This document shows positions 1 to 64,000 of a stretch of 64,000 nt of DNA, piece after piece; within the stretch, counting starts at the first letter, position 1; the number at the start of each line of letters is the position of its first letter. Source of the DNA: Cohaesibacter intestini (GTDB lineage Bacteria; Pseudomonadota; Alphaproteobacteria; Rhizobiales; Cohaesibacteraceae); NCBI RefSeq assembly GCF_003324485.1, contig NZ_QODK01000001.1, positions 930,001-994,000 on the forward strand. The letters are read 5' to 3'. The notes under the pieces are model-generated. The model made no database searches. It worked only from the letters and a program-made list of their open reading frames with translations, and was not told where the DNA came from. Position numbers and translations under genes: made by a program.

Positions 1-187
1 CCAGCGTGTTGGGGATGAAGCCGTAATCGCAAGGATAGGCCATTGGGGTGAAGAGGAAGCGGTCAACGAAGACGGCGCCGGAATCCTTTTCCACTTCATA
101 TTTGACGGAAGAGCCTTTCGGCACTTCGATCACAACGTAAATGTCTTCCGGGGCGTCTTTGCCAGCTGGGATTTCGCTAATATTCAT
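1..187 (-). CDS. ppa: Inorganic pyrophosphatase, N-terminal part (cut by window edge)
   Basis: The 62 N-terminal residues are visible, running from [20 protein letters not shown] to DYGFIPNTL. This is the conserved start of the family I soluble inorganic pyrophosphatase, with the YEVEKDSGA segment, the [18 protein letters not shown] block and the tyrosine and lysine that line the pyrophosphate site. The enzyme hydrolyses PPi in the cytoplasm and pulls biosynthetic reactions forward. The ATG lies at 185-187 on the minus strand. The C-terminal half lies outside the window, so the catalytic aspartates cannot be checked. It faces away from the next gene. Confidence 0.95.
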
Positions 188-612
188 CAGTCAACTCCAA
201 TAGGGTCTCGTGCCGGATAGCCTCAAGCCTGTGCAGGCGCAAAGGCATCAATTGCTTGTTGCCAGGGACCATGACAGCCTGACGAGGGCATGCATGATAT
301 GCGCAGTTGCCTAGCGGTTTAGGGCCATTGGAACGGGTTGGCAAGACAAACCTTCGATCAAGCCCGCATCTGGCGGTGGTTGACGGTTTTTTCCAAATTG
401 TTTACCGACAATCCGCTTTTTTGAGGGGGATAGCCGGTATTTCGCAAAGATGATTGGGCGTGAAACGCATTTTTCAAAAAAATCTGAGAACCTTTTTCCA
501 TGCCAAAGCGTCTATCCAATGAGGCGCGCGACCCGATCCGCCCGCCGCTTGGTGAATTCACGTTTCATATTGCAGGGCAATTTTTGGGACAGGCAGCAGG
601 GGAGACAGTCAA
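188..612. other. Intergenic region between ppa and a secreted-protein gene
   Basis: About 425 bases separate the divergent ppa and the gene at 613. It should hold both promoters, but I could not pick out a convincing -35/-10 pair. No RNA gene or convincing small protein was found; the short open frames have no plausible ribosome binding site. Confidence 0.4.
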
Positions 613-1212
613 ATGGTTGCTTTTGATCCGGTCAAATTTATGGGTTTTGTTGCGGGAACATCTTTTGCTGCCAGTCTGCTTTTGCTGTCCGGTCCGGCCG
701 GGTCTGCGGAAATCTCCCATGCCTACAGCAAGCTTGATGAAGCCTCCTGCATGACGCTGGTGGTCAATGAGGAAGAAGGTTGGAGCCAGCAGGTCTGCAA
801 GGGCCATGACGGCATTGCGGTCTTTGTGTCCGAGGGGGATCTGCGGATGTCCCTGTCTTATCGCAATCAGGCTGCCGATGATCGTTTTTTCACCTTTGGC
901 AATTTCAACCGGGTTGGCGACACTATGGAATGGCGGCTGCGGGATGAGGAGGGCAGGAAGGTGCCTTTTGCGACCATCCTGCGCTGGTATGTGTCTGTGG
1001 AACAGCCGCGCGAAGAGCAGGCTTTGGTGATCACCAAGATCGAAGAGAATGATTTCTGCATTGCCGGCTTTGTCGAGGCGACGGCTGAGCGCAATGCCTA
1101 TCTTTTGGCGCGCGACGTTGCCGATCAAGTGGTACCGGGCTTTGTTTGCGGTCAGGATCAGCCTCAATGGCATGGCCAGACCGGGCCGTTGGCCTCTGCC
1201 ATGACCCGCTAA
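613..1212 (+). CDS. Conserved secreted protein of unknown function
   Basis: This is a 199-residue protein with a signal peptide: a short N-terminus, a hydrophobic stretch at about residues 9-30 and a likely cleavage after GPAGSA. The mature part has four cysteines, in SCMTL, QVCKG, DFCIAG and FVCGQD, which could form two disulfides in the periplasm. The start is supported by GGGGAG eight bases upstream of the ATG. The pattern DGIAVFVSEGDLR...PFATILRWY resembles small exported proteins common in Rhizobiales, but I know no function for them. It is a lone gene, convergent with the ubiH-like gene. Confidence 0.75.
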   Translation: MVAFDPVKFMGFVAGTSFAASLLLLSGPAGSAEISHAYSKLDEASCMTLVVNEEEGWSQQVCKGHDGIAVFVSEGDLRMSLSYRNQAADDRFFTFGNFNRVGDTMEWRLRDEEGRKVPFATILRWYVSVEQPREEQALVITKIEENDFCIAGFVEATAERNAYLLARDVADQVVPGFVCGQDQPQWHGQTGPLASAMTR

Positions 1213-1233
1213 GGCTCCATCTATGACACGGGC

Positions 1234-2481
1234 CTAGAGGGCTTCGCCTTGCAACAGGCGGGGCCGGTTGCCCTGATTGCCTGCGGCTTCCTCGATGAAA
1301 TAGCGCTTGAGGCCGGGCAGGCGCTCGACCATCCCCAACCCCAGATCGCGCACATGGCGCAAAATGTCGCTCTTGTTGGAGAAAAGGCGATTGAGCAGGT
1401 CGCAGGTCATGCCCATTTGCACCACGTCAAAGCGGCGCCAGGTCTGGTAGCGCTCCAGCACATCCAAAGCGCCAATATCCTGCCCAAGGCGGACGGCTTC
1501 GACCAGCACTTCTGCCAGAGCGGCCACATCCTTGAAACCGAGATTGAGCCCTTGCCCGGCAATCGGGTGAATGCCGTGGGCGGCGTCGCCGATCAGCGCA
1601 AAGCGCGGGGCGACATAGGAGCGGGCCAAGGTCATGCCGAGGGGGAAGCCCTTGCGCGGGCCTTTCTCCGACACGGTGCCGAGTTGTTTGCCAAAGCGGC
1701 GCTCAAGTTCCAGCGAGAAAGTGAAGTCGTCCATGGCCAACATCCGCTTGGCGTCGTCGGTGCGTTCATTCCAGACCAGTGATGAGCGATTGCCTTTGAG
1801 CGGCAGGATGGCAAAGGGGCCTGCGGGGAGGAAATGTTCAACCGCGCGGCCATTGTGTGGGCGCTCATGTTCCACCGTGGTGACGATGCCCATCTGATCA
1901 TAGTCAAACCGGACGGTCGAAATGCCCGCCAGATCACGCAGGCGGGAGCGAACGCCATCAGCGGCGATGAGCAAACGGGTGGTGACTTTCTGGCCAGATG
2001 CCATCAGGACATGGGTCTGGCTGGTTTCCTCGGTGAAGGAGGAGACGCTGTCCTGCTCTACCAAGATGACGCCTGCTTCCTTTGCTGCATCATAGAGCGC
2101 CCCGACCATGGCGCCATTGGGCACCATATAGGCAAAGGGCTCTCCATCGCCAGTTGCGCCTTCAAAGGTCAGCAGAGCCGGGCGGACCAGATCCTGCAAC
2201 TTGGAATCGGTGACCACCATATCGCGGATCGGTTCGGCCTCCGGCGCAATCTGGCCCCAGACACCGAGCTGGCCCAACATGCGGGTGGCCGCCGATGCAA
2301 TGGCCGAGGCGCGCTCATCGGCCCGCATGCGGGCAATGGGCTGGGGTTCGATCACCAGGATCGACAGATCACAGGCCTGACGCACGGCGAGTGCCAAGGA
2401 CAGGCCAACATAGCCACCGCCTGCAATGACCAGATCATATTTGTCTGAGGGGGCGATGGGTGCTGCTTGTTTTTCCGTCAT
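1234..2481 (-). CDS. UbiH/UbiF/VisC/COQ6-family FAD-dependent monooxygenase
   Basis: This flavin hydroxylase of ubiquinone biosynthesis adds a ring hydroxyl to a prenylated precursor at the membrane. The N-terminal FAD-binding Rossmann motif is DLVIAGGGYVGLSLALAV. The second FAD motif, GDAAHGIHPIAGQGLNLGFKD, sits in the last third, as is typical for UbiH/COQ6 proteins. The chosen ATG at 2479-2481 gives 415 residues, normal for the family; an ATG nine codons earlier (2508) is possible but its leader is not conserved-looking. Which ring carbon is oxidised (UbiH, UbiF, UbiI or UbiL role) cannot be told from sequence alone. Confidence 0.88.
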   Translation of the reverse strand: MTEKQAAPIAPSDKYDLVIAGGGYVGLSLALAVRQACDLSILVIEPQPIARMRADERASAIASAATRMLGQLGVWGQIAPEAEPIRDMVVTDSKLQDLVRPALLTFEGATGDGEPFAYMVPNGAMVGALYDAAKEAGVILVEQDSVSSFTEETSQTHVLMASGQKVTTRLLIAADGVRSRLRDLAGISTVRFDYDQMGIVTTVEHERPHNGRAVEHFLPAGPFAILPLKGNRSSLVWNERTDDAKRMLAMDDFTFSLELERRFGKQLGTVSEKGPRKGFPLGMTLARSYVAPRFALIGDAAHGIHPIAGQGLNLGFKDVAALAEVLVEAVRLGQDIGALDVLERYQTWRRFDVVQMGMTCDLLNRLFSNKSDILRHVRDLGLGMVERLPGLKRYFIEEAAGNQGNRPRLLQGEAL

Positions 2482-2808
2482 GATCTGATCCCGGAGCTGG
2501 TGCCACATGTCCGATGGGGATGGCTAACCCAAGGTCAACCAAATCAAGGCATTAGATTGGGTTTTCCGCCGCCTGCCGGACTGTTTCTCTTGTCTTCCCC
2601 TTTTATATAGCCAGAAGCGGGCAGAAGATCTGCATAAAGTGTAGGGGATGTGCAATTTTTGTTGGAAAGCCGGTTTGCATCCCGATCAAACTGGGGCAGT
2701 GTTGATGCCCAGAAAATGCTATGTGCGCTTTGGTGGCCGAAGGGATGCCAGAGCGGGCCGGTGCGCCGGACCCGATGAATGAAAAGCAAGAAAGAACAGG
2801 ATCTGACC

Positions 2809-3675
2809 ATGACCACTGCCATCGACAATCTTCTCTCCATTCTTGACCTTGAACGGCTGGAGCAGAATCTGTTTCGGGGGCGCAGCCCGCAGGATGGCTG
2901 GCAACGGGTGTTTGGCGGTCAGGTGATCGGTCAGGCGCTGGTGGCCGCTTCTCGGACCGTGGAAAGCGACCGGGCAGCTCATTCCCTGCATTGCTATTTC
3001 ATGCGGCCGGGCGATCCTTCGGTGCCGATCATCTATGAAGTGGACACCTTGCGCGACGGGCGGTCCTTTGTCACCCGCCGGGTGCTGGCCATTCAGCATG
3101 GCAAGCCGATCTTTTCCATGTCGGCGAGCTTTCATCGCCATGAGAAGGGTCTGGAACATCAGATTGCCATGCCTGATATTCCGGCTCCTGAAGCGCTGCC
3201 GAATGAAGCGGACATGATTGAGGCCTATATGGCAGAGGCGCCGCAAAATATTAAAGCCTATTTCCGTCGCGAACGGCCGATCGAGCTGCGTCCGGTCAAT
3301 ATGGAGCATTATACCACCGACAAGAAAATGGAACCGCTGCAATATGTCTGGGTGCGGACAACGTCTCGCCTGCCCGATGACCTGTCGATCCACAAATGTG
3401 CGCTGGCCTATGCCTCGGACATGACGTTGCTCGACACGTCGCTCTTTCCTCATGGCAAATCGGTCTTCAACAATGATGTCAGCCCGGCGAGCCTTGATCA
3501 CGCCATGTGGTTCCATGCGGACTTCCGGGCGGATGAATGGCTGCTTTACAGTCAGGATAGTCCATGGACCGGCGGTGCGCGAGGCTTCTCGCGCGGGTCG
3601 CTCTATCGCCGGGACGGCACGCTGGTGGCCAGTGCCTGTCAGGAAGGACTGATCCGCATTCTCGATCGCCGGTAG
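2809..3675 (+). CDS. tesB: Acyl-CoA thioesterase II
   Basis: This TesB-type double-hotdog thioesterase hydrolyses medium- and long-chain acyl-CoA to free acid and CoA in the cytoplasm. Family blocks visible are RVFGGQVIGQALVAA near the start, LHCYFMRPGDPSVPIIYEV, RSFVTRRVLAIQHGKPIF, DMTLLDTSLFPHG with its aspartate, the LDHAMWFHADFRADEWLLY block and RGFSRGSLYRRDGTLVAS near the end. The start at 2809 is preferred over one ten codons upstream because AGGA lies eight bases before it; this gives 288 residues, the usual TesB length. It is monocistronic and followed by a strong terminator. Confidence 0.93.
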   Translation: MTTAIDNLLSILDLERLEQNLFRGRSPQDGWQRVFGGQVIGQALVAASRTVESDRAAHSLHCYFMRPGDPSVPIIYEVDTLRDGRSFVTRRVLAIQHGKPIFSMSASFHRHEKGLEHQIAMPDIPAPEALPNEADMIEAYMAEAPQNIKAYFRRERPIELRPVNMEHYTTDKKMEPLQYVWVRTTSRLPDDLSIHKCALAYASDMTLLDTSLFPHGKSVFNNDVSPASLDHAMWFHADFRADEWLLYSQDSPWTGGARGFSRGSLYRRDGTLVASACQEGLIRILDRR

Positions 3676-3780
3676 GAGATTGCGATAGGTCTATTGCCTC
3701 ATGCTGCGGCAGGGCAAGATTCTGAAAAGACTCATGCTTCGGCATTGAGCATCTCTGAGAGCAAAATTCTGACTATTTTA

Positions 3781-3811
3781 TAGGCATAGTTTTTTCTATG
3801 CCTATTTTTTT
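3781..3811 (+). terminator. Rho-independent terminator of tesB
   Basis: A perfect 9-bp stem, TAGGCATAG / CTATGCCTA, with a T-only loop is followed by seven T residues, about 105 bases after the tesB stop. Confidence 0.85.
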
Positions 3812-3826
3812 GTCATTTTTTTCTGA

Positions 3827-3843
3827 TGCACAATTATCATGCA
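3827..3843 (+). promoter_or_regulatory. Candidate NtrC binding site upstream of glnK
   Basis: The 17-mer TGCACAATTATCATGCA matches 14 of 17 positions of the classical NtrC dyad TGCACC-A-WWW-T-GGTGCA. It lies about 70 bases upstream of the sigma-54 promoter, a normal enhancer distance. The match and spacing are seen in the sequence; NtrC control is inferred. Confidence 0.55.
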
Positions 3844-3913
3844 CGGGTTAATATTTTGGCAATATTGGTTATTATTGTTGTAAATCAAATATTTATAAAT
3901 TTTTTTCGCAAAC

Positions 3914-3929
3914 TGGCACGGCTCTTGAA
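3914..3929 (+). promoter_or_regulatory. Sigma-54 (RpoN) promoter of glnK-amtB
   Basis: TGGCACGGCTCTTGAA matches the RpoN consensus TGGCACG-N4-TTGCW with a perfect -24 element; the -12 element has TTGAA instead of TTGCA. The start of transcription would be near 3941, about 80 bases before glnK. Confidence 0.75.
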
Positions 3930-4012
3930 AGGAGAGGGACAGCAATCGCTAAGCTTCACCCCGGTCTCCTGACGATTGGGGTGGGCATCCAAAAACCCAA
4001 AGAGGGACATGA

Positions 4013-4360
<348 letters not shown>

Positions 4361-4405
4361 GCTCCAACCCGTTCCAGTAGAAGCGAAAAAATCAAGGACA
4401 ACACA

Positions 4406-5779
4406 ATGTCGAAAGTAACCCTTGCCCTTCTTGTTGGCGCAGCTACCTTCGTTGCGGGCCCGGCCCTTGCACAGGAAGCCGCCGCTCCAGCCGCAGAGGC
4501 AGCCGCTGCAGCTCCAGCTTACGCGACCGCTGCTGATACCGCTTATATCTTCAACACCCTGCTTTTCCTGATCGGTGGCTTCCTCGTGATGTGGATGGCT
4601 GCAGGCTTTGCCATGCTTGAAGCTGGCCTTGTCCGCACCAAGAACGTCTCCATGCAGAGCCTGAAAAACATTGCGCTCTATGCCATTGCCGGCATCATGT
4701 ACTGGCTGATCGGTTATAACCTGATGTATACCGGCGTTGATGGCGGCTATGTTGGCTCCTTCTCGCTGATTTACGCTCTGGACCCGGTTGGTCTTGAGGG
4801 CGCAGACTCCGCAGCTCTGCTCGAAACCGGTTACTCGACCGCGTCGGACTGGTTCTTCCAGATGGTGTTTGTGGCAACCGCTGCATCCATCGTGTCCGGT
4901 ACCCTGGCTGAGCGTATCAAACTGTGGCCATTCATGATCTTCGTGGTCGTGCTGACCGGCTTCATCTACCCAATTGCCGGTTCGTGGCAGTGGGGCGGCG
5001 GCTGGTTGTCCGAAATGGGCTTCTCCGACTTTGCCGGTTCGACCCTCGTGCACTCCGTTGGCGGCTGGGCTGCTCTGGCCGGTGCCATCCTGCTCGGTGC
5101 TCGTAAAGGCAAGTATGGCGAAGGTGGTCAGGTTACCCCGATGCCTGCTTCGAACATTCCGCTTGCGACCCTTGGTACTTTCATCCTGTGGCTCGGTTGG
5201 TTCGGCTTTAACGGTGCGTCCCAGCTTGCCATGGGTACCATCGGTGATGTTTCCGATATCTCCCGCATCTTCGCCAACACCAACATGGCTGCGGCCGCTG
5301 GCGTTGTGTCCGTGATGATCCTGATGCAGATCCTGTATAAGAAGGTCGACGTGACCATGGTTCTCAACGGCGCACTGGCTGGTCTGGTTGCCATCACTGC
5401 TGAACCTCTGAACCCAACCATCGCTCAGGCTATCTTCATCGGTGCCGTTGGTGGTGCGATTGTTGTCTTCGCGGTTCCTGCGCTCGACAAACTGAAAATC
5501 GATGACGTTGTCGGTGCGATCCCGGTTCACCTTCTGGCTGGTATCTGGGGTACGCTGATCGTTCCTCTGACCAACTCTGAAACTTCTTATGTTACCCAGC
5601 TGATCGGTGTCGCCGCTTATGGTGCCTTCACTCTGGTTCTCTCCTTCGTCGTCTGGATGATCCTGAAAGTCACCATGGGTATCCGCGTCAGCGAAGAAGA
5701 AGAATATCTCGGCCTCGACAAAACCGAGATTGGCGTGGAAGCCTATCCTGAATTCGGTCAGGGCAGCCAGCGCATGTAA
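4406..5779 (+). CDS. amtB: Ammonium transporter AmtB
   Basis: This is an Amt/Rh-family ammonium channel in the inner membrane. An N-terminal signal peptide ends near GPALAQ, followed by an alanine-rich linker and eleven membrane segments. The twin pore histidines are seen in STLVHSVGGW and AIPVHLLAGIWG, and the family signature FAGSTLVHSVGGWAALAGA is intact. The cytoplasmic tail ending in YPEFGQGSQRM is where GlnK docks in related systems. It is co-transcribed with glnK and ended by a strong hairpin. The length (457 residues including signal) is typical. Confidence 0.97.
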   Translation: MSKVTLALLVGAATFVAGPALAQEAAAPAAEAAAAAPAYATAADTAYIFNTLLFLIGGFLVMWMAAGFAMLEAGLVRTKNVSMQSLKNIALYAIAGIMYWLIGYNLMYTGVDGGYVGSFSLIYALDPVGLEGADSAALLETGYSTASDWFFQMVFVATAASIVSGTLAERIKLWPFMIFVVVLTGFIYPIAGSWQWGGGWLSEMGFSDFAGSTLVHSVGGWAALAGAILLGARKGKYGEGGQVTPMPASNIPLATLGTFILWLGWFGFNGASQLAMGTIGDVSDISRIFANTNMAAAAGVVSVMILMQILYKKVDVTMVLNGALAGLVAITAEPLNPTIAQAIFIGAVGGAIVVFAVPALDKLKIDDVVGAIPVHLLAGIWGTLIVPLTNSETSYVTQLIGVAAYGAFTLVLSFVVWMILKVTMGIRVSEEEEYLGLDKTEIGVEAYPEFGQGSQRM

Positions 5780-5849
5780 GATTTCGAGATGGGAGGCTTC
5801 GGTCTCCCTCTCCTCCCAACTATAAGCCCATAAGGGTACCAGAGGGGAT

Positions 5850-5880
5850 AACCCGCCAAATCTAGGATTTGGCGGGTTTC
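5850..5880 (+). terminator. Terminator of glnK-amtB
   Basis: A perfect 13-bp stem (AACCCGCCAAATC / GATTTGGCGGGTT) with a TAG loop is followed by a short T/C tract, about 70 bases after the amtB stop. Confidence 0.8.
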
Positions 5881-6124
5881 TTCATGTTTTGGGGTTGGGC
5901 CGCAGATATTGCATCTGACTGGTTTCTTGTTGTTTTGAGGTTGGGAGGGATAGTCAGTGAAAGCGCTTAGAAAAGCATCAGTTTTCAGATTGTGATTAAT
6001 ATGTGTGCAATTGCCTAGGCTTTGCGGGCAGAAAATAGGCATAGAGCAGTTGCTTATTTTTCAATCAAATGCAAACTATGTCTAACTTGCTGAATTTATT
6101 TAATAATAAATCATGTCGCCTAAT

Positions 6125-6140
6125 TGGCATGCATTTTGTT
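6125..6140 (+). promoter_or_regulatory. Possible degenerate sigma-54 promoter of the second Amt gene
   Basis: TGGCATGCATTTTGTT has the right -24 element and spacing, but the nearly invariant GC of the -12 element is GT. It lies about 70 bases before the start. I rate it as weak; the upstream region (5881-6124) shows no clear NtrC dyad. Confidence 0.25.
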
Positions 6141-6207
6141 TACCCAGACGGAAAAATTGAAAAAATTTGCGCCCTTTTTGGGCATACCGTCTTTGGAGGC
6201 AAAATCT

Positions 6208-7431
6208 ATGCAAGGGGCACAAGTTGGAGCGGACGTGTTTTTCGTCCTGCTCGGGGCTATTCTCGTCTTTGCGATGCATTCCGGCTTCGCTTTTCTTGAA
6301 GTGGGAACCGTTCGTCACAAAAACCAGGTCAATGCACTGGTCAAGATCCTGGTGGACTTCGCCATTTCCACCATTGTCTATTTCTTCTTTGGCTATGCCA
6401 TTGCCTATGGCACATCGTTTCTGGTGTCCGCAACCGAGCTATCCGGTTCGGTGGGCGGCGTGTTCGAGCCTCAGGGTCTGACGCTGGTCAAATTCTTCTT
6501 TCTGACCACCTTTGCTGCTGCCATTCCGGCGATCATCTCGGGCGGCATTGCAGAGCGGATGAAGTTTGCGCCGCAGTGCTTTGCCACCGTGGCGCTGGTT
6601 GGCTTTGTCTATCCCCTGTTTGAAGGCATTATGTGGGGTGGCAATTTCGGCATTCAGGGCTGGTTTGAAGCCACACTTGGTGCCCAGTTTCATGATTTTG
6701 CCGGTTCCATCGTCGTCCATGCGGTGGGTGGCTGGATTGCTCTGGCTGCGGTGATGTTGCTTGGTGCCCGCATTGGGCGCTATGGCAAGGATGGACGGCC
6801 GCTCGGCATTCCGCCGTCCTCCGTGCCTTGGCTGGCTTTGGGCTCGTGGCTGTTGTGCGTTGGCTGGTTCGGCTTCAATGTGATGACCGCCCAGTCGCTG
6901 GAAAGCATTTCCGGTCTGGTGGCGATGAACAGCCTGATGGCGATGGTCGGTGGCATTCTTACCGCGCTTGTCGCCGGGCGCAATGATCCGGGCTTCATCC
7001 ATAACGGTGCGTTGGCTGGTCTTGTCGCAGTCTGTGCCGGTTCTGACATTATGCATCCGCTCGGCTCGCTGATTGTCGGCGGCGTGGCTGGCGTGGTCTT
7101 TGTTTATGCCTTCAATCTTTGCCAGAACAAGTTCAAGGTTGATGATGTGCTCGGTGTCTGGCCGCTGCATGGCCTGTGCGGTCTGTGGGGTGGCATTGCT
7201 GCTGGCATCTTCGGCAGCACCGCTCTTGGCGGTATGGGGGGCGTCACCTTTGCCTCGCAGTTGGTCGGTTCTCTGCTTGGGGCTGGCTATGCTTTCGCGA
7301 GTGGCTTTGTCGTCTATGGCATTCTGAAACAGGCCATTGGCCTGCGCCTGTCGGCTGATGACGAGCGACTGGGCGCCGATCTTGCCATCCATAAAATCTC
7401 GGCAACGCCGGAAAGTGACATCACGCGATAA
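6208..7431 (+). CDS. Second ammonium transporter (Amt family)
   Basis: This 407-residue Amt-family channel has no cleavable signal peptide, unlike the upstream amtB. The start at 6208 is chosen because a strong GGAGG lies eight bases upstream; longer readings lack a good site. The pore histidines are kept in GSIVVHAVGGW and WPLHGLCGLWG, and the opening FALHSGF-like segment reads FAMHSGFAFLEVGTVRHKNQ. It belongs to a different Amt subgroup from the 4406-5779 gene. No second P-II gene accompanies it. It ends at a hairpin shared with the opposite gene. Confidence 0.92.
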   Translation: MQGAQVGADVFFVLLGAILVFAMHSGFAFLEVGTVRHKNQVNALVKILVDFAISTIVYFFFGYAIAYGTSFLVSATELSGSVGGVFEPQGLTLVKFFFLTTFAAAIPAIISGGIAERMKFAPQCFATVALVGFVYPLFEGIMWGGNFGIQGWFEATLGAQFHDFAGSIVVHAVGGWIALAAVMLLGARIGRYGKDGRPLGIPPSSVPWLALGSWLLCVGWFGFNVMTAQSLESISGLVAMNSLMAMVGGILTALVAGRNDPGFIHNGALAGLVAVCAGSDIMHPLGSLIVGGVAGVVFVYAFNLCQNKFKVDDVLGVWPLHGLCGLWGGIAAGIFGSTALGGMGGVTFASQLVGSLLGAGYAFASGFVVYGILKQAIGLRLSADDERLGADLAIHKISATPESDITR

Positions 7432-7474
7432 TCAACAAAGCAGCAGACCCGTTTCCAGAGGGTCAACAAAAAGA

Positions 7475-7505
7475 GGCGGGCACCTTTGCAAGAAGGTGAC
7501 CCGCC
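7475..7505. terminator. Hairpin terminator between convergent Amt and Trm112 genes
   Basis: The stem GGCGGG-CACCTT pairs with AAGGTG-(A)-CCCGCC around a six-base loop, with a single bulged A. T-rich sequence follows on the plus strand, and the minus strand reads into a short T tract, so it may serve both directions. Confidence 0.65.
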
Positions 7506-7543
7506 CGTTGTCTTTTTGGGAGCCGAATCGTGGGGGCCTGAGC

Positions 7544-7765
7544 CTATTGTTCCAACATGCGCGCTTCGCTCGGCAGCATGATCGGCACGCCAAAGCGGAT
7601 TGGATAGGCGAGCTTGGCCTTGCGGCTGATCAGTTCCTGTTTTTCTGCATCATATTCAAGCGTGCATTTGGTCACCGGACAGACGAGAATTTCCAACAGC
7701 TTGCGGTCGACCATGCCAGTCTGTTCGCTGCGATTGTCATTGTTGGTGCTTTCAAGGGTCGCCAT
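7544..7765 (-). CDS. Trm112 family protein
   Basis: This 73-residue protein matches the small Trm112/YcaR family: [34 protein letters not shown] followed by [11 protein letters not shown]. One CxxxC-like pair (CPVTKC) remains; many bacterial members are reduced relative to the zinc-binding eukaryotic protein, which activates methyltransferases. Bacterial function is not established. The first ATG is kept because GGAGA lies eight bases upstream. It lies 23 bases after the LON-domain gene and is probably co-transcribed with it. Confidence 0.85.
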
Positions 7766-7788
7766 GACAGCTTCTCCGTTGGGTGGCT

Positions 7789-8490
7789 TTATTGCAGCGT
7801 GGCTGGGGCATCGCTTGCGTCATTGGCCAGATGCATTTCGGTGATGGCGATCAGGGTTTCTGCTCTGAGGGCCAGGCTCTCGGCCTCCAGCAGGGCCTGC
7901 TTTTCGGCAATACCATATGGGCTCATCATCGACAGGGAATTGACCAGAATCTCGTTGGAGGATTTGCCGACATTGTCCCAGTCTGCCTCCATGTCATTGG
8001 CATCGAGAAAAGCGCGGAAGATGTCAAGTACGCCCTCGCGGTTGACCTGATCTTCACCAAAGCCCTCGATCAGATCCTCGGCATAGTCTTCGCAATCAAT
8101 CTCTGCCATGCGGAAGGGCAGGTGCGATTCTATCTCCGAGACCAGCTGGAATCGGCACAGGCCGGACAGGGTGATCAGAACACGTCCGTCACCGGTCTCG
8201 CCAAAGGCGGTGATCCGGCCCAGACACCCGATGCGCTGAAGCTGCGATGCGTCTGCCTCATCTTCCTGTTTGCTGGCCTGTGAGGCGTCTGGTGTGGGCT
8301 TGGGCTGGATGATGCCGATGATGCGGTCATGGCGGATGGCATGGTCGATCATCGCCAGATAGCGGTCTTCGAAGATGTTCAGCGGCATTTGCGTCCGCGG
8401 CAGCAGCAAGGCCTCCTCAAGCGGGAAGAGGGGAATGATACCCGGAATGTCGCGTGGGCTGTCATAAAGGGCATTTCCTGCCTGAGCCAT
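7789..8490 (-). CDS. LON-substrate-binding-domain protein
   Basis: This 233-residue protein consists of the N-terminal substrate-binding (LAN/PUA-like) domain of Lon protease without the ATPase or peptidase parts. The opening [29 protein letters not shown] is the family signature, followed by [23 protein letters not shown]. Its biochemical role is not known; such proteins are common in Rhizobiales next to Trm112 and the YbbN-type thioredoxin, as here. The start at 8490 has AAGGA at good spacing and drops an unlikely 18-residue leader. Confidence 0.88.
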
Positions 8491-8617
8491 GAGATATCCT
8501 TTTTGCTGTGTCAAACCATGGGCGGGCCGCCGTCGAGCATGCATCCTGTGTCATTCCCGCCAGTCTAACGCGGGAATGCGGCATTTGTCAGGATGGGCTG
8601 GCTGTCCGGGCCTCGCC

Positions 8618-9631
8618 TCAAGAAAACAGGATCGAGGACAATTGACGACGTCCGTAAACGCTGGCCTTGTCCATCACGCCCCAGCTTTCAAAGAATTGCA
8701 AAAGCTGCTTGCGCGCCCCGTCCTCTCCCCATTCGCGATCCTTCTTGATGATCGTGATCAGTTGGTCGACGGCCTCCTGTCGCTTGTTTTTACCGTTCAA
8801 AGCGACAGCCAGATCAAATCTGGCCTGATGATTGTCCGGATCGGCGTCGACTTTTTTCTGCAACTCACCCACTTCGCCCAGATCGGCGCTTTGCTCTGCC
8901 AGTTCCAGACGGGCCTTGAGCGCAACGACCGCTTTGTCTTTTACAGCGTCTTCAGGCAGTGATTCGAACACATCGCGGGCGCGTTCCAGCTCATCGAGCG
9001 CAATGAAGCATTTGGCAATGCCGATCACGGCGGGCAGGTGGTCGCTCGATTGTTGCAGGATGGCGCCGTAAATCTGCAGGGCTTCGGCAGTCTGGCCTTC
9101 TTCAAACAGAGCGTCGGCCTGTTTGCAGGCTTCCTCCAGCGGGTCGGCTTGTGGTTCAGTGCCATTCTTGTCGATGAAGGCCTTGATTTGGCTTTCCGGC
9201 TGGGCGCCCATGAAGCCATCGACCGGGCGACCATCCTTGAAGGCTACGACGGCGGGGACGGACTGAATACCCATCTGGCCGGGAATGGCCGGCTCTTCGT
9301 CGATGTTGAGCTTGACCATCTTGACCCGGCCCTTGGCTTCGGTGACGGCCTTTTCCAGCAATGGCATCAATTGTTTGCAGGGGCCGCACCATGGGGCCCA
9401 GAAATCGACAAGGACAGTGGTGGTGCGCGAAGCTTCGATGACATCCTGCATGAAGCTCTGCGTTGTGGTGTCCTTGATCAGGGGGCCTTCAGGAGCCTTG
9501 GGTTTGGGCGCAGGCTTTGGCGCTGCCTGAGGAGCTGGCGTGCCAAAGGAGGCACTGACGGAGCCGGAGCCTTGGGACGCATTGAAGCTGGCGGACATGC
9601 CGCTGCCATAACCGAAGGACTTGTTGTTCAT
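8618..9631 (-). CDS. ybbN: Thioredoxin with TPR domain (CnoX/YbbN-type co-chaperone)
   Basis: The first 50 residues are low-complexity (serine, alanine, proline, lysine). A thioredoxin fold follows at about 55-160 with the active site WAPWCGPCK (cysteines 82 and 85), and then a tetratricopeptide-type helical domain to about residue 310. This is the architecture of YbbN/CnoX, which protects clients from oxidation and hands them to GroEL or DnaK. E. coli YbbN lacks a full CxxC, whereas this one has an intact CGPC and may be redox-active. It precedes the LON-domain and Trm112 genes on the same strand. Confidence 0.9.
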   Translation of the reverse strand: MNNKSFGYGSGMSASFNASQGSGSVSASFGTPAPQAAPKPAPKPKAPEGPLIKDTTTQSFMQDVIEASRTTTVLVDFWAPWCGPCKQLMPLLEKAVTEAKGRVKMVKLNIDEEPAIPGQMGIQSVPAVVAFKDGRPVDGFMGAQPESQIKAFIDKNGTEPQADPLEEACKQADALFEEGQTAEALQIYGAILQQSSDHLPAVIGIAKCFIALDELERARDVFESLPEDAVKDKAVVALKARLELAEQSADLGEVGELQKKVDADPDNHQARFDLAVALNGKNKRQEAVDQLITIIKKDREWGEDGARKQLLQFFESWGVMDKASVYGRRQLSSILFS

Positions 9632-9811
9632 GGATACGGTCCTTTTTGTGGGACTGTTGTCATTTGTGGGGGCAATGGATCATCGCACGCCCTTGATTCG
9701 GAGCCGCAATCAAACTGCGACAGATTGTTCGCCTCAATATGGGACAGCCGCCATCGGGCTTCAATGCTTCAATGGTGATGTGCCGGCTGCTTGGGACGAT
9801 AGGGGAAGCTT

Positions 9812-10348
9812 CTAAACAGCTTCCTCTGTTTTTTCCAGTTTGACAATGGTTGGTTCGTGGCCCGTTGCCTTGAAAAAGGCCAGAAGGTCGTCGCGGGCGA
9901 TGGCTGTGGTGGCAGTGTTTTCAAGCGGGTGGAAGTTCAGCAACTCCCATTCAAGCAGATGGGAATCAAGCACCAACTGAACCTTGTGCTCGTTGCGGTC
10001 ATTGAACAGAGCGAAAGGGGTGACAGACCCGGGACGTACACCGAGCCGCTCCCACAAAAGATCGGCATTGCCAAAGCTGACGCGGCCGCAGGCGTATTTT
10101 TTGTGAAAGCTCTTGAGATCCACTTCGGTATCGTTGATGCAGACCACCAGAATCACATTGCCCTTTTTGTCTTTCAAAAACAGGTTCTTGGTGTGGCCAC
10201 CCGGTAGATCCTGTTTGATCTTGTGGCTTTCATCAACGGTGAAGACCGCTTCGTGATCATGGGTCTTGGTGTTGATACTCAGGGATGCAAAAAAATCGAG
10301 AAGATCCTGGCGGCTGGCTGGCTGATTTTCGGGTTGGGTGTTGGTCAC
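9812..10348 (-). CDS. YbaK/ProX-type aminoacyl-tRNA editing protein
   Basis: This 178-residue stand-alone editing domain resembles ProXp-ala/PrdX: HEAVFTVDESHKIKQDLPGGHTKNLFLKD followed by the KKYACGRVSFGN and GVRPGSVTPFALFND blocks. Family members deacylate mischarged tRNA, mainly Ala-tRNA-Pro, in the cytoplasm. The lysine of HTKNLFLKD and the GxxPGSVTPF loop, which shape the active site, are present. The exact tRNA substrate is inferred from overall resemblance. It is a single gene with no clear partner. Confidence 0.85.
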   Translation of the reverse strand: MTNTQPENQPASRQDLLDFFASLSINTKTHDHEAVFTVDESHKIKQDLPGGHTKNLFLKDKKGNVILVVCINDTEVDLKSFHKKYACGRVSFGNADLLWERLGVRPGSVTPFALFNDRNEHKVQLVLDSHLLEWELLNFHPLENTATTAIARDDLLAFFKATGHEPTIVKLEKTEEAV

Positions 10349-10628
10349 GGCACGTCTCTTTCTTTGCTTGGCATCGTCTCTTCCCTCTGCTCTTAGGCGT
10401 GTTTGGCAGCGCCATCAAGGAAAAGTGCAACGGATGCTCTGTAGAAATAAGGGGGCGTTTTTCCCCCTTTGTGAAAAAAATACACAGCCAGTGGGAAAAA
10501 GTGTTTTTTTGTAATTTCTCTGTTGCATTTGGTCTGCAGGTCGTACATATAAGCATCCGTCGGCGACACGGAGCGTTGCCTGACAGCGACAACTTGTTGC
10601 TAACGGTTTGATAAACCGAATAAGTTTC

Positions 10629-10703
10629 GCGGGTGTAGCTCAGGGGTAGAGCACAACCTTGCCAAGGTTGGGGTCGTGGGTTCGAATCCCATCGCCCGCT
10701 CCA
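10629..10703 (+). tRNA. tRNA-Gly (anticodon GCC)
   Basis: A full cloverleaf is visible: acceptor GCGGGTG / CGCCCGC with one G-U pair, the D arm starting TAGCTCAGGGGTAGAGC, anticodon stem CAACC / GGTTG around loop TTGCCAA with anticodon GCC at 10661-10663, the T arm GTGGGTTCGAATCCCAT, discriminator T and an encoded CCA. Confidence 0.97.
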
Positions 10704-10707
10704 TTTT

Positions 10708-10740
10708 AAAAGCCTTCGCTGAAAAGCGGAGGCTTTTTTC
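10708..10740 (+). terminator. Terminator of tRNA-Gly
   Basis: AAAAGCCTTCGCT pairs with AGCGGAGGCTTTT around a GAAA loop and is followed by T residues, five bases after the CCA end. Confidence 0.85.
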
Positions 10741-10905
10741 GTTTTGGGCGTTGTAATTGCGCATTTTTCCATCCCATTTGTCCATGGCAATGCCCGGCTT
10801 TTCGCTAGGACGATCTGCCTCAGGCCGTTGACAAGACGCCTTGTCCTTTTCTTAGATTCCTTGTGGTATTGACACCTTTCCTGTCTGCCTAAAAGGAGCC
10901 TATCG

Positions 10906-12072
10906 ATGCCTCACGCTCTCTCCCAGTTTCAATTTTTGACCGCCGCCGATCTTCGCTTCGGGCGCGGGGTGGCACATGCGGCGCTTGATGCGCTTGCCGG
11001 GCTCGGTGGGCGTCTGTTGCTGGTGCAAGGGCACGACGGGTCGCGTGCCGATTGGTTGGTGGACGCTCTGACGGATCACGGCGCCGTGGTGTGCCGCTTT
11101 TCGGTCGAGCGGGAACCGGACCTGCCAATGATCGAAGCGGGGCTTGCTGTGGCCCGAGGCGCGCGCGTGGAGGCGGTTATTGCCCTTGGCGGCGGTGCGG
11201 TGATTGATGCAGGCAAGGCGCTGGCCGGTCTCATCCCGTCGACGCGACCGATTATGGATCATCTCGAAGTGGTGGGCCGCGGCTTGCCGCTCGAGGCACG
11301 GCCCTTGCCGTTTGCCGCCATGCCAACCACGGCCGGTACCGGGGCGGAAGTGACCAAGAATGCGGTGATTGCGGTGCCAGAGGCCAAGCGCAAGGTGAGC
11401 CTTCGTGATCGCCATATGCTGCCGGATCTGGCGCTCGTCGATCCGAGCCTGACCGACCATTTGCCAAAGCCAATCACGCTGGCCAGTGGTCTTGATGCGG
11501 TGACGCAGGTAATCGAGCCCTTTCTGTCCTGCAAGGCCAATCGCCTGACGGATGCCCTTTGTCGCGATGCAATCCCACAGGGGCTCAAAGCGCTGGTTCT
11601 GCTGATGGAGAGGGAAAGCAAGGAGGCAAGGGACGATTTGGCCTGGACGAGCCTGTGTGGCGGTCTGGCGCTGGCCAATGCGGGATTGGGCGCCGTGCAT
11701 GGCTTTGCGGGCGTTCTTGGCGGGGTGACAGGCGCGGCCCATGGGGCCATTTGTGGGGCCTTGCTGCCCCATGTACTAGCGGCCAATGAAACGGCCCTGA
11801 TGCGGTTGTCGGATCAGGAAGCAATCCTTGCTCGGATGCAGGCCGTTCGCGGATGGATTGCCGAGGCAGTTGATTGTGACGCTCAGAACGCTTTTGACTG
11901 TCTGGCCCGCTGGTCTCAGGCGCAGGGGTTGCCCGGCTTGAAGGCGCTTGGTCTCACAGCTGAGATGATCGGCGATGTTGCCGAACAATCGCGAATTTCC
12001 TCTTCTATGAAGGGCAATCCGGTGGCGCTTGATAGCGATCTGTTGACGGGCATTCTTGGTCGCGCTCTGTGA
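10906..12072 (+). CDS. Iron-containing alcohol dehydrogenase family protein
   Basis: This 388-residue group III (Fe-type) dehydrogenase has the N-terminal nucleotide-binding half with VIALGGGAVIDAGKALA and the MPTTAGTGAEVTKNAVI block. The C-terminal metal-binding half contains LASGLDAVTQVIE and GAVHGFAGVLGGVTGAAHG, which supply the aspartate and histidines that hold the metal. It oxidises or reduces an alcohol/aldehyde with NAD(P); the substrate is unknown. Maleylacetate reductase and glycerol-dehydrogenase-like relatives are alternatives. It stands alone between the tRNA and the convergent TRAP operon. Confidence 0.88.
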   Translation: MPHALSQFQFLTAADLRFGRGVAHAALDALAGLGGRLLLVQGHDGSRADWLVDALTDHGAVVCRFSVEREPDLPMIEAGLAVARGARVEAVIALGGGAVIDAGKALAGLIPSTRPIMDHLEVVGRGLPLEARPLPFAAMPTTAGTGAEVTKNAVIAVPEAKRKVSLRDRHMLPDLALVDPSLTDHLPKPITLASGLDAVTQVIEPFLSCKANRLTDALCRDAIPQGLKALVLLMERESKEARDDLAWTSLCGGLALANAGLGAVHGFAGVLGGVTGAAHGAICGALLPHVLAANETALMRLSDQEAILARMQAVRGWIAEAVDCDAQNAFDCLARWSQAQGLPGLKALGLTAEMIGDVAEQSRISSSMKGNPVALDSDLLTGILGRAL

Positions 12073-12096
12073 CCACAAGCAACGGGCATAAAAAAA

Positions 12097-12119
12097 GCGG
12101 CCCCGTATGAGGGGGCCGC
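12097..12119. terminator. Terminator between the alcohol dehydrogenase and dctM
   Basis: The GC-rich stem GCGGCCCC / GGGGCCGC is preceded on the plus strand by an A run, which reads as a T run on the minus strand after the hairpin. It therefore looks like the rho-independent end of the dctPQM transcript. Confidence 0.75.
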
Positions 12120-12146
12120 AAGTTTGTCTTGGTGGTCCAACTTTTC

Positions 12147-13421
12147 TTATTTGAAGAGGTAAGGCAGGGTGGTCGATACCGCCGGCGTCATTGTGATACA
12201 GACCAGAGCTGCCAGCAGGGCCAGCAGATAAGGCATGGTTGCCTTCATGACCTTTTCAAGCGGCACCTTGGTGATGGCACTGGCAACAAAGAGGTCAAGG
12301 CCAACCGGCGGGGTGATGCAGCCAATGGCAAGGTTCATGACCATGACAACGCCGAAATGGATCGGGTCGATGCCCATGGTCAAGGCGACCGGCAGGAAGA
12401 TCGGGGTCAGAATGACCACCGCTGCGGAGGCATTCACCAGAGTCCCAAGCACCAGCAGCAGCACGTTCATGATCAGCAGGAACAGAATGGGTGAGGAGGT
12501 GAAATCGGTCACCGCCTGGCCAACCATGTGTGGGATCTGCAGGTTGGTCATCAGCCAGCCAAAGATTTTGGAGGCACCCACAAGGAACATGATCAGCGTG
12601 GTGCCGATCACGGCCTTGAAGATGATCTGCGGGAAATCCTTGATGCTTAGCTCGCGATAGACGAACAGCCCTACGACGATGCCATAGACAGCTGCAACAG
12701 CGGCGGCTTCGGTTGGCGTGAAGATACCGGAATAGATACCGCCGATGATGATAACCGGGGTCATCAGGGCCCAGAAGGCGTCCTTGATGGCTTTGGCCAG
12801 TTTCACGCAGGAGAAGTTGCCTTCCGGTGGGATCTTGTTTTTCTTGGCAAGATACCAGCCCATGGCGCACATGACGCCACCCATGATCAGGCCCGGCAGG
12901 ACGCCAGCCATGAACAGGTCACCGATCGAGACGTTGGCGATGACGCCATAGACAACGAAGGTGATGGAAGGAGGGATAACAATGCCGACGGTGCCTGCGG
13001 CTGCGACAATGCCGGTGGCCATTTCGCGTTTGTAGCCCTTCTGCTCCATTTCGTTGACCATGGTCGAGCCGATGGCCGCGGTGGTGGCGGCAGACGAGCC
13101 GGAAATGGCGGCGAAGAACATGCCCGCGACCGCAACGGCCTGTGCCAGACCGCCGGTGAAGGAGCCAACCATGGCCTGAGCGACATTGACCAGACGGGAG
13201 GTCACGCCACCGGCCGACATGAAGGCACCAGCCAACATGAAGAAAGGCACCGCCATGAAGGAGAAGGAATCAATGCCTGAGAAGAGGTTGTTGACGATCA
13301 GGACCTGCGGCAGATCCATATAGACGAACAGCACCAGAGAGACCGACAGGGCCAGCGCATAAGCCACTGGAACACCAATCAGTGCCATGCCGATAAAGGC
13401 GAGAATGAGGACGGTTTCCAT
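12147..13421 (-). CDS. dctM: TRAP transporter large permease DctM
   Basis: This 424-residue, roughly twelve-helix membrane subunit of a tripartite ATP-independent periplasmic transporter couples solute uptake to the sodium or proton gradient. DctM hallmarks are visible: PFFMLAGAFMSAGGVTSRLV, ISGSSAATTAAIGSTMVNEM and the C-terminal IGCITPPVGLDLFVAS. The upstream dctQ stop is only six bases away. With DctP, DctQ and the neighbouring DctB/DctD pair, a C4-dicarboxylate (succinate, malate, fumarate) substrate is likely. Confidence 0.95.
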   Translation of the reverse strand: METVLILAFIGMALIGVPVAYALALSVSLVLFVYMDLPQVLIVNNLFSGIDSFSFMAVPFFMLAGAFMSAGGVTSRLVNVAQAMVGSFTGGLAQAVAVAGMFFAAISGSSAATTAAIGSTMVNEMEQKGYKREMATGIVAAAGTVGIVIPPSITFVVYGVIANVSIGDLFMAGVLPGLIMGGVMCAMGWYLAKKNKIPPEGNFSCVKLAKAIKDAFWALMTPVIIIGGIYSGIFTPTEAAAVAAVYGIVVGLFVYRELSIKDFPQIIFKAVIGTTLIMFLVGASKIFGWLMTNLQIPHMVGQAVTDFTSSPILFLLIMNVLLLVLGTLVNASAAVVILTPIFLPVALTMGIDPIHFGVVMVMNLAIGCITPPVGLDLFVASAITKVPLEKVMKATMPYLLALLAALVCITMTPAVSTTLPYLFK

Positions 13422-13427
13422 AAGGGC

Positions 13428-13919
13428 TTATCCTTCTGCTTGCTCGGAATTGCCGAGCGACTTGAAGATCTTCACCGTATCCTTGACGTGATACATCAGC
13501 ATCAGAATGCCGGACAGCGGCATGATGGCATAGACATAGCTCATGGACAGGCCAAGACCCGGTGAGGTCTGGAAGGTCATGGTTTCGGTCATTTTCCAGC
13601 CCTGCACGATCAACAGCAGGATGAAGACATAGCCACATGCATTGATGAAGAGATTGAGCAGGAAGCCCGGTTTTGTGCCGTTCAGGATGCGGGGCAGCAG
13701 TTCCACGGCCAGATGACCGTCTTCACCCATGATCAGGGCGGATCCAAGGAAGACCACCCAGACAAAGAGGAAGCGTGCCAGCTCTTCGGACCATTCAAAG
13801 GAAAAGCCGAAAATGTAACGGGTGATGACCTGCAGGAAGATGATCGCCAGCATGACAATCATGGCGGTCACCGAAATTCCGTAGAGCGTTTTGCGCAGGA
13901 ACTTGAAAATGATATCCAT
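13428..13919 (-). CDS. dctQ: TRAP transporter small permease DctQ
   Basis: This 163-residue small membrane subunit has four predicted helices (about 14-35, 45-65, 88-110 and 128-148). The WSEELARFLFVWVVFLGSA segment is the DctQ signature. It bridges the periplasmic binding protein and DctM in the inner membrane. It lies six bases upstream of dctM but 329 bases after dctP, a gap that holds a stem-loop. Confidence 0.93.
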   Translation of the reverse strand: MDIIFKFLRKTLYGISVTAMIVMLAIIFLQVITRYIFGFSFEWSEELARFLFVWVVFLGSALIMGEDGHLAVELLPRILNGTKPGFLLNLFINACGYVFILLLIVQGWKMTETMTFQTSPGLGLSMSYVYAIMPLSGILMLMYHVKDTVKIFKSLGNSEQAEG

Positions 13920-14175
13920 CGCCTAAGACCTTCTGAGGCACCGTCAGGCCGGATTGTCATGCCCGAACTGTGCCATGTGCCATATTGTTGATGGGACCAC
14001 GTGCCGTGGCCCGGTTCTGCTCGCCCCGCATGGAGTGGGGGCATGAGCCTGTCTGTCTGCCATCTGGTCCGGATCCGTGCGGGATCCCCTTCAGACGGTC
14101 AACGTCTCCGGTCGCTGTTGCGGGTTTTGGGGTGCGGCGATGCACCGGCGCATCTGGGAGACGTATGGGAGATTT

Positions 14176-14221
14176 GCTTTACGCCCCGGTGAGGGATCGG
14201 GTGGGGTTCGGGGCGTAAAGC
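14176..14221 (-). promoter_or_regulatory. Stem-loop in the dctP-dctQ intercistronic region
   Basis: A perfect 12-bp inverted repeat, GCTTTACGCCCC / GGGGCGTAAAGC, encloses 22 bases and lies 27 bases after the dctP stop. No T run follows on the minus strand. It probably stabilises the 3' end of dctP mRNA or causes partial termination, so that the binding protein is made in excess over the permease. Confidence 0.7.
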
Positions 14222-14248
14222 GCTATTGGGATTAATAAGATGGAGGTC

Positions 14249-15229
14249 TTATTTGGCGCGCAAAGCGTTGATCTTGTCGATATTTTCCTGACCGACGGTT
14301 TTTGCGAACATGGAGATCACAGGGGCAGTTGCTTCAGCAAATTTGGAACGATCAACTTCGATCACTTCCATTTTGCCAGTTGCCTTGATCTGGTCCCAAT
14401 ATTTGTTGTCCTGATCTTCGGAAATCGCGCGCTGCCAAGCGATGGATTCTTTTGCAGCTTCTTCGATGATCTTCTTCTGTTCATCATTCAGCTTGCCCCA
14501 AGAGATCATGGAGATGACCATTGGCTCTGGCGAATAGGCGTGCGCGGTTTTGGAAGCGTATTTCTGAACTTCGAAGAAACGCTTGGTGAAGATGTGAGCG
14601 GATGGGTTTTCCTGACCGTCAACGGTGCCCTGCTGCATGGCAGAGTAGAGTTCGCTGAAAGCCATCGGGGTTGGGGAGGCGCCAAGAGACTTCATCATTT
14701 CAACGAAGATCTTGTTGGTCATGACACGGATTTTCAGGTCAGCCAGATCGGCAGGGGTTTCGATCGGACGGGTGTTGTTGGTCATGTGGCGGATGCCGTT
14801 TTCCATGTAGCCCAACAGCTTGATGCCACGACCTTCAAGGGTTTTGCCCAGTTCCATGCCGACGCTATCGAGAGACTTGTAAGCGTGCTGACGGTCTTCG
14901 AACAGGAATGGCAAATCGAAAATGGAGATCTGTGGCTGGAACTGACCCAGAACGGCGGTACCGACCAGTGCCATGTCAACAGCACCGAAGACCATGCCTT
15001 CGATCAGGTCTTTCTGACCACCAAGCTGGGAGCTCGGGAAGACTTTGATTTCGATTTTGCCGTCGCTTTTTTCTTTGACCAGCTCAGCAAATTTGTCAGC
15101 GCCCTGCCCATATGGGTGGGACGGAACAGCAATGTGGCCGAGTTTGAGAGTGACATCAGCAGCCCATGCAGGCACTGCCATTGCAGCTGCCACGAGGCCG
15201 GCACCGAGAATACTTGCAAGACGGTTCAT
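14249..15229 (-). CDS. dctP: TRAP transporter periplasmic binding protein DctP
   Basis: This 326-residue solute receptor has a signal peptide MNRLASILGAGLVAAAMAVPAWAA, cleaved to expose DVTLKLGHIAVPSHPYGQGA. The conserved TRAP-binding blocks LADLKIRVMTNKIFVEMMKSLGA and FSELYSAMQQGTVDGQENP hold the arginine that grips the carboxylate. The start at 15229 is fixed by GGGAGG six bases upstream. It is the first gene of dctPQM, transcribed from a sigma-54-type promoter about 170 bases upstream and probably switched on by DctD. Confidence 0.95.
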   Translation of the reverse strand: MNRLASILGAGLVAAAMAVPAWAADVTLKLGHIAVPSHPYGQGADKFAELVKEKSDGKIEIKVFPSSQLGGQKDLIEGMVFGAVDMALVGTAVLGQFQPQISIFDLPFLFEDRQHAYKSLDSVGMELGKTLEGRGIKLLGYMENGIRHMTNNTRPIETPADLADLKIRVMTNKIFVEMMKSLGASPTPMAFSELYSAMQQGTVDGQENPSAHIFTKRFFEVQKYASKTAHAYSPEPMVISMISWGKLNDEQKKIIEEAAKESIAWQRAISEDQDNKYWDQIKATGKMEVIEVDRSKFAEATAPVISMFAKTVGQENIDKINALRAK

Positions 15230-15406
15230 AATAACCTCCCTACCTTGCGAATTTCTGGATTGGTCGAGACGGTCTATTGATACAACCACCCATACCAACG
15301 AAATGGCTGCAAATCAGTTGGTGATTTGCAGAAGGTCCAAGGGAACGCGGCTGGCGAATGTGACCATCCGCATACTGGGCGTCCCGTGATGGATGCCCTT
15401 TTGGGT

Positions 15407-15422
15407 AGCAAGGCCTATGCCA
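15407..15422 (-). promoter_or_regulatory. Sigma-54 promoter of dctPQM
   Basis: Read on the minus strand, TGGCATAGGCCTTGCT matches the RpoN consensus TGGCACG-N4-TTGCW at 14 positions or so, including the invariant GG and GC with exact 10-base spacing. It lies 178 bases upstream of dctP, and a sigma-54 activator gene (dctD) is divergent to it. Confidence 0.7.
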
Positions 15423-15640
15423 AGGCTGGTGGACCTCGCCTTTTGGCTAGGAGGGGTTGCGACTGGAAGCAATCTAATCTGGCTGCTAACGAGCTGAAAT
15501 CTTTTGTCTTTTCAACTCAATTGCCGCCGAATGCCGTTCTTGGATGAGACAAGCTGACGCGGAGTTATAGGCTTTGGCGCCCCTTGGGGCGGGACTTCTG
15601 GCTGGTTGATGGCACGCGCATTGCGCCCGGGCTTGAAATG

Positions 15641-15691
15641 TTGTGCGGATTTCCAGACAAGGGTGGGGCTTTTGTCTGGATGGCCGCACAA
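15641..15691. promoter_or_regulatory. Paired DctD enhancer-like dyads
   Basis: Two 20-base imperfect palindromes, TTGTGCGGATTTCCAGACAA (15641-15660) and TTGTCTGGATGGCCGCACAA (15672-15691), are near-mirror copies of each other. Their centres are 31 bases apart, about three helical turns. They lie about 220-280 bases upstream of the dctP sigma-54 promoter and before dctD, the expected place for activator binding. Confidence 0.7.
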
Positions 15692-15949
15692 GATTGCCGC
15701 TAGAATTGCCGGGCAGAGGGGCGATCAAGCGGTCTGAAGACTGAAAGTTTGGGAACAAGTTTTCTCGTGTTGGGCGATATGCATCAAAGCGCCAGAGAGA
15801 TGACTTGTCCTAAAGATCCAGATAGGATCTTTGGGAGCCTGTATAAACAGCATCATATGAGCCGGGACCGCGACACAGGACTGCAGCGATCAGGTTGGCA
15901 GGCAAGGGAAAGGACGCAGCGGACCAGCGGCTGCGGCACAGTGTGACAC

Positions 15950-17290
15950 ATGGACATTTCCATCATCTATGTTGAAGACGACAAGAGCGTTCAATTTGCC
16001 TACCAGCAATCGATGAAAATGGCAGGCTTCGCCGTGCAGGCGGTCGACACTGCGGAAGCGGGCCTTGAGCTGGTGAAAAAGAATCGCGAATCCATCGTGG
16101 TCTCCGACATCCGGTTGCCGGGCATGTCGGGCATTGAATTGATGCATCAGGTGCTCAAGCTCGATGAGGATATGCCGATTGTGCTGGTCACTGGGCACGG
16201 AGATGTAGAGATGGCGGTCAATGCCATCAAGCTTGGGGCCTATGATTTCATCGAAAAACCCTGCAACAGCGAACGCCTGACCGAGGTGCTGAAACGGGCC
16301 ATCGAGAAAAGACGGCTGGTGCTGGAAAATCAGCAACTGCGGCTGGCGCAAAAGACCCGCAAGGGGCCGACCATGATTGGCCAGAGCAAGGTGATGCAAC
16401 AGATCCGCGAGACTCTTCTGAACATTTCCGACACCGATGCAGATGTCTTGATTCAGGGCGAGACCGGCACGGGCAAGGAGGTTGTTGCCAATTGCATCCA
16501 TATGTGGAGCAGCCGGCGGGATCGCCATTTTGTGCCGCTCAATTGTGCTTCTTTTCCTGACACCCTGTTTGAAAGCGAAATGTTCGGCCATGAAGCCGGG
16601 GCCTTTACCGGGGCGTCAAAGAAGCGTATCGGCAAGATCGAGCATGCCAATCAGGGAACCTTGTTCCTCGACGAGATCGAGAGCATGCCGCTTGATATTC
16701 AGGCCAAGTTTCTGCGGGTGTTGCAAGAACGCAGCGTTGAGCGGTTGGGTGACAACAAGATCATCCCCGTCGATTGCCGGGTGGTCGCGGCGACCAAGGA
16801 AAATCTGCTCGATCTCAGCCAGCGAAAAGAGTTCCGCCTTGATCTGTTTTATCGGCTCAATGTGGTGACGATCGATCTGCCGCCGTTGCGCAACCGGCGT
16901 GAGGATATCCCGGAGCTGTTCTACTTTTTTGCAAGCGAAGCGGCGCAGCATTATCACCGCCCTGTGCCCGATATCCAGCCGGAATTGTTGATCTGGCTGC
17001 AGACACAGGACTGGCCGGGCAATGTGCGGGAACTCAAACACACTGCGGACCGGTATGTGCTGGGGCTGTTTGCGCCCGATATCGAGGGGGGTGCGGTCAG
17101 TGATGACCATCGGATGGGCCTATCCGCCTCCCTTGATGCCTTTGAGAAAAGGATGATTGAAGGGGCCTTGCAACAACATGGAGGCCATGTAGGATCGGCC
17201 GCCAAGCAGCTTTTGTTGCCGCGCAAAACCCTTTATGACAAGCTCAACCGTCATGGCATCCAGCCCGAGACCTTTCGCGAGACTGACTGA
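15950..17290 (+). CDS. dctD: Sigma-54-dependent response regulator DctD
   Basis: This 446-residue NtrC-family activator has three parts. The receiver domain carries the phosphoacceptor aspartate 53 (VVSDIRLPGMSG). The AAA+ domain has Walker A GETGTGKE at 170-177, the sigma-54 contact loop GAFTGA at 217-222 and Walker B LFLDEIE at 238-244. The C-terminal helix-turn-helix is GSAAKQLLLPRKTLYDKLNRHG-like. It is convergent with dctB, ten bases apart, and divergent from dctP. It should remodel RNA polymerase-sigma-54 at the dctP promoter when phosphorylated. Confidence 0.95.
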   Translation: MDISIIYVEDDKSVQFAYQQSMKMAGFAVQAVDTAEAGLELVKKNRESIVVSDIRLPGMSGIELMHQVLKLDEDMPIVLVTGHGDVEMAVNAIKLGAYDFIEKPCNSERLTEVLKRAIEKRRLVLENQQLRLAQKTRKGPTMIGQSKVMQQIRETLLNISDTDADVLIQGETGTGKEVVANCIHMWSSRRDRHFVPLNCASFPDTLFESEMFGHEAGAFTGASKKRIGKIEHANQGTLFLDEIESMPLDIQAKFLRVLQERSVERLGDNKIIPVDCRVVAATKENLLDLSQRKEFRLDLFYRLNVVTIDLPPLRNRREDIPELFYFFASEAAQHYHRPVPDIQPELLIWLQTQDWPGNVRELKHTADRYVLGLFAPDIEGGAVSDDHRMGLSASLDAFEKRMIEGALQQHGGHVGSAAKQLLLPRKTLYDKLNRHGIQPETFRETD

Positions 17291-17299
17291 ACCGAGCGG

Positions 17300-19027
17300 T
17301 CAGATATGCTTTGGGAACAGCTCTTCGAGTGCGCGGTCATCTTCAGCGCTGTTGCCTTTGCGCGTCTCATCCTTCCATTCGGTCCAGGTCAGGGTGAATT
17401 CGGCCCCTCCCTCGGGGTGATTGCCGACCGTGATCGAGCCTTCTGAATTTTCCAGAATGCCCTTGACGATGGCCAGACCGAGGCCGGTGCCGCTCTTTTT
17501 GGTCGTGTAGAAGGATTCATAGATTTTCGAGGGGTCCGGAATGCCCGGACCATTGTCGCGCAGCTTGACGATGACCTTCTGATCCTTGCGGGCAATGGAA
17601 ATGGTGATGCGTTTTTTGCTCTGATCGGCCATGGCCTCAATGGCGTTGGTGATCAGGTTGGAGAAAATCTGACCCAGACCGATTTCGTTGCAAGGCACCT
17701 CGATGTCGGCTTGTGTGGTGTGGAATTGCAGCTGCACATCCTGTTTCTTGAGGGTCAATTGGAACAGATGCAATGAGCTGTGGGCGGCTTCGACGATGTT
17801 GGCATGGCCGCGCGGCACACGGTGGCGACTGGCAAAGGACTTGAGCTGGGATATTTGCTGCTTCAGCCGTTCGATATGGGAGGAGACCAGCATCAGATTG
17901 TCGTCGACATCCTTATACATCTTGCGCTCGAGCAACAGACGGGATGTGTCGAGCAACATATAGATGGCCGACAGGGGCTGATTGAAGTCGTGCGCCACTT
18001 CGGTGGCCATCTGGCCGATGGCAGCCAGCTTGGAATTTTCGGTCAGTTGGGTGCGCAGTTTTTGTATGCTGCGTTTATACTTGTTGCGAATGTTGCGATA
18101 GAGGAACACGACGCTGAGGTAAATCAGCAACGTGATGATGGCGACCAGCAGCAGGGACTGGTAGATCGGTCGGGCGGGCTGGATCGAATGAATGGTCCAG
18201 CCAAATTCGACGATCTCTTCCTGCAGGGAGAAGGTGGTCGGGAACAGGCAGGCATAGTTCGGATCCTTGTAGACGGTGATGCTGCCCAACCGGTAGCAGC
18301 GTTTGCGGGCAATCGGATTGTGGGTGGTGCGTGCTGGCGGAATGGATCGATCCAGCAGACCGACGGTGCTCGAGCCGACCTGCCCGAAGGTCTTGTGTTT
18401 CCAGCTTTCATTCGAGCTGAGGAAAATAGTGCCGTCGACGTCGGAGACCAGAATGTCGTCAGGGCCGGAGCGCCAGACCTTTTCGAGCTCGGAGAGATTG
18501 ACCTCAACCGCGATCACCCCAATGATGTCTTCGTCTTTTCTCAGGCCATAAGAGAGGAAGAAGCCCGGTGTCGTTGACGACAGACCGACGCCATAAAACT
18601 GTCCCAGCCGCCCCGCCATCGCATCCTTGAAATAGGGCCGGAAGCCGAGATTTCTGCCGACATAGCTATCCTCGCGGTGCCAGTTGCTGGCGGCTGTGAC
18701 CTTGCCTGTCCTGTCGAGCACATAGATTGCCGACACGTTGGTGGCATATTTGGTTCGTTGCAGGAAATATCCGCTCTCTACCGGATCAAACCTGTCGCTC
18801 AGTATTTCAAGGATCCGATCATTCTGCGACAGGATGAAGGGCAGGAACTTGTAACGCGCAACCTCAGTTTCAAGGCTGGTGCGGTACATGTTGAGCAGCA
18901 ATTCACTCGCGCCAATCTTGTTCTGCACGTCGGTCAGGAAGGGATTGGAAACCATCAGAAAGATGGCGGCGACCAGCAGGCCATGCAACAGCCAGCTTTT
19001 CAGGCGTGACAGAAATCGTCCAATCAT
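17300..19027 (-). CDS. dctB: C4-dicarboxylate sensor histidine kinase DctB
   Basis: This 575-residue membrane kinase has one helix near the N-terminus, a large periplasmic sensor of the PDC/dCache type with the DctB-like segment DSYVGRNLGFRPYFKDAM, and a second helix at about 290-310. The phosphoacceptor histidine lies in EVAHDFNQPLSAI, near residue 346. The ATP-binding boxes are NLITNAIEAM, RDNGPGIPD and GTGLGLAIVKG. The start at 19027 is favoured; ATGs at 19039 and 19063 are possible. It pairs with dctD on the opposite strand. This convergent layout of the pair is less usual than a dctBD operon. Confidence 0.92.
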   Translation of the reverse strand: MIGRFLSRLKSWLLHGLLVAAIFLMVSNPFLTDVQNKIGASELLLNMYRTSLETEVARYKFLPFILSQNDRILEILSDRFDPVESGYFLQRTKYATNVSAIYVLDRTGKVTAASNWHREDSYVGRNLGFRPYFKDAMAGRLGQFYGVGLSSTTPGFFLSYGLRKDEDIIGVIAVEVNLSELEKVWRSGPDDILVSDVDGTIFLSSNESWKHKTFGQVGSSTVGLLDRSIPPARTTHNPIARKRCYRLGSITVYKDPNYACLFPTTFSLQEEIVEFGWTIHSIQPARPIYQSLLLVAIITLLIYLSVVFLYRNIRNKYKRSIQKLRTQLTENSKLAAIGQMATEVAHDFNQPLSAIYMLLDTSRLLLERKMYKDVDDNLMLVSSHIERLKQQISQLKSFASRHRVPRGHANIVEAAHSSLHLFQLTLKKQDVQLQFHTTQADIEVPCNEIGLGQIFSNLITNAIEAMADQSKKRITISIARKDQKVIVKLRDNGPGIPDPSKIYESFYTTKKSGTGLGLAIVKGILENSEGSITVGNHPEGGAEFTLTWTEWKDETRKGNSAEDDRALEELFPKHI

Positions 19028-19288
19028 CGTGTCTTCCATCCTGCGGGTCAGGGGACGCAGCAAATGTCCCGGATTGTTGGGCAGAGTGCCATGCGCGCGC
19101 AGGATACGCTTTAGCGTGGATCATGTAGCGGTAGAAATTGTTGTTGCTCCGCTTTGATGGGGCTTTGAGGAGCTGCCATTCTGTTTGCGTCTCTTATTTG
19201 CGGCTATTCGGGTGCCACAGTCACCATTAATCCTTCTCTAATGGGAAATGGGGTAAATGTGGAGCATAGATATTGACGAAGTTGGCCA

Positions 19289-20845
19289 ATGACAGACACT
19301 TCCGCATTCCAGTTCTGGCAGGGTGCCGCGCTTTCAGCGGGCAACCGGCGACAGCTTGATCCTGCATCAAGCCTGTCGATGCGCGTCCTGCATACGGTGC
19401 TCGTCTTTGTTCTGGCCATAACGGTCAGTGCCTTGCCGGTGGCGACCCACTTTGTCAGCATGCCATTGGCCATTGTGACCCAGATTTGTCTGGCCAGCAT
19501 GGTTGCCGTCTATCTGACACCGGCAGCGCCGCTGGTGGTGTTGTTCACGCTGATTTTTCAGAATTTCTTCGTCTCTTTGTTCTCTGACTTTCTCGTCAGC
19601 GCCGATGATTACAATTTCGTCCGTGGCTACAATTTCCTGACGATGATTGTCATCTGGCTGTGGCTGTTTGGCCGGTATGCGCTCAACTGGCGCGACCATG
19701 ATCGCGAGACCAACCGGATCATGGGTGTGGGATTCATCGCTTTCTGCTTGATCGGTGTCTATCTGATCCTTGGCATGGCCAAGAATCCGACCGGAGCGGT
19801 GATCTATCTGCGCAATATCATTGCCCCTTTTGCGCTGTTTCAGATCTATTTTCTGGTCAGTCTGAAATTTCCCACCCGCCTCAATGATCAGATCGTTGCC
19901 TTGACGGGGATCATTGTCGGTTTGGGGTTGATCGAGGCGATTGATCGCTCGCTCTGGATGGACATCACCAATGGCTGGACGCTTTGGACCTTTGGTACGA
20001 CGCAGGACCGACTCAATCTGGTCTGGGATGCGGTTGTCGCCCGGCAAGGAACCGTGATGACCGATATTTTCGATTCCATGCGGGTTCATTTTCTCAACAC
20101 GCCGTTGCTGGGGGATAATGGCTTCACCATTCTGCGGATGAGCGGGCCGAACAATCACGCCATTTCCTATTCCTATCTGCTGTCCATGCTGGCTTTGGTG
20201 ATGATGTTTACCGGCCGGGCCTGGTGGTTTGTGTTTCTGTTTCCGCTGATGCTGCTGTCCAGTGCCAAGGGTGCGCTGATCATGCTGTTGCTTGTCTGCT
20301 GTGCTGCATTGGCACGCTGGCTGTTCGGGGCGATGATCGCTCTGGCCGGGCTGCTGGTGGTGTTGGTCATCTATTTTGTGCTCGGGGTGAAGATCGGCCT
20401 CGATATTGGCGACTTTCACGTTCTGGGCTTCATGGGCGGGGTGCATGATTTCCTGTCCAACCCGTTTGGCCGGGGTCTTGGAGACGGGGGCAACTTCACC
20501 ACTGATTTCAGCAAGCTGGACTGGCCTGCCTATCAGGCTGCTGGCCGGACACCCTTTGCGATTGAAAGTGCGGTCGGGGTGTTGATGCGGCAAATGGGCA
20601 TTGCCGGCTTCATGCTGCTTGGATGCTATGCATGGGTGGCAGCACAGACCTTCAAGCTGTCACTGCAATCACGCGTGATGCTGCATTCCGTGCTGAGCTT
20701 CAGCCTGATGATCATTCTGGTGAATGGGGTCTTTCAGGAAGAGGCCTTGTTCGCGCCGATGGCACTTGGGGCCATCATGGCGCTGAATGGCCATGTTCTG
20801 GGCAACTGGCTGCGGGCAGGGGTGCCTGCCCGCTCCGCGGCCTAG
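19289..20845 (+). CDS. O-antigen polymerase/ligase-like polytopic membrane protein
   Basis: This 518-residue protein has about eleven hydrophobic helices and a long periplasmic loop between residues 230 and 295 rich in aromatic residues. The C-terminal part has FGRGLGDGGNFTTDF and an ESAVGVLMRQMG segment, a pattern seen in Wzy polymerases and WaaL-type ligases that handle lipid-linked sugars. No glycosyltransferase or export gene adjoins it, so its polysaccharide is unknown. Its stop codon overlaps that of the convergent regulator gene by four bases. Family placement is by topology and the glycine-rich motif, not by a firm signature. Confidence 0.65.
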   Translation: MTDTSAFQFWQGAALSAGNRRQLDPASSLSMRVLHTVLVFVLAITVSALPVATHFVSMPLAIVTQICLASMVAVYLTPAAPLVVLFTLIFQNFFVSLFSDFLVSADDYNFVRGYNFLTMIVIWLWLFGRYALNWRDHDRETNRIMGVGFIAFCLIGVYLILGMAKNPTGAVIYLRNIIAPFALFQIYFLVSLKFPTRLNDQIVALTGIIVGLGLIEAIDRSLWMDITNGWTLWTFGTTQDRLNLVWDAVVARQGTVMTDIFDSMRVHFLNTPLLGDNGFTILRMSGPNNHAISYSYLLSMLALVMMFTGRAWWFVFLFPLMLLSSAKGALIMLLLVCCAALARWLFGAMIALAGLLVVLVIYFVLGVKIGLDIGDFHVLGFMGGVHDFLSNPFGRGLGDGGNFTTDFSKLDWPAYQAAGRTPFAIESAVGVLMRQMGIAGFMLLGCYAWVAAQTFKLSLQSRVMLHSVLSFSLMIILVNGVFQEEALFAPMALGAIMALNGHVLGNWLRAGVPARSAA

Positions 20846-21615
20846 ACGACAAACAGCTTGGCCCCATGCTGGTCGAGCTGCATCTTGATGTCGGTTGGCG
20901 GTGTGCCATCGGTGAAAAGCGCAGAGATGTTGCGGACATGACCAAGCTCCACCGTCGCGGTGGTGTTGAACTTGGTGGAATCGGCAGCGATGAAAATGTT
21001 GCGGGCGGTTTTCATCATGCTCTGGACCATGATGACTTCATTGAATTCATAATCGAGCAAGGTGCCATCGGCGTCGATGGAGCCGCAACTGGCGATCAGA
21101 TAATCAACCCGGAAATGATTGATGAAGTCCAAAGCCGTTGAGCCGATGATGCCGCCATTGGTGCTGCGCAATTTGCCGCCGGGCACCATCACATTGAAGT
21201 CTTTCTTCTGATACAGCACATTGGCGACCCGCATGCTGTTGGTGATGACCTGCAGGCCGGAATGTTGCAGCAGATGGCGGGCGATGATTTCGGTGGTGGT
21301 GCCGATGGCCAGAAAGACCGAGCTGTTGTCCGGGATCTGGGCGACCAAAGCCTTGGCGATGGCCTCCTTTTCTTCCGTCTCGGATACCTGCCGGACCGCA
21401 TAGTCAAGATTGACCACCGAGGAATTGCGCGCAGCCCCGCCATGATGGCGAATCAGCAGTTTCTGATCGCTCAGTTTTTTGATGTCGCGTCGAATGGTCT
21501 GGGCGGAAACATCGAGCAGCTCGGTCAACTCCTCCACGCTCACATAACCCTTGTCGTTGACTTCCTTGAGCAGGGTGTCGTGGCGGGGATTGCCTACGAT
21601 GACGGCATTTGGCAT
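20842..21615 (-). CDS. DeoR-family regulator, CsqR/YihW-like
   Basis: This 257-residue repressor has an N-terminal winged helix-turn-helix (GNPRHDTLLKEVNDKGYVSV, then ELLDVSAQTIRRDIKKLSDQ) and a C-terminal sugar-phosphate-sensing domain with AIGTTTEIIARHLL, ITNSMRVANVL and VMVPGGKLRSTNGGIIG. The long match I recognise is to E. coli YihW (CsqR), the SQ-responsive regulator of the yih genes, including the GNPRHD start and RHHGGA motif. It follows the kinase gene by 84 bases on the same strand. The effector is probably SQ or a sulfosugar phosphate (inferred). Confidence 0.9.
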   Translation of the reverse strand: MPNAVIVGNPRHDTLLKEVNDKGYVSVEELTELLDVSAQTIRRDIKKLSDQKLLIRHHGGAARNSSVVNLDYAVRQVSETEEKEAIAKALVAQIPDNSSVFLAIGTTTEIIARHLLQHSGLQVITNSMRVANVLYQKKDFNVMVPGGKLRSTNGGIIGSTALDFINHFRVDYLIASCGSIDADGTLLDYEFNEVIMVQSMMKTARNIFIAADSTKFNTTATVELGHVRNISALFTDGTPPTDIKMQLDQHGAKLFVV

Positions 21616-21699
21616 GGGACTTCAGCTTTCTTCCTGCATGCTTGCTATTCGCGCAGCGTTCGGGTCTGCCCCAGTCTCATAAGAGGTTGGGCCAGGGGA

Positions 21700-22593
21700 T
21701 TATTTGTTGGCCGCAAGAAAGGCCTCGACAGTTGCAAGGTCGGGGACGCCATCACGTCCGCCCAGTCGGGTGCATTTGAGGGCAGCGACCGCGCTGGCAA
21801 AGGCGACAATATCGGCAATGGGCATGCCCTTGGCGAGCGCAAAGGCAAAGGCGCCATGGAAGACGTCTCCCGCACCGGTCGTATCCTTCACATCGACCTT
21901 GAAACCGGGCTGATGGTGGAGCGTCTCGCCCTCCAGCCAATAGCAGCCTTGCGATCCAACGGTGACATAGACCTTAGCATTTGTTTTCGTTTGGGCAACG
22001 CGCAATCCATCAATCGGGTCATCAACTTGTGAGAATTTCGCCAAACCTGGTTCGGAAAATGCCACATGGTCGGCGAGTGTCACCAGATCCGTGATGTCTT
22101 GCGGGGTGATATCGGCATCCAGAACGCTTTGTTTTTGCAGCTGTTTGGCTTGTTCGAGTGCATATTTGGCCCCGACTGGCCAGCGCACATCACAAAGGAT
22201 GGACTGATAGGGCGCGAAATTGATCTCTTTTAGCCATTCGGCATCACCTGAGAGATCTGAATCCTGATAATTGACGATCAGCCTTTCGCCTTGGTCATCA
22301 ACCAGAATGGCGGAAAAGGACGACTTTGCTTCGGATATGGTGCGGATATGGCGGGTGCCGACGCCATAGCGATTGAGCTCGCGAATCATGGCGGCGGCGA
22401 CATCATCATTGCCGACCCGGCCGACATAGTCGACATTCATGCCCAGTCTGGCAATGGCGACGGCCGCGGTGGCCGCTGGCCCGCCGCCAACTTCAAAATA
22501 GTCGCGGGCGACATATTTGCCGCCGGTTTTTGGCAAGTGATCGACCCGGAAAACCCGATCAAGGACGGTGATTCCAACGCATGCGACGGTCAT
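21700..22593 (-). CDS. yihV: Sulfofructose kinase (YihV-like, PfkB family)
   Basis: This 297-residue ribokinase-fold enzyme should phosphorylate 6-deoxy-6-sulfofructose (SF) with ATP to SF-1-phosphate. The sequence follows E. coli YihV closely from memory: VACVGITVLDR, KYVARDYFEVGGGPAATAAVA, AKSSFSAILVD, LDADITPQDI and the catalytic DTTGAGDVFHGA with its base aspartate, then AALKCTRLGGRDGVPD. Those segments go beyond the general PfkB signature. It is divergent from the sulfolactaldehyde reductase across 313 bases and precedes the regulator gene. A general fructokinase role is the alternative, made unlikely by the neighbours. Confidence 0.92.
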   Translation of the reverse strand: MTVACVGITVLDRVFRVDHLPKTGGKYVARDYFEVGGGPAATAAVAIARLGMNVDYVGRVGNDDVAAAMIRELNRYGVGTRHIRTISEAKSSFSAILVDDQGERLIVNYQDSDLSGDAEWLKEINFAPYQSILCDVRWPVGAKYALEQAKQLQKQSVLDADITPQDITDLVTLADHVAFSEPGLAKFSQVDDPIDGLRVAQTKTNAKVYVTVGSQGCYWLEGETLHHQPGFKVDVKDTTGAGDVFHGAFAFALAKGMPIADIVAFASAVAALKCTRLGGRDGVPDLATVEAFLAANK

Positions 22594-22789
22594 GAGAGGC
22601 TCTTTTATGGCTGGTGTTGGCGATTATCGCTCATCCTCGCTGCCAGATCGTCAATCTGGTGACAGCGTGGATGGGGCGATGATGGGTGTGTTTGTGATCA
22701 AAGTCCATGATCGTGCCAAACGACTTGTGGGCCGCCTGGGATGATCTTTTGCTGATCACATCTAGCGACAAATACCTAGATTTGTTGCC

Positions 22790-22848
22790 TTTCAATCGAA
22801 ATTATCACCATAAACACTCATAAAACAACCAAATTGTGTTGTATTTGG
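22790..22848. promoter_or_regulatory. Candidate operator region between kinase and reductase genes
   Basis: In the 313-base divergent gap I see three elements: TTTCAATCGAAAT at 22790-22802 (reverse complement carries TTTCGATTGA), CATAAAACAA at 22819-22828, and the inverted repeat CCAAAT-N8-ATTTGG at 22829-22848. The first recurs at 25683 and 35267, the second at 35223, all in promoter regions of the same locus. They are candidate sites for the DeoR-family regulator; binding is inferred. Confidence 0.4.
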
Positions 22849-22906
22849 TCGAAATATCGTGCAGATGTTGGATAACGATCAAAAATGCTCAATATGAGGT
22901 TTCGCA

Positions 22907-23800
22907 ATGGCAACAGTTGGATTCATCGGTCTTGGTCAAATGGGCGCTGCAATGGCAGCCAATCTGATCAAGGGGGGACATGACCTCAATCTATATGACA
23001 TCAATGATGATGCCGTCGCGGCGTTGGCCGCAAAAGGTGGGAAAGCCTGCGACAGGGTCGCAGCGGTTGCTGAAGGCGCCGACTTTGTCATTACCATGTT
23101 GCCAAACGGGGCGCTGGTGCGCTCTGTCCTGTTGGGGGAAGAGGGCGTTGTCGCTGCGCTGAAGAAAGACGCGCTGGTGATCGACATGTCGACCATTCAC
23201 CCGCTTGAGACCGATGGCCTGATTGCCGATCTTGCGGCAAAAGGCATCGAGATGATGGAAGCGCCGGTGGGTCGCACATCGGACCATGCCATTGCAGGCA
23301 CCTTGCTGATCCTTGCGGGCGGCACCAAGGCGCAGATTGAACGGGCGCAGCCCTTGTTTGATCTGATGGGGTCGGAAACCGTCGATGCGGGGGGGCCGGG
23401 CAAGGGAATCCGCGTCAAGATCATCAACAATTACATGAGCATTGCGCTCAATGCCCTGTCGGCAGAAGCCATTGCGCTGGCCGAGAAAATCGGTCTCGAT
23501 TTCGACACGGCAATGGCGGTGATGAGCGGTACGCCTGCAGGCAAGGGGCACTTCACCACCAGTTGGCCAAACAAGGTGCTCAAGGGCGATCTGTCGCCCG
23601 CCTTCATGATTGATCTGGCCCACAAGGATCTGGGCATCGCGCTCGATCTGGCCAATCAGGTTGGCGTGCCGATGCCGATGGGGGCTGCCTCGCGGGAGCT
23701 TTACAATATGAGCCGGATCGCCGGGCGCGGGCGTCAGGACTGGACAGCCTTGCTTGAACAACTGCGCGATCTGTCGGGCATGCCGACCAAAGCGAATTAA
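22907..23800 (+). CDS. yihU: 3-Sulfolactaldehyde reductase (YihU-like)
   Basis: This 297-residue beta-hydroxyacid dehydrogenase should reduce sulfolactaldehyde with NADH to 2,3-dihydroxypropane-1-sulfonate (DHPS). The Rossmann motif is [16 protein letters not shown], followed by ITMLPNG and [10 protein letters not shown]. The substrate segment reads [12 protein letters not shown] with arginine 123. The catalytic lysine is 171 in [22 protein letters not shown], with asparagine 174 and serine 178. The blocks [13 protein letters not shown] and [19 protein letters not shown] match YihU far more closely than tartronate semialdehyde reductases. It leads the plus-strand operon, 21 bases before the mutarotase. 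Confidence 0.93.
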
Positions 23801-23821
23801 GTGTCAGTTGGGAGGTTTATC

Positions 23822-24877
23822 ATGAAAGTAGAAGTCGAAACCTATGGTGAAGTCGATGGCAAAGCGGTCGATCTCATCACCTTGAGCAATGACAATGGCA
23901 TGGTGGTGCGGGTCACCAATTATGGCTGCATCGTCACTTCGATCGAAGTACCGGACCGGGATGGGGCTTTGGCCGATGTGGTGTTGGGCTATGAGTCTCT
24001 GGACAAATATCTTGCCGGACATCCTTTCTTCGGCGCAATTGCCGGGCGGTTCGCCAACCGGATAGAGGATGGTCGTTTTTCGATTGATTGTCGCCGGTAT
24101 CAGCTGGAAACCAACGAGCCGCCGACCGTGCAGCATTTGCATGGGGGTTCGAAGGGGTTCGACAAATATGTCTGGGGCTATGATCTGGAAGAGACGAGTG
24201 ACGCGGTGATGATCCATTTGCATCGGGTGTCGCCGGACGGGGAAAGCGGCTATCCGGGCAATCTGCTGGTGACTCACACGATCGGTCTGACGGAGTCCAA
24301 CGCGCTGCATTATGACTTCCGGGCGGTGAGTGACAAGCCGACCATCGTCAATCTGGTCAATCACAGCTACTACAATCTAGCCGGTCATGACAGCGGCTCG
24401 GTGGCGGATCATCAATTGACCTTGTTCGCCGATTTCTACACTCCCGTGGCTGAGACGATGATCCCGACCGGGGAAGTGCGGGCTGTGGCCGGGACGGGCC
24501 TTGATTTCCGGGAGCCAGTGCGGATCGGTGACCGGATGGAAGGCATCGAGGGCGGCGGCTTCGACTTCAACTATATCCTGCATGGCAAACAGAAGCATGG
24601 GGACTACCGGATGGCGGCCGACCTTTATGATCCGTCCAGCGGGCGCTTCATGAAGGTGATGACCACCCAGCCAGCGATCCAGTTCTACAACGGATTCAAA
24701 TTATCGAACAAACCGTGGTTTGGGCGCAATGGCTGCAAATATGAAGCCTTTGGCGGGCTTTGCCTTGAAACTCAAGGCTATCCGGACGCGCCCAACAAGC
24801 CCCATTTTCCAAGCGCCGTGTTGAGGCCGGGGGATGTCTATCAGCATCGCACCATTCATCAGTTTGGCACGCGCTAG
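23822..24877 (+). CDS. Aldose 1-epimerase, probable sulfoquinovose mutarotase
   Basis: This 351-residue GalM-fold epimerase interconverts alpha and beta anomers of a free sugar. Catalytic blocks are present: FANRIEDGRF, VQHLHGGSKGFDK, the histidine in VNHSYYNLAGHDSG and the glutamate in CLETQGYPDAPNKP. The start at 23822 is set by GGGAGG six bases before it. Within this locus the substrate is probably SQ released by the glycosidase, the job done in E. coli by the related YihR. It is longer than YihR and resembles ordinary GalM, so the sulfosugar specificity is inferred from context. Confidence 0.88.
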   Translation: MKVEVETYGEVDGKAVDLITLSNDNGMVVRVTNYGCIVTSIEVPDRDGALADVVLGYESLDKYLAGHPFFGAIAGRFANRIEDGRFSIDCRRYQLETNEPPTVQHLHGGSKGFDKYVWGYDLEETSDAVMIHLHRVSPDGESGYPGNLLVTHTIGLTESNALHYDFRAVSDKPTIVNLVNHSYYNLAGHDSGSVADHQLTLFADFYTPVAETMIPTGEVRAVAGTGLDFREPVRIGDRMEGIEGGGFDFNYILHGKQKHGDYRMAADLYDPSSGRFMKVMTTQPAIQFYNGFKLSNKPWFGRNGCKYEAFGGLCLETQGYPDAPNKPHFPSAVLRPGDVYQHRTIHQFGTR

Positions 24878-24940
24878 ACTTGGACCGTTCAATGGGTCGG
24901 GGGAGACGATCCCGGCCCTGTCACCGCAGGCAATGTCATC

Positions 24941-25681
24941 ATGATGGAAATTCTCATCGTCTCGGCGATCATCACGCTGGGCAGCTTCACCCAAGGCCTG
25001 ACGGGTTTTGGGCTGGCCTTGGTCAGCGTGCCGCTTCTCTCCTTGGCGGTGGATGTGAAAGCTGCTGTGCCCATCGCTGGCATCTTCGGATGGCTGGTGA
25101 CCTTTCCGCTGGTCTGGAAAATGCGCCAGCATGTGCAGTGGCGTGTCGGCTTGATTCTGTTTGCAGGCTCCTTGCCAGGCTCGTTTCTGGGGGCCGATCT
25201 GCTCAAACGGCTGCCCGCCGAGGCAATCCTGATCACGATGGGATGCGTGCTGATCTTGTCGAGCCTCTATTCGCTGTTTGCTAAGGCCCCGCTTTTCACC
25301 AAGGCGTCGGCGCCGCTGACGGTCGGGACGGGTTTCTTCTCCGGTGCCTTGGGGGCGAGCGTTGGCGAGCCGGGACCGCCGGTGATTGCCTTCACCTCGA
25401 TGCAGCCCTGGACGGCGGATCAGACCAAATCGACCTTGGTGTTTTTCTTTATGCTGCAAATGATCGGCGCGATTGCCGGCTTCTGGAGCAAGGGGCTGCT
25501 GACCCCTTATGTGGCAGAGCGGGTGCTCTATGCCATGCCTGCCTTTCTGGTCGGGATGAGCGTTGGGATGTTCGCCTATCACCTGCTGCATAAACTCAAG
25601 ATCAATTATCACGGCATCATTCACAGCCTGTTGCTGATCATTGGTCTCCTATTGGTGATTAAAAATGTCCATATTTGGTAG
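24941..25681 (+). CDS. TauE/SafE-family anion exporter
   Basis: This 246-residue protein has about eight membrane helices in two repeats, with the family's glycine-proline loops (TQGLTGFGLALVSVP in the first half; GALGASVGEPGPPVIAF in the second). TauE/SafE proteins export sulfite, sulfoacetate and other organosulfonates. Placed directly after the reductase and mutarotase, it most likely exports DHPS, the end product of the pathway. E. coli uses the unrelated YihP in this position of the pathway. The gap to the mutarotase is 63 bases, so one transcript is plausible. Confidence 0.88.
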   Translation: MMEILIVSAIITLGSFTQGLTGFGLALVSVPLLSLAVDVKAAVPIAGIFGWLVTFPLVWKMRQHVQWRVGLILFAGSLPGSFLGADLLKRLPAEAILITMGCVLILSSLYSLFAKAPLFTKASAPLTVGTGFFSGALGASVGEPGPPVIAFTSMQPWTADQTKSTLVFFFMLQMIGAIAGFWSKGLLTPYVAERVLYAMPAFLVGMSVGMFAYHLLHKLKINYHGIIHSLLLIIGLLLVIKNVHIW

Positions 25682-25682
25682 C

Positions 25683-25695
25683 TTTGATTGAAAAT
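25683..25695 (+). promoter_or_regulatory. Candidate operator motif upstream of the aldolase
   Basis: TTTGATTGAAAAT lies just after the exporter stop, about 250 bases before the aldolase. It shares TTTYGATTGA with motifs at 22790 (reverse strand) and 35267. The 260-base gap suggests a second promoter for the aldolase. No other feature is seen there. Confidence 0.3.
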
Positions 25696-25941
25696 ATGTG
25701 CAGAATTGTTGTTAAACGCTCATATTTTTGGCAAAAGACTTTCGAAAAAGATCATGTGTCTCTATACTCTGATCAAGAAAGAAACAATCAGGCCGGACGG
25801 AGTCGTCGGGTCTTTTGTCCGGCAGATTTGCTGATGATGACCCATCTGCGGTCCCTTCGCTCCCTGCCTTCCAATCGCTCTGACCGTGTGGCACCTCTTT
25901 TTGCGCTGCCTGATCCAGAGGCCTAAAGTTGAGGATAAACA

Positions 25942-26805
25942 ATGGCTTATATTTCCGGTAAGACACTTCTCGATCGTGCGTGGAAAGAGGGATATGCCAT
26001 CGGCGCCTTCAGCGTGCATAATGCGGAGACGACGCGCGCCATTCTCAAGGGCGCCGAGGAAGAGAAAGCCCCGATTCTGGTGATGATCGGTCAGAAGGTG
26101 ATCAACACGATGGGCCTTGCGGAAATGAAGGCGATGGTTGATGCCTTCATGGCCAACCATACGGTGCCGGTGGCGATTCATATTGATCACAGTCGCCAGT
26201 TCGAACAAACCATGGCGGCAGCGCGGGTCGGCTTTCACTCTCTGATGTTCGACGGCTCGGGCTATGATTTCGAGGATAATGTCCGGATCACCAAGGCGGT
26301 GGCTGATGTGGCCCATGCGCTGGGCATTGGTTGTGAAGGGGAAATCGGCAAGATCGGTGGTGTCGAGGATGATATTGATGTCGATGAAGCCGATGCCATG
26401 ATCACCTCAGTCGAGGAAGCGCAGGAATTTACCAACCGCACCGGCCTTGACTATCTGGCCATCTCCATGGGAACGGCGCATGGTATCTACACCTCCGAGC
26501 CAAAGCTGGCTTTTGATCGGATCCGTGAAATCAAGGAAATCGTTCAGAAACCTCTGGTGATGCATGGGGGCTCCGGGGTGCCGGATGATCAGGTGCAGCG
26601 GGCCATTTCCCTGGGCATCGCAAAAATCAATGTCGACACCGAGTTGCGGCAATCCTTCACGCTTGGGGTGCAGGACTATTGGAAAGACAATCCGACGGAC
26701 TTCGTTCTGGCCGATTCTTTGGGGGCCGGCGAGGTGGCCATGAAGGAAAAGGTCAAAGAAAAGATCCGCTTGTTTGGTTCCAGCGGCAAGGCTTCCGATT
26801 TCTGA
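25942..26805 (+). CDS. Class II aldolase, probable sulfofructose-1-phosphate aldolase
   Basis: This 287-residue zinc aldolase belongs to the GatY/KbaY/FbaA family. The general acid aspartate 82 and zinc ligand histidine 83 (IHIDHS), zinc histidines 180 (GTAHG) and 208 (VMHGGSG), and glutamate 132 (CEGEIG) all sit at the family's expected numbers. The phosphate loop HGGSGVPDD is intact. It should cleave SF-1-phosphate to DHAP and sulfolactaldehyde. E. coli does this step with the class I enzyme YihT, which is absent here. Tagatose- or fructose-bisphosphate cleavage is the alternative. A GAGG site precedes the ATG and a terminator follows. Confidence 0.88.
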   Translation: MAYISGKTLLDRAWKEGYAIGAFSVHNAETTRAILKGAEEEKAPILVMIGQKVINTMGLAEMKAMVDAFMANHTVPVAIHIDHSRQFEQTMAAARVGFHSLMFDGSGYDFEDNVRITKAVADVAHALGIGCEGEIGKIGGVEDDIDVDEADAMITSVEEAQEFTNRTGLDYLAISMGTAHGIYTSEPKLAFDRIREIKEIVQKPLVMHGGSGVPDDQVQRAISLGIAKINVDTELRQSFTLGVQDYWKDNPTDFVLADSLGAGEVAMKEKVKEKIRLFGSSGKASDF

Positions 26806-26839
26806 TTGTATCTTCTCTGCAAAATTGTTTTGTCGTCAG

Positions 26840-26866
26840 CCCCGGTCCTTGTGGCCGGGGTTTTTT
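26840..26866 (+). terminator. Terminator of the aldolase transcript
   Basis: The stem CCCCGG / CCGGGG around a nine-base loop is followed by six T residues, 35 bases after the aldolase stop. Confidence 0.85.
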
Positions 26867-27029
26867 GTGTCTGACATGCTTGGCACCACACCAGAATATG
26901 TCCTGCACAATCGAGTGATTGCCCGTTTTTTGGGCTTTCGGTTACAGTCTTTTTGGGACTATTCTGGCCCTTCCTCCCCCACCGGGCCGCAACTGCCGCC
27001 CGCTTTTTTTGTTTCAGGAAACATAATCT

Positions 27030-28421
27030 ATGGATGTTTCGCGCATCGGTGATCGCCTGTTTGGCTGGATCATCGTCCTTGTCATTTTGCTTCAGGCCAT
27101 GCGTGAGTGGGCTGGAGTGGAGTGGGTATCTCTTCCGCTGCTTGTTAGTCTGCTTGTCATCGTCGCCATCATGGCGCTTAGAGCCAGCAAAGGTGGTCTC
27201 ATTTTTCTGGGTGTCTGTCTGGTGCTGACGATCGCGCTTGCTTTCAACAATGAGGATTGGCAAGAGATCTTGTCGGGTGCCTTGATCAAAGCCGGTTTTT
27301 TGGCGTCTTTCTTCAGTGCCCTGTCGATCCTGCGCAATGCGGCCTCTTCATCTCCGGCCATGAGCAAATCGGGTGCCTTTCTGGCGGCCCAGCCACCGGG
27401 TCGGCGTTACATTTCGCTGTCTTTCGGGTCCCAGATATTTGCCTTGCTGCTGAATTTCGGGGCGATTCAATTGCTTGGGACACTGGCGCTTTCCAGCGCC
27501 AAGAGCGAACCGGATGAAAGGGTTCGCGCCATTCGGACCCGCCGGATGCTGCTTGCCATCCAGCGGGGATTCATATCCGCTTTGACATGGTCGCCAATGG
27601 CTTTCTCCACCGCGATGGCGGTGGCGACCATTCCCGGCATCAGCTGGATGGGGATTGCCATGCCGGGGTTGGTCAGCTCGGTCCTATTGCTCGGCACTGG
27701 GTGGGCGCTGGATACCATCTTCAAGCCAAGGCCTCAAGGCGGGCCACGGCTGCGGCGGAGTTCCGGCCTGCACTGGACCGTTTTGTTGCCGCTGGTGGCC
27801 TTGTTGGTGATCATCATGGTGCCAGTGCTGAGCATTGAAGTGATGTTTGGCATTCGCATCGTTGGCGTGGTGCTGCTGGTGGTGCCGATCCTGTCGATAA
27901 TCTGGATGCTGATCCAGCAAAAGGATGCGTTTGCGGTCGGCCAGACCCTTCTCAGCTATGTCCATAAAGAGCTGCCTGCCTTTCGCTCGGACCTGTTGTT
28001 GTTGATGACTGCGGGCTATATCGGTGTGGTGGGGGCGGCTCTTCTGGTGCCGATGATGGCTGATGCCGGGATTGACCTCACCATTATTCCGGGCTGGTTT
28101 TTGCTCATTGCTTTGGTCTGGATCATGCCGGTCATGGGGCAGGTCGGATCCAATCCCATTCTCACCCTGTCGCTGGTCGCTCCGATGCTGCCCGATGCGG
28201 CTGCTTTCGGTCTCGATCCCCGGGCCTTTGGGGTGGCTATGCTCTGTGGTTGGGCGCTGACGGGGCTGACCTCACCCTTCACGGCCACCAATATATTGGT
28301 TGGCCGGTTTGGTGACATTCCGGTCGTGGATGTCGGACGGGTCTGGAACCGATCCTATTTCTTCATTGCGGTGACTTTGTTGTGTCTGTGGACGCTGGTC
28401 TTTGCCTACTGGGTGGTGTGA
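27030..28421 (+). CDS. Multi-spanning membrane protein of unknown function
   Basis: This 463-residue, very hydrophobic protein has about twelve predicted membrane segments, with two longer polar loops (near residues 110-135 and 235-250). I do not recognise the family. The C-terminal glycine/proline-rich stretch MPVMGQVGSNPILTLSLVAP and the later ALTGLTSPFTATNILVG look like the re-entrant motifs of ion-transporter-superfamily permeases, so a transporter is likely. It sits inside the SQ locus between the aldolase terminator and the convergent glycosidase, and may move a sulfonate or another pathway compound. That role is a guess from position. Confidence 0.7.
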   Translation: MDVSRIGDRLFGWIIVLVILLQAMREWAGVEWVSLPLLVSLLVIVAIMALRASKGGLIFLGVCLVLTIALAFNNEDWQEILSGALIKAGFLASFFSALSILRNAASSSPAMSKSGAFLAAQPPGRRYISLSFGSQIFALLLNFGAIQLLGTLALSSAKSEPDERVRAIRTRRMLLAIQRGFISALTWSPMAFSTAMAVATIPGISWMGIAMPGLVSSVLLLGTGWALDTIFKPRPQGGPRLRRSSGLHWTVLLPLVALLVIIMVPVLSIEVMFGIRIVGVVLLVVPILSIIWMLIQQKDAFAVGQTLLSYVHKELPAFRSDLLLLMTAGYIGVVGAALLVPMMADAGIDLTIIPGWFLLIALVWIMPVMGQVGSNPILTLSLVAPMLPDAAAFGLDPRAFGVAMLCGWALTGLTSPFTATNILVGRFGDIPVVDVGRVWNRSYFFIAVTLLCLWTLVFAYWVV

Positions 28422-28445
28422 CGCCAATCCAGTCCTCAGACAAGC

Positions 28446-28482
28446 AAAAGCCCCGCAGGCATGACCAGCCTGCGGGGCTTTT
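28446..28482. terminator. Bidirectional terminator between the membrane protein and the sulfoquinovosidase
   Basis: A perfect 15-bp stem, AAAAGCCCCGCAGGC / GCCTGCGGGGCTTTT, with a seven-base loop provides T tracts on both strands between the two convergent genes. Confidence 0.9.
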
Positions 28483-28502
28483 CAGTGGGGTTCGGCAGTG
28501 TT

Positions 28503-30524
28503 TCAGGCGAGGCCTTTGGCAATGTCGGGGATCTTGTTGAACAGAACCGCGTCTGCGCTGCTGGCGCGGTAGAAGACTGCAGGTTGGCCCAGCGGCGCGT
28601 CGACCTCGACCCAGCCGCCCTCATAATGGTCATTGGTCCAGAGATGAATCCATTGGTCGGGCGGCAGATAGAGTTTGCGCTTGCTGGCACCCTGCTCATA
28701 GACCGGGGCAACGAGGCAATCGCGGCCAAACAGATATTGATGCATCACCTCGTAGGACTCAGTATCCTCTTCATAATGAATGAAGAGAGGCCGCTGGACG
28801 GGCATGCCGGTGAGGGTGTTTTCCTTCAAGGCCGCTTTGATATAGGGCTTCAAATGGGTGAAGATCCGGGTCATAGCGGCGAGATGGGCGAGGGTCTCAT
28901 TGTCGCTGTCAAATTGATGATTGTCAGCGGGGCGGTTGCCTTCATGGCTGCGCATGATCGGGGTGAAGGCGGCCATTTCGGCCCAGCGCATAAAGAGCTC
29001 GCGGTCGCGTTTCATACCGTGCAAGGTGGTATAGCCGCCAATATCGGAATGATGGATGCCATTGCCGAGCAGGCCTGAGGACAGCGCCCCATTGATCACG
29101 GACGGGATGCCGTCATCAATGTTCCAGTTGACGCATTGATCGCCGCCCCACAGGGCGTGGCAATAGCGCTGAATGCCCGTATAGCCCGCACGCATGAAGA
29201 AGAGGATATCGTCGGTCTTGCCCGCTTCCTCGATGGCGTCATGGTTGATTTTGGCCCAGCGGGTCGGCCAGTGATTATGCTCGATTTCGGCCGACACCCC
29301 GTTCGACAAAGCGCAATCGGTGGGCAGATACTCGCCAAAGTCAGCCATCCAACCCGACAGGCCAAAGTCGATCATGTTGGTCTTGATGACGCCCTTATAC
29401 CAGTCGCAGGCCGCCGGGTTGGTGAAGTCGACGACGCCGCAATAAAATTCGCCAAAATCAACGACATATTTGCTGCCATCGTCGCGGGTGGCGAGATAGC
29501 CGTTGGCTTCGGCCTCGCGGTAAAGGGGGAAATCCTCCAGCACATAGGGATTGATATAACCAAGGAAGCGGATGCCGTCTTTTTTGAGGGCATGAATTTC
29601 CCTGTCGAGGCCGGGATAGAGGTCTTCGTTCCACTGCCAGTCCCATTGCAGGCGCTTGCCGAAGCTGGTCATTTTGATGCCCTGCCAGTCCTGACACCAG
29701 GCACCAGACACTTTCACGCCTGCGGCGCGGGCGCGTTTGAGCTTTTCGATGGTGATGTCGGTGCCGCCCTGAATGCCCAGAATGACCCCGTCGAGCACCC
29801 AGTCGGGTAGCTCAGGCTGGGTGCCAAAGATTCCGGTGATGCTGCGAATGAGGGCGGGGAAGCTGTCGGCGGCATCGAACAGGAGATAGTCGGGGATGTT
29901 CCAGCTTTGCAGCTCATGGAAATCGGCGTTGCAGAAGTCGAAATCCGCATAGGCGGTGGTTTCCAGATGAACGAAATACTTCTCCGACGAGACAAAGGTC
30001 GGCTGCGGATAGTTGGTGTTGTAATAGTCGCCGCCGGCGCGGTCCTTCACATCGGCCTGCCATGTGACATAGGTCGATTTGTTGCGGCCGACGCCGGGCT
30101 CAGAGGTCCAGAGCGGGAAATTGTGGCCGCGCAGATTGAGATAGGTGAGCTGTTCGCCGCAGCCATAGATCTTTTCATCGGCGCTGGCGCAAAGCCGGAG
30201 CCAGAAGCGGTTGAAATTGGCTTTGGCCTCAAGGAAGCTGATTTTGAGGCGGCCTTCGGCGGTTTCTTCGGCCAGCAAGGTGATGACCGGTTCGTGGGCC
30301 AAGATGAATTGGATCCGGATGGCTCCATCCTGCTTCTCTATGGTGAAGTGGCGCATGGCGATGCGCTCGACCAGATAATCCGAAATATCGAAATTGCCGC
30401 GATACATGTCAAAGGTTGGATCGCCTTCACCCAAATAGAGCGCTGGTGCTTTTTCAGAATGGCGCAACAAGGCTTTGCCTTTGTGGGAGAGGAGAAAGCC
30501 GGTTTTTGATTGTTCGATTTTCAT
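28503..30524 (-). CDS. yihQ: Sulfoquinovosidase (GH31, YihQ-like)
   Basis: This 673-residue GH31 glycosidase should release SQ from SQ-glycerol or sulfolipid head groups. The nucleophile aspartate is 395 (GWMADFGEYLP) and the acid/base aspartate is 462 (LWGGDQCVNW). The sulfonate-recognition residues known from E. coli YihQ are all kept: arginine 291 and tryptophan 294 (SFGKRLQWDW) and tyrosine 498 (HHSDIGGYTTL). Every one lies exactly ten below the E. coli number (405, 472, 301, 304, 508), a strong sign of true orthology rather than an alpha-glucosidase. No signal peptide is seen, so it acts in the cytoplasm. It is last in the minus-strand operon. Confidence 0.95.
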   Translation of the reverse strand: MKIEQSKTGFLLSHKGKALLRHSEKAPALYLGEGDPTFDMYRGNFDISDYLVERIAMRHFTIEKQDGAIRIQFILAHEPVITLLAEETAEGRLKISFLEAKANFNRFWLRLCASADEKIYGCGEQLTYLNLRGHNFPLWTSEPGVGRNKSTYVTWQADVKDRAGGDYYNTNYPQPTFVSSEKYFVHLETTAYADFDFCNADFHELQSWNIPDYLLFDAADSFPALIRSITGIFGTQPELPDWVLDGVILGIQGGTDITIEKLKRARAAGVKVSGAWCQDWQGIKMTSFGKRLQWDWQWNEDLYPGLDREIHALKKDGIRFLGYINPYVLEDFPLYREAEANGYLATRDDGSKYVVDFGEFYCGVVDFTNPAACDWYKGVIKTNMIDFGLSGWMADFGEYLPTDCALSNGVSAEIEHNHWPTRWAKINHDAIEEAGKTDDILFFMRAGYTGIQRYCHALWGGDQCVNWNIDDGIPSVINGALSSGLLGNGIHHSDIGGYTTLHGMKRDRELFMRWAEMAAFTPIMRSHEGNRPADNHQFDSDNETLAHLAAMTRIFTHLKPYIKAALKENTLTGMPVQRPLFIHYEEDTESYEVMHQYLFGRDCLVAPVYEQGASKRKLYLPPDQWIHLWTNDHYEGGWVEVDAPLGQPAVFYRASSADAVLFNKIPDIAKGLA

Positions 30525-30581
30525 GGCACTGGATCCACTGCAGGGGCATTGGGGAAGAGGCGTTTTGGCGCTTTCGTGAAA

Positions 30582-30603
30582 AGGGGGCGGATGGCCGCCC
30601 CCT
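30582..30603 (-). terminator. Intercistronic hairpin between dctP-like and sulfoquinovosidase genes
   Basis: AGGGGGCGG / CCGCCCCCT with a four-base loop lies 24 bases after the stop of the binding-protein gene and ends in a four-T run on the minus strand. It may partly terminate or protect the transcript, giving more binding protein than glycosidase. It could also serve the plus strand, where six T residues follow four bases later, although no gene there needs it. Confidence 0.6.
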
Positions 30604-30626
30604 GATCTTTTTTGCTCGCAAAAAGC

Positions 30627-31679
30627 TTATTTGGAAGCGGCGTCGAAGTCTGAGTCGAGCTTGGCTTCGCAGGCCTTGATTTCTTTTTCAAAGCGGTCGA
30701 GCCATGCTTTGCCTTCGTCGCCAGCGCTGGCCAGATAGAAGTCTTTCACAGGCGCGGTTGCTTCCTGGAAGGCTTTCTTCTCGGCTGCACTTGGGGTGTA
30801 GATGGTGCCGCCAGCCTTGCGGAAGGTGTCGTAAGCGTCGAATTCTTTCCATTTTGGATAGACGCGCAGGAACTGGTTCTGGGCGGCTACGCCATCAATG
30901 ACGACGCGTTTCAGCTCATCCGGGAAGCCGGCGAAGCGGTCGTTGTTCATCACCCAGACGCCGCCCATATAGGCGTGGCCGTCGAGCACCAGATATTTGA
31001 GGCTTTCCTCGAATTTCATGGTGGTGATGTCAACGATGCCATTTTTGGTGCCATCAACCACGCCAGTGGACAGAGCAGTGTAGACTTCTGGCCATGCGAT
31101 CGGGGTTGGGGCGCCGCCAAGGGCCTTGACCAATTCCTGCTGGATTGGGGCAGGCACGGTGCGGATTTTGAGGCCAGCCACGTCAGCAGGGGATTTGATC
31201 TGCTTTTTGGTGGTGGCGAAGTTGCGCCAGCCGCCGGAGTTGGAGACCATCATCAGGCGGACATTCTGGGTGGCGTCGAGCACATTTTTGCGGACGTCGG
31301 CAAGGAAGGCTTCATTGTCATAGACGCATTCGGCAACCCGGTCATCGCGCAGCATGTAAGGCAGGTCGAAACCACCGGCAGGGGCCCAGAAATTGGCCAG
31401 CTCGGCAATGGTGGTCTGGAAATAGTCAAAGATGCCAGACTGGACACCGGAGAGACATTCACGGGCATTGCCACACAGCTGGCCGCCGGGGAAGATTTCG
31501 ACTTCGATGGCACCATTGGAATGGTTTTCGACAAAGTTCTTGAAGACCAGCAGGGACTGGTGATTGTAGCTGTCCGTGTTGGACACATGGGGCACGGTGA
31601 GCTTGTAGTCGGCAGCCTGTGCGGTTCCTGCCATGAAGCCGGCGGCGAGAAGCGCAAGACCCAGTTTTTTCAGTTTCAT
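30627..31679 (-). CDS. TRAP periplasmic binding protein, probably for sulfoquinovose or its glycoside
   Basis: This 350-residue solute receptor has a signal peptide ending in AGTAQAA before DYKLTVPHVSN. The DctP-type core is seen in AGLKIRTVPAPIQQELVKALGG and WPEVYTALSTGVVDGTKNG. The start at 31679 is fixed by GGAGG five bases upstream. It lies in one minus-strand operon with the isomerase, both TRAP permeases and the sulfoquinovosidase, so uptake of SQ or SQ-glycerol is the best reading. The substrate is inferred from position only. Two cysteine pairs (GGQLCGNARECLSG and others) are unusual for DctP proteins and might form disulfides. Confidence 0.88.
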   Translation of the reverse strand: MKLKKLGLALLAAGFMAGTAQAADYKLTVPHVSNTDSYNHQSLLVFKNFVENHSNGAIEVEIFPGGQLCGNARECLSGVQSGIFDYFQTTIAELANFWAPAGGFDLPYMLRDDRVAECVYDNEAFLADVRKNVLDATQNVRLMMVSNSGGWRNFATTKKQIKSPADVAGLKIRTVPAPIQQELVKALGGAPTPIAWPEVYTALSTGVVDGTKNGIVDITTMKFEESLKYLVLDGHAYMGGVWVMNNDRFAGFPDELKRVVIDGVAAQNQFLRVYPKWKEFDAYDTFRKAGGTIYTPSAAEKKAFQEATAPVKDFYLASAGDEGKAWLDRFEKEIKACEAKLDSDFDAASK

Positions 31680-31754
31680 CTTTACCTCCAATGGTAAAAT
31701 CGCGCTGGCGTTGTGTGGTTGTTAGACGCCAGCCTCCTCCAGGATTTCCGCGCC

Positions 31755-33044
31755 CTACATCATGCCCAGCAGCTTGGGCAGGCCGATAACGAGGGACGGG
31801 AAGAACGAAATCAGAAAGATCACCAGGAATTCCGCGAGCAAGAAAGGAATGATCGCTCTGGAGATTTTCTGAAGCGGCACACCGGACACGCCGGAAGCGA
31901 CGAACAAGACAAGGCCCATGGGCGGGGTTGCCAGTCCGATGGAAAGATTGACCACCATGACGACGCCGAAATGGACCGGATCAACGCCAACGGCTGTCAT
32001 GATCGGGGCAAGGATCGGAGCGAAGATCAGAATGGCGGGCCCAGCATCTATGAACATGCCGACAATGAACAGGAAGATGTTCATAATGAAGAACAGAACC
32101 AGCGGATCCTTGGTGATCGAATAGAAGAAGGTGGTGATGACCTTGGCAATGCCCGACAGGGAAATGGCAGAGGCAAAGCCACTGGCTGCTGCGACGATGA
32201 TCAGGATGGCGGCGGCATTGATGGCAATGCGCACGAACATCGGGAAGACATCCTTCATCTTCAGAAGACGCATGATGAAGATGGAGAGGATGAAGGCATA
32301 AAAGACGGCGATGGCAGCCGCTTCGGTCGGGGTGAAAATGCCCCCATAGATGCCACCCAGAATGATGACCGGGGTCAAGAGCGGCAGGATGGCTGCCTTG
32401 AAGGCGGCCGAGCGTTCCGGGCGAGAGGCCCGTTCGAATTGCTCAACGGCAGGATATTTCTTGATCTGCCAGCGATTGACCAGCATCAGGGCGACGCAGA
32501 GGATCAGGCCGGGCACAATGCCGGACATAAACATCGCCGCGACCGACGTGTTCATCACGAAGGCATAGATTAGCATGATGCCGCTTGGCGGGATGATGGT
32601 GCCCAGAACGGTCGCCGCCGCCGTGATCGCCGCCGCATAGGTGCGGTCATATTTGTAGCGCTCCATTTCCGGGATCATCATGTTGCCAATGGCCGAGGTG
32701 GCGGCCACAGATGAGCCGGTCAGGGCGCCGAACAGGGTGGCTGCGATGATCACCACATGGCCAAGACCGCCGCGTAGATGCTGGACCATGGTCTGGGAGA
32801 AGGTGATGATGCGGGTGGTGATGCCGCCATTGACCATGAATTCGCCCGCCAGCATGAAGAAGGGCAGGGCGAGCAGCAGAAACACGTCCAGACCAGCATA
32901 AAGCCGCTGGTAGAGCATGTTCATGAACAGCACCTTGTCGGCCTGAAACAGGGCGATGGCTGGCGACAGTCCGAGCGCAAACAGAACCGGCAGACCGATC
33001 AGCAGGAAGGCCAGAAAATAGACGGCAAAGATTGGGGAGACCAT
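31755..33044 (-). CDS. TRAP transporter large permease (SQ locus)
   Basis: This 429-residue DctM-type membrane subunit has about twelve helices. It shows the family motifs PFFMLAGEFMVNGGITTRIIT, LTGSSVAATSAIGNMMIPEM and IGLATPPMGLVLFVAS. It is distinct from the dctM at 12147 and is paired with its own DctQ and DctP. It lies 29 bases after the small permease and 75 bases before the binding-protein gene. It should drive Na+- or H+-coupled uptake of the SQ-type substrate across the inner membrane. Confidence 0.93.
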   Translation of the reverse strand: MVSPIFAVYFLAFLLIGLPVLFALGLSPAIALFQADKVLFMNMLYQRLYAGLDVFLLLALPFFMLAGEFMVNGGITTRIITFSQTMVQHLRGGLGHVVIIAATLFGALTGSSVAATSAIGNMMIPEMERYKYDRTYAAAITAAATVLGTIIPPSGIMLIYAFVMNTSVAAMFMSGIVPGLILCVALMLVNRWQIKKYPAVEQFERASRPERSAAFKAAILPLLTPVIILGGIYGGIFTPTEAAAIAVFYAFILSIFIMRLLKMKDVFPMFVRIAINAAAILIIVAAASGFASAISLSGIAKVITTFFYSITKDPLVLFFIMNIFLFIVGMFIDAGPAILIFAPILAPIMTAVGVDPVHFGVVMVVNLSIGLATPPMGLVLFVASGVSGVPLQKISRAIIPFLLAEFLVIFLISFFPSLVIGLPKLLGMM

Positions 33045-33073
33045 GATGTTCGTCCTTTAGCTTTCTGGATCAA

Positions 33074-33598
33074 TCAAGCCTGTGGCTCTTGTTCGGCGGG
33101 TTTGAAATGGATGAATTGGCGCAGCTCGGAGACGATCTTTTGCAGCGCGGACAGGAGCGTGATACCCATCAGCAACGGCGGGGCGATGTAGATCACATTC
33201 ATGGTGATGGGCAGGCTGTCGGCACGGCTCGAACCGCGGGCAAAGAAGTCATAGCCAAACTTGATCCAGACCAGAAAGGTGAGGATTGCGAGGCAGTGGA
33301 TGAGGATCATCAGAAGATGCTTGATTCGTAAGCCATTTAACGCATCAAGCAGGAAGGTCATGGCGATGTTCTTGTCCTGCAGATAGATGATCGGCAGGCA
33401 GAGATAGACCATATAGATCATCAGGAAGCGCGAGGCTTCATCGGTCCAGCTCAATGGCATGTTGAGGACATAGCGAAACAGGATTTGCAACAGCACAATG
33501 ACGGTCATGACGACCAGCATCGAGCCACCAATCCAGCTGCCCAGTTTGCCGATGGGGCTGTTGATCCTGTTGAGACCCTTTTCAAGCGCTGCAAGCAT
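33074..33598 (-). CDS. TRAP transporter small permease (SQ locus)
   Basis: This 174-residue DctQ-type subunit has four predicted helices, with the signature LSWTDEASRFLMIYMVYLCL in the second helix region. The start at 33598 is chosen because AGGA lies eight bases upstream; a longer reading begins inside a GC-rich hairpin. It follows the isomerase gene by 96 bases, a gap that holds a CGGGCGG / CCGCCCG stem-loop (33636-33658), and precedes the large permease. Confidence 0.9.
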   Translation of the reverse strand: MLAALEKGLNRINSPIGKLGSWIGGSMLVVMTVIVLLQILFRYVLNMPLSWTDEASRFLMIYMVYLCLPIIYLQDKNIAMTFLLDALNGLRIKHLLMILIHCLAILTFLVWIKFGYDFFARGSSRADSLPITMNVIYIAPPLLMGITLLSALQKIVSELRQFIHFKPAEQEPQA

Positions 33599-33694
33599 GG
33601 TGCGATCCTTTTTCAAGCATGCCGTTTGACAGAGGCGGGCGGGGCAGTTGGCCGCCCGACCCAATGCTGAACCCTATTGGCAGGCGCCAATTGG

Positions 33695-35041
33695 TCAGGT
33701 CAGTTCGACGACTTCGATGCCAAGGCGTTTGGCGATGGCGCGCATGATCGGGCGATGCTCGCCATAGGTCAGCGCCGTATGGTGCTCGAGCCCCTCATTG
33801 ATCATCCGGTCAAGGAAGTCTTTGACGGGGATATCCGGTCTGGCGGTGCCAGCGGTGCCGGAAAAGGCCAGTGGAGCCTTGATCATCTCCGCTCCGGCCA
33901 GAAGGAGCCGCAACTTGCCGTGGCCTTGGGAGAAGCGGGCCATGGTGATGCGGCCCGGCTTCAAGGCAAATTCGGACAGGAGCGGCATTTTGCGGTTGGA
34001 ATGGATGGTGCCCTGAATGGTTTGGTCGGTGTCGGCCATGTCGATCGGGGCCTGACCGCAATGCCAGAAGACGATGGAGTCGTCCTCAATGTTGACATCG
34101 ACCAGATCGGTATTGAAGACCGAGCCGCCGGAGGCCTGTTGCAGGGTAAGGGAGGTGACAACCCCCATCATGTCGGCTTCGCAGCCTGCCGGGGTGTGAT
34201 CTTCATTGAGCAGAGCAAGCGCCCCGCAGGCCGCGCAGCCATATTCGACAAAGAAATCCGGCCAGCAGCGGACAGCAACGCCCTTATAGCCCTTTTCATC
34301 GGCTTCCGTGCGCAGCTTGGAATAGACTTTGAGGGTCTTGCGGGTGGCTTCCTGATCCAGCTCGCCGAGATTGGGGAACTGGGCCTTGCTGCGCTCATAG
34401 GGGGCGTCGGCGACGTCATCAGGCAAGGCTTTGACCTGATTGATGAAATCGCTGATGCCAATGCGGTCGACATCGATGCCAAAGCGGGTTTGAAGCTCCT
34501 GCTCATTGAAATTGCAGGCATCAAAGCCGTCGGGATGCTCGCCGACCAGCTTGAGTTTGGCCCCTTGCAATTCATTGACGATGGCACCGGCCTTGGCCAG
34601 AAGCGCGATGTCTTCAATGGCTTTCGGGCTGTCGGCGTCCGCATGGATATAGTCGATGGAAAGATCATTGCGGCTGAGCGCGTGGCTGGCGAGATTGACG
34701 CCGCAGAAGGAATTGAGCCGTAGGCGACCACCGGTGCGGGCTTCGGGGAAAGACCACATGACCAAGGGGGCGTCGATTTCCTTGCCCAATTCGACGGTCA
34801 TGGTTGCGTCGGTGAATGTCACTTGCAGCAGGAGCAGCATGTCAAGTTTTTGCGCTTTGAGCGCAGGCAGTGCACCCAGCACCGCGTCGGCATCGAAGAG
34901 CAACTCCGGCTTGCCAATCAAATCGGCATTGAGGCTTTCCAGAGCGCCCCAGGCTTTGGCCAGAATCTCTTCTGCAAAAGGTACGTCGAAGGTTGGTCGA
35001 CCCAGTGCGACGACACCGATGCATGGTCTTTTTGCTGACAT
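33695..35041 (-). CDS. L-fucose/L-arabinose isomerase-fold protein, probable sulfoquinovose isomerase
   Basis: This 448-residue protein resembles the fucose-isomerase C-terminal family of metal-dependent ketol-isomerases. Visible blocks are GVVALGRPTFDVPFAEE at the N-terminus, YKGVAVRCWPDFFVEYG, the CEADMMGVVTSLTLQ segment with likely metal-binding glutamate and aspartate, and FWHCGQAPIDM with the likely metal-binding histidine. It probably isomerises SQ to sulfofructose, a step done in E. coli by the unrelated YihS, which is absent. The start at 35041 is set by GGAGG six bases upstream. It is first in the isomerase-TRAP-glycosidase operon. Activity on an unmodified sugar is the alternative. 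Confidence 0.85.
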   Translation of the reverse strand: MSAKRPCIGVVALGRPTFDVPFAEEILAKAWGALESLNADLIGKPELLFDADAVLGALPALKAQKLDMLLLLQVTFTDATMTVELGKEIDAPLVMWSFPEARTGGRLRLNSFCGVNLASHALSRNDLSIDYIHADADSPKAIEDIALLAKAGAIVNELQGAKLKLVGEHPDGFDACNFNEQELQTRFGIDVDRIGISDFINQVKALPDDVADAPYERSKAQFPNLGELDQEATRKTLKVYSKLRTEADEKGYKGVAVRCWPDFFVEYGCAACGALALLNEDHTPAGCEADMMGVVTSLTLQQASGGSVFNTDLVDVNIEDDSIVFWHCGQAPIDMADTDQTIQGTIHSNRKMPLLSEFALKPGRITMARFSQGHGKLRLLLAGAEMIKAPLAFSGTAGTARPDIPVKDFLDRMINEGLEHHTALTYGEHRPIMRAIAKRLGIEVVELT

Positions 35042-35222
35042 AGGTTTCCTCCACAATCCTGACAGGCCGTCTTCAAGAGGCCAGATGGTCAGGCACCTCC
35101 CAATGCGCTTAGACCTGCCAAGAGATTTTGTCAGAGCCAACACTAAGTCGATAAACGATCATAGACTATCGGTATAAATGCGTATAAATGGTCATTTCAC
35201 ACAAAAAATGTCATATTAATTC

Positions 35223-35278
35223 CATAAAACAAACATGAATTGACAACTATGCTCAAAAACTGTTGTTTTTTGATTGAG
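35223..35278. promoter_or_regulatory. Candidate operator region upstream of the isomerase operon
   Basis: CATAAAACAA at 35223-35232 repeats exactly an element at 22819, and TTTTGATTGAGG at 35267-35278 shares TTTYGATTGA with 22790 and 25683. The region is AT-rich and lies 180-240 bases upstream of the isomerase start. Regulator binding is inferred. Confidence 0.4.
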
Positions 35279-35279
35279 G

Positions 35280-35645
35280 CGATTGACTGAAAGACCGGAT
35301 CGAATGCGTGGCGGGGCTCGAAGCGATCATGATCGCCAAGCAGAGCGGGCGGAAGTCGTGAAAACCCGCAATTACACTGCTATTTCATGAAGATAGCTGA
35401 GGCCCTCTGTCGCCAACAGACGGGTGATGCAAGCGGAGGCTTGGAATGGGTTTGCCGTTTTTTGGTGATCGCGTGGTAAAAAAGGGACAAGGCCAGCCAT
35501 CCCCACTCGGAAAGCCCCTCAGAAGGGGAGGCTAAACCGGGCTTTGGGTGATTGATGTGTGTTCGTTTCTGAGCGTTTGCCGCCAAACGCGTTGGTCGTT
35601 TGCCCGTTTTCTGCCGCAGGCATATTTTCTTATTCGGGGTGAGCC
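35280..35645. other. Intergenic region with a nested stem-loop
   Basis: About 370 bases lie between the isomerase promoter and the end of the sucrose phosphorylase gene. A possible nested hairpin (AAAGCCC...GGGCTTT enclosing CCCCT...AAGGGG) lies near 35507-35545. A perfect GCGCCTGATC / GATCAGGCGC hairpin at 35646-35668 spans the sucrose phosphorylase stop codon but lacks a T run. No credible coding region was found. Confidence 0.4.
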
Positions 35646-35660
35646 GCGCCTGATCGTCGA

Positions 35661-37136
35661 TCAGGCGCTGTTGGGGGCAATGACGAAGGCTCCTTCCACG
35701 CCGTTGGCGGTGTGGTGGATATTGGCTTGGAGCGCTGCAAAATCGACACTCAAGGTGGCGCTTGCTGTCTCACTCTTCCAACTCAGCACCAATTTTGAGG
35801 CATCCGGCTGCGCGAGTGAGAAGCTGCCGTCAAAGGCCGGATGGTCATTGCGGAAGCGGATCAAATCGATCAGCGCGGCCACCATCGGGCTGTTCATTGC
35901 ATCGACGACTTCGCCTTCGGCAAAATAGTGACGATTGATGTCACGCCCGACATTGGTGCGCGCGAGCAGGTCCATGTCATTTTGCGCGCCGAGTAGACCA
36001 ACATAATAGATCTGCGGAATGCCGGGGGCGAAGAATTGGACAGCGCGGGCGATCAGATAGTCCTGATCGCGGCGACCAAGGGCGTCGAAATAGGTGGAAT
36101 TGACCTGATAAAGATCGAGATTGGAGGCCGCAGCCCCGGTGGCTTTGAGCGAAGTGCCCCCCGTGCGCTCATGCATGGTTTTGACCAGCTGATCGATGGC
36201 GTCTGGTTCAAGCAGGCCGGGGCGACCATCGGACGCCGCGCCGACATCAATCACGCCGATGCCGTCATGGGTATCGAGCACGGTCAGGGCATTGCGTGGG
36301 CTGACCTCCAGCCAGTTTGCCAGCGGGTTTGCATCGCCAGTGAAGAGCGCATGAAGCAGCAGCGGTGGCAAGGCAAAATCATAAACCCGATCGACCTTTT
36401 GGGCGATGGCGATCTGATCCTGATAATAGCTATGGATTTCGACCAGCACTTCCATGTTGCGGGCCTTGGCCTTGTTACTGAGCGCCTCAAGAAAATCATA
36501 GGTCTCGGGGATCATGAAGCAGCTGGTGCCCGGTTTCTTGATGGCATAGCCCGCAGCATCAAGTCGGATGGTGGTGACGCCGGAGGCGGCGAATGTGTCG
36601 AGAATCCGCTCGAGATAGGCCGCGCCTTTGGCGCTATGGACGTCAATGTCGATCTGGTTGGCGGTGAAGGTGGTCCAGATCAGGCGTTTGGTGCCGTCCT
36701 TCAGGGTGATATAGGTGAAGGGCAGGCCGGGACGGGGGCGATAGATTGCCATCAGCTCCTGTTCGGTGGCCCCTTGGGGGAAAACCGATGCATAGCTGAG
36801 AAACATCTCCGCATGGTCCGAGGCATCGCCCTTCTCAACAAAGTCCTGAAAGGCAGCGCCTTCGGCAGAGACGTGATTGACAATCAGGTCGGCCATGATG
36901 TCATGGCTTTTCGACAGGCGACGGACATCGTCCCAGGTGCCCAGTCTTGGATCGACGATGGTGTGATCCTTGGGGTCAAAGCCCGCATCCGCCCCGTCAT
37001 AGGGATCGAAGAAGGGCAACAAATGCACCGTGCCAAACAAACCAGCCAGAGGACCATTGAGCAGCGCGTCGAGATTTGCGACACCGCCACCACTGAGGCG
37101 GTCTATATAGGTGATGAGTTGCAGTTTGTTTTTCAT
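35661..37136 (-). CDS. Sucrose phosphorylase (GH13 subfamily 18)
   Basis: This 491-residue enzyme splits sucrose with phosphate into glucose-1-phosphate and fructose. Near the start it reads KNKLQLITYIDRLSGGG and VHLLPFFDPYDGADAGFDP, the bifidobacterial-type sucrose phosphorylase opening. Catalytic residues are the aspartate in IRLDAAGY, the glutamate in VLVEIHSYY and the aspartate in VLDTHDGIG. The blocks GATEQELMAIYRPRPGLPFTY and LDLYQVNSTYFDALG are also characteristic. It has no signal peptide. The ATG at 37136 is preferred to a GTG four codons earlier. No sucrose transporter adjoins it; glucosylglycerol-type phosphorylase activity is an alternative. Confidence 0.9.
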   Translation of the reverse strand: MKNKLQLITYIDRLSGGGVANLDALLNGPLAGLFGTVHLLPFFDPYDGADAGFDPKDHTIVDPRLGTWDDVRRLSKSHDIMADLIVNHVSAEGAAFQDFVEKGDASDHAEMFLSYASVFPQGATEQELMAIYRPRPGLPFTYITLKDGTKRLIWTTFTANQIDIDVHSAKGAAYLERILDTFAASGVTTIRLDAAGYAIKKPGTSCFMIPETYDFLEALSNKAKARNMEVLVEIHSYYQDQIAIAQKVDRVYDFALPPLLLHALFTGDANPLANWLEVSPRNALTVLDTHDGIGVIDVGAASDGRPGLLEPDAIDQLVKTMHERTGGTSLKATGAAASNLDLYQVNSTYFDALGRRDQDYLIARAVQFFAPGIPQIYYVGLLGAQNDMDLLARTNVGRDINRHYFAEGEVVDAMNSPMVAALIDLIRFRNDHPAFDGSFSLAQPDASKLVLSWKSETASATLSVDFAALQANIHHTANGVEGAFVIAPNSA

Positions 37137-37343
37137 GATGTTGCCCACCCTTCAACGTGTCGCAATGTCTTGATGATAAGGCATTTGCAGCCAAGCGTCA
37201 TGGCTGAGAGCCACAAGGACGCATTTTGTCGGCGCATATGGTTGTTCTGAACGGACCATAGGCCGCGCTGCACCGATGGATCAAGCCCTGCAACGGGCCT
37301 TGCATTGATCGGATGGATGGAGCGATGGTCGTGCTTTGGCGAT

Positions 37344-38159
37344 CTATTTGTTCTGCATCGCCGCCATGATGATTTTGAAAATCTTGACCGGCGGGAAGGG
37401 GTAATCGATTGTTCGGCCGATACCCAGATCGACCAGAGCCTTTTTGAGATTTTCATCGACCTTGTCGTTGCATAGCAGCACCATCTTGCCACGCCCATGG
37501 GTCTTTTTGGTATTGATCAGGCCAGAGAGATAGAAATGCACCACTTTGCTGTAGAGCAGAAAACAGAGATCATTTTCCTCCACCGCATCCTTGCGCTTTG
37601 ACAGATGCTCTTCCTGAATGAACTCGACCATGCAGCCCACTTCCTTCAAGCCCTGTTCGATCGGGGCGACGTAGGAATGGGACTTGGCTATCAGTGAGAC
37701 GGACAGAGGCGCATTGTCGCTCTGTTTTTCCTTCAGGGCATTGTAGATGCGCTTCAGGCGTTCCTCGTTGGTGTCGCGGAAGCGGTGCACCTGATTGATG
37801 CGCGTACTGATGGTGGCATGCAGCAGGTCATAATCGATGGGTTTGGTAAGATAGTCATCAACGCCCAAGCGCTTGCCGGCCAGAATGTCTTCGCGGGTGG
37901 CCTTGGCGGTGAGGAAAATGAACGGCACCTCGTTATGCTGGGGCAGGCGTTCGCGCACCAGTTTGAGGGTGGTCAGGCCATCGATCAGCGGCATCATGAT
38001 ATCGCACAGAATGAGATCGACGGTTTCATGTTTGAGGATTTCAATGGCTTCCTTGCCATTGTGGGCTTTCAGCGTTTCATAGCCTTCATCCTGCAATTCT
38101 TCGACGATATCATCGAGCAACAATTCTTCGTCTTCGACGCACAAAATTCTCGTCGTCAT
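37344..38159 (-). CDS. Response regulator with an unrecognised C-terminal domain
   Basis: The first 125 residues are a full receiver domain, with aspartates 9-10 region (CVEDEE), phosphoacceptor aspartate 53 (LCDIMMPL), threonine 84 and lysine 106 (YLTKPI). The remaining 120 residues do not look like a DNA-binding, GGDEF or other familiar output domain. The alternating hydrophobic pattern (VSLIAKSHSY, DLCFLLYSKVVHFYLSG, GKMVLLCNDK, FPPVKIFKIIMAAM) suggests an alpha/beta fold, perhaps a degenerate second receiver. It follows its cognate histidine kinase gene by twelve bases. The signal and output are unknown. Confidence 0.88.
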   Translation of the reverse strand: MTTRILCVEDEELLLDDIVEELQDEGYETLKAHNGKEAIEILKHETVDLILCDIMMPLIDGLTTLKLVRERLPQHNEVPFIFLTAKATREDILAGKRLGVDDYLTKPIDYDLLHATISTRINQVHRFRDTNEERLKRIYNALKEKQSDNAPLSVSLIAKSHSYVAPIEQGLKEVGCMVEFIQEEHLSKRKDAVEENDLCFLLYSKVVHFYLSGLINTKKTHGRGKMVLLCNDKVDENLKKALVDLGIGRTIDYPFPPVKIFKIIMAAMQNK

Positions 38160-38171
38160 TTCTTTTCTCCG

Positions 38172-39752
38172 TCAGGATACGGCCCGGACCGGGGCAGTGC
38201 TTTCATCTTGGTCGTCGATCGCCAGTTTGGCTGGCAGGAAAATCGTGAAGCAGGACCCCTTGCCGACTTCACTCTCGACTTCAATGTGACCATCATGTTC
38301 TTTCAGGGCCATCTGCGCGAAGTTGAGGCCGATGCCGGTGCCGGCGATGCCGCTGGAGGTTGAGGCACGATAGTATTTGTTGAAGATCTTGGACATTTCG
38401 CTCTTGGGAATGCCAACGCCCTGATCTGCAACCCGGATTTTCAGATACCGGTCAGTGCGTTCACCCGTTACCGTGATCGGAGCCATCGGTTCGGAATATT
38501 TGATGGCGTTCGACAGGATATTGCTGACGCATTGGTCGAGCATATTCTGGTCGAAATGGGCGAATTGTGGCAATGCGTCCAAATCCCAGACAATGTTGCA
38601 GTCTTCGCCCATTTCCAGATGGGATATGCACAATTTTTCCAGCGCCCCGCGGAAAGGTTGCCGCTTGGCCTCGACTTTCAGGCCGGTGATTTCATCGGTT
38701 GAGAAGTCCATGAAGCGATTGATCAGATATTGCATGCGTTGCACGGAGTCGCGGATATTGCCAATGCGTTCGCGCAGGCGCTCATTGGGAATTTCGCCGA
38801 TCTTGCGCTGGATACGCTGGGCGTTGCTGTCGATGATGGCCAGCGGTGTCTTGAATTCGTGAGACGCCATCGAGACGAATTCGCGCTGGGTTTCTGACAG
38901 GTTGATTTCCTTTTGCAACAATTTGACCAGCTGGTTGGTGTGATCCTGCAGTTTGTGGGTTTGGTCCTTGTAGACCGATACATCAGAAAAGATCGCGATG
39001 CGGCCGCCATTGACCGTCGGGGACTGGTTTATGCGATACCAGTTGTCGTCATGCAGTTTGTGCTCACTGCTGCTGAACAGGTTGGTTGCGTCGTCCTCGG
39101 ATCGCTGGCTTTCAGGAATACTGAAGCCTTCGATACAGTCGATATGGGAATTCTGCACAAGGTGGCGTTTCAGCGAGGGATACAAATCCTGCATGCGCTT
39201 GTTGGCTAGCACCAGATGGTCATTTTCGTCAAAAACGATCAGGCCATCATCAACGGCATCCATGGCATTGACCAGCAGATCACGGTGGTAATTGACTTCG
39301 TCGAGGCTGTGTTCGAGCTTCATTTCCAGTTCATACTGGGTCGCTTCGAGATTGGCTTCATAAGTGCGCTGATCGGTGATATCACTGTAAATGGTGACGA
39401 AACCGGAATGCCCCAATGGAGTGCGCTGCATGCGAATGATGCGCCCGTCCGGTTGTTCGCGCTCGATCTCGATGGGGTTGAACTGGCGTGCGGTTTCCAG
39501 CACTTCTTGCACCAGCTTCTCAGGGTCGCCAGGGCCATAGACGCCCCGTTCGGCCAGATAGCGCAGCAAGAATTCGAGGGATGGGTTTTCCTCAAGCACT
39601 TCAATGGGCAGGCCGAGCATGTCGCAAGCCGCCTTGTTGATGAAAACGACTTCCATCTCGTTGCTCACCAGTGACATCCCCTGATGGGCCGATTGCATCA
39701 GAAATGAGAGCAGGTGCTTTTCGAGGTCACTGTCACCGATATAGTATGGCAT
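38172..39752 (-). CDS. PAS-domain sensor histidine kinase (cytoplasmic)
   Basis: This 526-residue kinase has no membrane helices. Two PAS domains are visible (about residues 15-130 and 155-265), the first ending in the GFVTIYSDITDQR motif and the second containing DDGLIVFDENDHLVLANKRM. A short coiled coil follows. The histidine box is SMASHEFKTPLAIID, and the ATP-binding boxes are NILSNAIKYSEP, RVADQGVGIPKSEM and GTGIGLNFAQMALKEH. It is co-transcribed with the response regulator. A soluble PAS kinase of this type senses an internal cue such as redox or a small ligand; which one is unknown. Confidence 0.92.
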   Translation of the reverse strand: MPYYIGDSDLEKHLLSFLMQSAHQGMSLVSNEMEVVFINKAACDMLGLPIEVLEENPSLEFLLRYLAERGVYGPGDPEKLVQEVLETARQFNPIEIEREQPDGRIIRMQRTPLGHSGFVTIYSDITDQRTYEANLEATQYELEMKLEHSLDEVNYHRDLLVNAMDAVDDGLIVFDENDHLVLANKRMQDLYPSLKRHLVQNSHIDCIEGFSIPESQRSEDDATNLFSSSEHKLHDDNWYRINQSPTVNGGRIAIFSDVSVYKDQTHKLQDHTNQLVKLLQKEINLSETQREFVSMASHEFKTPLAIIDSNAQRIQRKIGEIPNERLRERIGNIRDSVQRMQYLINRFMDFSTDEITGLKVEAKRQPFRGALEKLCISHLEMGEDCNIVWDLDALPQFAHFDQNMLDQCVSNILSNAIKYSEPMAPITVTGERTDRYLKIRVADQGVGIPKSEMSKIFNKYYRASTSSGIAGTGIGLNFAQMALKEHDGHIEVESEVGKGSCFTIFLPAKLAIDDQDESTAPVRAVS

Positions 39753-40012
39753 GGTTTTCTCCGTCGCGTACGACGTAAAGTTATAGGAAAATAATTAAGG
39801 AAGTAGAAAGTCAAATGGTAAACAAGCCGTGGCTTCTGGCTGGAAGCACATGATTTTTATTCGGTTTTTCAATTAAATATTGGTGAGTTACCTATACCAG
39901 CCTTGCGGGCTGTTGCGGTGATGCCTGTTGAAGTCTAGATTAAATTGCATCGATCCTGATGTCGCGATCCATTGGTGGTCGGGACAGACCACCAAAAGCG
40001 GGGCTGACCAGT

Positions 40013-40495
40013 ATGGCGCGAGGCATCCAATCCATTCTCTTTGTCTGCTTGGGCAATATCTGCCGCTCTCCTCTGGCTGAAGGGGTGATGCGTCACAAGC
40101 TGCAGTTGGCGGGATTGGGGGAGCAGGTCCGGCTGGACAGTTGTGGCACCGGACCTTGGCATGTGGGCAACCCGCCAGACCGACGCTCGGTGGGCATTGC
40201 CCGTCAGCATGGTATCGCGATGGATGATTTGCGGGCGCGCAAAGTGCGGCGACAGGATTTTTATGAGTTCGAGCTGATTTTGGCGATGGACCGGGACAAT
40301 CTGGCCGATCTGCAGGCTATCCAACCGCGGGACGGCATCGCGGAGCTGGCGCTCTATCTAGATTATTGCGAGGTCGCGGATGATCTGGGCTTTGATGAGG
40401 TGCCCGATCCCTATTATGGGGGCGATCGTGGTTTTGGTGCGGTTTATGCGATGATCGACCGGGCAAGCGACTTTCTCATCGCTCGCTGTCGTTGA
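40013..40495 (+). CDS. Low-molecular-weight protein tyrosine phosphatase
   Basis: This 160-residue enzyme has the phosphate-binding loop VCLGNICRSP, where the cysteine is the nucleophile, and the general-acid aspartate in VPDPYYGG near the C-terminus. The order and spacing are those of LMW-PTPs, which dephosphorylate tyrosine kinases of polysaccharide synthesis or other targets in the cytoplasm. The start at 40013 gives the normal family length; an upstream ATG at 39959 would add an unlikely 18-residue leader. No tyrosine kinase gene is nearby. It converges with thpR. Confidence 0.9.
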   Translation: MARGIQSILFVCLGNICRSPLAEGVMRHKLQLAGLGEQVRLDSCGTGPWHVGNPPDRRSVGIARQHGIAMDDLRARKVRRQDFYEFELILAMDRDNLADLQAIQPRDGIAELALYLDYCEVADDLGFDEVPDPYYGGDRGFGAVYAMIDRASDFLIARCR

Positions 40496-40513
40496 ACGTT
40501 CTTCCGCAGGACC

Positions 40514-41050
40514 CTACAATAGATCGAAGCTTTCCTCGACCACATAAGGCCCGCCGCCAATGCTGTCCTTGGCAGAATAGAGCACAAAGCGCGGCACACT
40601 GAATTGTTCGGTGCGGAAATTGCCCCGCATGGCCAGATAATTGGCCACGTCGATCGCTTCGGCATTCTTGTTCAGGCGGGCGAGGGTGACATGCGGCGTA
40701 TAATCGTGTTTGTCCGGCTTCAGGCCGATCTTGTTCATCCGCTGCTCCAGTTCGCGATGGAGCAGATAGAGATCTTCACTATTCTGCACCGCTGCAAAGA
40801 CCGAGTGAGGTTTCTTTGATCCAAAGGCACCAAAGCCTCTGAGGGACAGATCAAATTCAGGATATTGGATTTGCGACATCTCGAAGACAATTTCATTGGC
40901 GAGCGCATAGTCAACATCGCCCATGAAACGCAGTGTGATGTGATAGTTGGATTGGTCCACCCAGCGGGCACCATACAGACCGCCCTTTTGCAAGGACAGC
41001 AGATTGCTGATGGAAGGGGGGATTTCCAAACCGGCAAACAAGCGTGGCAT
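40514..41050 (-). CDS. thpR: RNA 2',3'-cyclic phosphodiesterase (ThpR/LigT)
   Basis: This 178-residue 2H-phosphoesterase has the paired histidine motifs: HITL in SNYHITLRFMG and HVTL in YTPHVTLARL. The opening PRLFAGLEIPP is standard for the family. It opens 2',3'-cyclic phosphate ends of RNA. The start at 41050 is favoured by GGGAG seven bases upstream; the longer reading to 41137 has no conserved leader. Its physiological RNA substrate is unknown. Confidence 0.9.
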   Translation of the reverse strand: MPRLFAGLEIPPSISNLLSLQKGGLYGARWVDQSNYHITLRFMGDVDYALANEIVFEMSQIQYPEFDLSLRGFGAFGSKKPHSVFAAVQNSEDLYLLHRELEQRMNKIGLKPDKHDYTPHVTLARLNKNAEAIDVANYLAMRGNFRTEQFSVPRFVLYSAKDSIGGGPYVVEESFDLL

Positions 41051-41337
41051 CATTTCGCTCCCGTGCAGGATTTGGGGGCACGACGTCTGTGTCGGCGTGG
41101 CCAAAAAGCCGTGTTCCAGACGAAATGATCGGCACATGAGCGTTTGATAGTCTGATGCAAATGCCGGTGCGAATCACTTCAGATCTGTCACGCAATGAGA
41201 ATAGCTCAAAATATGTGACGTTGCCTTAAAAGCTTGCCTGATCATCCATGAACCATATGAGGCAGTGGAGAAAAGTGACGGGTCGCCAGCCTTGTGGCAG
41301 GGCGACCCCTTGTTGGTTTCTGCGATTTTTTGCTTGC

Positions 41338-42390
41338 TTATGGGCACGGGTTGGCGTGGACCATATGGACCGCATTGATGGCGGCTTCCATCTCTTCGGT
41401 CACCACCATGTCATGGGCGGCAATGTCGATTTTGAGCTGCTCAAGGGTGGTTGCGCCAAGGATCGTTGAGGTAACAAAGGGGCGCGAGGTGGCAAAGGCG
41501 ATGGACAATTGTGCGATGTCGACATTGAAGTCCTCAGCCACTTTGAGATAGCCGCGAATGGCCGGGTCTGCTCCCGGTGTGGTGTAGCGGTGCTGGCGGT
41601 CAAACAGGGTGGCACGCGCGCCATGTGGGCGTTTTCCGTCAAGATATTTGCCGGTGATGAAACCCTGTCCGAGCACGGAATAAGGCAGCAGGCCGACATT
41701 CTCGCGCATGGCGATCTCGGCCATATTGACCTCGAAGGTCCGGTTCAGCAGGCTATAGGCATTCTGGACGGATACAACGCGTGGCCCCTTGCCGGCATCG
41801 GCTTCCGAGACGAAGCGCATGGTGCCCCAGCCGCTCTCGTTGGACAGGCCGAGATGACGGATCTTGCCCGCCTTGACCAGATCATTCATCACATCGAGAA
41901 TCTCGGCGATGGAATTTTCGTCTTCTGCCTGCCGCGGGTGGGCATAGATGATCGGGTTGGCGCCAAACTGGGTGACATTGCGATCAGGCCAATGGATCTG
42001 GTAGAGGTCGATATAGTCGGTTTTCAGGCGTTTGAGACTGGCATTGACCGCTTCGTTGATCTGGGCGCGGTTCAGCTGACCGGGGGATCCATCCTTGCGA
42101 AACCATGTCATGCCGCTGCGACCTATGACCTTGGAGGCAATGATCAACTCGTCGCGGTTGCCCTTTTCGTGCAGCCAGTTGCCGATGATTTCTTCGGTCC
42201 GGCCCTGGGTTTCCGGCTTGGGCGGAATGGCATAGAGCTCTGCTGTGTCAAAGAAGTTGATGCCGTTTTCGGTGGCATAATCCATTTGCTCGAAGGCTTC
42301 GGCCTGGGTGTTTTGTTCACCCCATGTCATGGTGCCAAGGCACAGACTACTGACTTCCAGGTCGGTGCGACCGAGTTTTCTCATTTCCAT
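41338..42390 (-). CDS. Aldo/keto reductase, Tas-like
   Basis: This 350-residue NADPH-dependent aldo/keto reductase has the barrel and catalytic tyrosine motif NFFDTAELY, the catalytic histidine in YQIHWPD, and the cofactor region ILGATTLEQLK. The YAIPPKPETQGRTEEIIGNWL stretch is typical of E. coli Tas. The physiological carbonyl substrate is not known. The start at 42390 follows GGA at good spacing; an upstream TTG is less likely. It precedes no obvious operon partner. Confidence 0.88.
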   Translation of the reverse strand: MEMRKLGRTDLEVSSLCLGTMTWGEQNTQAEAFEQMDYATENGINFFDTAELYAIPPKPETQGRTEEIIGNWLHEKGNRDELIIASKVIGRSGMTWFRKDGSPGQLNRAQINEAVNASLKRLKTDYIDLYQIHWPDRNVTQFGANPIIYAHPRQAEDENSIAEILDVMNDLVKAGKIRHLGLSNESGWGTMRFVSEADAGKGPRVVSVQNAYSLLNRTFEVNMAEIAMRENVGLLPYSVLGQGFITGKYLDGKRPHGARATLFDRQHRYTTPGADPAIRGYLKVAEDFNVDIAQLSIAFATSRPFVTSTILGATTLEQLKIDIAAHDMVVTEEMEAAINAVHMVHANPCP

Positions 42391-42539
42391 GGTGAGATCC
42401 AATTCAATTTCTGGCGAACGGGTCCGTATTGCCGGACCGTCGGGAGGGCTGGTGTCTGTCCCGCAAAAACAGGCGGGGGCTGGTGCGGGACATGCAATGA
42501 ACGAAAAAGAAGGGTGGCAGGGAGCGAAATTGCCCCTGA

Positions 42540-43247
42540 TCAGTTAAGGTCTTTTACTATGTCAAGGAGGAAAGGTGCAACATTGCTGACGATGATTTCA
42601 ATGCCTTGGGGATTGGGGTGGATGCCATCTGCCAGATTGAGGGAGGGATCACCGGCAACGCCTTCAAGGAAAAAGGGTAGCAAGGGCACGTTCATTTCCT
42701 CGGCGAGTGCCGGATAGATTGCGTCAAAGGCAGAGACATATGTCTGACCCATATTGGGGGGGGCTTTCATGCCCATTAGCGCGACCTTGGCACCCTTGGC
42801 ACGGAATTTTTCGATCATGGCGGCGAGATTGGCCTTGGTCTTGTCAACCGGCAGACCCTGCAAAGCGTCGTTGGCACCCAGTTCCAGCACCACCAGATCG
42901 ATCCCGTCAGGGGTTGACCAGTCAAGGCGCGACAGACCGTTGGCGCTGGTGTCGCCAGAGACCGCCGCATTGATCACCTCGACGTTCAATCCCTGCTCGG
43001 TGAGACTTTTCTGCAACTGATCGGTGAAGCCCTTGCCAGCGGGCAGCTGGTAGCCTGCGGACAGACTGTCGCCAAAGGCCAGAATGCGCATAGGTTCGGC
43101 AGCGTGCAGGCGGGTGAGTGTCACGAAAAGCAGGAGCAAAAGAAAACTGCCAGCCATCGCCAGCCGTAGAAGCGGGGTCAGATCACGGGTGGCTGCCTGC
43201 GACTGGGGTCTTTGGTCTTTTGGGGTTTTGGGCATAAAGGGTCTCAT
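42540..43247 (-). CDS. tesA: Arylesterase / multifunctional acyl hydrolase (TesA-like, SGNH)
   Basis: This 235-residue exported esterase has an N-terminal hydrophobic segment at about residues 28-48 and mature SGNH-hydrolase blocks: block I GDSLSAGY (serine nucleophile), block II GDTSANG, block III GAND and block V DGIHPN with the catalytic aspartate and histidine. It cleaves thioesters and esters in the periplasm or at the membrane. As in E. coli tesA, it is divergent from a LolD-like ATPase and its large permease, the ybbAP pair. Confidence 0.92.
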   Translation of the reverse strand: MRPFMPKTPKDQRPQSQAATRDLTPLLRLAMAGSFLLLLLFVTLTRLHAAEPMRILAFGDSLSAGYQLPAGKGFTDQLQKSLTEQGLNVEVINAAVSGDTSANGLSRLDWSTPDGIDLVVLELGANDALQGLPVDKTKANLAAMIEKFRAKGAKVALMGMKAPPNMGQTYVSAFDAIYPALAEEMNVPLLPFFLEGVAGDPSLNLADGIHPNPQGIEIIVSNVAPFLLDIVKDLN

Positions 43248-43362
43248 AAGGTGACAAAGGCGTGATTGTTGAATCTGATTTTCGACTTCCCATATAAGGG
43301 AAACTATTCAGTTTACGTAGCTGTCCTGCGCGACAGATCAAGGCTCGCCCTTAATATAGGAT

Positions 43363-44142
43363 ATGATCAACGTGACTTCATCCTCCCCTGTTGCCCTTTC
43401 CGACCAGCCTGACGCCTCCCGACCACACAGTGACCTCGATCCTGTCATCATCTCCCTGCATGACGTTTATCTCAGTCTCGGCGCGGGTCATTCGCGGGTC
43501 GATATCCTGCGCGGCATCGAGCTTGATATTGCGCGCGGTCAGTCAGTGGGGCTGGTTGGGCCGTCCGGCTCTGGCAAATCAACCCTTTTGATGGTGATGG
43601 CCGGGTTGGAGCAGGCCGATAAGGGCAAGGTGCTGGTCGATGGCAGCGACATGTCGGCGATGGATGAAGATACGCTGGCACGGTTTCGCGGGGCGGAGAT
43701 TGGCATCATTTTCCAGTCCTTCCATCTGGTGCCGACCATGACAGCGCTTGAAAATACTGCCATTCCGCTGGAACTGGCCGGGCGCAGCGACGCCTATGAT
43801 GTGGCGAAAGCCGAGTTGGAAGCGGTTGGTCTTGGGCCGCGAATTCATCATTATCCGGCAGAAATGTCCGGTGGAGAGCAACAAAGGGTGGCGATTGCCC
43901 GGGCGTTGGCGCCTCGGCCCGCGATCCTGATTGCCGATGAGCCAACGGGCAATCTGGATGCCGAGACTGGCAAGGAAATTTCCGATCTGATGTTCCGGCT
44001 GCATAAAGAACGCGGCATGACCCTGATGCTTGTGACCCATGACCCCAATCTGGCGGATCGCTGCGAGCGAGTGGTGCGGCTGAGATCCGGCCAACTGGTT
44101 GAAGACGACCATGAACAGGCCAGTGGTGCGGTAGCAGGTTAG
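43363..44142 (+). CDS. ybbA: ABC transporter ATP-binding protein (YbbA/LolD-like)
   Basis: This 259-residue ATPase has Walker A GPSGSGKST, the Q-loop FQSFHLVPTMTALEN, the signature MSGGEQQRVAIARALAPRP, Walker B ILIADEPTGNLD and the H-loop VTHD. It belongs to the MacB/LolD group that drives FtsX-like permeases. It lies ten bases before the permease gene and divergent from tesA. The cargo of YbbAP systems is not firmly known; lipid or toxic hydrophobic-compound handling has been suggested. A GTG at 43372 is a possible alternative start. Confidence 0.92.
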   Translation: MINVTSSSPVALSDQPDASRPHSDLDPVIISLHDVYLSLGAGHSRVDILRGIELDIARGQSVGLVGPSGSGKSTLLMVMAGLEQADKGKVLVDGSDMSAMDEDTLARFRGAEIGIIFQSFHLVPTMTALENTAIPLELAGRSDAYDVAKAELEAVGLGPRIHHYPAEMSGGEQQRVAIARALAPRPAILIADEPTGNLDAETGKEISDLMFRLHKERGMTLMLVTHDPNLADRCERVVRLRSGQLVEDDHEQASGAVAG

Positions 44143-44152
44143 GGGTTGCGGA

Positions 44153-46768
44153 ATGGATCAAATGGTTGCCAAAGCCTCCGGGGCTGAAACCGGACCGCCT
44201 CATGCAGGCCCAAGCCTGCCTGCGCGTGGCTGGATGGCGTGGATGAAACTTGCCTTCCGCTTCGCCTTTCGCGAAATGCGCGGCGGTCTTGCGGGATTTT
44301 ACATTTTTCTGGCCTGTATTGCCCTCGGGGTCGCTGCCATTGGTGCGGTTGGCTCGGCGTCACGCACCTTAACCGGCGGTCTTGAAGAGCAGGGGCGGGT
44401 GATTCTGGGGGGCGATCTGTCGCTCTCGGCGATCCATACGCGGGTCAATGACGAGCAACGGGCGTTTCTGAGCCAGTTTGGCCGCTTTGGTGAAGTGGCC
44501 ACCTTACGCGCTATGGCCAGCAAGGAAGATCAATCCGAGCAGATGCTGGTCGAGATCAAGGCGGTGGACGATGCCTATCCGATGGTTGGCACGCTGGAAA
44601 CCGCTCAAGGCAAGGGGCTTGAGACAGGCCAGTTGCTGGCTGATCCCTTGTTGCTTGATCGGCTCGGGCTGAAGGTTGGCGATCCGCTGATGGTTGGCGT
44701 CAAGCGCTTCATCATTGGCGATGTGATCACGCGCGAGCCGGATGCGCTGGCCACCGGGCTGGCGCTCGGGCCGCGTCTGTTGATGTCGCTTGAGGATCTG
44801 AGTGAGACCGATCTGGTGCAGCCCGGTGCGATTGTCCGCTGGACGGGCCGCGTGGCGATGGATGGGGCTCCGACCATCTCCGAGATTCAGGCTGTCGAGG
44901 CCGAGATCAAGGAGACTTATCCGGACAATGGCTGGCGGATTCGCTCGCGGGCAGAGGCTGCGCGGGGGCTGAAACGCAACATTGATCGCTTTGCCTCCTT
45001 CCTTGTGTTGGTGGGGTTGGCATCACTGATTACGGGTGGTGTCGGCATTGCCAATGCGGTGCATGCCTTCATCCAGTCGCGGCAAAATACCATTGCCAGT
45101 TATAAATGCCTCGGGGCGCCGAGTTGGCTGATTGTTGCCATTTATCTGGCGCAGATCCTGATGATTGCGCTGATCGGCATTGCCATCGGGCTGAGCTTTG
45201 CTGCCTTGGTGCCTTATATCATGACGCTGGTGGTGCCGGACAATCTGCCGCTGTCCTCTGCCCTGTGGCATCCTGAGGAACTGGGGCTTGCGGCCCTGTT
45301 CGGGCTGCTGGCAGCATTGCTTTTCTCCATTCGGCCCCTGCTCAGGGCCCGCGCCATTCCGGCGACGGCTTTGTTTCGCGATCAGATTGCCCCGGTACGC
45401 TATCATGCCAGTCGTGTGGACTGGCTGATTACGCTGGGGCTTGGGGCTTTGCTGGTGGGGTTGGTTTTGGCGACCGCCAAGGTGACCATGGTGGCGGTCG
45501 GGTTTCTGATCGGCATGGTGATCGTCTTTGCGCTGCTGCGACTGATTGCCTATGCCATCATGCAAGGGGCCAAGCGGCTGCCGCGCATCCGGCGGGTGGT
45601 GCCGCGTCTGGCGATTGCCAATCTGCATCGCCCCGGCGCACTGACCCCGTCGGTGGCTTTGTCCTTGGGGCTTGGGCTTAGCCTTTTGGTGACCTTGGTG
45701 CTGATCGATCTCAATTTGCAGAACCAATTGACCGGAAACTTGCAGGAAAAAGCGCCGAACTTCTTCTTTGTCAATATCCAGAACAACGAGGTTGAACGCT
45801 TCGAGGCGCGGCTTGACGCCCTTGCCCCCAATGGCGAGAGGGAGCGGGTGCCGATGCTGCGTGGCCGGCTGACAGAGCTGAAGGGCATTCCGTCCAGTGA
45901 ATATGATGCACCTGACGGGGCAAGGTGGGTGTTGCGCGGTGATCGTGGCATCACCTATTCGGCCGACTTGCCGGACAATTCCACCCTGATGGAAGGGGAC
46001 TGGTGGCCAGCAGACTATGCGGGCAAACCCTTGGTCTCGTTCGATTATGAACTGGCCAATGAGCTGGGACTGGTGATTGGCGACAGCCTGTCGGTCAATG
46101 TGCTGGGCCGGACGCTCACCGCTGAAATCAGCAATTTGCGGCAGGTGGAATGGCAATCGATGGCGATCAATTTCGTCATGGTCTTCTCGCCCAACACCTT
46201 TGCGGGTGCGCCGCATGCCCATTTGGCGACCCTGTCCCTCAACGGTGAGGGGGAGCAGGTACCCGATGCGGTTCGTGCGCAGGAAGCGGAGGTGATGAAA
46301 GCCGTCATCAAGGAGTTTCCGACGGTCACCACGGTGCGGGTCGGGGAGGCGCTAGATCGGGTCAATGATCTGGTGCGGCAATTGGCTTGGGGCATGCGGG
46401 CTGCATCCTCACTGGCGATCCTTGCCTCCATTCTGGTGCTGGCCGGTGCTTTGGCGGCGGGTCAGCGGGAGCGGATTTATGATGCGGTGATCCTCAAAAC
46501 GCTGGGGGCCAGCCGTCGGCAGGTTCTCTCGGCCTACAGCCTTGAATATGGTCTTCTGGGCCTGATCACGGCTCTGTTCGCCCTTGGCATCGGCCATGGT
46601 GCGGCCTATTTGGTGCTAACGCAGGTGATGGACATGCCTTTCACCTTCCAGCCGATGGCGGCCGTGGTCGCTGTGCTGCTGGCAATGGTGGCAACCGTGG
46701 TGCTGGGTTTGCTCGGCACATGGTCGAGCCTCAACAAAAAACCCGCCCGGATCCTCAGGGCTGGTTAA
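44153..46768 (+). CDS. ybbP: ABC transporter permease (YbbP/FtsX-like)
   Basis: This 871-residue inner-membrane permease has one N-terminal helix (about residues 45-70), a large periplasmic domain, and two four-helix FtsX-type blocks (about 275-460 and 750-865) with a second long soluble region between them. The signature segment ILVLAGALAAGQRERIYDAVILKTLGASRRQVLSAYSLEYG is recognisable near the C-terminus. It forms a complex with the upstream ATPase. Length and topology agree with YbbP. Confidence 0.92.
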   Translation: MDQMVAKASGAETGPPHAGPSLPARGWMAWMKLAFRFAFREMRGGLAGFYIFLACIALGVAAIGAVGSASRTLTGGLEEQGRVILGGDLSLSAIHTRVNDEQRAFLSQFGRFGEVATLRAMASKEDQSEQMLVEIKAVDDAYPMVGTLETAQGKGLETGQLLADPLLLDRLGLKVGDPLMVGVKRFIIGDVITREPDALATGLALGPRLLMSLEDLSETDLVQPGAIVRWTGRVAMDGAPTISEIQAVEAEIKETYPDNGWRIRSRAEAARGLKRNIDRFASFLVLVGLASLITGGVGIANAVHAFIQSRQNTIASYKCLGAPSWLIVAIYLAQILMIALIGIAIGLSFAALVPYIMTLVVPDNLPLSSALWHPEELGLAALFGLLAALLFSIRPLLRARAIPATALFRDQIAPVRYHASRVDWLITLGLGALLVGLVLATAKVTMVAVGFLIGMVIVFALLRLIAYAIMQGAKRLPRIRRVVPRLAIANLHRPGALTPSVALSLGLGLSLLVTLVLIDLNLQNQLTGNLQEKAPNFFFVNIQNNEVERFEARLDALAPNGERERVPMLRGRLTELKGIPSSEYDAPDGARWVLRGDRGITYSADLPDNSTLMEGDWWPADYAGKPLVSFDYELANELGLVIGDSLSVNVLGRTLTAEISNLRQVEWQSMAINFVMVFSPNTFAGAPHAHLATLSLNGEGEQVPDAVRAQEAEVMKAVIKEFPTVTTVRVGEALDRVNDLVRQLAWGMRAASSLAILASILVLAGALAAGQRERIYDAVILKTLGASRRQVLSAYSLEYGLLGLITALFALGIGHGAAYLVLTQVMDMPFTFQPMAAVVAVLLAMVATVVLGLLGTWSSLNKKPARILRAG

Positions 46769-46996
46769 CAAAAGCTTACACTTCCGGCTGGGTGCGAGGA
46801 TGAGATTAAATTCTCGTAACCTTTTGACGTGAATCGCAAACTGGTCCGAAAAAGGGCTTGAGCTTGGTGCCAAAGCCTACCATATAATGTCCATACGTCG
46901 TTTGAAGGAACAGCGATGGCTCAGCTCGTCTTCCCTGTCGGTAGACCCGACGAGCCGCCAGACCGTGATAACTTTCGAGTTTTTTGAGGAGAAACC

Positions 46997-47752
46997 ATGT
47001 CGAATGATTTCCGTCAGAGCGCACATCTAAGCGGCCGCGCCGCCGAGATGGCTCAGATCGATCAGGGCCTGCGCAGCTATATGCTCAAGGTCTACAATTA
47101 TATGGCCATCGCACTGGGTGTGACTGGTCTTCTGGCTTATGTCACCTATTCGATGGCGTTCGGCGTCGTTGATGGCAAGGTGATTGGCTATACCCAGCTG
47201 GGTGCCACCCTGTTTGCCAGCCCGCTGAAATGGGTCATCATGTTCGCGCCTTTCGCAATGGTGATGTTCCTGAGCTTCCGCATTCAAAAAATGAGCGCGG
47301 GCACCGCACAGATGGTCTTTTGGGCCTATGCTGCGCTGATGGGCGTGTCTCTTGCTTCCATCTTCGCCGTCTTCACCGCTCAGTCGATCACTCAGGTCTT
47401 CTTCATCACCGCCGCTGCTTTTGCTGGTCTCAGCCTCTATGGCTATACCACCACCAAGAGCCTGTCCGGTTGGGGTAGCTTCCTGATGATGGGTCTGATC
47501 GGCATCGTGATCGCGTCGATCGTTAACATCTTCCTTGGCTCCAACGCCCTGCAGTTCGCCATCTCGGTGATCGGCGTGCTGGTCTTTGCTGGTCTCACCG
47601 CTTATGACACCCAGCAAATCAAGGAAATGTATTTTGAAGGCGACAGCGCCGATACCATGGGTAAGAAAGCCATTATGGGCGCTCTGCGTCTGTATCTGGA
47701 CTTCATCAACCTGTTCATTATGCTGCTGCAGCTGTTTGGCAATCGCGAATAG
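46997..47752 (+). CDS. Bax inhibitor-1/YccA family membrane protein
   Basis: This 251-residue protein has seven membrane helices after a short cytoplasmic N-terminus (SAHLSGRAAEMAQIDQGLRSYMLKVYNYM), the usual start of the YbhL subgroup. The C-terminal DTQQIKEMYFEG and ALRLYLDFINLFIMLLQL carry the conserved aspartates that gate the pH-sensitive calcium leak in the family. Bacterial function is unclear; a role in membrane-protein quality control or ion leak is likely. GAGGAG before the ATG fixes the start. Confidence 0.92.
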   Translation: MSNDFRQSAHLSGRAAEMAQIDQGLRSYMLKVYNYMAIALGVTGLLAYVTYSMAFGVVDGKVIGYTQLGATLFASPLKWVIMFAPFAMVMFLSFRIQKMSAGTAQMVFWAYAALMGVSLASIFAVFTAQSITQVFFITAAAFAGLSLYGYTTTKSLSGWGSFLMMGLIGIVIASIVNIFLGSNALQFAISVIGVLVFAGLTAYDTQQIKEMYFEGDSADTMGKKAIMGALRLYLDFINLFIMLLQLFGNRE

Positions 47753-47777
47753 TCGCCGGGCCAAAGTGAAACACAAG

Positions 47778-47808
47778 AAAAGCCGCTCCCATTCGGGGCG
47801 GCTTTTTC
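47778..47808. terminator. Terminator after the Bax-inhibitor gene
   Basis: AAAAGCCGCTCCC pairs with GGGGCGGCTTTTT around ATTC, followed by T residues. It lies 26 bases after the stop and may also serve the DUF2794 gene on the other strand. Confidence 0.85.
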
Positions 47809-47857
47809 TTTGGGTGCATTGCTTGGAAGGGCTTTTCGATCCGCTAGAATCGACCGG

Positions 47858-48283
47858 TCACTTTTCGACCAACTTCATCAGTTTCTGATTGAGCAATGCA
47901 AGGATTGGGCGCAGATCGTGGCCACGCTTGAGAATTTGGCCCTGTTGCGAGACAAGGGAGAAGGCGCCTTGTTTGCGGGCCAGTTTGGGATGTTTCTCGA
48001 TGCGATAAAGCGGCATTTCACTGGTGCGGCGGAAAATGGAGAATATGGCTCGGTCCTTCAGGGTGTCGATGGCATAATCGCGCATTTCTCCGGCGGCGAC
48101 CATACGGCCATAGACATTGAGGATTGCCATCAGTTCAACCCGGTTGAAGCAGATCTGCGGTGGGGCTGACGGGGCCATTTGGGAATGGCCAATCACCGTG
48201 GCGGGTCTCTGCTCCGCCGGTCGCGTCACACTTTCATCACTGTTATCGAGCAATCGATCCTCCTTGCCGGTTTGCGGCCTCAA
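47858..48283 (-). CDS. DUF2794 domain protein
   Basis: This 141-residue soluble protein has no signal peptide. The C-terminal two-thirds (FNRVELMAILNVYGRMVAAGEMRDYAIDTL, FSIFRRTSEMPLYRIEKHPKL and the GQILKRGHDL block) match the alphaproteobacterial DUF2794 family, whose function is unknown. The N-terminal 40 residues are variable and proline-rich, and the true start could be later. It is a lone gene, convergent with the Bax-inhibitor gene. Confidence 0.85.
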   Translation of the reverse strand: MRPQTGKEDRLLDNSDESVTRPAEQRPATVIGHSQMAPSAPPQICFNRVELMAILNVYGRMVAAGEMRDYAIDTLKDRAIFSIFRRTSEMPLYRIEKHPKLARKQGAFSLVSQQGQILKRGHDLRPILALLNQKLMKLVEK

Positions 48284-48560
48284 ATCATGGGTCCGTCCCT
48301 GTCGTGTGCATTCTTTCTATATAGGGTCTGTCGGGTGATGTTTCATGATTGCCGCAAAAAAGCAGCTTGGCAAGAGGCTGCAGGTGCAGGCCTTGGGCAA
48401 GGCTTAGGGGCGCGGCGGCAGGCTAGTCGAAGCACAGCCATGCAATCGGACAAATAGGAAGATTACAGAATTTTCATAATGCATTGATTTTCATGCGAAA
48501 ATCACAAAATTGCCTTATTTCAGCCCTTGGAAAACCATCACCTCCCCCCAATATAAGACC

Positions 48561-48778
48561 TGTTGTCACGCGGCGATTTGCAAATGTGAGCCTCTGCCCC
48601 CTTTTGATGAGCATTTGCAAAGACCCGTCTCAGTCTCTTCGGTTCGACCAAAATCGCGGGAGGCATCAGCAGCATCGGGTTCGATCGGCTTGTCAGGAAA
48701 TTGGCCGATCACACAGGCCGCGTTTCAACATCCCAACAGCTCCTTATCGGGGTGCCTCACGGCATCCCGTTTTTTTTG
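48561..48778 (+). ncRNA. Candidate structured small RNA
   Basis: Between DUF2794 and htpG lies a region with strong RNA-like structure. Bases 48561-48574 (TGTTGTCACGCGGC) pair with 48717-48730 (GCCGCGTTTCAACA) at 12 of 14 positions. Inside are hairpin 1 (TTTGCAAATG at 48577 with CATTTGCAAA at 48612, perfect 10 bp), a weaker hairpin near 48624-48660 and hairpin 3 (GATCGGC at 48683 with GCCGATC at 48704, perfect). A strong terminator ends the unit. A promoter-like TTGGAA-N18-ATATAA lies just upstream (about 48528-48556). It is about 170 bases plus terminator. 6S RNA is possible from size, but the three-arm layout is not its usual rod. Confidence 0.5.
48749..48778 (+). terminator. Strong terminator after the candidate small RNA
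   Basis: GGGGTGCC pairs with GGCATCCC (one G-U) around a four-base loop and is followed by eight T residues. No protein gene on the plus strand lies upstream, which supports an RNA gene. Confidence 0.85.
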
Positions 48779-48801
48779 TGCCATTTGCGGCCTTGCCCCA
48801 T

Positions 48802-48830
48802 CTTGAAAGCGTTGGTCGGGGTTGCTAGAT
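48802..48830 (+). promoter_or_regulatory. RpoH (heat-shock) type promoter of htpG
   Basis: CTTGAA at 48802 and CTAGAT at 48825 are 17 bases apart, resembling the alphaproteobacterial RpoH pattern CTTGAA-N17/18-CYTATNT. It lies after the terminator and about 135 bases before htpG. Confidence 0.5.
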
Positions 48831-48964
48831 GCTGTGTCAAACCTCCCCACGTCATGCTTGCCTATGGTGGTCTCTTCGGGATCACGGTCGAGGGATGTGG
48901 GGAGATGCATGAGGACCGAGCCGACTTTGGCTCAATATGATTGGAAAACAGGAAGGATCTGACC

Positions 48965-50896
48965 ATGTCTGACCAAGACACCCAGACAGCAGCCGAAACA
49001 GAGACCCATTCCTTCGAGGCCGAGGTCTCCCGTTTGCTTCACTTGATGGTTCATGCGGTTTATTCCAACAAGGAAATTTTTCTGCGTGAGCTGATCTCGA
49101 ACGCAGCGGATGCCTGCGAGAAACTGCGCCATGAGGCGCTGACCAATGGCGATCTCGTCAAGGATGACCCGGATTTCAAGATCACCTTGTCTTCTGATGG
49201 CGAGGCGGGCACGTTGACTGTGGCTGACAATGGCATTGGCATGAGCAAGGCCGAGCTGATTGACAATCTGGGCACCATCGCCCGCTCGGGCACCCGCGCC
49301 TTTCTCGATCAATTGGCCAGTGGCGACGACGGGTCTGCGCTGATCGGTCAGTTTGGTATCGGCTTTTACTCCGCCTTCATGGTGGCCGACAAGGTTGAGG
49401 TTGTCTCCCGTCGGGCTGGGGACGCGGAGGCCTGGCGCTGGATTTCCGACGGTGAAGGGTCTTATGAGATTGCGCCGGCCAATGAGGAAGACAGCCTGCC
49501 GCGCGGCACCAAGATCGTGCTGCATTTGAAAGAGGATGAGAAGAGCTTTGCCGATGCGGTGTCGATCCGACGGATCGTGCGGGACTATTCCGCTCACGTA
49601 CCGGTGCCAATCCGCCTGATGCGGATCGATGAGGAAACCAGTGCGCTGGAAGAGGAAGAGCTGACCGATGGGTCTGCGCTCTGGACCAAGGCGAAGTCGG
49701 AGATCACCGACGAGCAATATAAAGAATTCTATCAATATAGCTCCGGGCAGTTTGATGATCCGGCCCTGACGATCCATTATCGCGCCGAGGGCCGCACCGA
49801 ATATAATGTGTTGGCCTTCGTGCCTGAGCATAAACCGTTCGATCTGTTCGATCCGAACCGCAAGGGCCGCATCAAGCTCTATGTTCGCCGAGTCTTCATC
49901 ACCGACGATGCCGAGATCCTGCCAGCCTATTTGCGTTTCGTGCGCGGGATTGTCGACAGCGAGGATATCCCGCTCAACATTTCACGCGAGATGTTACAGG
50001 ACAATCCGATCCTCAGCGCCATTTCCAAGGGTGTGACCAACCGCATCCTGTCCGAGCTGGAAAAGGTGGCCAAGAAAGATGCGGAGAAATTTGCCTCCCT
50101 GTGGCAGGCTTTTGGCGCGGTGATCAAGGAAGGGCTTTATGAAGATCCCGAGCGCCGCGATCAATTGTTCAAGCTGGTGCGCTTTGACACCACCAAGGGC
50201 GAGAGCCGGACCTTGGCAGACTATATCGAGGGGCTGAAAGAGAACCAGACCGCGATCTATTATGCGCTTGGCGATAGCAAGGAGGCCATTCTGGCCAGCC
50301 CGCAGCTCGAAGGCTATCAGGCGCGCGACGTGGAAGTGTTGTTGCTGAGCGACGCGGTCGATGCCTTCTGGGTGCAGACTGCTTTGGGCTATGAAGGCAA
50401 GGGCTTCAAGTCGATCTCGCAAGGGGCTGAGGATCTTGATGCCATCGCCAAACCGGCCAAGGAAGGCAACGAGGACGACAAGAAGGATGAAGAGGAAGAG
50501 GCCAAGGACAAGGGTGCCGTTGCGGCTCTGGTGGCCTTCGTCAAGGAGACCCTTGGGGAGGCCGTGTCCGATGTGCGGGTTTCCTCGCGTCTGGCTACCA
50601 GCCCGGTCTGTATCGTTGCGCCGGACTTTGGCCCGGACCGTCGGTTCGAGAAGCTGATGCGTGGCCAGCAGGGCGCGCAGCCGGGCTTGCAGCCGATCCT
50701 CGAGGTCAATCCCGATCACGGACTGATCCTCTCTCTGGCAAAGCAGCTCGAAGCCGCCTCCGACAAGGCGACGCTGACGGATGGGGCGCATTTGCTGCTT
50801 GATCAGGCCTTGATCCTTGACGGGGAACATCCGGCCAATCCGGCGGACTTCGCCCAGCGTCTGTCGAAGGTGATGTTGGCGGGCCTCAACGGCTGA
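48965..50896 (+). CDS. htpG: Molecular chaperone HtpG (Hsp90)
   Basis: This 643-residue cytoplasmic Hsp90 chaperone has the GHKL ATP-binding domain at the N-terminus with EIFLRELISNAADACEK, VADNGIGMSKAELIDNLGTIARSGT and QFGIGFYSAFMVAD. The middle domain contains RRVFITDDAEILPAYLRFVRGIVDS and SREMLQDNPIL, including the ATP-contacting arginine, and the C-terminal dimerisation domain follows an acidic linker. The start at 48965 is chosen because AAGGA lies seven bases before it, giving the normal HtpG length. A heat-shock-type promoter lies upstream. Confidence 0.97.
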   Translation: MSDQDTQTAAETETHSFEAEVSRLLHLMVHAVYSNKEIFLRELISNAADACEKLRHEALTNGDLVKDDPDFKITLSSDGEAGTLTVADNGIGMSKAELIDNLGTIARSGTRAFLDQLASGDDGSALIGQFGIGFYSAFMVADKVEVVSRRAGDAEAWRWISDGEGSYEIAPANEEDSLPRGTKIVLHLKEDEKSFADAVSIRRIVRDYSAHVPVPIRLMRIDEETSALEEEELTDGSALWTKAKSEITDEQYKEFYQYSSGQFDDPALTIHYRAEGRTEYNVLAFVPEHKPFDLFDPNRKGRIKLYVRRVFITDDAEILPAYLRFVRGIVDSEDIPLNISREMLQDNPILSAISKGVTNRILSELEKVAKKDAEKFASLWQAFGAVIKEGLYEDPERRDQLFKLVRFDTTKGESRTLADYIEGLKENQTAIYYALGDSKEAILASPQLEGYQARDVEVLLLSDAVDAFWVQTALGYEGKGFKSISQGAEDLDAIAKPAKEGNEDDKKDEEEEAKDKGAVAALVAFVKETLGEAVSDVRVSSRLATSPVCIVAPDFGPDRRFEKLMRGQQGAQPGLQPILEVNPDHGLILSLAKQLEAASDKATLTDGAHLLLDQALILDGEHPANPADFAQRLSKVMLAGLNG

Positions 50897-50942
50897 GCAG
50901 AAAGTCAGTTGGGCGGCGATTGTCGGCCTGAAATGAACGCAT

Positions 50943-50977
50943 AAAACCGCGCGAGCATCTGCCTTGTGCGGTTTTTG
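50943..50977 (+). terminator. Terminator of htpG
   Basis: AAAACCGC pairs with GCGGTTTT across a loop containing a possible secondary stem, followed by TTGTTGT. Confidence 0.65.
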
Positions 50978-51162
50978 TTGTATTTATGCCAATCTCAGCC
51001 CCTTCGGGAGGGAGCTTTGCATTGTTTGGGGTGGTAATTTGCCGCGCTTTTCGCCATATAGGGGGCTATTCAGCCGCCGAAAGTGCGTAGGCCTTGTCGG
51101 CTTGACAATTTTACATCCTTTCACACCCCTCAACAGTATCTTATCAAGGAACGGCTTCCCCT

Positions 51163-52062
51163 ATGGCCACTCGTCTGCAGTTTCTGAAAATGAACGGTCT
51201 TGGCAACGCATTCATCGTGATTGATGCGCGAAAGACCAAGCCCCAATTGGGGCCGGAAGCTGTGCGTGCGCTTGCCGATCCGGCAACCGGCCCGGGATGC
51301 GATCAGTTCATCACGCTGGAAACCTCGCCCGATGGAGCCGATGTCTTCATGCGCATTCACAATGCGGATGGCGGTGAGGTCGAAGCCTGTGGCAATGCCA
51401 CGCGCTGTATCGGCCGTTTGCTGATGGAAGAAACGGGCAAGACCCAAGTTTCGGTTCAGACCGTTGTTGGCCATTTGCTGGCTCGTGGGGCAGGGGCACC
51501 CGACATGGTGAGTGTCGATATGGGCGTGCCGAAGTTCGGTTGGCAGGATATCCCTCTGGCCGAACCGTTTGAGGATACGCGCGCGATCGAGTTGCAGGTC
51601 GGACCGATTGATGCGCCGGTTCTGCATTCCCCGTCAGTGGTCAATGTGGGCAATCCCCATGCGATCTTCTGGGTCGACAAGGATGTCGAAAGCTATGGTC
51701 TCGAACGGGTGGGGCCGCTGCTCGAAAACCACATGATCTTTCCCGAGCGGGCCAATATTTCGCTGGCCCAGGTGCATGATCGCGGCGCATTGACCCTCAA
51801 AGTCTGGGAGCGCGGCGTCGGGCTGACCAATGCCTGCGGCACAGCGGCCTGTGCGGCCGGGGTTGCTGCCTTTCGCAATCGGCTGACCGACCGCAAGGTG
51901 TTGGTGCATTTGCCCGGTGGCGATCTGACCATCGAATGGCGTGAGGCAGACGATCACATCCTGATGACCGGCAGCACCGAGCTGGAATATGTCGGTGAGA
52001 TTGATCTTGATGATCTGAGTTGGCGCAAGCTCGGCGTGGATGCGCAGGAGAATGCCGGATGA
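51163..52062 (+). CDS. dapF: Diaminopimelate epimerase
   Basis: This 299-residue enzyme converts LL- to meso-diaminopimelate for lysine and peptidoglycan synthesis. The two catalytic cysteines sit in [10 protein letters not shown] and TNACGTAACAAG. The start [12 protein letters not shown]-like motif is at residues 10-20, and the [12 protein letters not shown] block is typical. A stop/start overlap of four bases (ATGA) ties it to mtaB, and the dapF-mtaB-ftsY order is common in alphaproteobacteria. Confidence 0.97.
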
Positions 52063-53315
52063 GCATCAAGGTTTTGACCTTCGGGTGCCGCCTCAACAGC
52101 TATGAATCCGAAGTGATGAAGCAGCAGGCAACCGAAGCGGGACTCGACAATGCCATATTGGTCAATACCTGTGCGGTGACCAATGAGGCCGTGCGACAGG
52201 CCCGTCAGCAGATCCGCCGTGCCAAGCGCGACAATCCCAACGCCCGGATCATCGTCACAGGCTGCGCTGCGCAGACTGAGAGCGAACGCTTTGCCTCGAT
52301 GGAGGAAGTGGATCTGGTGCTCGGCAATGACGACAAGCTGAAGTCGGACAGTTACAAGTCGGTGCCTGATTTCGGCGTGCCGATGGCCGAGAAGATCCGG
52401 GTCAATGACATTATGAGCGTGCGGGAAACCGCGCTTCATTTGATTGACGGGCTGGAAGGGCGCGCCCGCGCCTTCGTCCAGATTCAGAATGGCTGCGATC
52501 ATCGCTGCACCTTCTGCATCATTCCCTTTGGTCGGGGCAACAGCCGCTCGGTAGCGATGGGACCGGTGGTCGATCAGATCGCCAAATTGGTCGATAATGG
52601 CTATCGGGAAGTGGTGCTGACCGGGGTGGATATCACCTCCTATGGAGCCGATCTGCCCGGTGAGCCAAAATTGGGTGCGCTGGTCAAATCGATCCTCAAG
52701 CATGTGCCTTCTCTTGAGCGCTTGCGGATTTCGTCGATCGACTCGGTCGAGGCCGATCCGGATTTGATGGATTGCATTGCCAATGAAGCGCGCTTGATGC
52801 CACACTTGCATCTGTCTTTGCAATCGGGGGACAATATGATCCTCAAGCGGATGAAACGCCGCCATGACAGGGATCATTCGATTGCCTTTTGCAAAGAGGT
52901 GCGGGCCTTGCGGCCAGATATGGTGTTTGGCGCGGATATCATCGTTGGCTTTCCAACTGAGACCGAGGATATGTTCCAGCGCAGCCTTGATATTGTCGAG
53001 GAATGCGATCTGACCCATTTGCATGTCTTCCCTTTTTCGGCGCGACCCGGTACACCTGCAGCGCGGATGCCTGCGGTGAAAGGCCCTGTCATCCGTGAGC
53101 GGGCCCAGCGTCTGCGAGAGGCGGGCGAGGCCGCGTTGCAGCGGCATTTGCAGAGCCAGATTGGACGGGAGGTGCAGTTGCTGGTCGAGCGCAACGGTTT
53201 GGCGCGGACCGAGCAATTCACCCTGACGGAGATTGATTTTGGTGAGCCGGGGGAGATTGTTCCTGCCCGGATCGTCGATGCGACCCATCGCCATTTGCTG
53301 GCCGTCGGGATTTAA
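52059..53315 (+). CDS. mtaB: tRNA (N6-threonylcarbamoyladenosine-37-C2)-methylthiotransferase
   Basis: This 418-residue radical-SAM enzyme adds a methylthio group to t6A37 of tRNAs. The N-terminal UPF0004 domain carries cysteines ([30 protein letters not shown]) for one iron-sulfur cluster. The radical-SAM motif [17 protein letters not shown] holds the second cluster. A short TRAM-like C-terminus follows. The start overlaps the dapF stop. FGCRLNSYE at the N-terminus separates it from MiaB. Confidence 0.95.
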
Positions 53316-53371
53316 AGATTTGATGGCCCGGTCCGAAGGCCGGTGCCCGAAGTGACAAAAGGAGTGGGAGC

Positions 53372-54676
53372 ATGGCCAAACAAGGACGTCTTTCCCGTTT
53401 TCTGTTCGGGTCTTATGACAAGGCCCCAGATGAGACGGCACCCGATGCGACCCCCGAAGAAGAGGCTGTAAAGGACACTGCGAAGGAGATTGCCTCCGAC
53501 GCGCCGGGTGCATCTGAAGCGCCTGGAGGTGATACATCCGCCAAGGATGCTGCCGAAGCGGTCAATGTTGAAGCGGAGTTGATTGCGGACGCGCCTCAGC
53601 CGGACATGCCGGGCGATGAGACGCTTGAGCCTTCCGAACAGGATTCTGGGGAAGGTTCTGGGGCGGATCCTGTTGCCGAGCCCATCGCAGAGGCTCCCAT
53701 CGCCGTTGAGGCGACCCTTGCCGAACCTGAGCCTAAATCTGAAACTGAGCCGAAACGGTCCTGGTTTGATCGCCTGAAGCAAGGGCTTTCACGCTCATCC
53801 GGAGCGCTTGGAGAAGGGATCAGCGCCATTTTCACCAAGCGCAAGCTGGATGATGATACGCTGCAGGATCTTGAAGACATTCTCATTCAGGCCGACCTCG
53901 GGGTGGAAACCGCGATGGCGATCACCGACCGCCTGTCGGATGGTCGCTACAATAAGGAAGTGAGCGACGACGAGGTGAAGGCCATTCTGTCCGAGGAGGT
54001 GGATGCGGTCCTGCGTCCGGTCGCCCAGCCTATGGTGGTGACCAAGCCTGAAAGTGGCCCGCATGTGATCCTGATGATCGGCGTGAATGGGGCAGGCAAG
54101 ACCACGACCATCGGCAAGCTGGCGCAAAAGCTCGGCGATGAAGGCAAGAAGGTCATGCTGGCGGCAGGCGATACCTTCCGTGCGGCGGCCATTGACCAGC
54201 TAAAAATCTGGGGTGAACGCACCGGCTGTCCGGTGATTGCCCGCGAGGTTGGCGCTGATGCGGCAGGCCTTGCCTATGATGCGATGGACGAGGCCAAGGC
54301 CGCCGGGATGGATGTGTTGATGATCGACACGGCCGGACGGCTGCAAAACCGAACCGAGCTGATGGATGAGTTGCAGAAGATCGTCCGGGTGATCAAGAAG
54401 CATGATGCGCAGGCGCCGCATTCGGTCCTGCTGGTGCTGGATGCGACCACGGGACAGAATGCGCTCAATCAGGTGGAAGTCTTCAAGAAAATGGCCGGTG
54501 TGACCGGCCTGGTGATGACCAAGCTGGATGGCACCGCGCGTGGCGGCATTCTGGTGGCCATTTCCGCCAAGCATAAAGTGCCGGTGCATTTCATCGGTGT
54601 CGGGGAAGGGGTCGACGACCTCGAACCGTTTGAGAGCGGCGACTTTGCCCGCGCGATCGCCGGTCTTGCAGGGTGA
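53372..54676 (+). CDS. ftsY: Signal recognition particle receptor FtsY
   Basis: This 434-residue GTPase docks SRP-ribosome complexes at the membrane. The first 130 residues form an acidic, low-complexity A domain rich in alanine, glutamate, aspartate and proline. The NG domain follows with P-loop [15 protein letters not shown], the insertion-box [30 protein letters not shown] and [17 protein letters not shown] precedes the ATG. It lies in the dapF-mtaB-ftsY-yciB run. Confidence 0.97.
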
Positions 54677-54733
54677 TCGGGCCTGACGGGTCACAAAACA
54701 GAACCAAACCAGCCAAGTGAGCGAATAAGAGTT

Positions 54734-55372
54734 ATGGATCAGTCAGACAAACCCGAAAACAATCTGCCCACCGAACAGGCCGATAGTGGCCAGCTTTTGA
54801 AGCTGGCGCTGGAACTTGGGCCACTGATCGTCTTTTTCTTTGCCAATGCCCGCGGTCAGGCTATCGCTGATTGGCTGGGGATCGGGCTGGAACCAATTTT
54901 CCTTGCCACGGCTGCCTTCATGGTTGCGACCATCCTGTCTCTGGTCGTGTCGCGCTTGAAGTTCGGCAAATTGCCGGTGATGCCGATGGTGTCCGGGGTG
55001 GTGGTGTTCGTCTTTGGTGGGCTGACGCTCTATTTGCATGACGATACCTTCATCAAGATGAAGCCGACCATCGTCAACACCCTGTTCGGCACCGTGCTGC
55101 TGGTGGGCTTGCTGTTTGGCAAGAGCCTGCTTGGCTATGTGTTTGACTCGGTCTTTCAGCTCAATGCCGAAGGCTGGCGGATCCTGACCCGTCGCTGGGG
55201 GGTGTTTTTCTTCTTTCTGGCGATTGTCAATGAAGTGGTCTGGCGCAATTTCTCGACCGACATGTGGATTAACTTCAAGGTCTTTGGGGTGATGCCGATC
55301 ACCATGATTTTCGGGGCTTTCCAAATGCCTTTGCTGACCCGCTATGCGCCTGATGAGAGCAAGTCCTCCTGA
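54734..55372 (+). CDS. yciB: Septation protein A (YciB family)
   Basis: This 212-residue inner-membrane protein has five predicted helices. Its blocks [62 protein letters not shown] and [17 protein letters not shown] match the septation protein A / YciB family. The protein is linked to cell envelope integrity and division in E. coli. It lies 57 bases after ftsY and is probably co-transcribed. Confidence 0.92.
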
Positions 55373-55405
55373 GCGCTCGATCGAGATTCAATGAAGACGC
55401 AATGA

Positions 55406-55430
55406 AAAAGGGCCCGTTTGGGCCCTTTTG
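55406..55430. terminator. Bidirectional terminator between yciB and ccmG
   Basis: AAAAGGGCCC pairs with GGGCCCTTTT around a GTTT loop, with T-rich sequence on both strands. Confidence 0.9.
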
Positions 55431-55471
55431 TCTGTCTGATATTGGCGTGTGAGGCCAAACTCATTGCTTGT

Positions 55472-56134
55472 TCATTGCTCGGCCAGAATGGCCTCGAGCT
55501 TTGGCATGAAGCTTTCAGCCACAGAGCGCGGTGTCAGGGCCCCGATATGTTTGTGGCGGATGACACCCTTGGTGTCGACAATGAAAGTTTCTGGGGCGCC
55601 ATAGACGCCCCAATCGATGCCTGTGCGGCCGGAAAGATCCATGCCGACGGCGTCGAACGGATTGCCGTGGTTGCTCAGGAACCGGGCGGAGTTGGCCGGT
55701 TCATCCTTATAGGCCAGCCCCACCAGCTCAAAGCGTGGGTCTTGGGTCAGATCGAGCAGAATCGGGTGCTCGTCGCGGCAGGTTGGGCACCAGGAGGCCC
55801 AGACATTGACAACCGAGACCTTGCCCAGAAGGTCGGCGGTCTTGAAGCCCGGTAGCTCACCCTGATCTGGACGGACGATCCCGAACTTGGCATCCAATGC
55901 TGGCAAGTCAAAATCCGGGGCTGGCTTGTTGATCAGGACCGAGGGGACTTCATTGGGATTGTTGCCGAATTTCATCTGATAGGCGAACAGGCCCGCCATG
56001 CCGACGAAAATGATCAGTGGCAACAGGATCAGCAAATTGATGCCGCCCTTCTTGTCTGGGTCCAGCTCTGTTGTGTCTGGCACTTTGGCCTTTTCGGGTC
56101 GGGCCTGTTTGGGAATGTCTGGTTTGTCACTCAT
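55472..56134 (-). CDS. ccmG: Thiol:disulfide interchange protein CcmG/CycY
   Basis: This 220-residue membrane-anchored thioredoxin keeps the cytochrome c haem-binding cysteines reduced in the periplasm. A cytoplasmic, proline- and lysine-rich N-terminus of about 35 residues precedes one helix (about 33-55). The active site is WASWCPTCRDEHP, and the GVYGAPETFIVD block carries the cis-proline region. It ends the ccm cluster, 36 bases after ccmD. Confidence 0.94.
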   Translation of the reverse strand: MSDKPDIPKQARPEKAKVPDTTELDPDKKGGINLLILLPLIIFVGMAGLFAYQMKFGNNPNEVPSVLINKPAPDFDLPALDAKFGIVRPDQGELPGFKTADLLGKVSVVNVWASWCPTCRDEHPILLDLTQDPRFELVGLAYKDEPANSARFLSNHGNPFDAVGMDLSGRTGIDWGVYGAPETFIVDTKGVIRHKHIGALTPRSVAESFMPKLEAILAEQ

Positions 56135-56170
56135 GGCTGTCGCCTTGATCGCATAATGGGAGGATAGGGT

Positions 56171-56335
56171 CTAGGCTCGGCGAGCGGACCGGCGTTTGAT
56201 GCCGCGTGCTTCCAGTTCCGCCAGAGCCTTCGCCTGCGTGCGGCCATCGATGATGACCCAAAGAATCAGCAGGCTTATGGTGGCAAGGGTGACGCCGTAA
56301 GAGGCGATGATGAAACCTGCATAATTGCCAAACAT
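56171..56335 (-). CDS. ccmD: Haem exporter protein CcmD
   Basis: This 54-residue membrane protein has one helix (about residues 8-29) followed by a basic tail, the usual shape of CcmD, which releases holo-CcmE from CcmABC. The start is placed at MFGNYAGFIIASYG; a longer reading would overlap ccmC and adds an implausible proline-rich leader. It lies 19 bases after ccmC and 36 before ccmG. Confidence 0.9.
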   Translation of the reverse strand: MFGNYAGFIIASYGVTLATISLLILWVIIDGRTQAKALAELEARGIKRRSARRA

Positions 56336-56354
56336 GCTGTCTGTCTCCTGCCTG

Positions 56355-57176
56355 TCAGTGGGTTGTGGCGGGCTTTTGTCCCGACGGGGTGGCGCGTGAG
56401 GCGGCGACCGCACCATTGCCGGAGGCGACAGAGCGGGCGGCCTGCATTTGCATGGTGCGAATGCGGCGGCGCAGGATCTCGTTCTTCATGGCCTTGAAGT
56501 GAAGGGCCGTGAACAGTAACGTGAAAGCAAAGGCCATCACCAACAGCGGAATCAGGATCGAGGCGTGGATTTTCGGTCCGTCAAGGGTCAGCACGCTGGC
56601 GGGCTGATGCAGGGTGCTCCACCAGTCGACCGAGAATTTGATGATCGGGATGTTGATAAAGCCGACGAGTGTCAGAATGGCGGCGGCTTTGCCCGCCCGG
56701 ATCGGATCGTCAATGGTGCGCCAGAGGGCCATCAAGCCAAGATAGATGATCAGCAAAACGAGCATCGAGGTCAGGCGCGCATCCCAGACCCACCAGGTGC
56801 CCCACATGGGCTTGCCCCACAGGCTGCCGGTGACCAGCGAAACAAACGTGAAGGCAGCCCCCAAGGGGCCAGCGGCCTTGGCCGAAACATCGGCCAGCGG
56901 ATGCTTCCAGATCAAGGTGCCGAGGGAGCCAATGGTCATCACCATATAGGCAAACATGGCCAGCCAGGCGGCGGGCACATGGATGAACATGATCTTGACC
57001 GTCGCGCCTTGCTGATAATCGTCCGGTGCGTAGAAAAAGGTCAGATAAAGACCGGCAGCAAAGGCCACCACCGTCAGGATGACGAGCGGTGTCATGATCT
57101 TGTCGAGAATCGACAAGAAACGTGTCGGATTTGCCAGATCCCAAATGCTGAAGGACTTCTTCTGCGTATCTGTCAT
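56355..57176 (-). CDS. ccmC: Haem exporter protein CcmC
   Basis: This 273-residue, six-helix inner-membrane protein loads haem onto the CcmE chaperone. The tryptophan-rich WWD-type motif LWGKPMWGTWWVWDARLTSM is intact, and conserved histidines lie in FIHVPAAWLA and near VDWWSTLHQPASVL. A C-terminal extension after about residue 235 is not conserved-looking. Unlike in most ccm operons, 281 bases separate it from ccmB upstream. Confidence 0.95.
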   Translation of the reverse strand: MTDTQKKSFSIWDLANPTRFLSILDKIMTPLVILTVVAFAAGLYLTFFYAPDDYQQGATVKIMFIHVPAAWLAMFAYMVMTIGSLGTLIWKHPLADVSAKAAGPLGAAFTFVSLVTGSLWGKPMWGTWWVWDARLTSMLVLLIIYLGLMALWRTIDDPIRAGKAAAILTLVGFINIPIIKFSVDWWSTLHQPASVLTLDGPKIHASILIPLLVMAFAFTLLFTALHFKAMKNEILRRRIRTMQMQAARSVASGNGAVAASRATPSGQKPATTH

Positions 57177-57457
57177 GCGTGGTCCCTGCGTTCAAACCTG
57201 CTGCAAGCCATATTCGGATCACAGGACCCGTATCTGCACATTATCCCGGTATCCGGGTGGCTCGGGTGCGACCCCGTGCGCAGTGTGGCTTGCTCTCTCC
57301 CTAAGCCCGGCCAATGGTCGGTTGGCTGAGACTGATTGATGATTATGGCGGAAGCGTGCTTTCCGCCTTGACCAATATCACGTGTCATGTCGCTGGCGGA
57401 TTACGATTTCGTAAGGAAGGCGCACATGGTGCGATACCTTTGGGCTATAGATCCGGT
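57177..57457. other. Gap within the ccm cluster
   Basis: This 281-base gap lies between ccmB and ccmC on the same strand. A separate promoter for ccmCDG is likely, but I cannot point to clear -35/-10 elements. No RNA gene or believable small protein was found. Confidence 0.35.
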
Positions 57458-58126
57458 CTATTCCTGTGCGCCTCGCAAAGCTGCGGCCGCAGCAATCGGG
57501 CCAACAACCAGCGACATCAGCGACAGAGCGCAGAGAATATAGAAGGGCGTGTCAAACGGAGCCGGGTCTGTGACCGCGCCAACTGAGGCGCTGACCCCGA
57601 AAATCAGGATCGGAATGGTCAGCGGCAGGATTAGGATCGATAACAAAAGGCCGCCGCGGCGCAGAATAACCGTCAGGGCCGCGCCGATTGCCCCGATCAG
57701 GGTGAGGGCCGGGGTGCCAACCAGCAAGGTGGCGGTGACCGCCGCAATGCCGACCGGTTCGAGATTGAGAAACAGCGACAGGAGCGGGGTGGCGAGCACC
57801 AGCGGCAGACCTGTGGCGATCCATTGGGCGGCGCATTTGACCAGCACCATCAATTCCAGTGGATGATCGCCAAGCAGCAGCAGATCAAGCGAGCCATCTT
57901 CCTGATCAGCCTGAAACAGTCGGTCCAACCCCAACAGGGTGGCGAGCAAAGCGCCGATCCACAAAATGGCCGGGCCAAGGCGCCCAAGCAGGTTGAGATC
58001 TGGCCCCACGGCAAAGGGGAAGACGGTGACGACGATGAGGAAGAACAACACGCCCATCAAGGCGCCGCCGCCAATGCGGACGGACAGTCTTAGTTCACGG
58101 ATAAAGAGGGCACCCATCGCGCTCAT
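57458..58126 (-). CDS. ccmB: Haem exporter protein CcmB
   Basis: This 222-residue, six-helix permease partners the CcmA ATPase in freeing holo-CcmE. The opening FIRELRLSVRIGGGALMGVLFFL, the QEDGSLDLLLLGDHPLELMVLVK block and ILRRGGLLLSILILPLTIPILIFG are the family signature. Its start overlaps the ccmA stop by four bases (ATGA). Confidence 0.95.
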   Translation of the reverse strand: MSAMGALFIRELRLSVRIGGGALMGVLFFLIVVTVFPFAVGPDLNLLGRLGPAILWIGALLATLLGLDRLFQADQEDGSLDLLLLGDHPLELMVLVKCAAQWIATGLPLVLATPLLSLFLNLEPVGIAAVTATLLVGTPALTLIGAIGAALTVILRRGGLLLSILILPLTIPILIFGVSASVGAVTDPAPFDTPFYILCALSLMSLVVGPIAAAAALRGAQE

Positions 58127-58788
58127 GCCTTGATCTCCTCGTGTGTGTCGCTCTCTTCGGCGAATTCGTCTTTCAGGTCGTCGGCCTGATTGCGATCAAG
58201 ATGCAGGCGGTCGGGATGAAGCAGCCCCAGTGGCGCATGGGTGGCGGCTATGATCATCCCGCCTTCAGTCAGATGATCGGCCATCAGCTGTTCCAGCTTG
58301 CGTTCCGAGGCGATATCCAGCGCCGAGGTCGGCTCATCCAGCAGCCACAAAGGCCGATGACAGACCAGAAGCCGGGCCAGCGACAGACGGCGGCGCTGAC
58401 CGGCGGACAGGTAAGCGGCAGGCATGTCAACCAGATCGCTAAGGTCGACCAGATCGAGCGCCTCAAAGGCACTGCGGGTAGGGTGGCCATAATAGGCCTG
58501 CCAGAAATCGAGATTTTCCTTCAACGTGAAGGCGGGTTTGATGGCGTCCGCATGGCCGAAATAGTGGGCTTGCTGACCAACGGCAATTTCTCCATCGCCC
58601 CCTTCGAGATGCATGCTGCCCATATGGGCGCGGACCAGACCGGCAAGCGTGCGTAGCAGCGAGGATTTGCCAATACCATTTGGGCCGGTGACGACCAAGG
58701 CTTTGCCGCCATCCAGTGTGAAGCTGACATGTTCGAGCACCGGGCGTCCGCCCCTGATGCAACCCAGCCCGTCCACGATCAATCGCAT
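58123..58788 (-). CDS. ccmA: Cytochrome c biogenesis ATP-binding protein CcmA
   Basis: This 221-residue ABC ATPase of the haem-handling complex CcmABCD has Walker A GPNGIGKSS, the signature LSAGQRRRLSLARLL, Walker B LWLLDEPTSALD and the H-loop ATHAPLGL. It is the first gene of the cluster. The C-terminal 20 residues are acidic and unusual but short. Confidence 0.95.
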   Translation of the reverse strand: MRLIVDGLGCIRGGRPVLEHVSFTLDGGKALVVTGPNGIGKSSLLRTLAGLVRAHMGSMHLEGGDGEIAVGQQAHYFGHADAIKPAFTLKENLDFWQAYYGHPTRSAFEALDLVDLSDLVDMPAAYLSAGQRRRLSLARLLVCHRPLWLLDEPTSALDIASERKLEQLMADHLTEGGMIIAATHAPLGLLHPDRLHLDRNQADDLKDEFAEESDTHEEIKA

Positions 58789-59178
58789 GATGGTCCCCCG
58801 ATCTTCGGCCTCGCTCTCAAGGCCTCTTTTCTTTCATCCCTAAATATCGGGCATGTCATCGCCTTGATATCCATCATATGGACGAAAAAGACCGAGCCGG
58901 AAAGGGAAAAAACGGAACCGTGGGAACTTCGGTCAGAGGGGGAAGCCTTGCCGTGTTGGGCTTGCTGGGTTTGTCAGAGTGTTGTATTTGTTTCCTTAAG
59001 TTTCATTGCAACAGGAGTTTTGATGTCCCGGTGACAGGTTGAAGCCAGTTTGGCTTTCAGATGATCGCTCTTGTGCGCAGATCTTTGCTGCAGAAGGCGG
59101 TCACGCTCTCAACATTTCTGTTTTGCCAACGGTGCCTGCAAATAGGCGACCGAACGGCACCTATATGGGACATTCAAC
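58789..59178. other. Intergenic region between ccmA and a GNAT gene
   Basis: About 390 bases lie between divergent genes and should contain both promoters. I found no clear regulatory motif, RNA gene or convincing coding frame here. Confidence 0.35.
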
Positions 59179-59613
59179 ATGATCCGACTTTACACAGATC
59201 AGGATACCGAGGCCGTTATCGCCTTGTGGCGCGCGGCCAGTGATCTGGCACATCCGTTTCTATCAACGCAATTCCAAGACCGGGCCGAAATCCTGACCCG
59301 CGACATCTATCTCAAAATGGCCGAGACCTGGGTCCATGAAGTGGACGGTGAGGTTGTTGGCTTTATCGGCCTGCTCGAGATGGAGCAAATATGGCATATT
59401 GGCGGGCTGTTTGTCCGGCCGGATTGGCATGGGCAAGGCGTGGGCCGGGCACTGGTTGATCACGCTGCCAAGCTCAAGGGGCCACTGACGGTCGATGTCT
59501 TTGTCGACAATGCCATAGGCAGGGGATTTTACAAAGCTTATGGTTTTACGGGGGATGAGCGCCATATCGATCCCCATTCCGGCTTTGAATTGCTAAGGCT
59601 CACAGTGGGCTGA
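59179..59613 (+). CDS. GNAT family N-acetyltransferase
   Basis: This 144-residue protein has the acetyl-CoA-binding motif A, FVRPDWHGQGVGRALVDHA, and the following VDVFVDNAIGRGFYKAYGF segment that completes the GNAT fold. It likely acetylates an amine of a small molecule or protein. The N-terminal LYTDQDTEAVIALWRAA is shared by YjaB-like members. The substrate is unknown. It is a single gene followed by a terminator. Confidence 0.87.
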   Translation: MIRLYTDQDTEAVIALWRAASDLAHPFLSTQFQDRAEILTRDIYLKMAETWVHEVDGEVVGFIGLLEMEQIWHIGGLFVRPDWHGQGVGRALVDHAAKLKGPLTVDVFVDNAIGRGFYKAYGFTGDERHIDPHSGFELLRLTVG

Positions 59614-59629
59614 ATGATGTGAACCAGAT

Positions 59630-59662
59630 AAACCCGGCCTTGTCAGAGCGTCGGGTTTATTT
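59630..59662 (+). terminator. Terminator of the GNAT gene
   Basis: AAACCCG pairs with CGGGTTT across a 15-base loop, followed by A/T-rich sequence; the short stem makes it of moderate quality. Confidence 0.6.
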
Positions 59663-59730
59663 GCTTGCCTTGGTGGCTTGTTGTCTGACAGACTGGGCGA
59701 AACCCACCAGTTTGCCGTGAGGCCTTTCCC

Positions 59731-60579
59731 ATGACCAGAGCTGCCCCTTCCGACGCTGATATGCGCCGGGCCGTGAAGCCCGTGATCTGTTATCCAACCG
59801 AGACTTTGCCCAAGCCCGATATGGCGCTTTATGTCAAGGCGCGCGAAGGAGCTCAAAAAGTGGCCGAGGTGATTGTTCCGCCGCGTGAGGCGGCCGCGAT
59901 CGAAGTGCCTGCCGGGCATTTTCTGCGCACCGTTTCCATTGAAGGGCCACAGGTCGGTGATCTCAATCTGTTCAACAAAGCCGATCTGAGCGAGCGGCTG
60001 TTTACCGGCAAGACCCGCGCCCTGCACGGCACCCATGTGACGATTGGCGATCAACTCTGGTCGAACCTGCCCTATCTGCGCCCGATTGCCACGGTGGTTG
60101 AGGATACACTCAACTGGTATGGTATCGATGCCTATGGCGGCTCGGTGCATGATGTGATCGGCACGCGATGCGATCCCTATACGGGCAAGTTGCTTGGCGG
60201 CACCGACTATCACCATTGCTGCCATTCGAACCTGACCCGTGCCTTGGCCGATGCGCGGGGGCTGTCTCTGGAGGAGGCGGAGCGGCATGTGCATGATGTG
60301 CTCAATGTCTTCATGTGCACGGGCTTTACCCGCGATACGGGGCAATATTTCATGAAGGCAAGCCCGGTGCGCCCCGGCGACTATCTGGAATTGTTTGCCG
60401 AGATTGACCTGTTGGCGGTGCAAAGCGCCTGTCCGGGCGGGGATTGCGGTTCGGAACATACCAGCGATGTGGCAGCTTGCCATCCGCTCTTGATGGAAAT
60501 CTACAAACCCCGTGACGGGGTGCTTGAGGGTTGGACCTCTCCGGCCCTCAACGCCTATGATCGCAGTCACGGGCGATAA
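59731..60579 (+). CDS. DUF1989 / urea carboxylase-associated family protein
   Basis: This 282-residue cytoplasmic protein matches the DUF1989 family, seen near urea carboxylase and in pathways of amine breakdown. Likely metal-binding residues are in GTDYHHCCHSNLTRAL and SACPGGDCGSEHTSDV. The GDLNLFNKADLSERLFTGKTR segment is characteristic. No urea carboxylase gene is present here. It lies 12 bases before an aldo/keto reductase gene, so the two should act together on an unknown substrate. Confidence 0.85.
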   Translation: MTRAAPSDADMRRAVKPVICYPTETLPKPDMALYVKAREGAQKVAEVIVPPREAAAIEVPAGHFLRTVSIEGPQVGDLNLFNKADLSERLFTGKTRALHGTHVTIGDQLWSNLPYLRPIATVVEDTLNWYGIDAYGGSVHDVIGTRCDPYTGKLLGGTDYHHCCHSNLTRALADARGLSLEEAERHVHDVLNVFMCTGFTRDTGQYFMKASPVRPGDYLELFAEIDLLAVQSACPGGDCGSEHTSDVAACHPLLMEIYKPRDGVLEGWTSPALNAYDRSHGR

Positions 60580-60591
60580 GGGGAGAGAAAG

Positions 60592-61617
60592 ATGTATGTA
60601 CCTGCAGACAATCGCTATGACAGCATGCTGTATCGTCGCTGTGGCAAGTCGGGGCTAAAGCTGCCTGCCATCTCATTGGGGCTGTGGCACAATTTTGGCC
60701 ATGACACGCCACACCAGACCAAGCGGGCCATTTGTCAGAAGGCCTTTGATCTGGGCATCACCCATTTCGACCTCGCCAACAATTATGGCCCTCCCTATGG
60801 CAGCGCCGAGGAAGCCTTTGGCGAGATCCTGCGCACTGATTTCCAGCATCATCGCGACGAGTTGATCATTTCTTCCAAAGCCGGATATGACATGTGGCCG
60901 GGGCCTTATGGGGAATGGGGCAGCCGGAAATATCTCATCGCCTCTTGTGACCAGTCGCTGAAGCGGATGGGGCTTGATTATGTCGATATTTTCTATTCCC
61001 ACCGCTTTGACCCGGAAACCCCGCTGGAAGAAACCATGGGCGCGCTCGACAGCATCGTGCGGCAGGGCAAGGCTTTGTATGTTGGCATTTCGTCCTACAA
61101 TTCCCAACGCACGCGGGAAGCCGTGGCGATCCTGAACGAGTTGGGCACTCCATGCCTCATTCATCAGCCAAGCTACAATATGCTCAATCGCTGGGTCGAG
61201 ACGGATGGCCTGAAAGACACGCTCAATGAGCTGGGGGTTGGTTCGATTGCCTTCACGCCGCTGGCGCAAGGTATGCTGACCAACAAATATCTCAATGGGG
61301 TGCCGCAGGATTCCCGCGCGGTGCAGGGCAAGTCGCTCAATCCGAACAGTCTGACGGATGCGGCGATTGCCAATCTGAACAAACTCAATGAGATTGCTAG
61401 GCGTCGTGGTCAGACTTTGGCGCAGATGGCAATTGCATGGGTGTTGCGCAATGGGGGCATCACCACGGCATTGATTGGGGCGTCGCGCCCTGAGCAGGTG
61501 GAGGATTGTGTCGGCGCGATTGGCAATCTCGATTTCAGTGCCGAGGAACTGGACGAGATCGATCTTTATGCTCGCGAAGAAGATATCAATCTCTGGGCGC
61601 GGTCAGCCGAGCTTTGA
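60592..61617 (+). CDS. Aldo/keto reductase, YghZ-like (L-glyceraldehyde-3-phosphate reductase family)
   Basis: This 341-residue NADPH-dependent reductase belongs to the YghZ/GpR and potassium-channel-beta-like subgroup. The catalytic tyrosine is in HFDLANNYGPPYGSAEE, the histidine in IFYSHRFDPETPLEE, and the cofactor loop is ALIGASRPEQVEDCV. The MYVPADNRYDSMLYRRCGKSG opening is typical of this group. E. coli YghZ reduces L-glyceraldehyde-3-phosphate and methylglyoxal. GGGGAG precedes the start. It is paired with the DUF1989 gene. Confidence 0.9.
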   Translation: MYVPADNRYDSMLYRRCGKSGLKLPAISLGLWHNFGHDTPHQTKRAICQKAFDLGITHFDLANNYGPPYGSAEEAFGEILRTDFQHHRDELIISSKAGYDMWPGPYGEWGSRKYLIASCDQSLKRMGLDYVDIFYSHRFDPETPLEETMGALDSIVRQGKALYVGISSYNSQRTREAVAILNELGTPCLIHQPSYNMLNRWVETDGLKDTLNELGVGSIAFTPLAQGMLTNKYLNGVPQDSRAVQGKSLNPNSLTDAAIANLNKLNEIARRRGQTLAQMAIAWVLRNGGITTALIGASRPEQVEDCVGAIGNLDFSAEELDEIDLYAREEDINLWARSAEL

Positions 61618-61640
61618 GACCTGAAAGATATACGAATATG

Positions 61641-61670
61641 AAAAAGCGGGCTGGAAGGCCCGCTTTTTTG
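61641..61670. terminator. Bidirectional terminator between the reductase and SDHAF4 genes
   Basis: AAAAAGCGGGC pairs with GCCCGCTTTTT around a six-base loop, with T or A runs on each side. Confidence 0.9.
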
Positions 61671-61687
61671 TTGGCCAGATGACTGGC

Positions 61688-62014
61688 TCAGAAATCGATG
61701 GTGCGGCCACCAATTTCATAATCCTCATAGCGGGACGGGTCGAGTCCGCCACGGCCACCAAATTCCTTCGGCCGTTCGGCGCTTTCCTTCAGGGCATCGC
61801 GCTCCTTGCGGCGTTCTTCGGCTTCAAGCAAGGCGCGCTGGGCGGCCGGTGGCAGGTCTTCGAAGGCGCGACGAGGCTTGGCGGCTTCTTCAGCGGCAGC
61901 CTGAGACGGCTGTTTGATCTCTACCGCCTGACGAAACTGGACGACATTGTCATCCTGCTCAGCCTTGGTTTCTTGATCTTGTTCTGGCGGGGTATTTGAC
62001 GGATCACGGGTCAT
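61688..62014 (-). CDS. DUF1674 protein (succinate dehydrogenase assembly factor 4 homologue)
   Basis: This 108-residue protein is disordered for its first 70 residues (acidic, glutamine- and alanine-rich) and ends in the conserved motif KEFGGRGGLDPSRYEDYEIGG. Its mitochondrial relative SDHAF4 binds flavinated SdhA and helps assemble succinate dehydrogenase; the same role here is inferred. AAGGA six bases before the ATG at 62014 fixes the start. It is divergent from htpX. Confidence 0.85.
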   Translation of the reverse strand: MTRDPSNTPPEQDQETKAEQDDNVVQFRQAVEIKQPSQAAAEEAAKPRRAFEDLPPAAQRALLEAEERRKERDALKESAERPKEFGGRGGLDPSRYEDYEIGGRTIDF

Positions 62015-62040
62015 GCTGTGTCCTTGGCGGTCCTGATTGA

Positions 62041-62071
62041 CTTGAAATTCTACTCTATCCTCTACCATATA
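62041..62071 (+). promoter_or_regulatory. RpoH-type promoter of htpX
   Basis: CTTGAA at 62041 and CCATATA at 62065 are 18 bases apart and fit the alphaproteobacterial heat-shock promoter pattern. The site lies about 90 bases before htpX, whose homologues are heat-shock-induced. Confidence 0.6.
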
Positions 62072-62160
62072 GGATAAGTGTCGGTGATCCAAATGGTCAA
62101 AAAGACACTTTTCGCGCCCTGTTGGCGGCGATGAACCCTGAAAAGAGGATGTGACAGCAG

Positions 62161-63168
62161 ATGAATTTCTTCCGTACCGCTTTGTTGCTGGCCGGTATGA
62201 CGGGCCTGTTCATGGCCATCGGCTATATGCTCGGTGGCTCGGGGGGCATGATGATCGCCTTCATCATTGCACTCGGCATGAATGTCTTCAGCTATTGGAA
62301 TTCGGACAAGATGGTCCTGCGGATGCATAATGCCGTCGAGGTCGATGCCCGCACCGCACCGGAATATTACGAGATTGTCGAAAAACTGGCCGCCGAAGCC
62401 GAGCTGCCGATGCCGAAGGTCTATGTGATCGACAGCGAGCAGCCCAACGCCTTTGCCACCGGGCGCAATCCGCAGAATGCTGCGGTTGCCGCGTCGACCG
62501 GTCTGCTCAACCGCCTGACCTACGAAGAGGTGGCTGGCGTGATGGCGCATGAGCTGGCCCACATCAAGAATTATGACATCCTGACGATGACCGTTACCGC
62601 CACCTTGGCCGGTGCCATTTCGATGCTTGCCAACTTTGCTTTCTTCTTTGGCGGCAGCCGCGACGAGAATGGCAATTCCAACATTTTCGCGACGATCGCT
62701 CTGATGATCCTTGCGCCACTTGCGGCCTCGGTGGTGCAGATGGCGATCAGCCGGACGCGGGAATATGAGGCGGACAAGATCGGCGCGCAGATTTGCGGGC
62801 AGCCTTTGTGGTTGGCTTCTGCCTTGGCCAAGATCGCCAATGCGGCAGGGCGTGAGGTGAATTATACTGCCGAAGAAAATCCTTCGACGGCCCACATGTT
62901 CATCATCAATCCGCTGTCCGGGCAGAAGATGGACAATCTTTTCTCCACCCATCCGAACACCCAAAACCGCATCGACGCGCTGCAAGCCTTGCAGGCGGAA
63001 TGGTATGGCGGTGAGGGTCCTCTGACCGTTTCCAATGGTGGCACGATGGGCGCCAACCAGCGCCGCAGCCAAATGCAACAGGGCCATGATGATGGCCCAT
63101 GGGGCGGCGGCACGGCGCGGGCAAATCGGCCAAGCAGAGATGACGAGCCGGAAGGGCCGTGGGGCTAA
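62161..63168 (+). CDS. htpX: Membrane zinc metalloprotease HtpX
   Basis: This 335-residue protease degrades damaged inner-membrane proteins. Two N-terminal helices (about 5-25 and 30-50) precede the M48 peptidase domain. The zinc motif is [13 protein letters not shown] (HEXXH), and the third ligand lies in [14 protein letters not shown]. The [23 protein letters not shown] block is typical. The C-terminal 40 residues after the domain are basic and glycine-rich. Its stop codon begins a 15-bp tandem repeat. Confidence 0.96.
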
Positions 63169-63218
63169 GCTTCTGGGGGTTAAGCATCTGGCGGTTAAAC
63201 TTCTGGGGGTTAAGCTTC
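63166..63218 (+). repeat. 15-bp tandem repeat starting at the htpX stop codon
   Basis: Three and a half near-identical units follow each other: TAAGCTTCTGGGGGT, TAAGCATCTGGCGGT, TAAACTTCTGGGGGT and a partial TAAGCTTCC. Each unit begins with TAA in the htpX frame, so up to four stop codons are stacked. Slippage-type duplication is the likely origin. Confidence 0.85.
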
Positions 63219-63330
63219 CAGCATCTTTAGAATGTCTGTCACGTCACTTGGCTCCTGAAGATTTTCAGGGGCCTTTCCTTTGCTTGATGGCTTGGGGGTG
63301 ATTGCACGCATTGCGAGAAATGCACAGGCT

Positions 63331-63346
63331 TTAACTCTTTGTTAAC
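63331..63346 (+). promoter_or_regulatory. CtrA box 1 upstream of the PilZ gene
   Basis: TTAACTCTTTGTTAAC is an exact TTAA-N7-TTAAC match to the CtrA consensus, 95 bases before the start codon. Confidence 0.7.
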
Positions 63347-63374
63347 CGCAAATTGCAATCCGCACTGCACAAAT

Positions 63375-63390
63375 TTAACACTCTGTTAAC
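63375..63390 (+). promoter_or_regulatory. CtrA box 2 upstream of the PilZ gene
   Basis: TTAACACTCTGTTAAC is a second exact TTAA-N7-TTAAC match, 44 bases after the first in start-to-start distance and 51 bases before the GTG start. Confidence 0.7.
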
Positions 63391-63440
63391 TTGCAACCTA
63401 GAGAAGCAATTGAATCTTGGGTTGTACAAAGGAGTGTGGC

Positions 63441-63764
63441 GTGGCCCTTCATCTTGAAAACCGGTCCAGTCGGCGCATGCGTGTGCTGAAGGGCGGGAAA
63501 ATTTTTTACAGCAATTATTGTTTCAGCGTCGATTGTGTCATTCGCAATCAGGGGGCAGAGGGCATGATGCTGTCTCTGCCGGCTGAACAACACTTGCCTG
63601 ATATTTTTGCTATTTTCAGCCGCAAAGATGGCCTGCTTGCCAACGCCCGGATGATCTGGCGACAGGGGAATCGGCTGGGCATTCACTTATTGTCCGAGCC
63701 GGAAGATGTGCGGCAATCGGATCATCAGCATATAAGGCAGATGTCGACCATGATCAGCCATTAA
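63441..63764 (+). CDS. Small PilZ-domain protein (probable c-di-GMP receptor)
   Basis: This 107-residue protein is essentially one PilZ domain. The arginine-rich RSSRRMRVLKGGKI fits the RxxxR c-di-GMP motif, and the NQGAEGMML segment occupies the place of the (D/N)xSxxG motif, with glycine where serine is usual. The start is a GTG at 63441 with AAGGAG six bases before it; upstream TTG readings lack a site. Two CtrA boxes lie just upstream, so expression is probably tied to the cell cycle. A role in motility or holdfast control is inferred. Confidence 0.8.
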   Translation: MALHLENRSSRRMRVLKGGKIFYSNYCFSVDCVIRNQGAEGMMLSLPAEQHLPDIFAIFSRKDGLLANARMIWRQGNRLGIHLLSEPEDVRQSDHQHIRQMSTMISH

Positions 63765-63836
63765 AGGGGTGAGCCGCTTGCAACTTGGAGTCATCTCGCT
63801 GGGGCTGAGGTCTTCAGCCCGCGCCAAACAGTCAAC

Positions 63837-63875
63837 AAAAAAGCCGCCCGGATGCTTTTCCGTGCGGCTTTTGTT
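63837..63875. terminator. Bidirectional terminator between PilZ and typA genes
   Basis: AAAAAAGCCGC pairs with GCGGCTTTTG-type sequence, with an inner CCGG/CCG pairing, between two convergent genes. Confidence 0.75.
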
Positions 63876-63895
63876 TGTTTGGTTGCTTTGAACGC

Positions 63896-64000
63896 TTAAC
63901 TAGCCTTTTTGGCTGCGCGTTCGGCTTTCTTGCGGTCGTTCGGGTCGAGCAGGATTTTGCGCAGACGGATCGATTTTGGCGTTACTTCCACCAGTTCGTC
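63896..64000 (-). CDS. typA: Translational GTPase TypA/BipA, C-terminal end (cut by window edge)
   Basis: Only the last 34 residues are inside the window: [19 protein letters not shown] followed by [15 protein letters not shown] and a TAA stop at 63896-63898. This is the conserved C-terminus of TypA/BipA, a ribosome-associated GTPase involved in stress growth and 50S assembly. The GTPase domain lies beyond the window edge. Confidence 0.93.

Follow-up and report, generated by a model that had tools for sequence, protein, structure and literature searches.

A predicted hybrid sulfo-EMP gene cluster for sulfoquinovose degradation with a TRAP-type importer in Cohaesibacter intestini

Hybrid sulfo-EMP clusters in which SqvD and SqiA replace YihS and YihT have been described (available portions of PMC9594981 and PMC10991401), in line with the original prediction, which stated that variants with other isomerases and class II aldolases are known. 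In Vibrio mediterranei AbY-1905, growth, DHPS, and proteomic data together with an isomerase mutant proved that a 10-gene SqiA-containing hybrid cluster converts sulfoquinovose (SQ), a plant sugar that contains sulfur, to DHPS (PMC13372026, 2026); the main text of that paper makes no mention of the TRAP importer. The V. mediterranei locus in our comparison (L066) matches the AbY-1905 cluster in gene number and isomerase position, and it is very probably the cluster of this experimentally proven SQ degrader. The cluster reported here is not categorically new: sulfo-EMP/EMP2 hybrids are already in the literature, and its closest relatives that we found are the clusters of Vibrionaceae, with the same TRAP, SqiA, YihV, and YihU.

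The window analyzed is a stretch of 64,000 nucleotides from C. intestini. Profile and sequence comparison of its genes identified 11 predicted genes of SQ degradation at 20842–35041, all intact, in agreement with the proposal that one block of about 14 kb holds a candidate gene for every step. These genes and their three control regions are as follows:

20842–21615, minus strand: csqR-type DeoR-family regulator, 257 aa (54% identical to E. coli CsqR across 242 aa; DeoR Pfam domains)
21700–22593, minus strand: yihV, predicted sulfofructose kinase, PfkB family, 297 aa (59% to YihV)
22594–22906, no strand assigned: divergent kinase–reductase control region (box AACGATCAAA at 22874; inverted repeat ACAAC..GTTGT at 22825)
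22907–23800, plus strand: yihU, predicted sulfolactaldehyde reductase, 297 aa (67% to YihU)
23822–24877, plus strand: GalM-type aldose 1-epimerase, 351 aa, probably the SQ mutarotase (Pfam Aldose_epim)
24941–25681, plus strand: membrane protein of the TauE/SafE family, 246 aa, probably exporting a sulfonate (DHPS) (Pfam TauE, 1.5e-24)
25682–25941, plus strand: sqiA upstream region (box AACGCTCATA at 25715)
25942–26805, plus strand: sqiA, predicted class II (metal) SFP aldolase, 287 aa (8q57/8q58; DHSR at residues 82–85)
28503–30524, minus strand: yihQ, predicted GH31 sulfoquinovosidase, 673 aa (54% to YihQ)
30627–31679, minus strand: TRAP solute-binding protein DctP, 350 aa (Pfam DctP)
31755–33044, minus strand: TRAP large permease DctM, 429 aa (Pfam DctM)
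33074–33598, minus strand: TRAP small permease DctQ (Pfam DctQ)
33695–35041, minus strand: predicted SQ isomerase of the SqvD/SftI type, AraA/FucI fold, 448 aa (NCBIfam SftI; fold)
35042–35660, minus strand: isomerase–TRAP–GH31 promoter region (box AACGATCATA at 35154)

Judged from its sequence, 20842–35041 is in all likelihood a complete hybrid sulfo-EMP cluster, running from the import of SQ or SQ glycosides to the export of DHPS under the control of CsqR. The assignment to sulfo-EMP, with an isomerase and an aldolase of the EMP2 type, is supported by sequence identity, matches to curated models and solved structures, diagnostic residues, and the conservation of the gene set. We infer the substrates of all of the cluster proteins, the specificity of the TRAP system, the cargo of TauE, and the role of the boxes. 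DctP would catch SQ glycosides (e.g., SQ-glycerol) or SQ in the periplasm, and the DctQM transporter would carry the bound ligand inward, where the GH31 enzyme, seemingly cytoplasmic, would release alpha-SQ. The GalM-type epimerase would open or turn the SQ ring, the metal-dependent SqvD-type isomerase would convert SQ to sulfofructose (SF), and YihV would phosphorylate SF. The metal-dependent SqiA aldolase would then split SF-1-phosphate into DHAP and sulfolactaldehyde, which YihU would reduce to DHPS for probable export by TauE. CsqR would repress the transcription units through boxes resembling AACG(A/C)TCA(A/T)A until it binds SQ or an SQ derivative.

Conservation within the genus agrees with this reading. 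The cluster is carried by 10 of the 18 genus genomes, and a check of gene neighborhoods, as the original prediction had suggested, found 10 of the 11 genes in all nine relatives' loci and csqR in eight, being absent from the G387 stretch; co-occurrence of this kind excludes chance. The GC content of the cluster (0.562) is close to that of both flanks (0.557 and 0.565), and base composition thus gives no sign of a recent foreign origin. A search of 20000–36000 returned no Rfam match above the gathering score.

The regulator, kinase, reductase, and glycosidase were expected to be close to E. coli YihW (CsqR), YihV, YihU, and YihQ, and they are 54–67% identical to these proteins. For the kinase, the top solved match is the sulfofructose kinase 7ag6 (368 bits, versus 191 for the runner-up), and the YihV residues K27, N109, and R138 are kept. 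The reductase exceeds the cut-off of the curated NCBIfam model PRK15461 (481 bits; cut-off, 348), has 6sm7 as its top solved match, and keeps YihU residues R123, K171, N174, and S178. The GH31 protein, on which no signal peptide was seen by eye, likewise exceeds its model (PRK10426, 988 bits; cut-off, 553), with 8r56 as the best solved match and YihQ second. It retains the positions equivalent to YihQ R301, W304, Y508, D405, and D472, which we take to be catalytic or sulfonate-binding. The window therefore contains the YihV kinase and YihU reductase of the E. coli-type sulfo-EMP pathway, together with a YihQ bearing these residues. In place of the SqiK (PfkA-family) kinase of sulfo-EMP2, the cluster has a kinase of the PfkB family.

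The isomerase and aldolase were predicted to be unlike YihS and YihT, and no protein among 13 from the window matched either above chance; the E. coli-type isomerase (YihS) and class I aldolase (YihT) are thus lacking among these 13. The isomerase matches the NCBIfam model for sulfoquinovose isomerase SftI at 1.2e-86 (291 bits, under the cut-off of 700). No solved relative was found by sequence search, and the AlphaFold model (pLDDT 90.7) was compared by Foldseek, giving TM scores of 0.84 to AraA and 0.80 to FucI (1fui). The metal ligands E288, D312, and H421 are kept in 34 of 34 sequences. The family match, fold, and ligands together point to an SqvD isomerase as in sulfo-EMP2. Its most likely start is the ATG at 35041, following GGAGG, rather than a site further upstream, and this ATG is conserved in all 10 genus genomes that have the gene. 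The aldolase is a predicted SqiA class II SFP aldolase, also as in sulfo-EMP2, with top solved matches (8q57/8q58, presumably SqiA structures) at 417 bits versus 240 for the runner-up. Its DHSR motif was present in 20 of 20 aldolases from loci with SQ genes and in none of 60 others, and within the examined set it is a residue signature parting SQ-linked from other class II aldolases. The same 20 are also the closest to the window aldolase (54–67% identity, versus at most 47% for the rest), so the motif may partly track kinship. The probable mutarotase, whose start read off the sequence is most likely 23822, aligns with YihR at 31% identity over just 39 residues. Genes of this GalM type occur in all nine genus loci and in SQ-type clusters of five Vibrionaceae, two Serratia, and Zymomonas.

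Both transport systems belong to families other than those of YihO and YihP, as had been anticipated. DctP, DctQ, and DctM are encoded together, with most likely starts, read off the sequence, at 31679 for DctP and 33598 for DctQ. DctP is 61–72% identical to its counterparts in four Vibrionaceae SQ clusters and DctM 70–78% identical to those in five. Among solved structures, DctP best matches a sialic acid binder, and two Arg and one Asn align with the isethionate binder IseP, residues that are general to TRAP binders and not specific for sulfonates. DctPQM is linked to SQ-type genes in the genus, in Vibrionaceae, and in four other loci of the same class, and this linkage makes SQ or an SQ glycoside its highly probable cargo. 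No earlier description of a TRAP-type importer for SQ was found in the literature that could be searched; a TRAP-fed cluster or the DHSR motif may already have been reported in published work on SqiA structure and distribution (JBC 2023).

Export is less firmly assigned, and we hold DHPS to be the cargo of TauE with moderate confidence. It is possible, if somewhat doubtful, that the pathway is the same but TauE exports sulfite or sulfolactate, with DHPS leaving through another carrier, such as the 463-aa membrane protein at 27030–28421. A Cupriavidus TauE is titled a sulfite exporter and was proposed for sulfolactate (PMC8873060, in the part available), and the fetched stretches of two Vibrio clusters (V. 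mediterranei and Vibrio sp. 99-8-1) have no TauE, making it dispensable for such clusters. However, TauE is present in all nine genus loci and both Photobacterium clusters, and by family no gene of the cluster would produce sulfite or sulfolactate. A search for sulfite routes, covering Xsc, gave four matches in the C. intestini genome, none above the cut-off, and 14 control genomes give similar matches. The 463-aa protein lies within the block yet occurs in only one of nine relatives' loci, and we rejected it as a core part; it has no Pfam or NCBIfam family. At the same position, L036 has a BCCT-like transporter and L034 has other membrane proteins (labels assigned by eye).

It is highly unlikely that the locus serves another sulfosugar or sugar (e.g., sulfofucose or a phosphorylated sugar) and merely resembles an SQ route. 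The families of PfkB kinases and of class II aldolases are both broad, and a Paracoccus has a sulfofucose pathway (PMC12421959, in the part available), but SQ-pathway enzymes are by far the best solved matches of the kinase and reductase, and the equivalents of R301, W304, and Y508 in the glycosidase are not all kept in two compared GH31 proteins (L015 and L016) from loci with an isomerase of the same class. We ruled out the GH13 sucrose phosphorylase-like gene at 35661–37148 as an SQ-glycerol phosphorylase of the system: although it adjoins the isomerase gene on the same strand and its solved relatives include glucosylglycerol phosphorylase, it scores 448 bits against the NCBIfam sucrose phosphorylase model (cut-off, 334), is adjacent to the cluster in this genome and G396 alone, is over 400 kb distant or on a separate contig in the eight other genus genomes with both, and is present in G386 and G399 without an SqiA match. 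One protein neighboring the cluster has its best plasmid-borne relatives (48–50% identity) in Methylobacterium, Sinorhizobium, Shinella, and Rhizobium, which makes an alphaproteobacterial host likely.

Each of the three promoter regions of the SQ cluster has one box resembling AACG(A/C)TCA(A/T)A, a pattern picked after inspecting the sequences; in the kinase–reductase gap, it was found in none of five Vibrionaceae loci and not in Budvicia. The inverted repeat ACAAC..GTTGT is present in this gap in six of nine genus relatives and three of five Vibrionaceae loci. It is absent from the corresponding gaps of E. coli, Serratia oryzae, and Budvicia, and S. microhaemolytica has it at the kinase gene's edge. 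The repeat is a possible operator. A promoter scan found 10 sites versus 7.3 expected and so carries no information, and 29 terminator-like sites were found versus 14.5 expected.

With YihV and YihU alongside both SqiA and an SqvD-type isomerase, the cluster has the composition of a sulfo-EMP/EMP2 hybrid. E. coli shares the intermediates and orthologues of YihQ, YihV, YihU, and CsqR, whereas the counterparts here of YihS, YihT, YihR, YihO, and YihP come from other families or are distant family members. The sulfo-EMP2 clusters of Bacillota have SqiA (54–64% identical) and SqvD (27–32%) but use the PfkA-family kinase SqiK in place of YihV (PMC9594981, in the portion available). IsePQM is also a sulfonate-importing TRAP system, with binding Arg and Asn residues aligned with those of DctP (123 bits), although its cargo is a C2 sulfonate and not a sulfosugar (PMC11668362, in the portion available). 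Hybrids of Serratia, Hafnia, and Yersiniaceae share csqR, yihV, yihU, SqiA, the GalM-type mutarotase, and the SqvD-type isomerase (62–64%), and two Serratia loci (L057 and L058) also share yihQ; transport in these two is by YihO and YihP, in contrast to TRAP and TauE here. All five Vibrionaceae clusters share csqR, yihV, yihU, the mutarotase, SqiA, DctQ, and DctM with the window, while DctP is found in four and YihQ (71–72% identical) in two, and gene order is nearly the same in four. Their isomerase is YihS in every case, unlike the SqvD type here, and TauE is limited to Photobacterium and Vibrio sp. ES.051, where it lies roughly 4 kb away from the mutarotase gene in the latter. As to whether the combination was known, a question that the original prediction had left open, hybrids and the Vibrionaceae core of TRAP, SqiA, and YihV/YihU are on record, while TRAP, SqiA, and an SqvD-type isomerase occur together in this genus alone among the loci examined. 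DctPQM may found a family of TRAP systems for sulfosugars or their glycosides in the genus and Vibrionaceae, with swappable isomerase, importer, and exporter modules surrounding a fixed YihV–YihU–SqiA–CsqR core that moved between the two; this joint proposal could equally well prove right or wrong. The cluster offers a concrete TRAP system and TauE protein as candidates for testing, and it links a very probably proven Vibrio pathway to a TRAP importer.

Judged by its sequence, the predicted sulfoquinovose (SQ) degradation cluster is real, complete and conserved. Its eleven genes (20842–35041 in the window) are all intact and are arranged as follows, along with neighboring features.

Leftward unit: DeoR-family regulator (csqR) and PfkB kinase (yihV).
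Rightward unit, past a 313-bp divergent gap: reductase (yihU), aldose epimerase and TauE-family membrane protein, with the class II aldolase (sqiA) after a second gap.
26838–26862: terminator-like hairpin past the aldolase gene.
27030–28421, + strand: 463-aa membrane protein between sqiA and yihQ.
30582–30603, called on the + strand: terminator-like hairpin between dctP and the glycosidase gene.
Second leftward unit: isomerase, DctQ, DctM, DctP and GH31 glycosidase (yihQ).

The hairpins come from a scan that found 29 sites against 14.5 expected. The isomerase (448 aa) probably starts at 35041, a start shared by 10/10 matching genus genomes. Probable starts of DctQ (33598), DctP (31679) and the epimerase (23822) were placed by ribosome-binding sites or by the point where the match to relatives begins. 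The original prediction of a complete SQ locus was borne out, with greater certainty about function than it had claimed.

As had been proposed, the glycosidase, kinase, reductase and regulator are close to YihQ, YihV, YihU and CsqR (YihW) of E. coli MG1655, at 54, 59, 67 and 54% identity, respectively. The reductase passes NCBIfam model PRK15461 (481 bits, cut-off 348) and the glycosidase PRK10426 (988 bits, cut-off 553). Among solved structures, the kinase best matches sulfofructose kinase 7ag6 and the reductase sulfolactaldehyde reductase 6sm7; for the glycosidase, GH31 enzyme 8r56 comes first and YihQ (5aed) second. The window proteins keep every residue that we take to make sulfonate and catalytic contacts in YihQ (R301, W304, Y508, D405, D472), YihU (R123, K171, N174, S178) and YihV (K27, N109, R138).

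The aldolase scores 417 bits against both 8q57 and 8q58, with the next structure at 240. These entries are titled as tagatose or ketose-bisphosphate aldolases and presumably represent SqiA from Yersinia and Hafnia. In the best 80 loci of the named-genome scan, the DHSR motif of the window aldolase occurs in all 20 aldolases from loci bearing an SQ gene (a GH31, isomerase, YihS or YihV match), whereas all 60 from loci without one have DHG. Motif and kinship are confounded, because the same 20 are also nearest to the window's aldolase (54–67% identity versus at most 47% for the others). The isomerase is, as predicted, of another family than YihS, its match to the E. coli MG1655 protein being no better than chance. 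It matches the NCBIfam sulfoquinovose isomerase model SftI at 1.2e-86 (291 bits, below the cut-off of 700), and Foldseek with its AlphaFold model (pLDDT 90.7) returned L-arabinose isomerase (TM 0.84) and L-fucose isomerase 1fui (TM 0.80). E288, D312 and H421 are present in 34/34 sequences, and E288 and D312 are spaced by 24, as are metal ligands of FucI.

For transport, Arg, Arg and Asn of DctP (in GGWRNF, LKIRT and KNG) align with the presumed Arg156, Arg177 and Asn217 of the isethionate binder IseP. Such residues are common to TRAP binders generally and the top solved match of DctP is a sialic acid binder; consequently, they are compatible with a sulfonate cargo without establishing it. The IseP numbering follows PMC11668362. 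TauE is a putative exporter, given its linkage to the cluster and what has been proposed in other bacteria. The window also encodes a second TRAP large permease (12147–13421, − strand) and a sigma-54 response regulator with a dCache sensor kinase (15950–19063), which together look like a separate dicarboxylate-type system.

A possible control box, AACGMTCAWA, has three copies in the 64-kb window (22874, 25715 and 35154), all of them in the three cluster promoters. Shuffled sequence gave a mean of 0.47, and 1/100 shuffles reached three, a figure that flatters the pattern because it was built after inspecting the same regions. The shorter ACGMTCAWA adds one match, at 52420. Among the nine genus relatives sharing the cluster, the box lies in the kinase–reductase gap of eight, upstream of sqiA in seven and upstream of the isomerase in four. 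ACAAATACGATCAAAAACAGAC is identical in this gap of E. coli and both Serratia; the box was not found there in the five Vibrionaceae loci or in Budvicia.

The isomerase is present in 10/18 genus genomes, and the aldolase in the same ten. All nine relatives' loci carry 10 of the 11 cluster genes, and csqR is found in eight, being absent from the G387 genome's stretch. The 463-aa membrane protein has no Pfam or NCBIfam match and recurs in one of the nine loci; by eye, other membrane transporters occupy this slot in two loci (L034 and L036). A sucrose phosphorylase-like GH13 gene (35661–37148, − strand), which passes the NCBIfam sucrose phosphorylase model, is linked to the cluster in one of the nine relatives; it occurs in 12/18 genus genomes and adjoins the SQ cluster in two.

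Among the matches listed, at least five SqiA loci outside the genus are from Vibrionaceae: Photobacterium sp. DA100 (plasmid, L054), P. rosenbergii (L059), Vibrio mediterranei isolate 50 (L066), Vibrio sp. 99-8-1 (L069) and Vibrio sp. ES.051 (L079). Like the window, all five carry DctQ and DctM, and four carry DctP; TauE is present in three (both Photobacterium and L079) and YihQ in two within the fetched stretch. Unlike the window, all five have YihS rather than an SqvD-type isomerase. The two Photobacterium clusters are TRAP-fed and have no YihQ match in the fetched 20–25 kb; they may therefore live on SQ in its free form, or their glycosidase may be encoded at another site. The window DctM is 70–78% identical to those of Vibrionaceae, compared with 48% over full length for L015 and 51–55% over half length for L017–L019, isomerase loci from other genomes of the class. 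In trees of chosen rows (five of the nine genus relatives plus selected others), the genus and Vibrionaceae fall together for GH31 (100/100, 8 rows) and, with lower support, for the kinase (80/94, 11 rows); the two also group for DctP, where the remaining rows are same-class loci only. In the isomerase tree (9 rows), the genus groups at 100/100 with Serratia and Zymomonas. Serratia oryzae and S. microhaemolytica have an SqvD-type isomerase 62–64% identical to the window's, alongside SqiA, YihQ, YihO and YihP.

A hybrid SQ-type cluster was also observed on a 34-kb Zymomonas mobilis plasmid (L055; NC_022913.1, 5791–18110), with a YihV-like kinase, SqiA (64%), mutarotase, SqvD-type isomerase (57%), Gfo/Idh/MocA oxidoreductase, two MFS carriers, TonB receptor and aldehyde dehydrogenase, and no YihU match. 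None of the papers matched by a literature search on this pairing of organism and sugar named either Zymomonas or sulfoquinovose in its title or abstract. L015 (3607–13866) and L017–L019 combine TRAP genes and an SqvD-type isomerase with a YihV-like kinase, CsqR-like regulator and class I YihT-like aldolase. The L015 GH31 lacks R301, W304 and Y508 of YihQ; in the GH31 of L016, whose locus has no TRAP genes, R301 is the only one of the three retained. A different sugar may therefore be the substrate of these loci.

Published accounts of hybrid clusters include PMC9594981, PMC12890257 and PMC10991401, the last noting mosaic clusters in Alphaproteobacteria, in agreement with the expectation that variants with non-E. 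coli enzymes were known in other bacteria. According to PMC13372026, V. mediterranei AbY-1905 grew on SQ with stoichiometric DHPS and an induced 10-gene cluster with SqiA, and SQ degradation was lost without the isomerase gene, the fifth of ten locus tags if these step by five. L066 has ten genes in a row (csqR-yihV-yihU-mutarotase-yihS-sqiA-dctQ-dctM-dctP-yihQ), the isomerase again fifth; by species, gene number and isomerase position, this row is probably the AbY-1905 cluster. The main text of PMC13372026 contains none of the words TRAP, tripartite, transporter, exporter or permease, and no description of a TRAP importer for SQ was found among the literature matches listed.

The trio of TRAP importer, SqiA and SqvD-type isomerase was seen in this genus only, across the best 80 loci (27 examined with all queries, all 80 for four SQ genes), the plasmid collection (neighboring genes examined in L054 and L055) and 385 genomes of the class, among them the window's (11 have the isomerase; 8 of the 10 others were fetched and examined). 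In the last set, the aldolase appeared at 1e-80 in the window's own genome only. Relative to the original prediction, the claim to novelty is lowered: the cluster puts known modules together in a new way and does not represent a new type of system.
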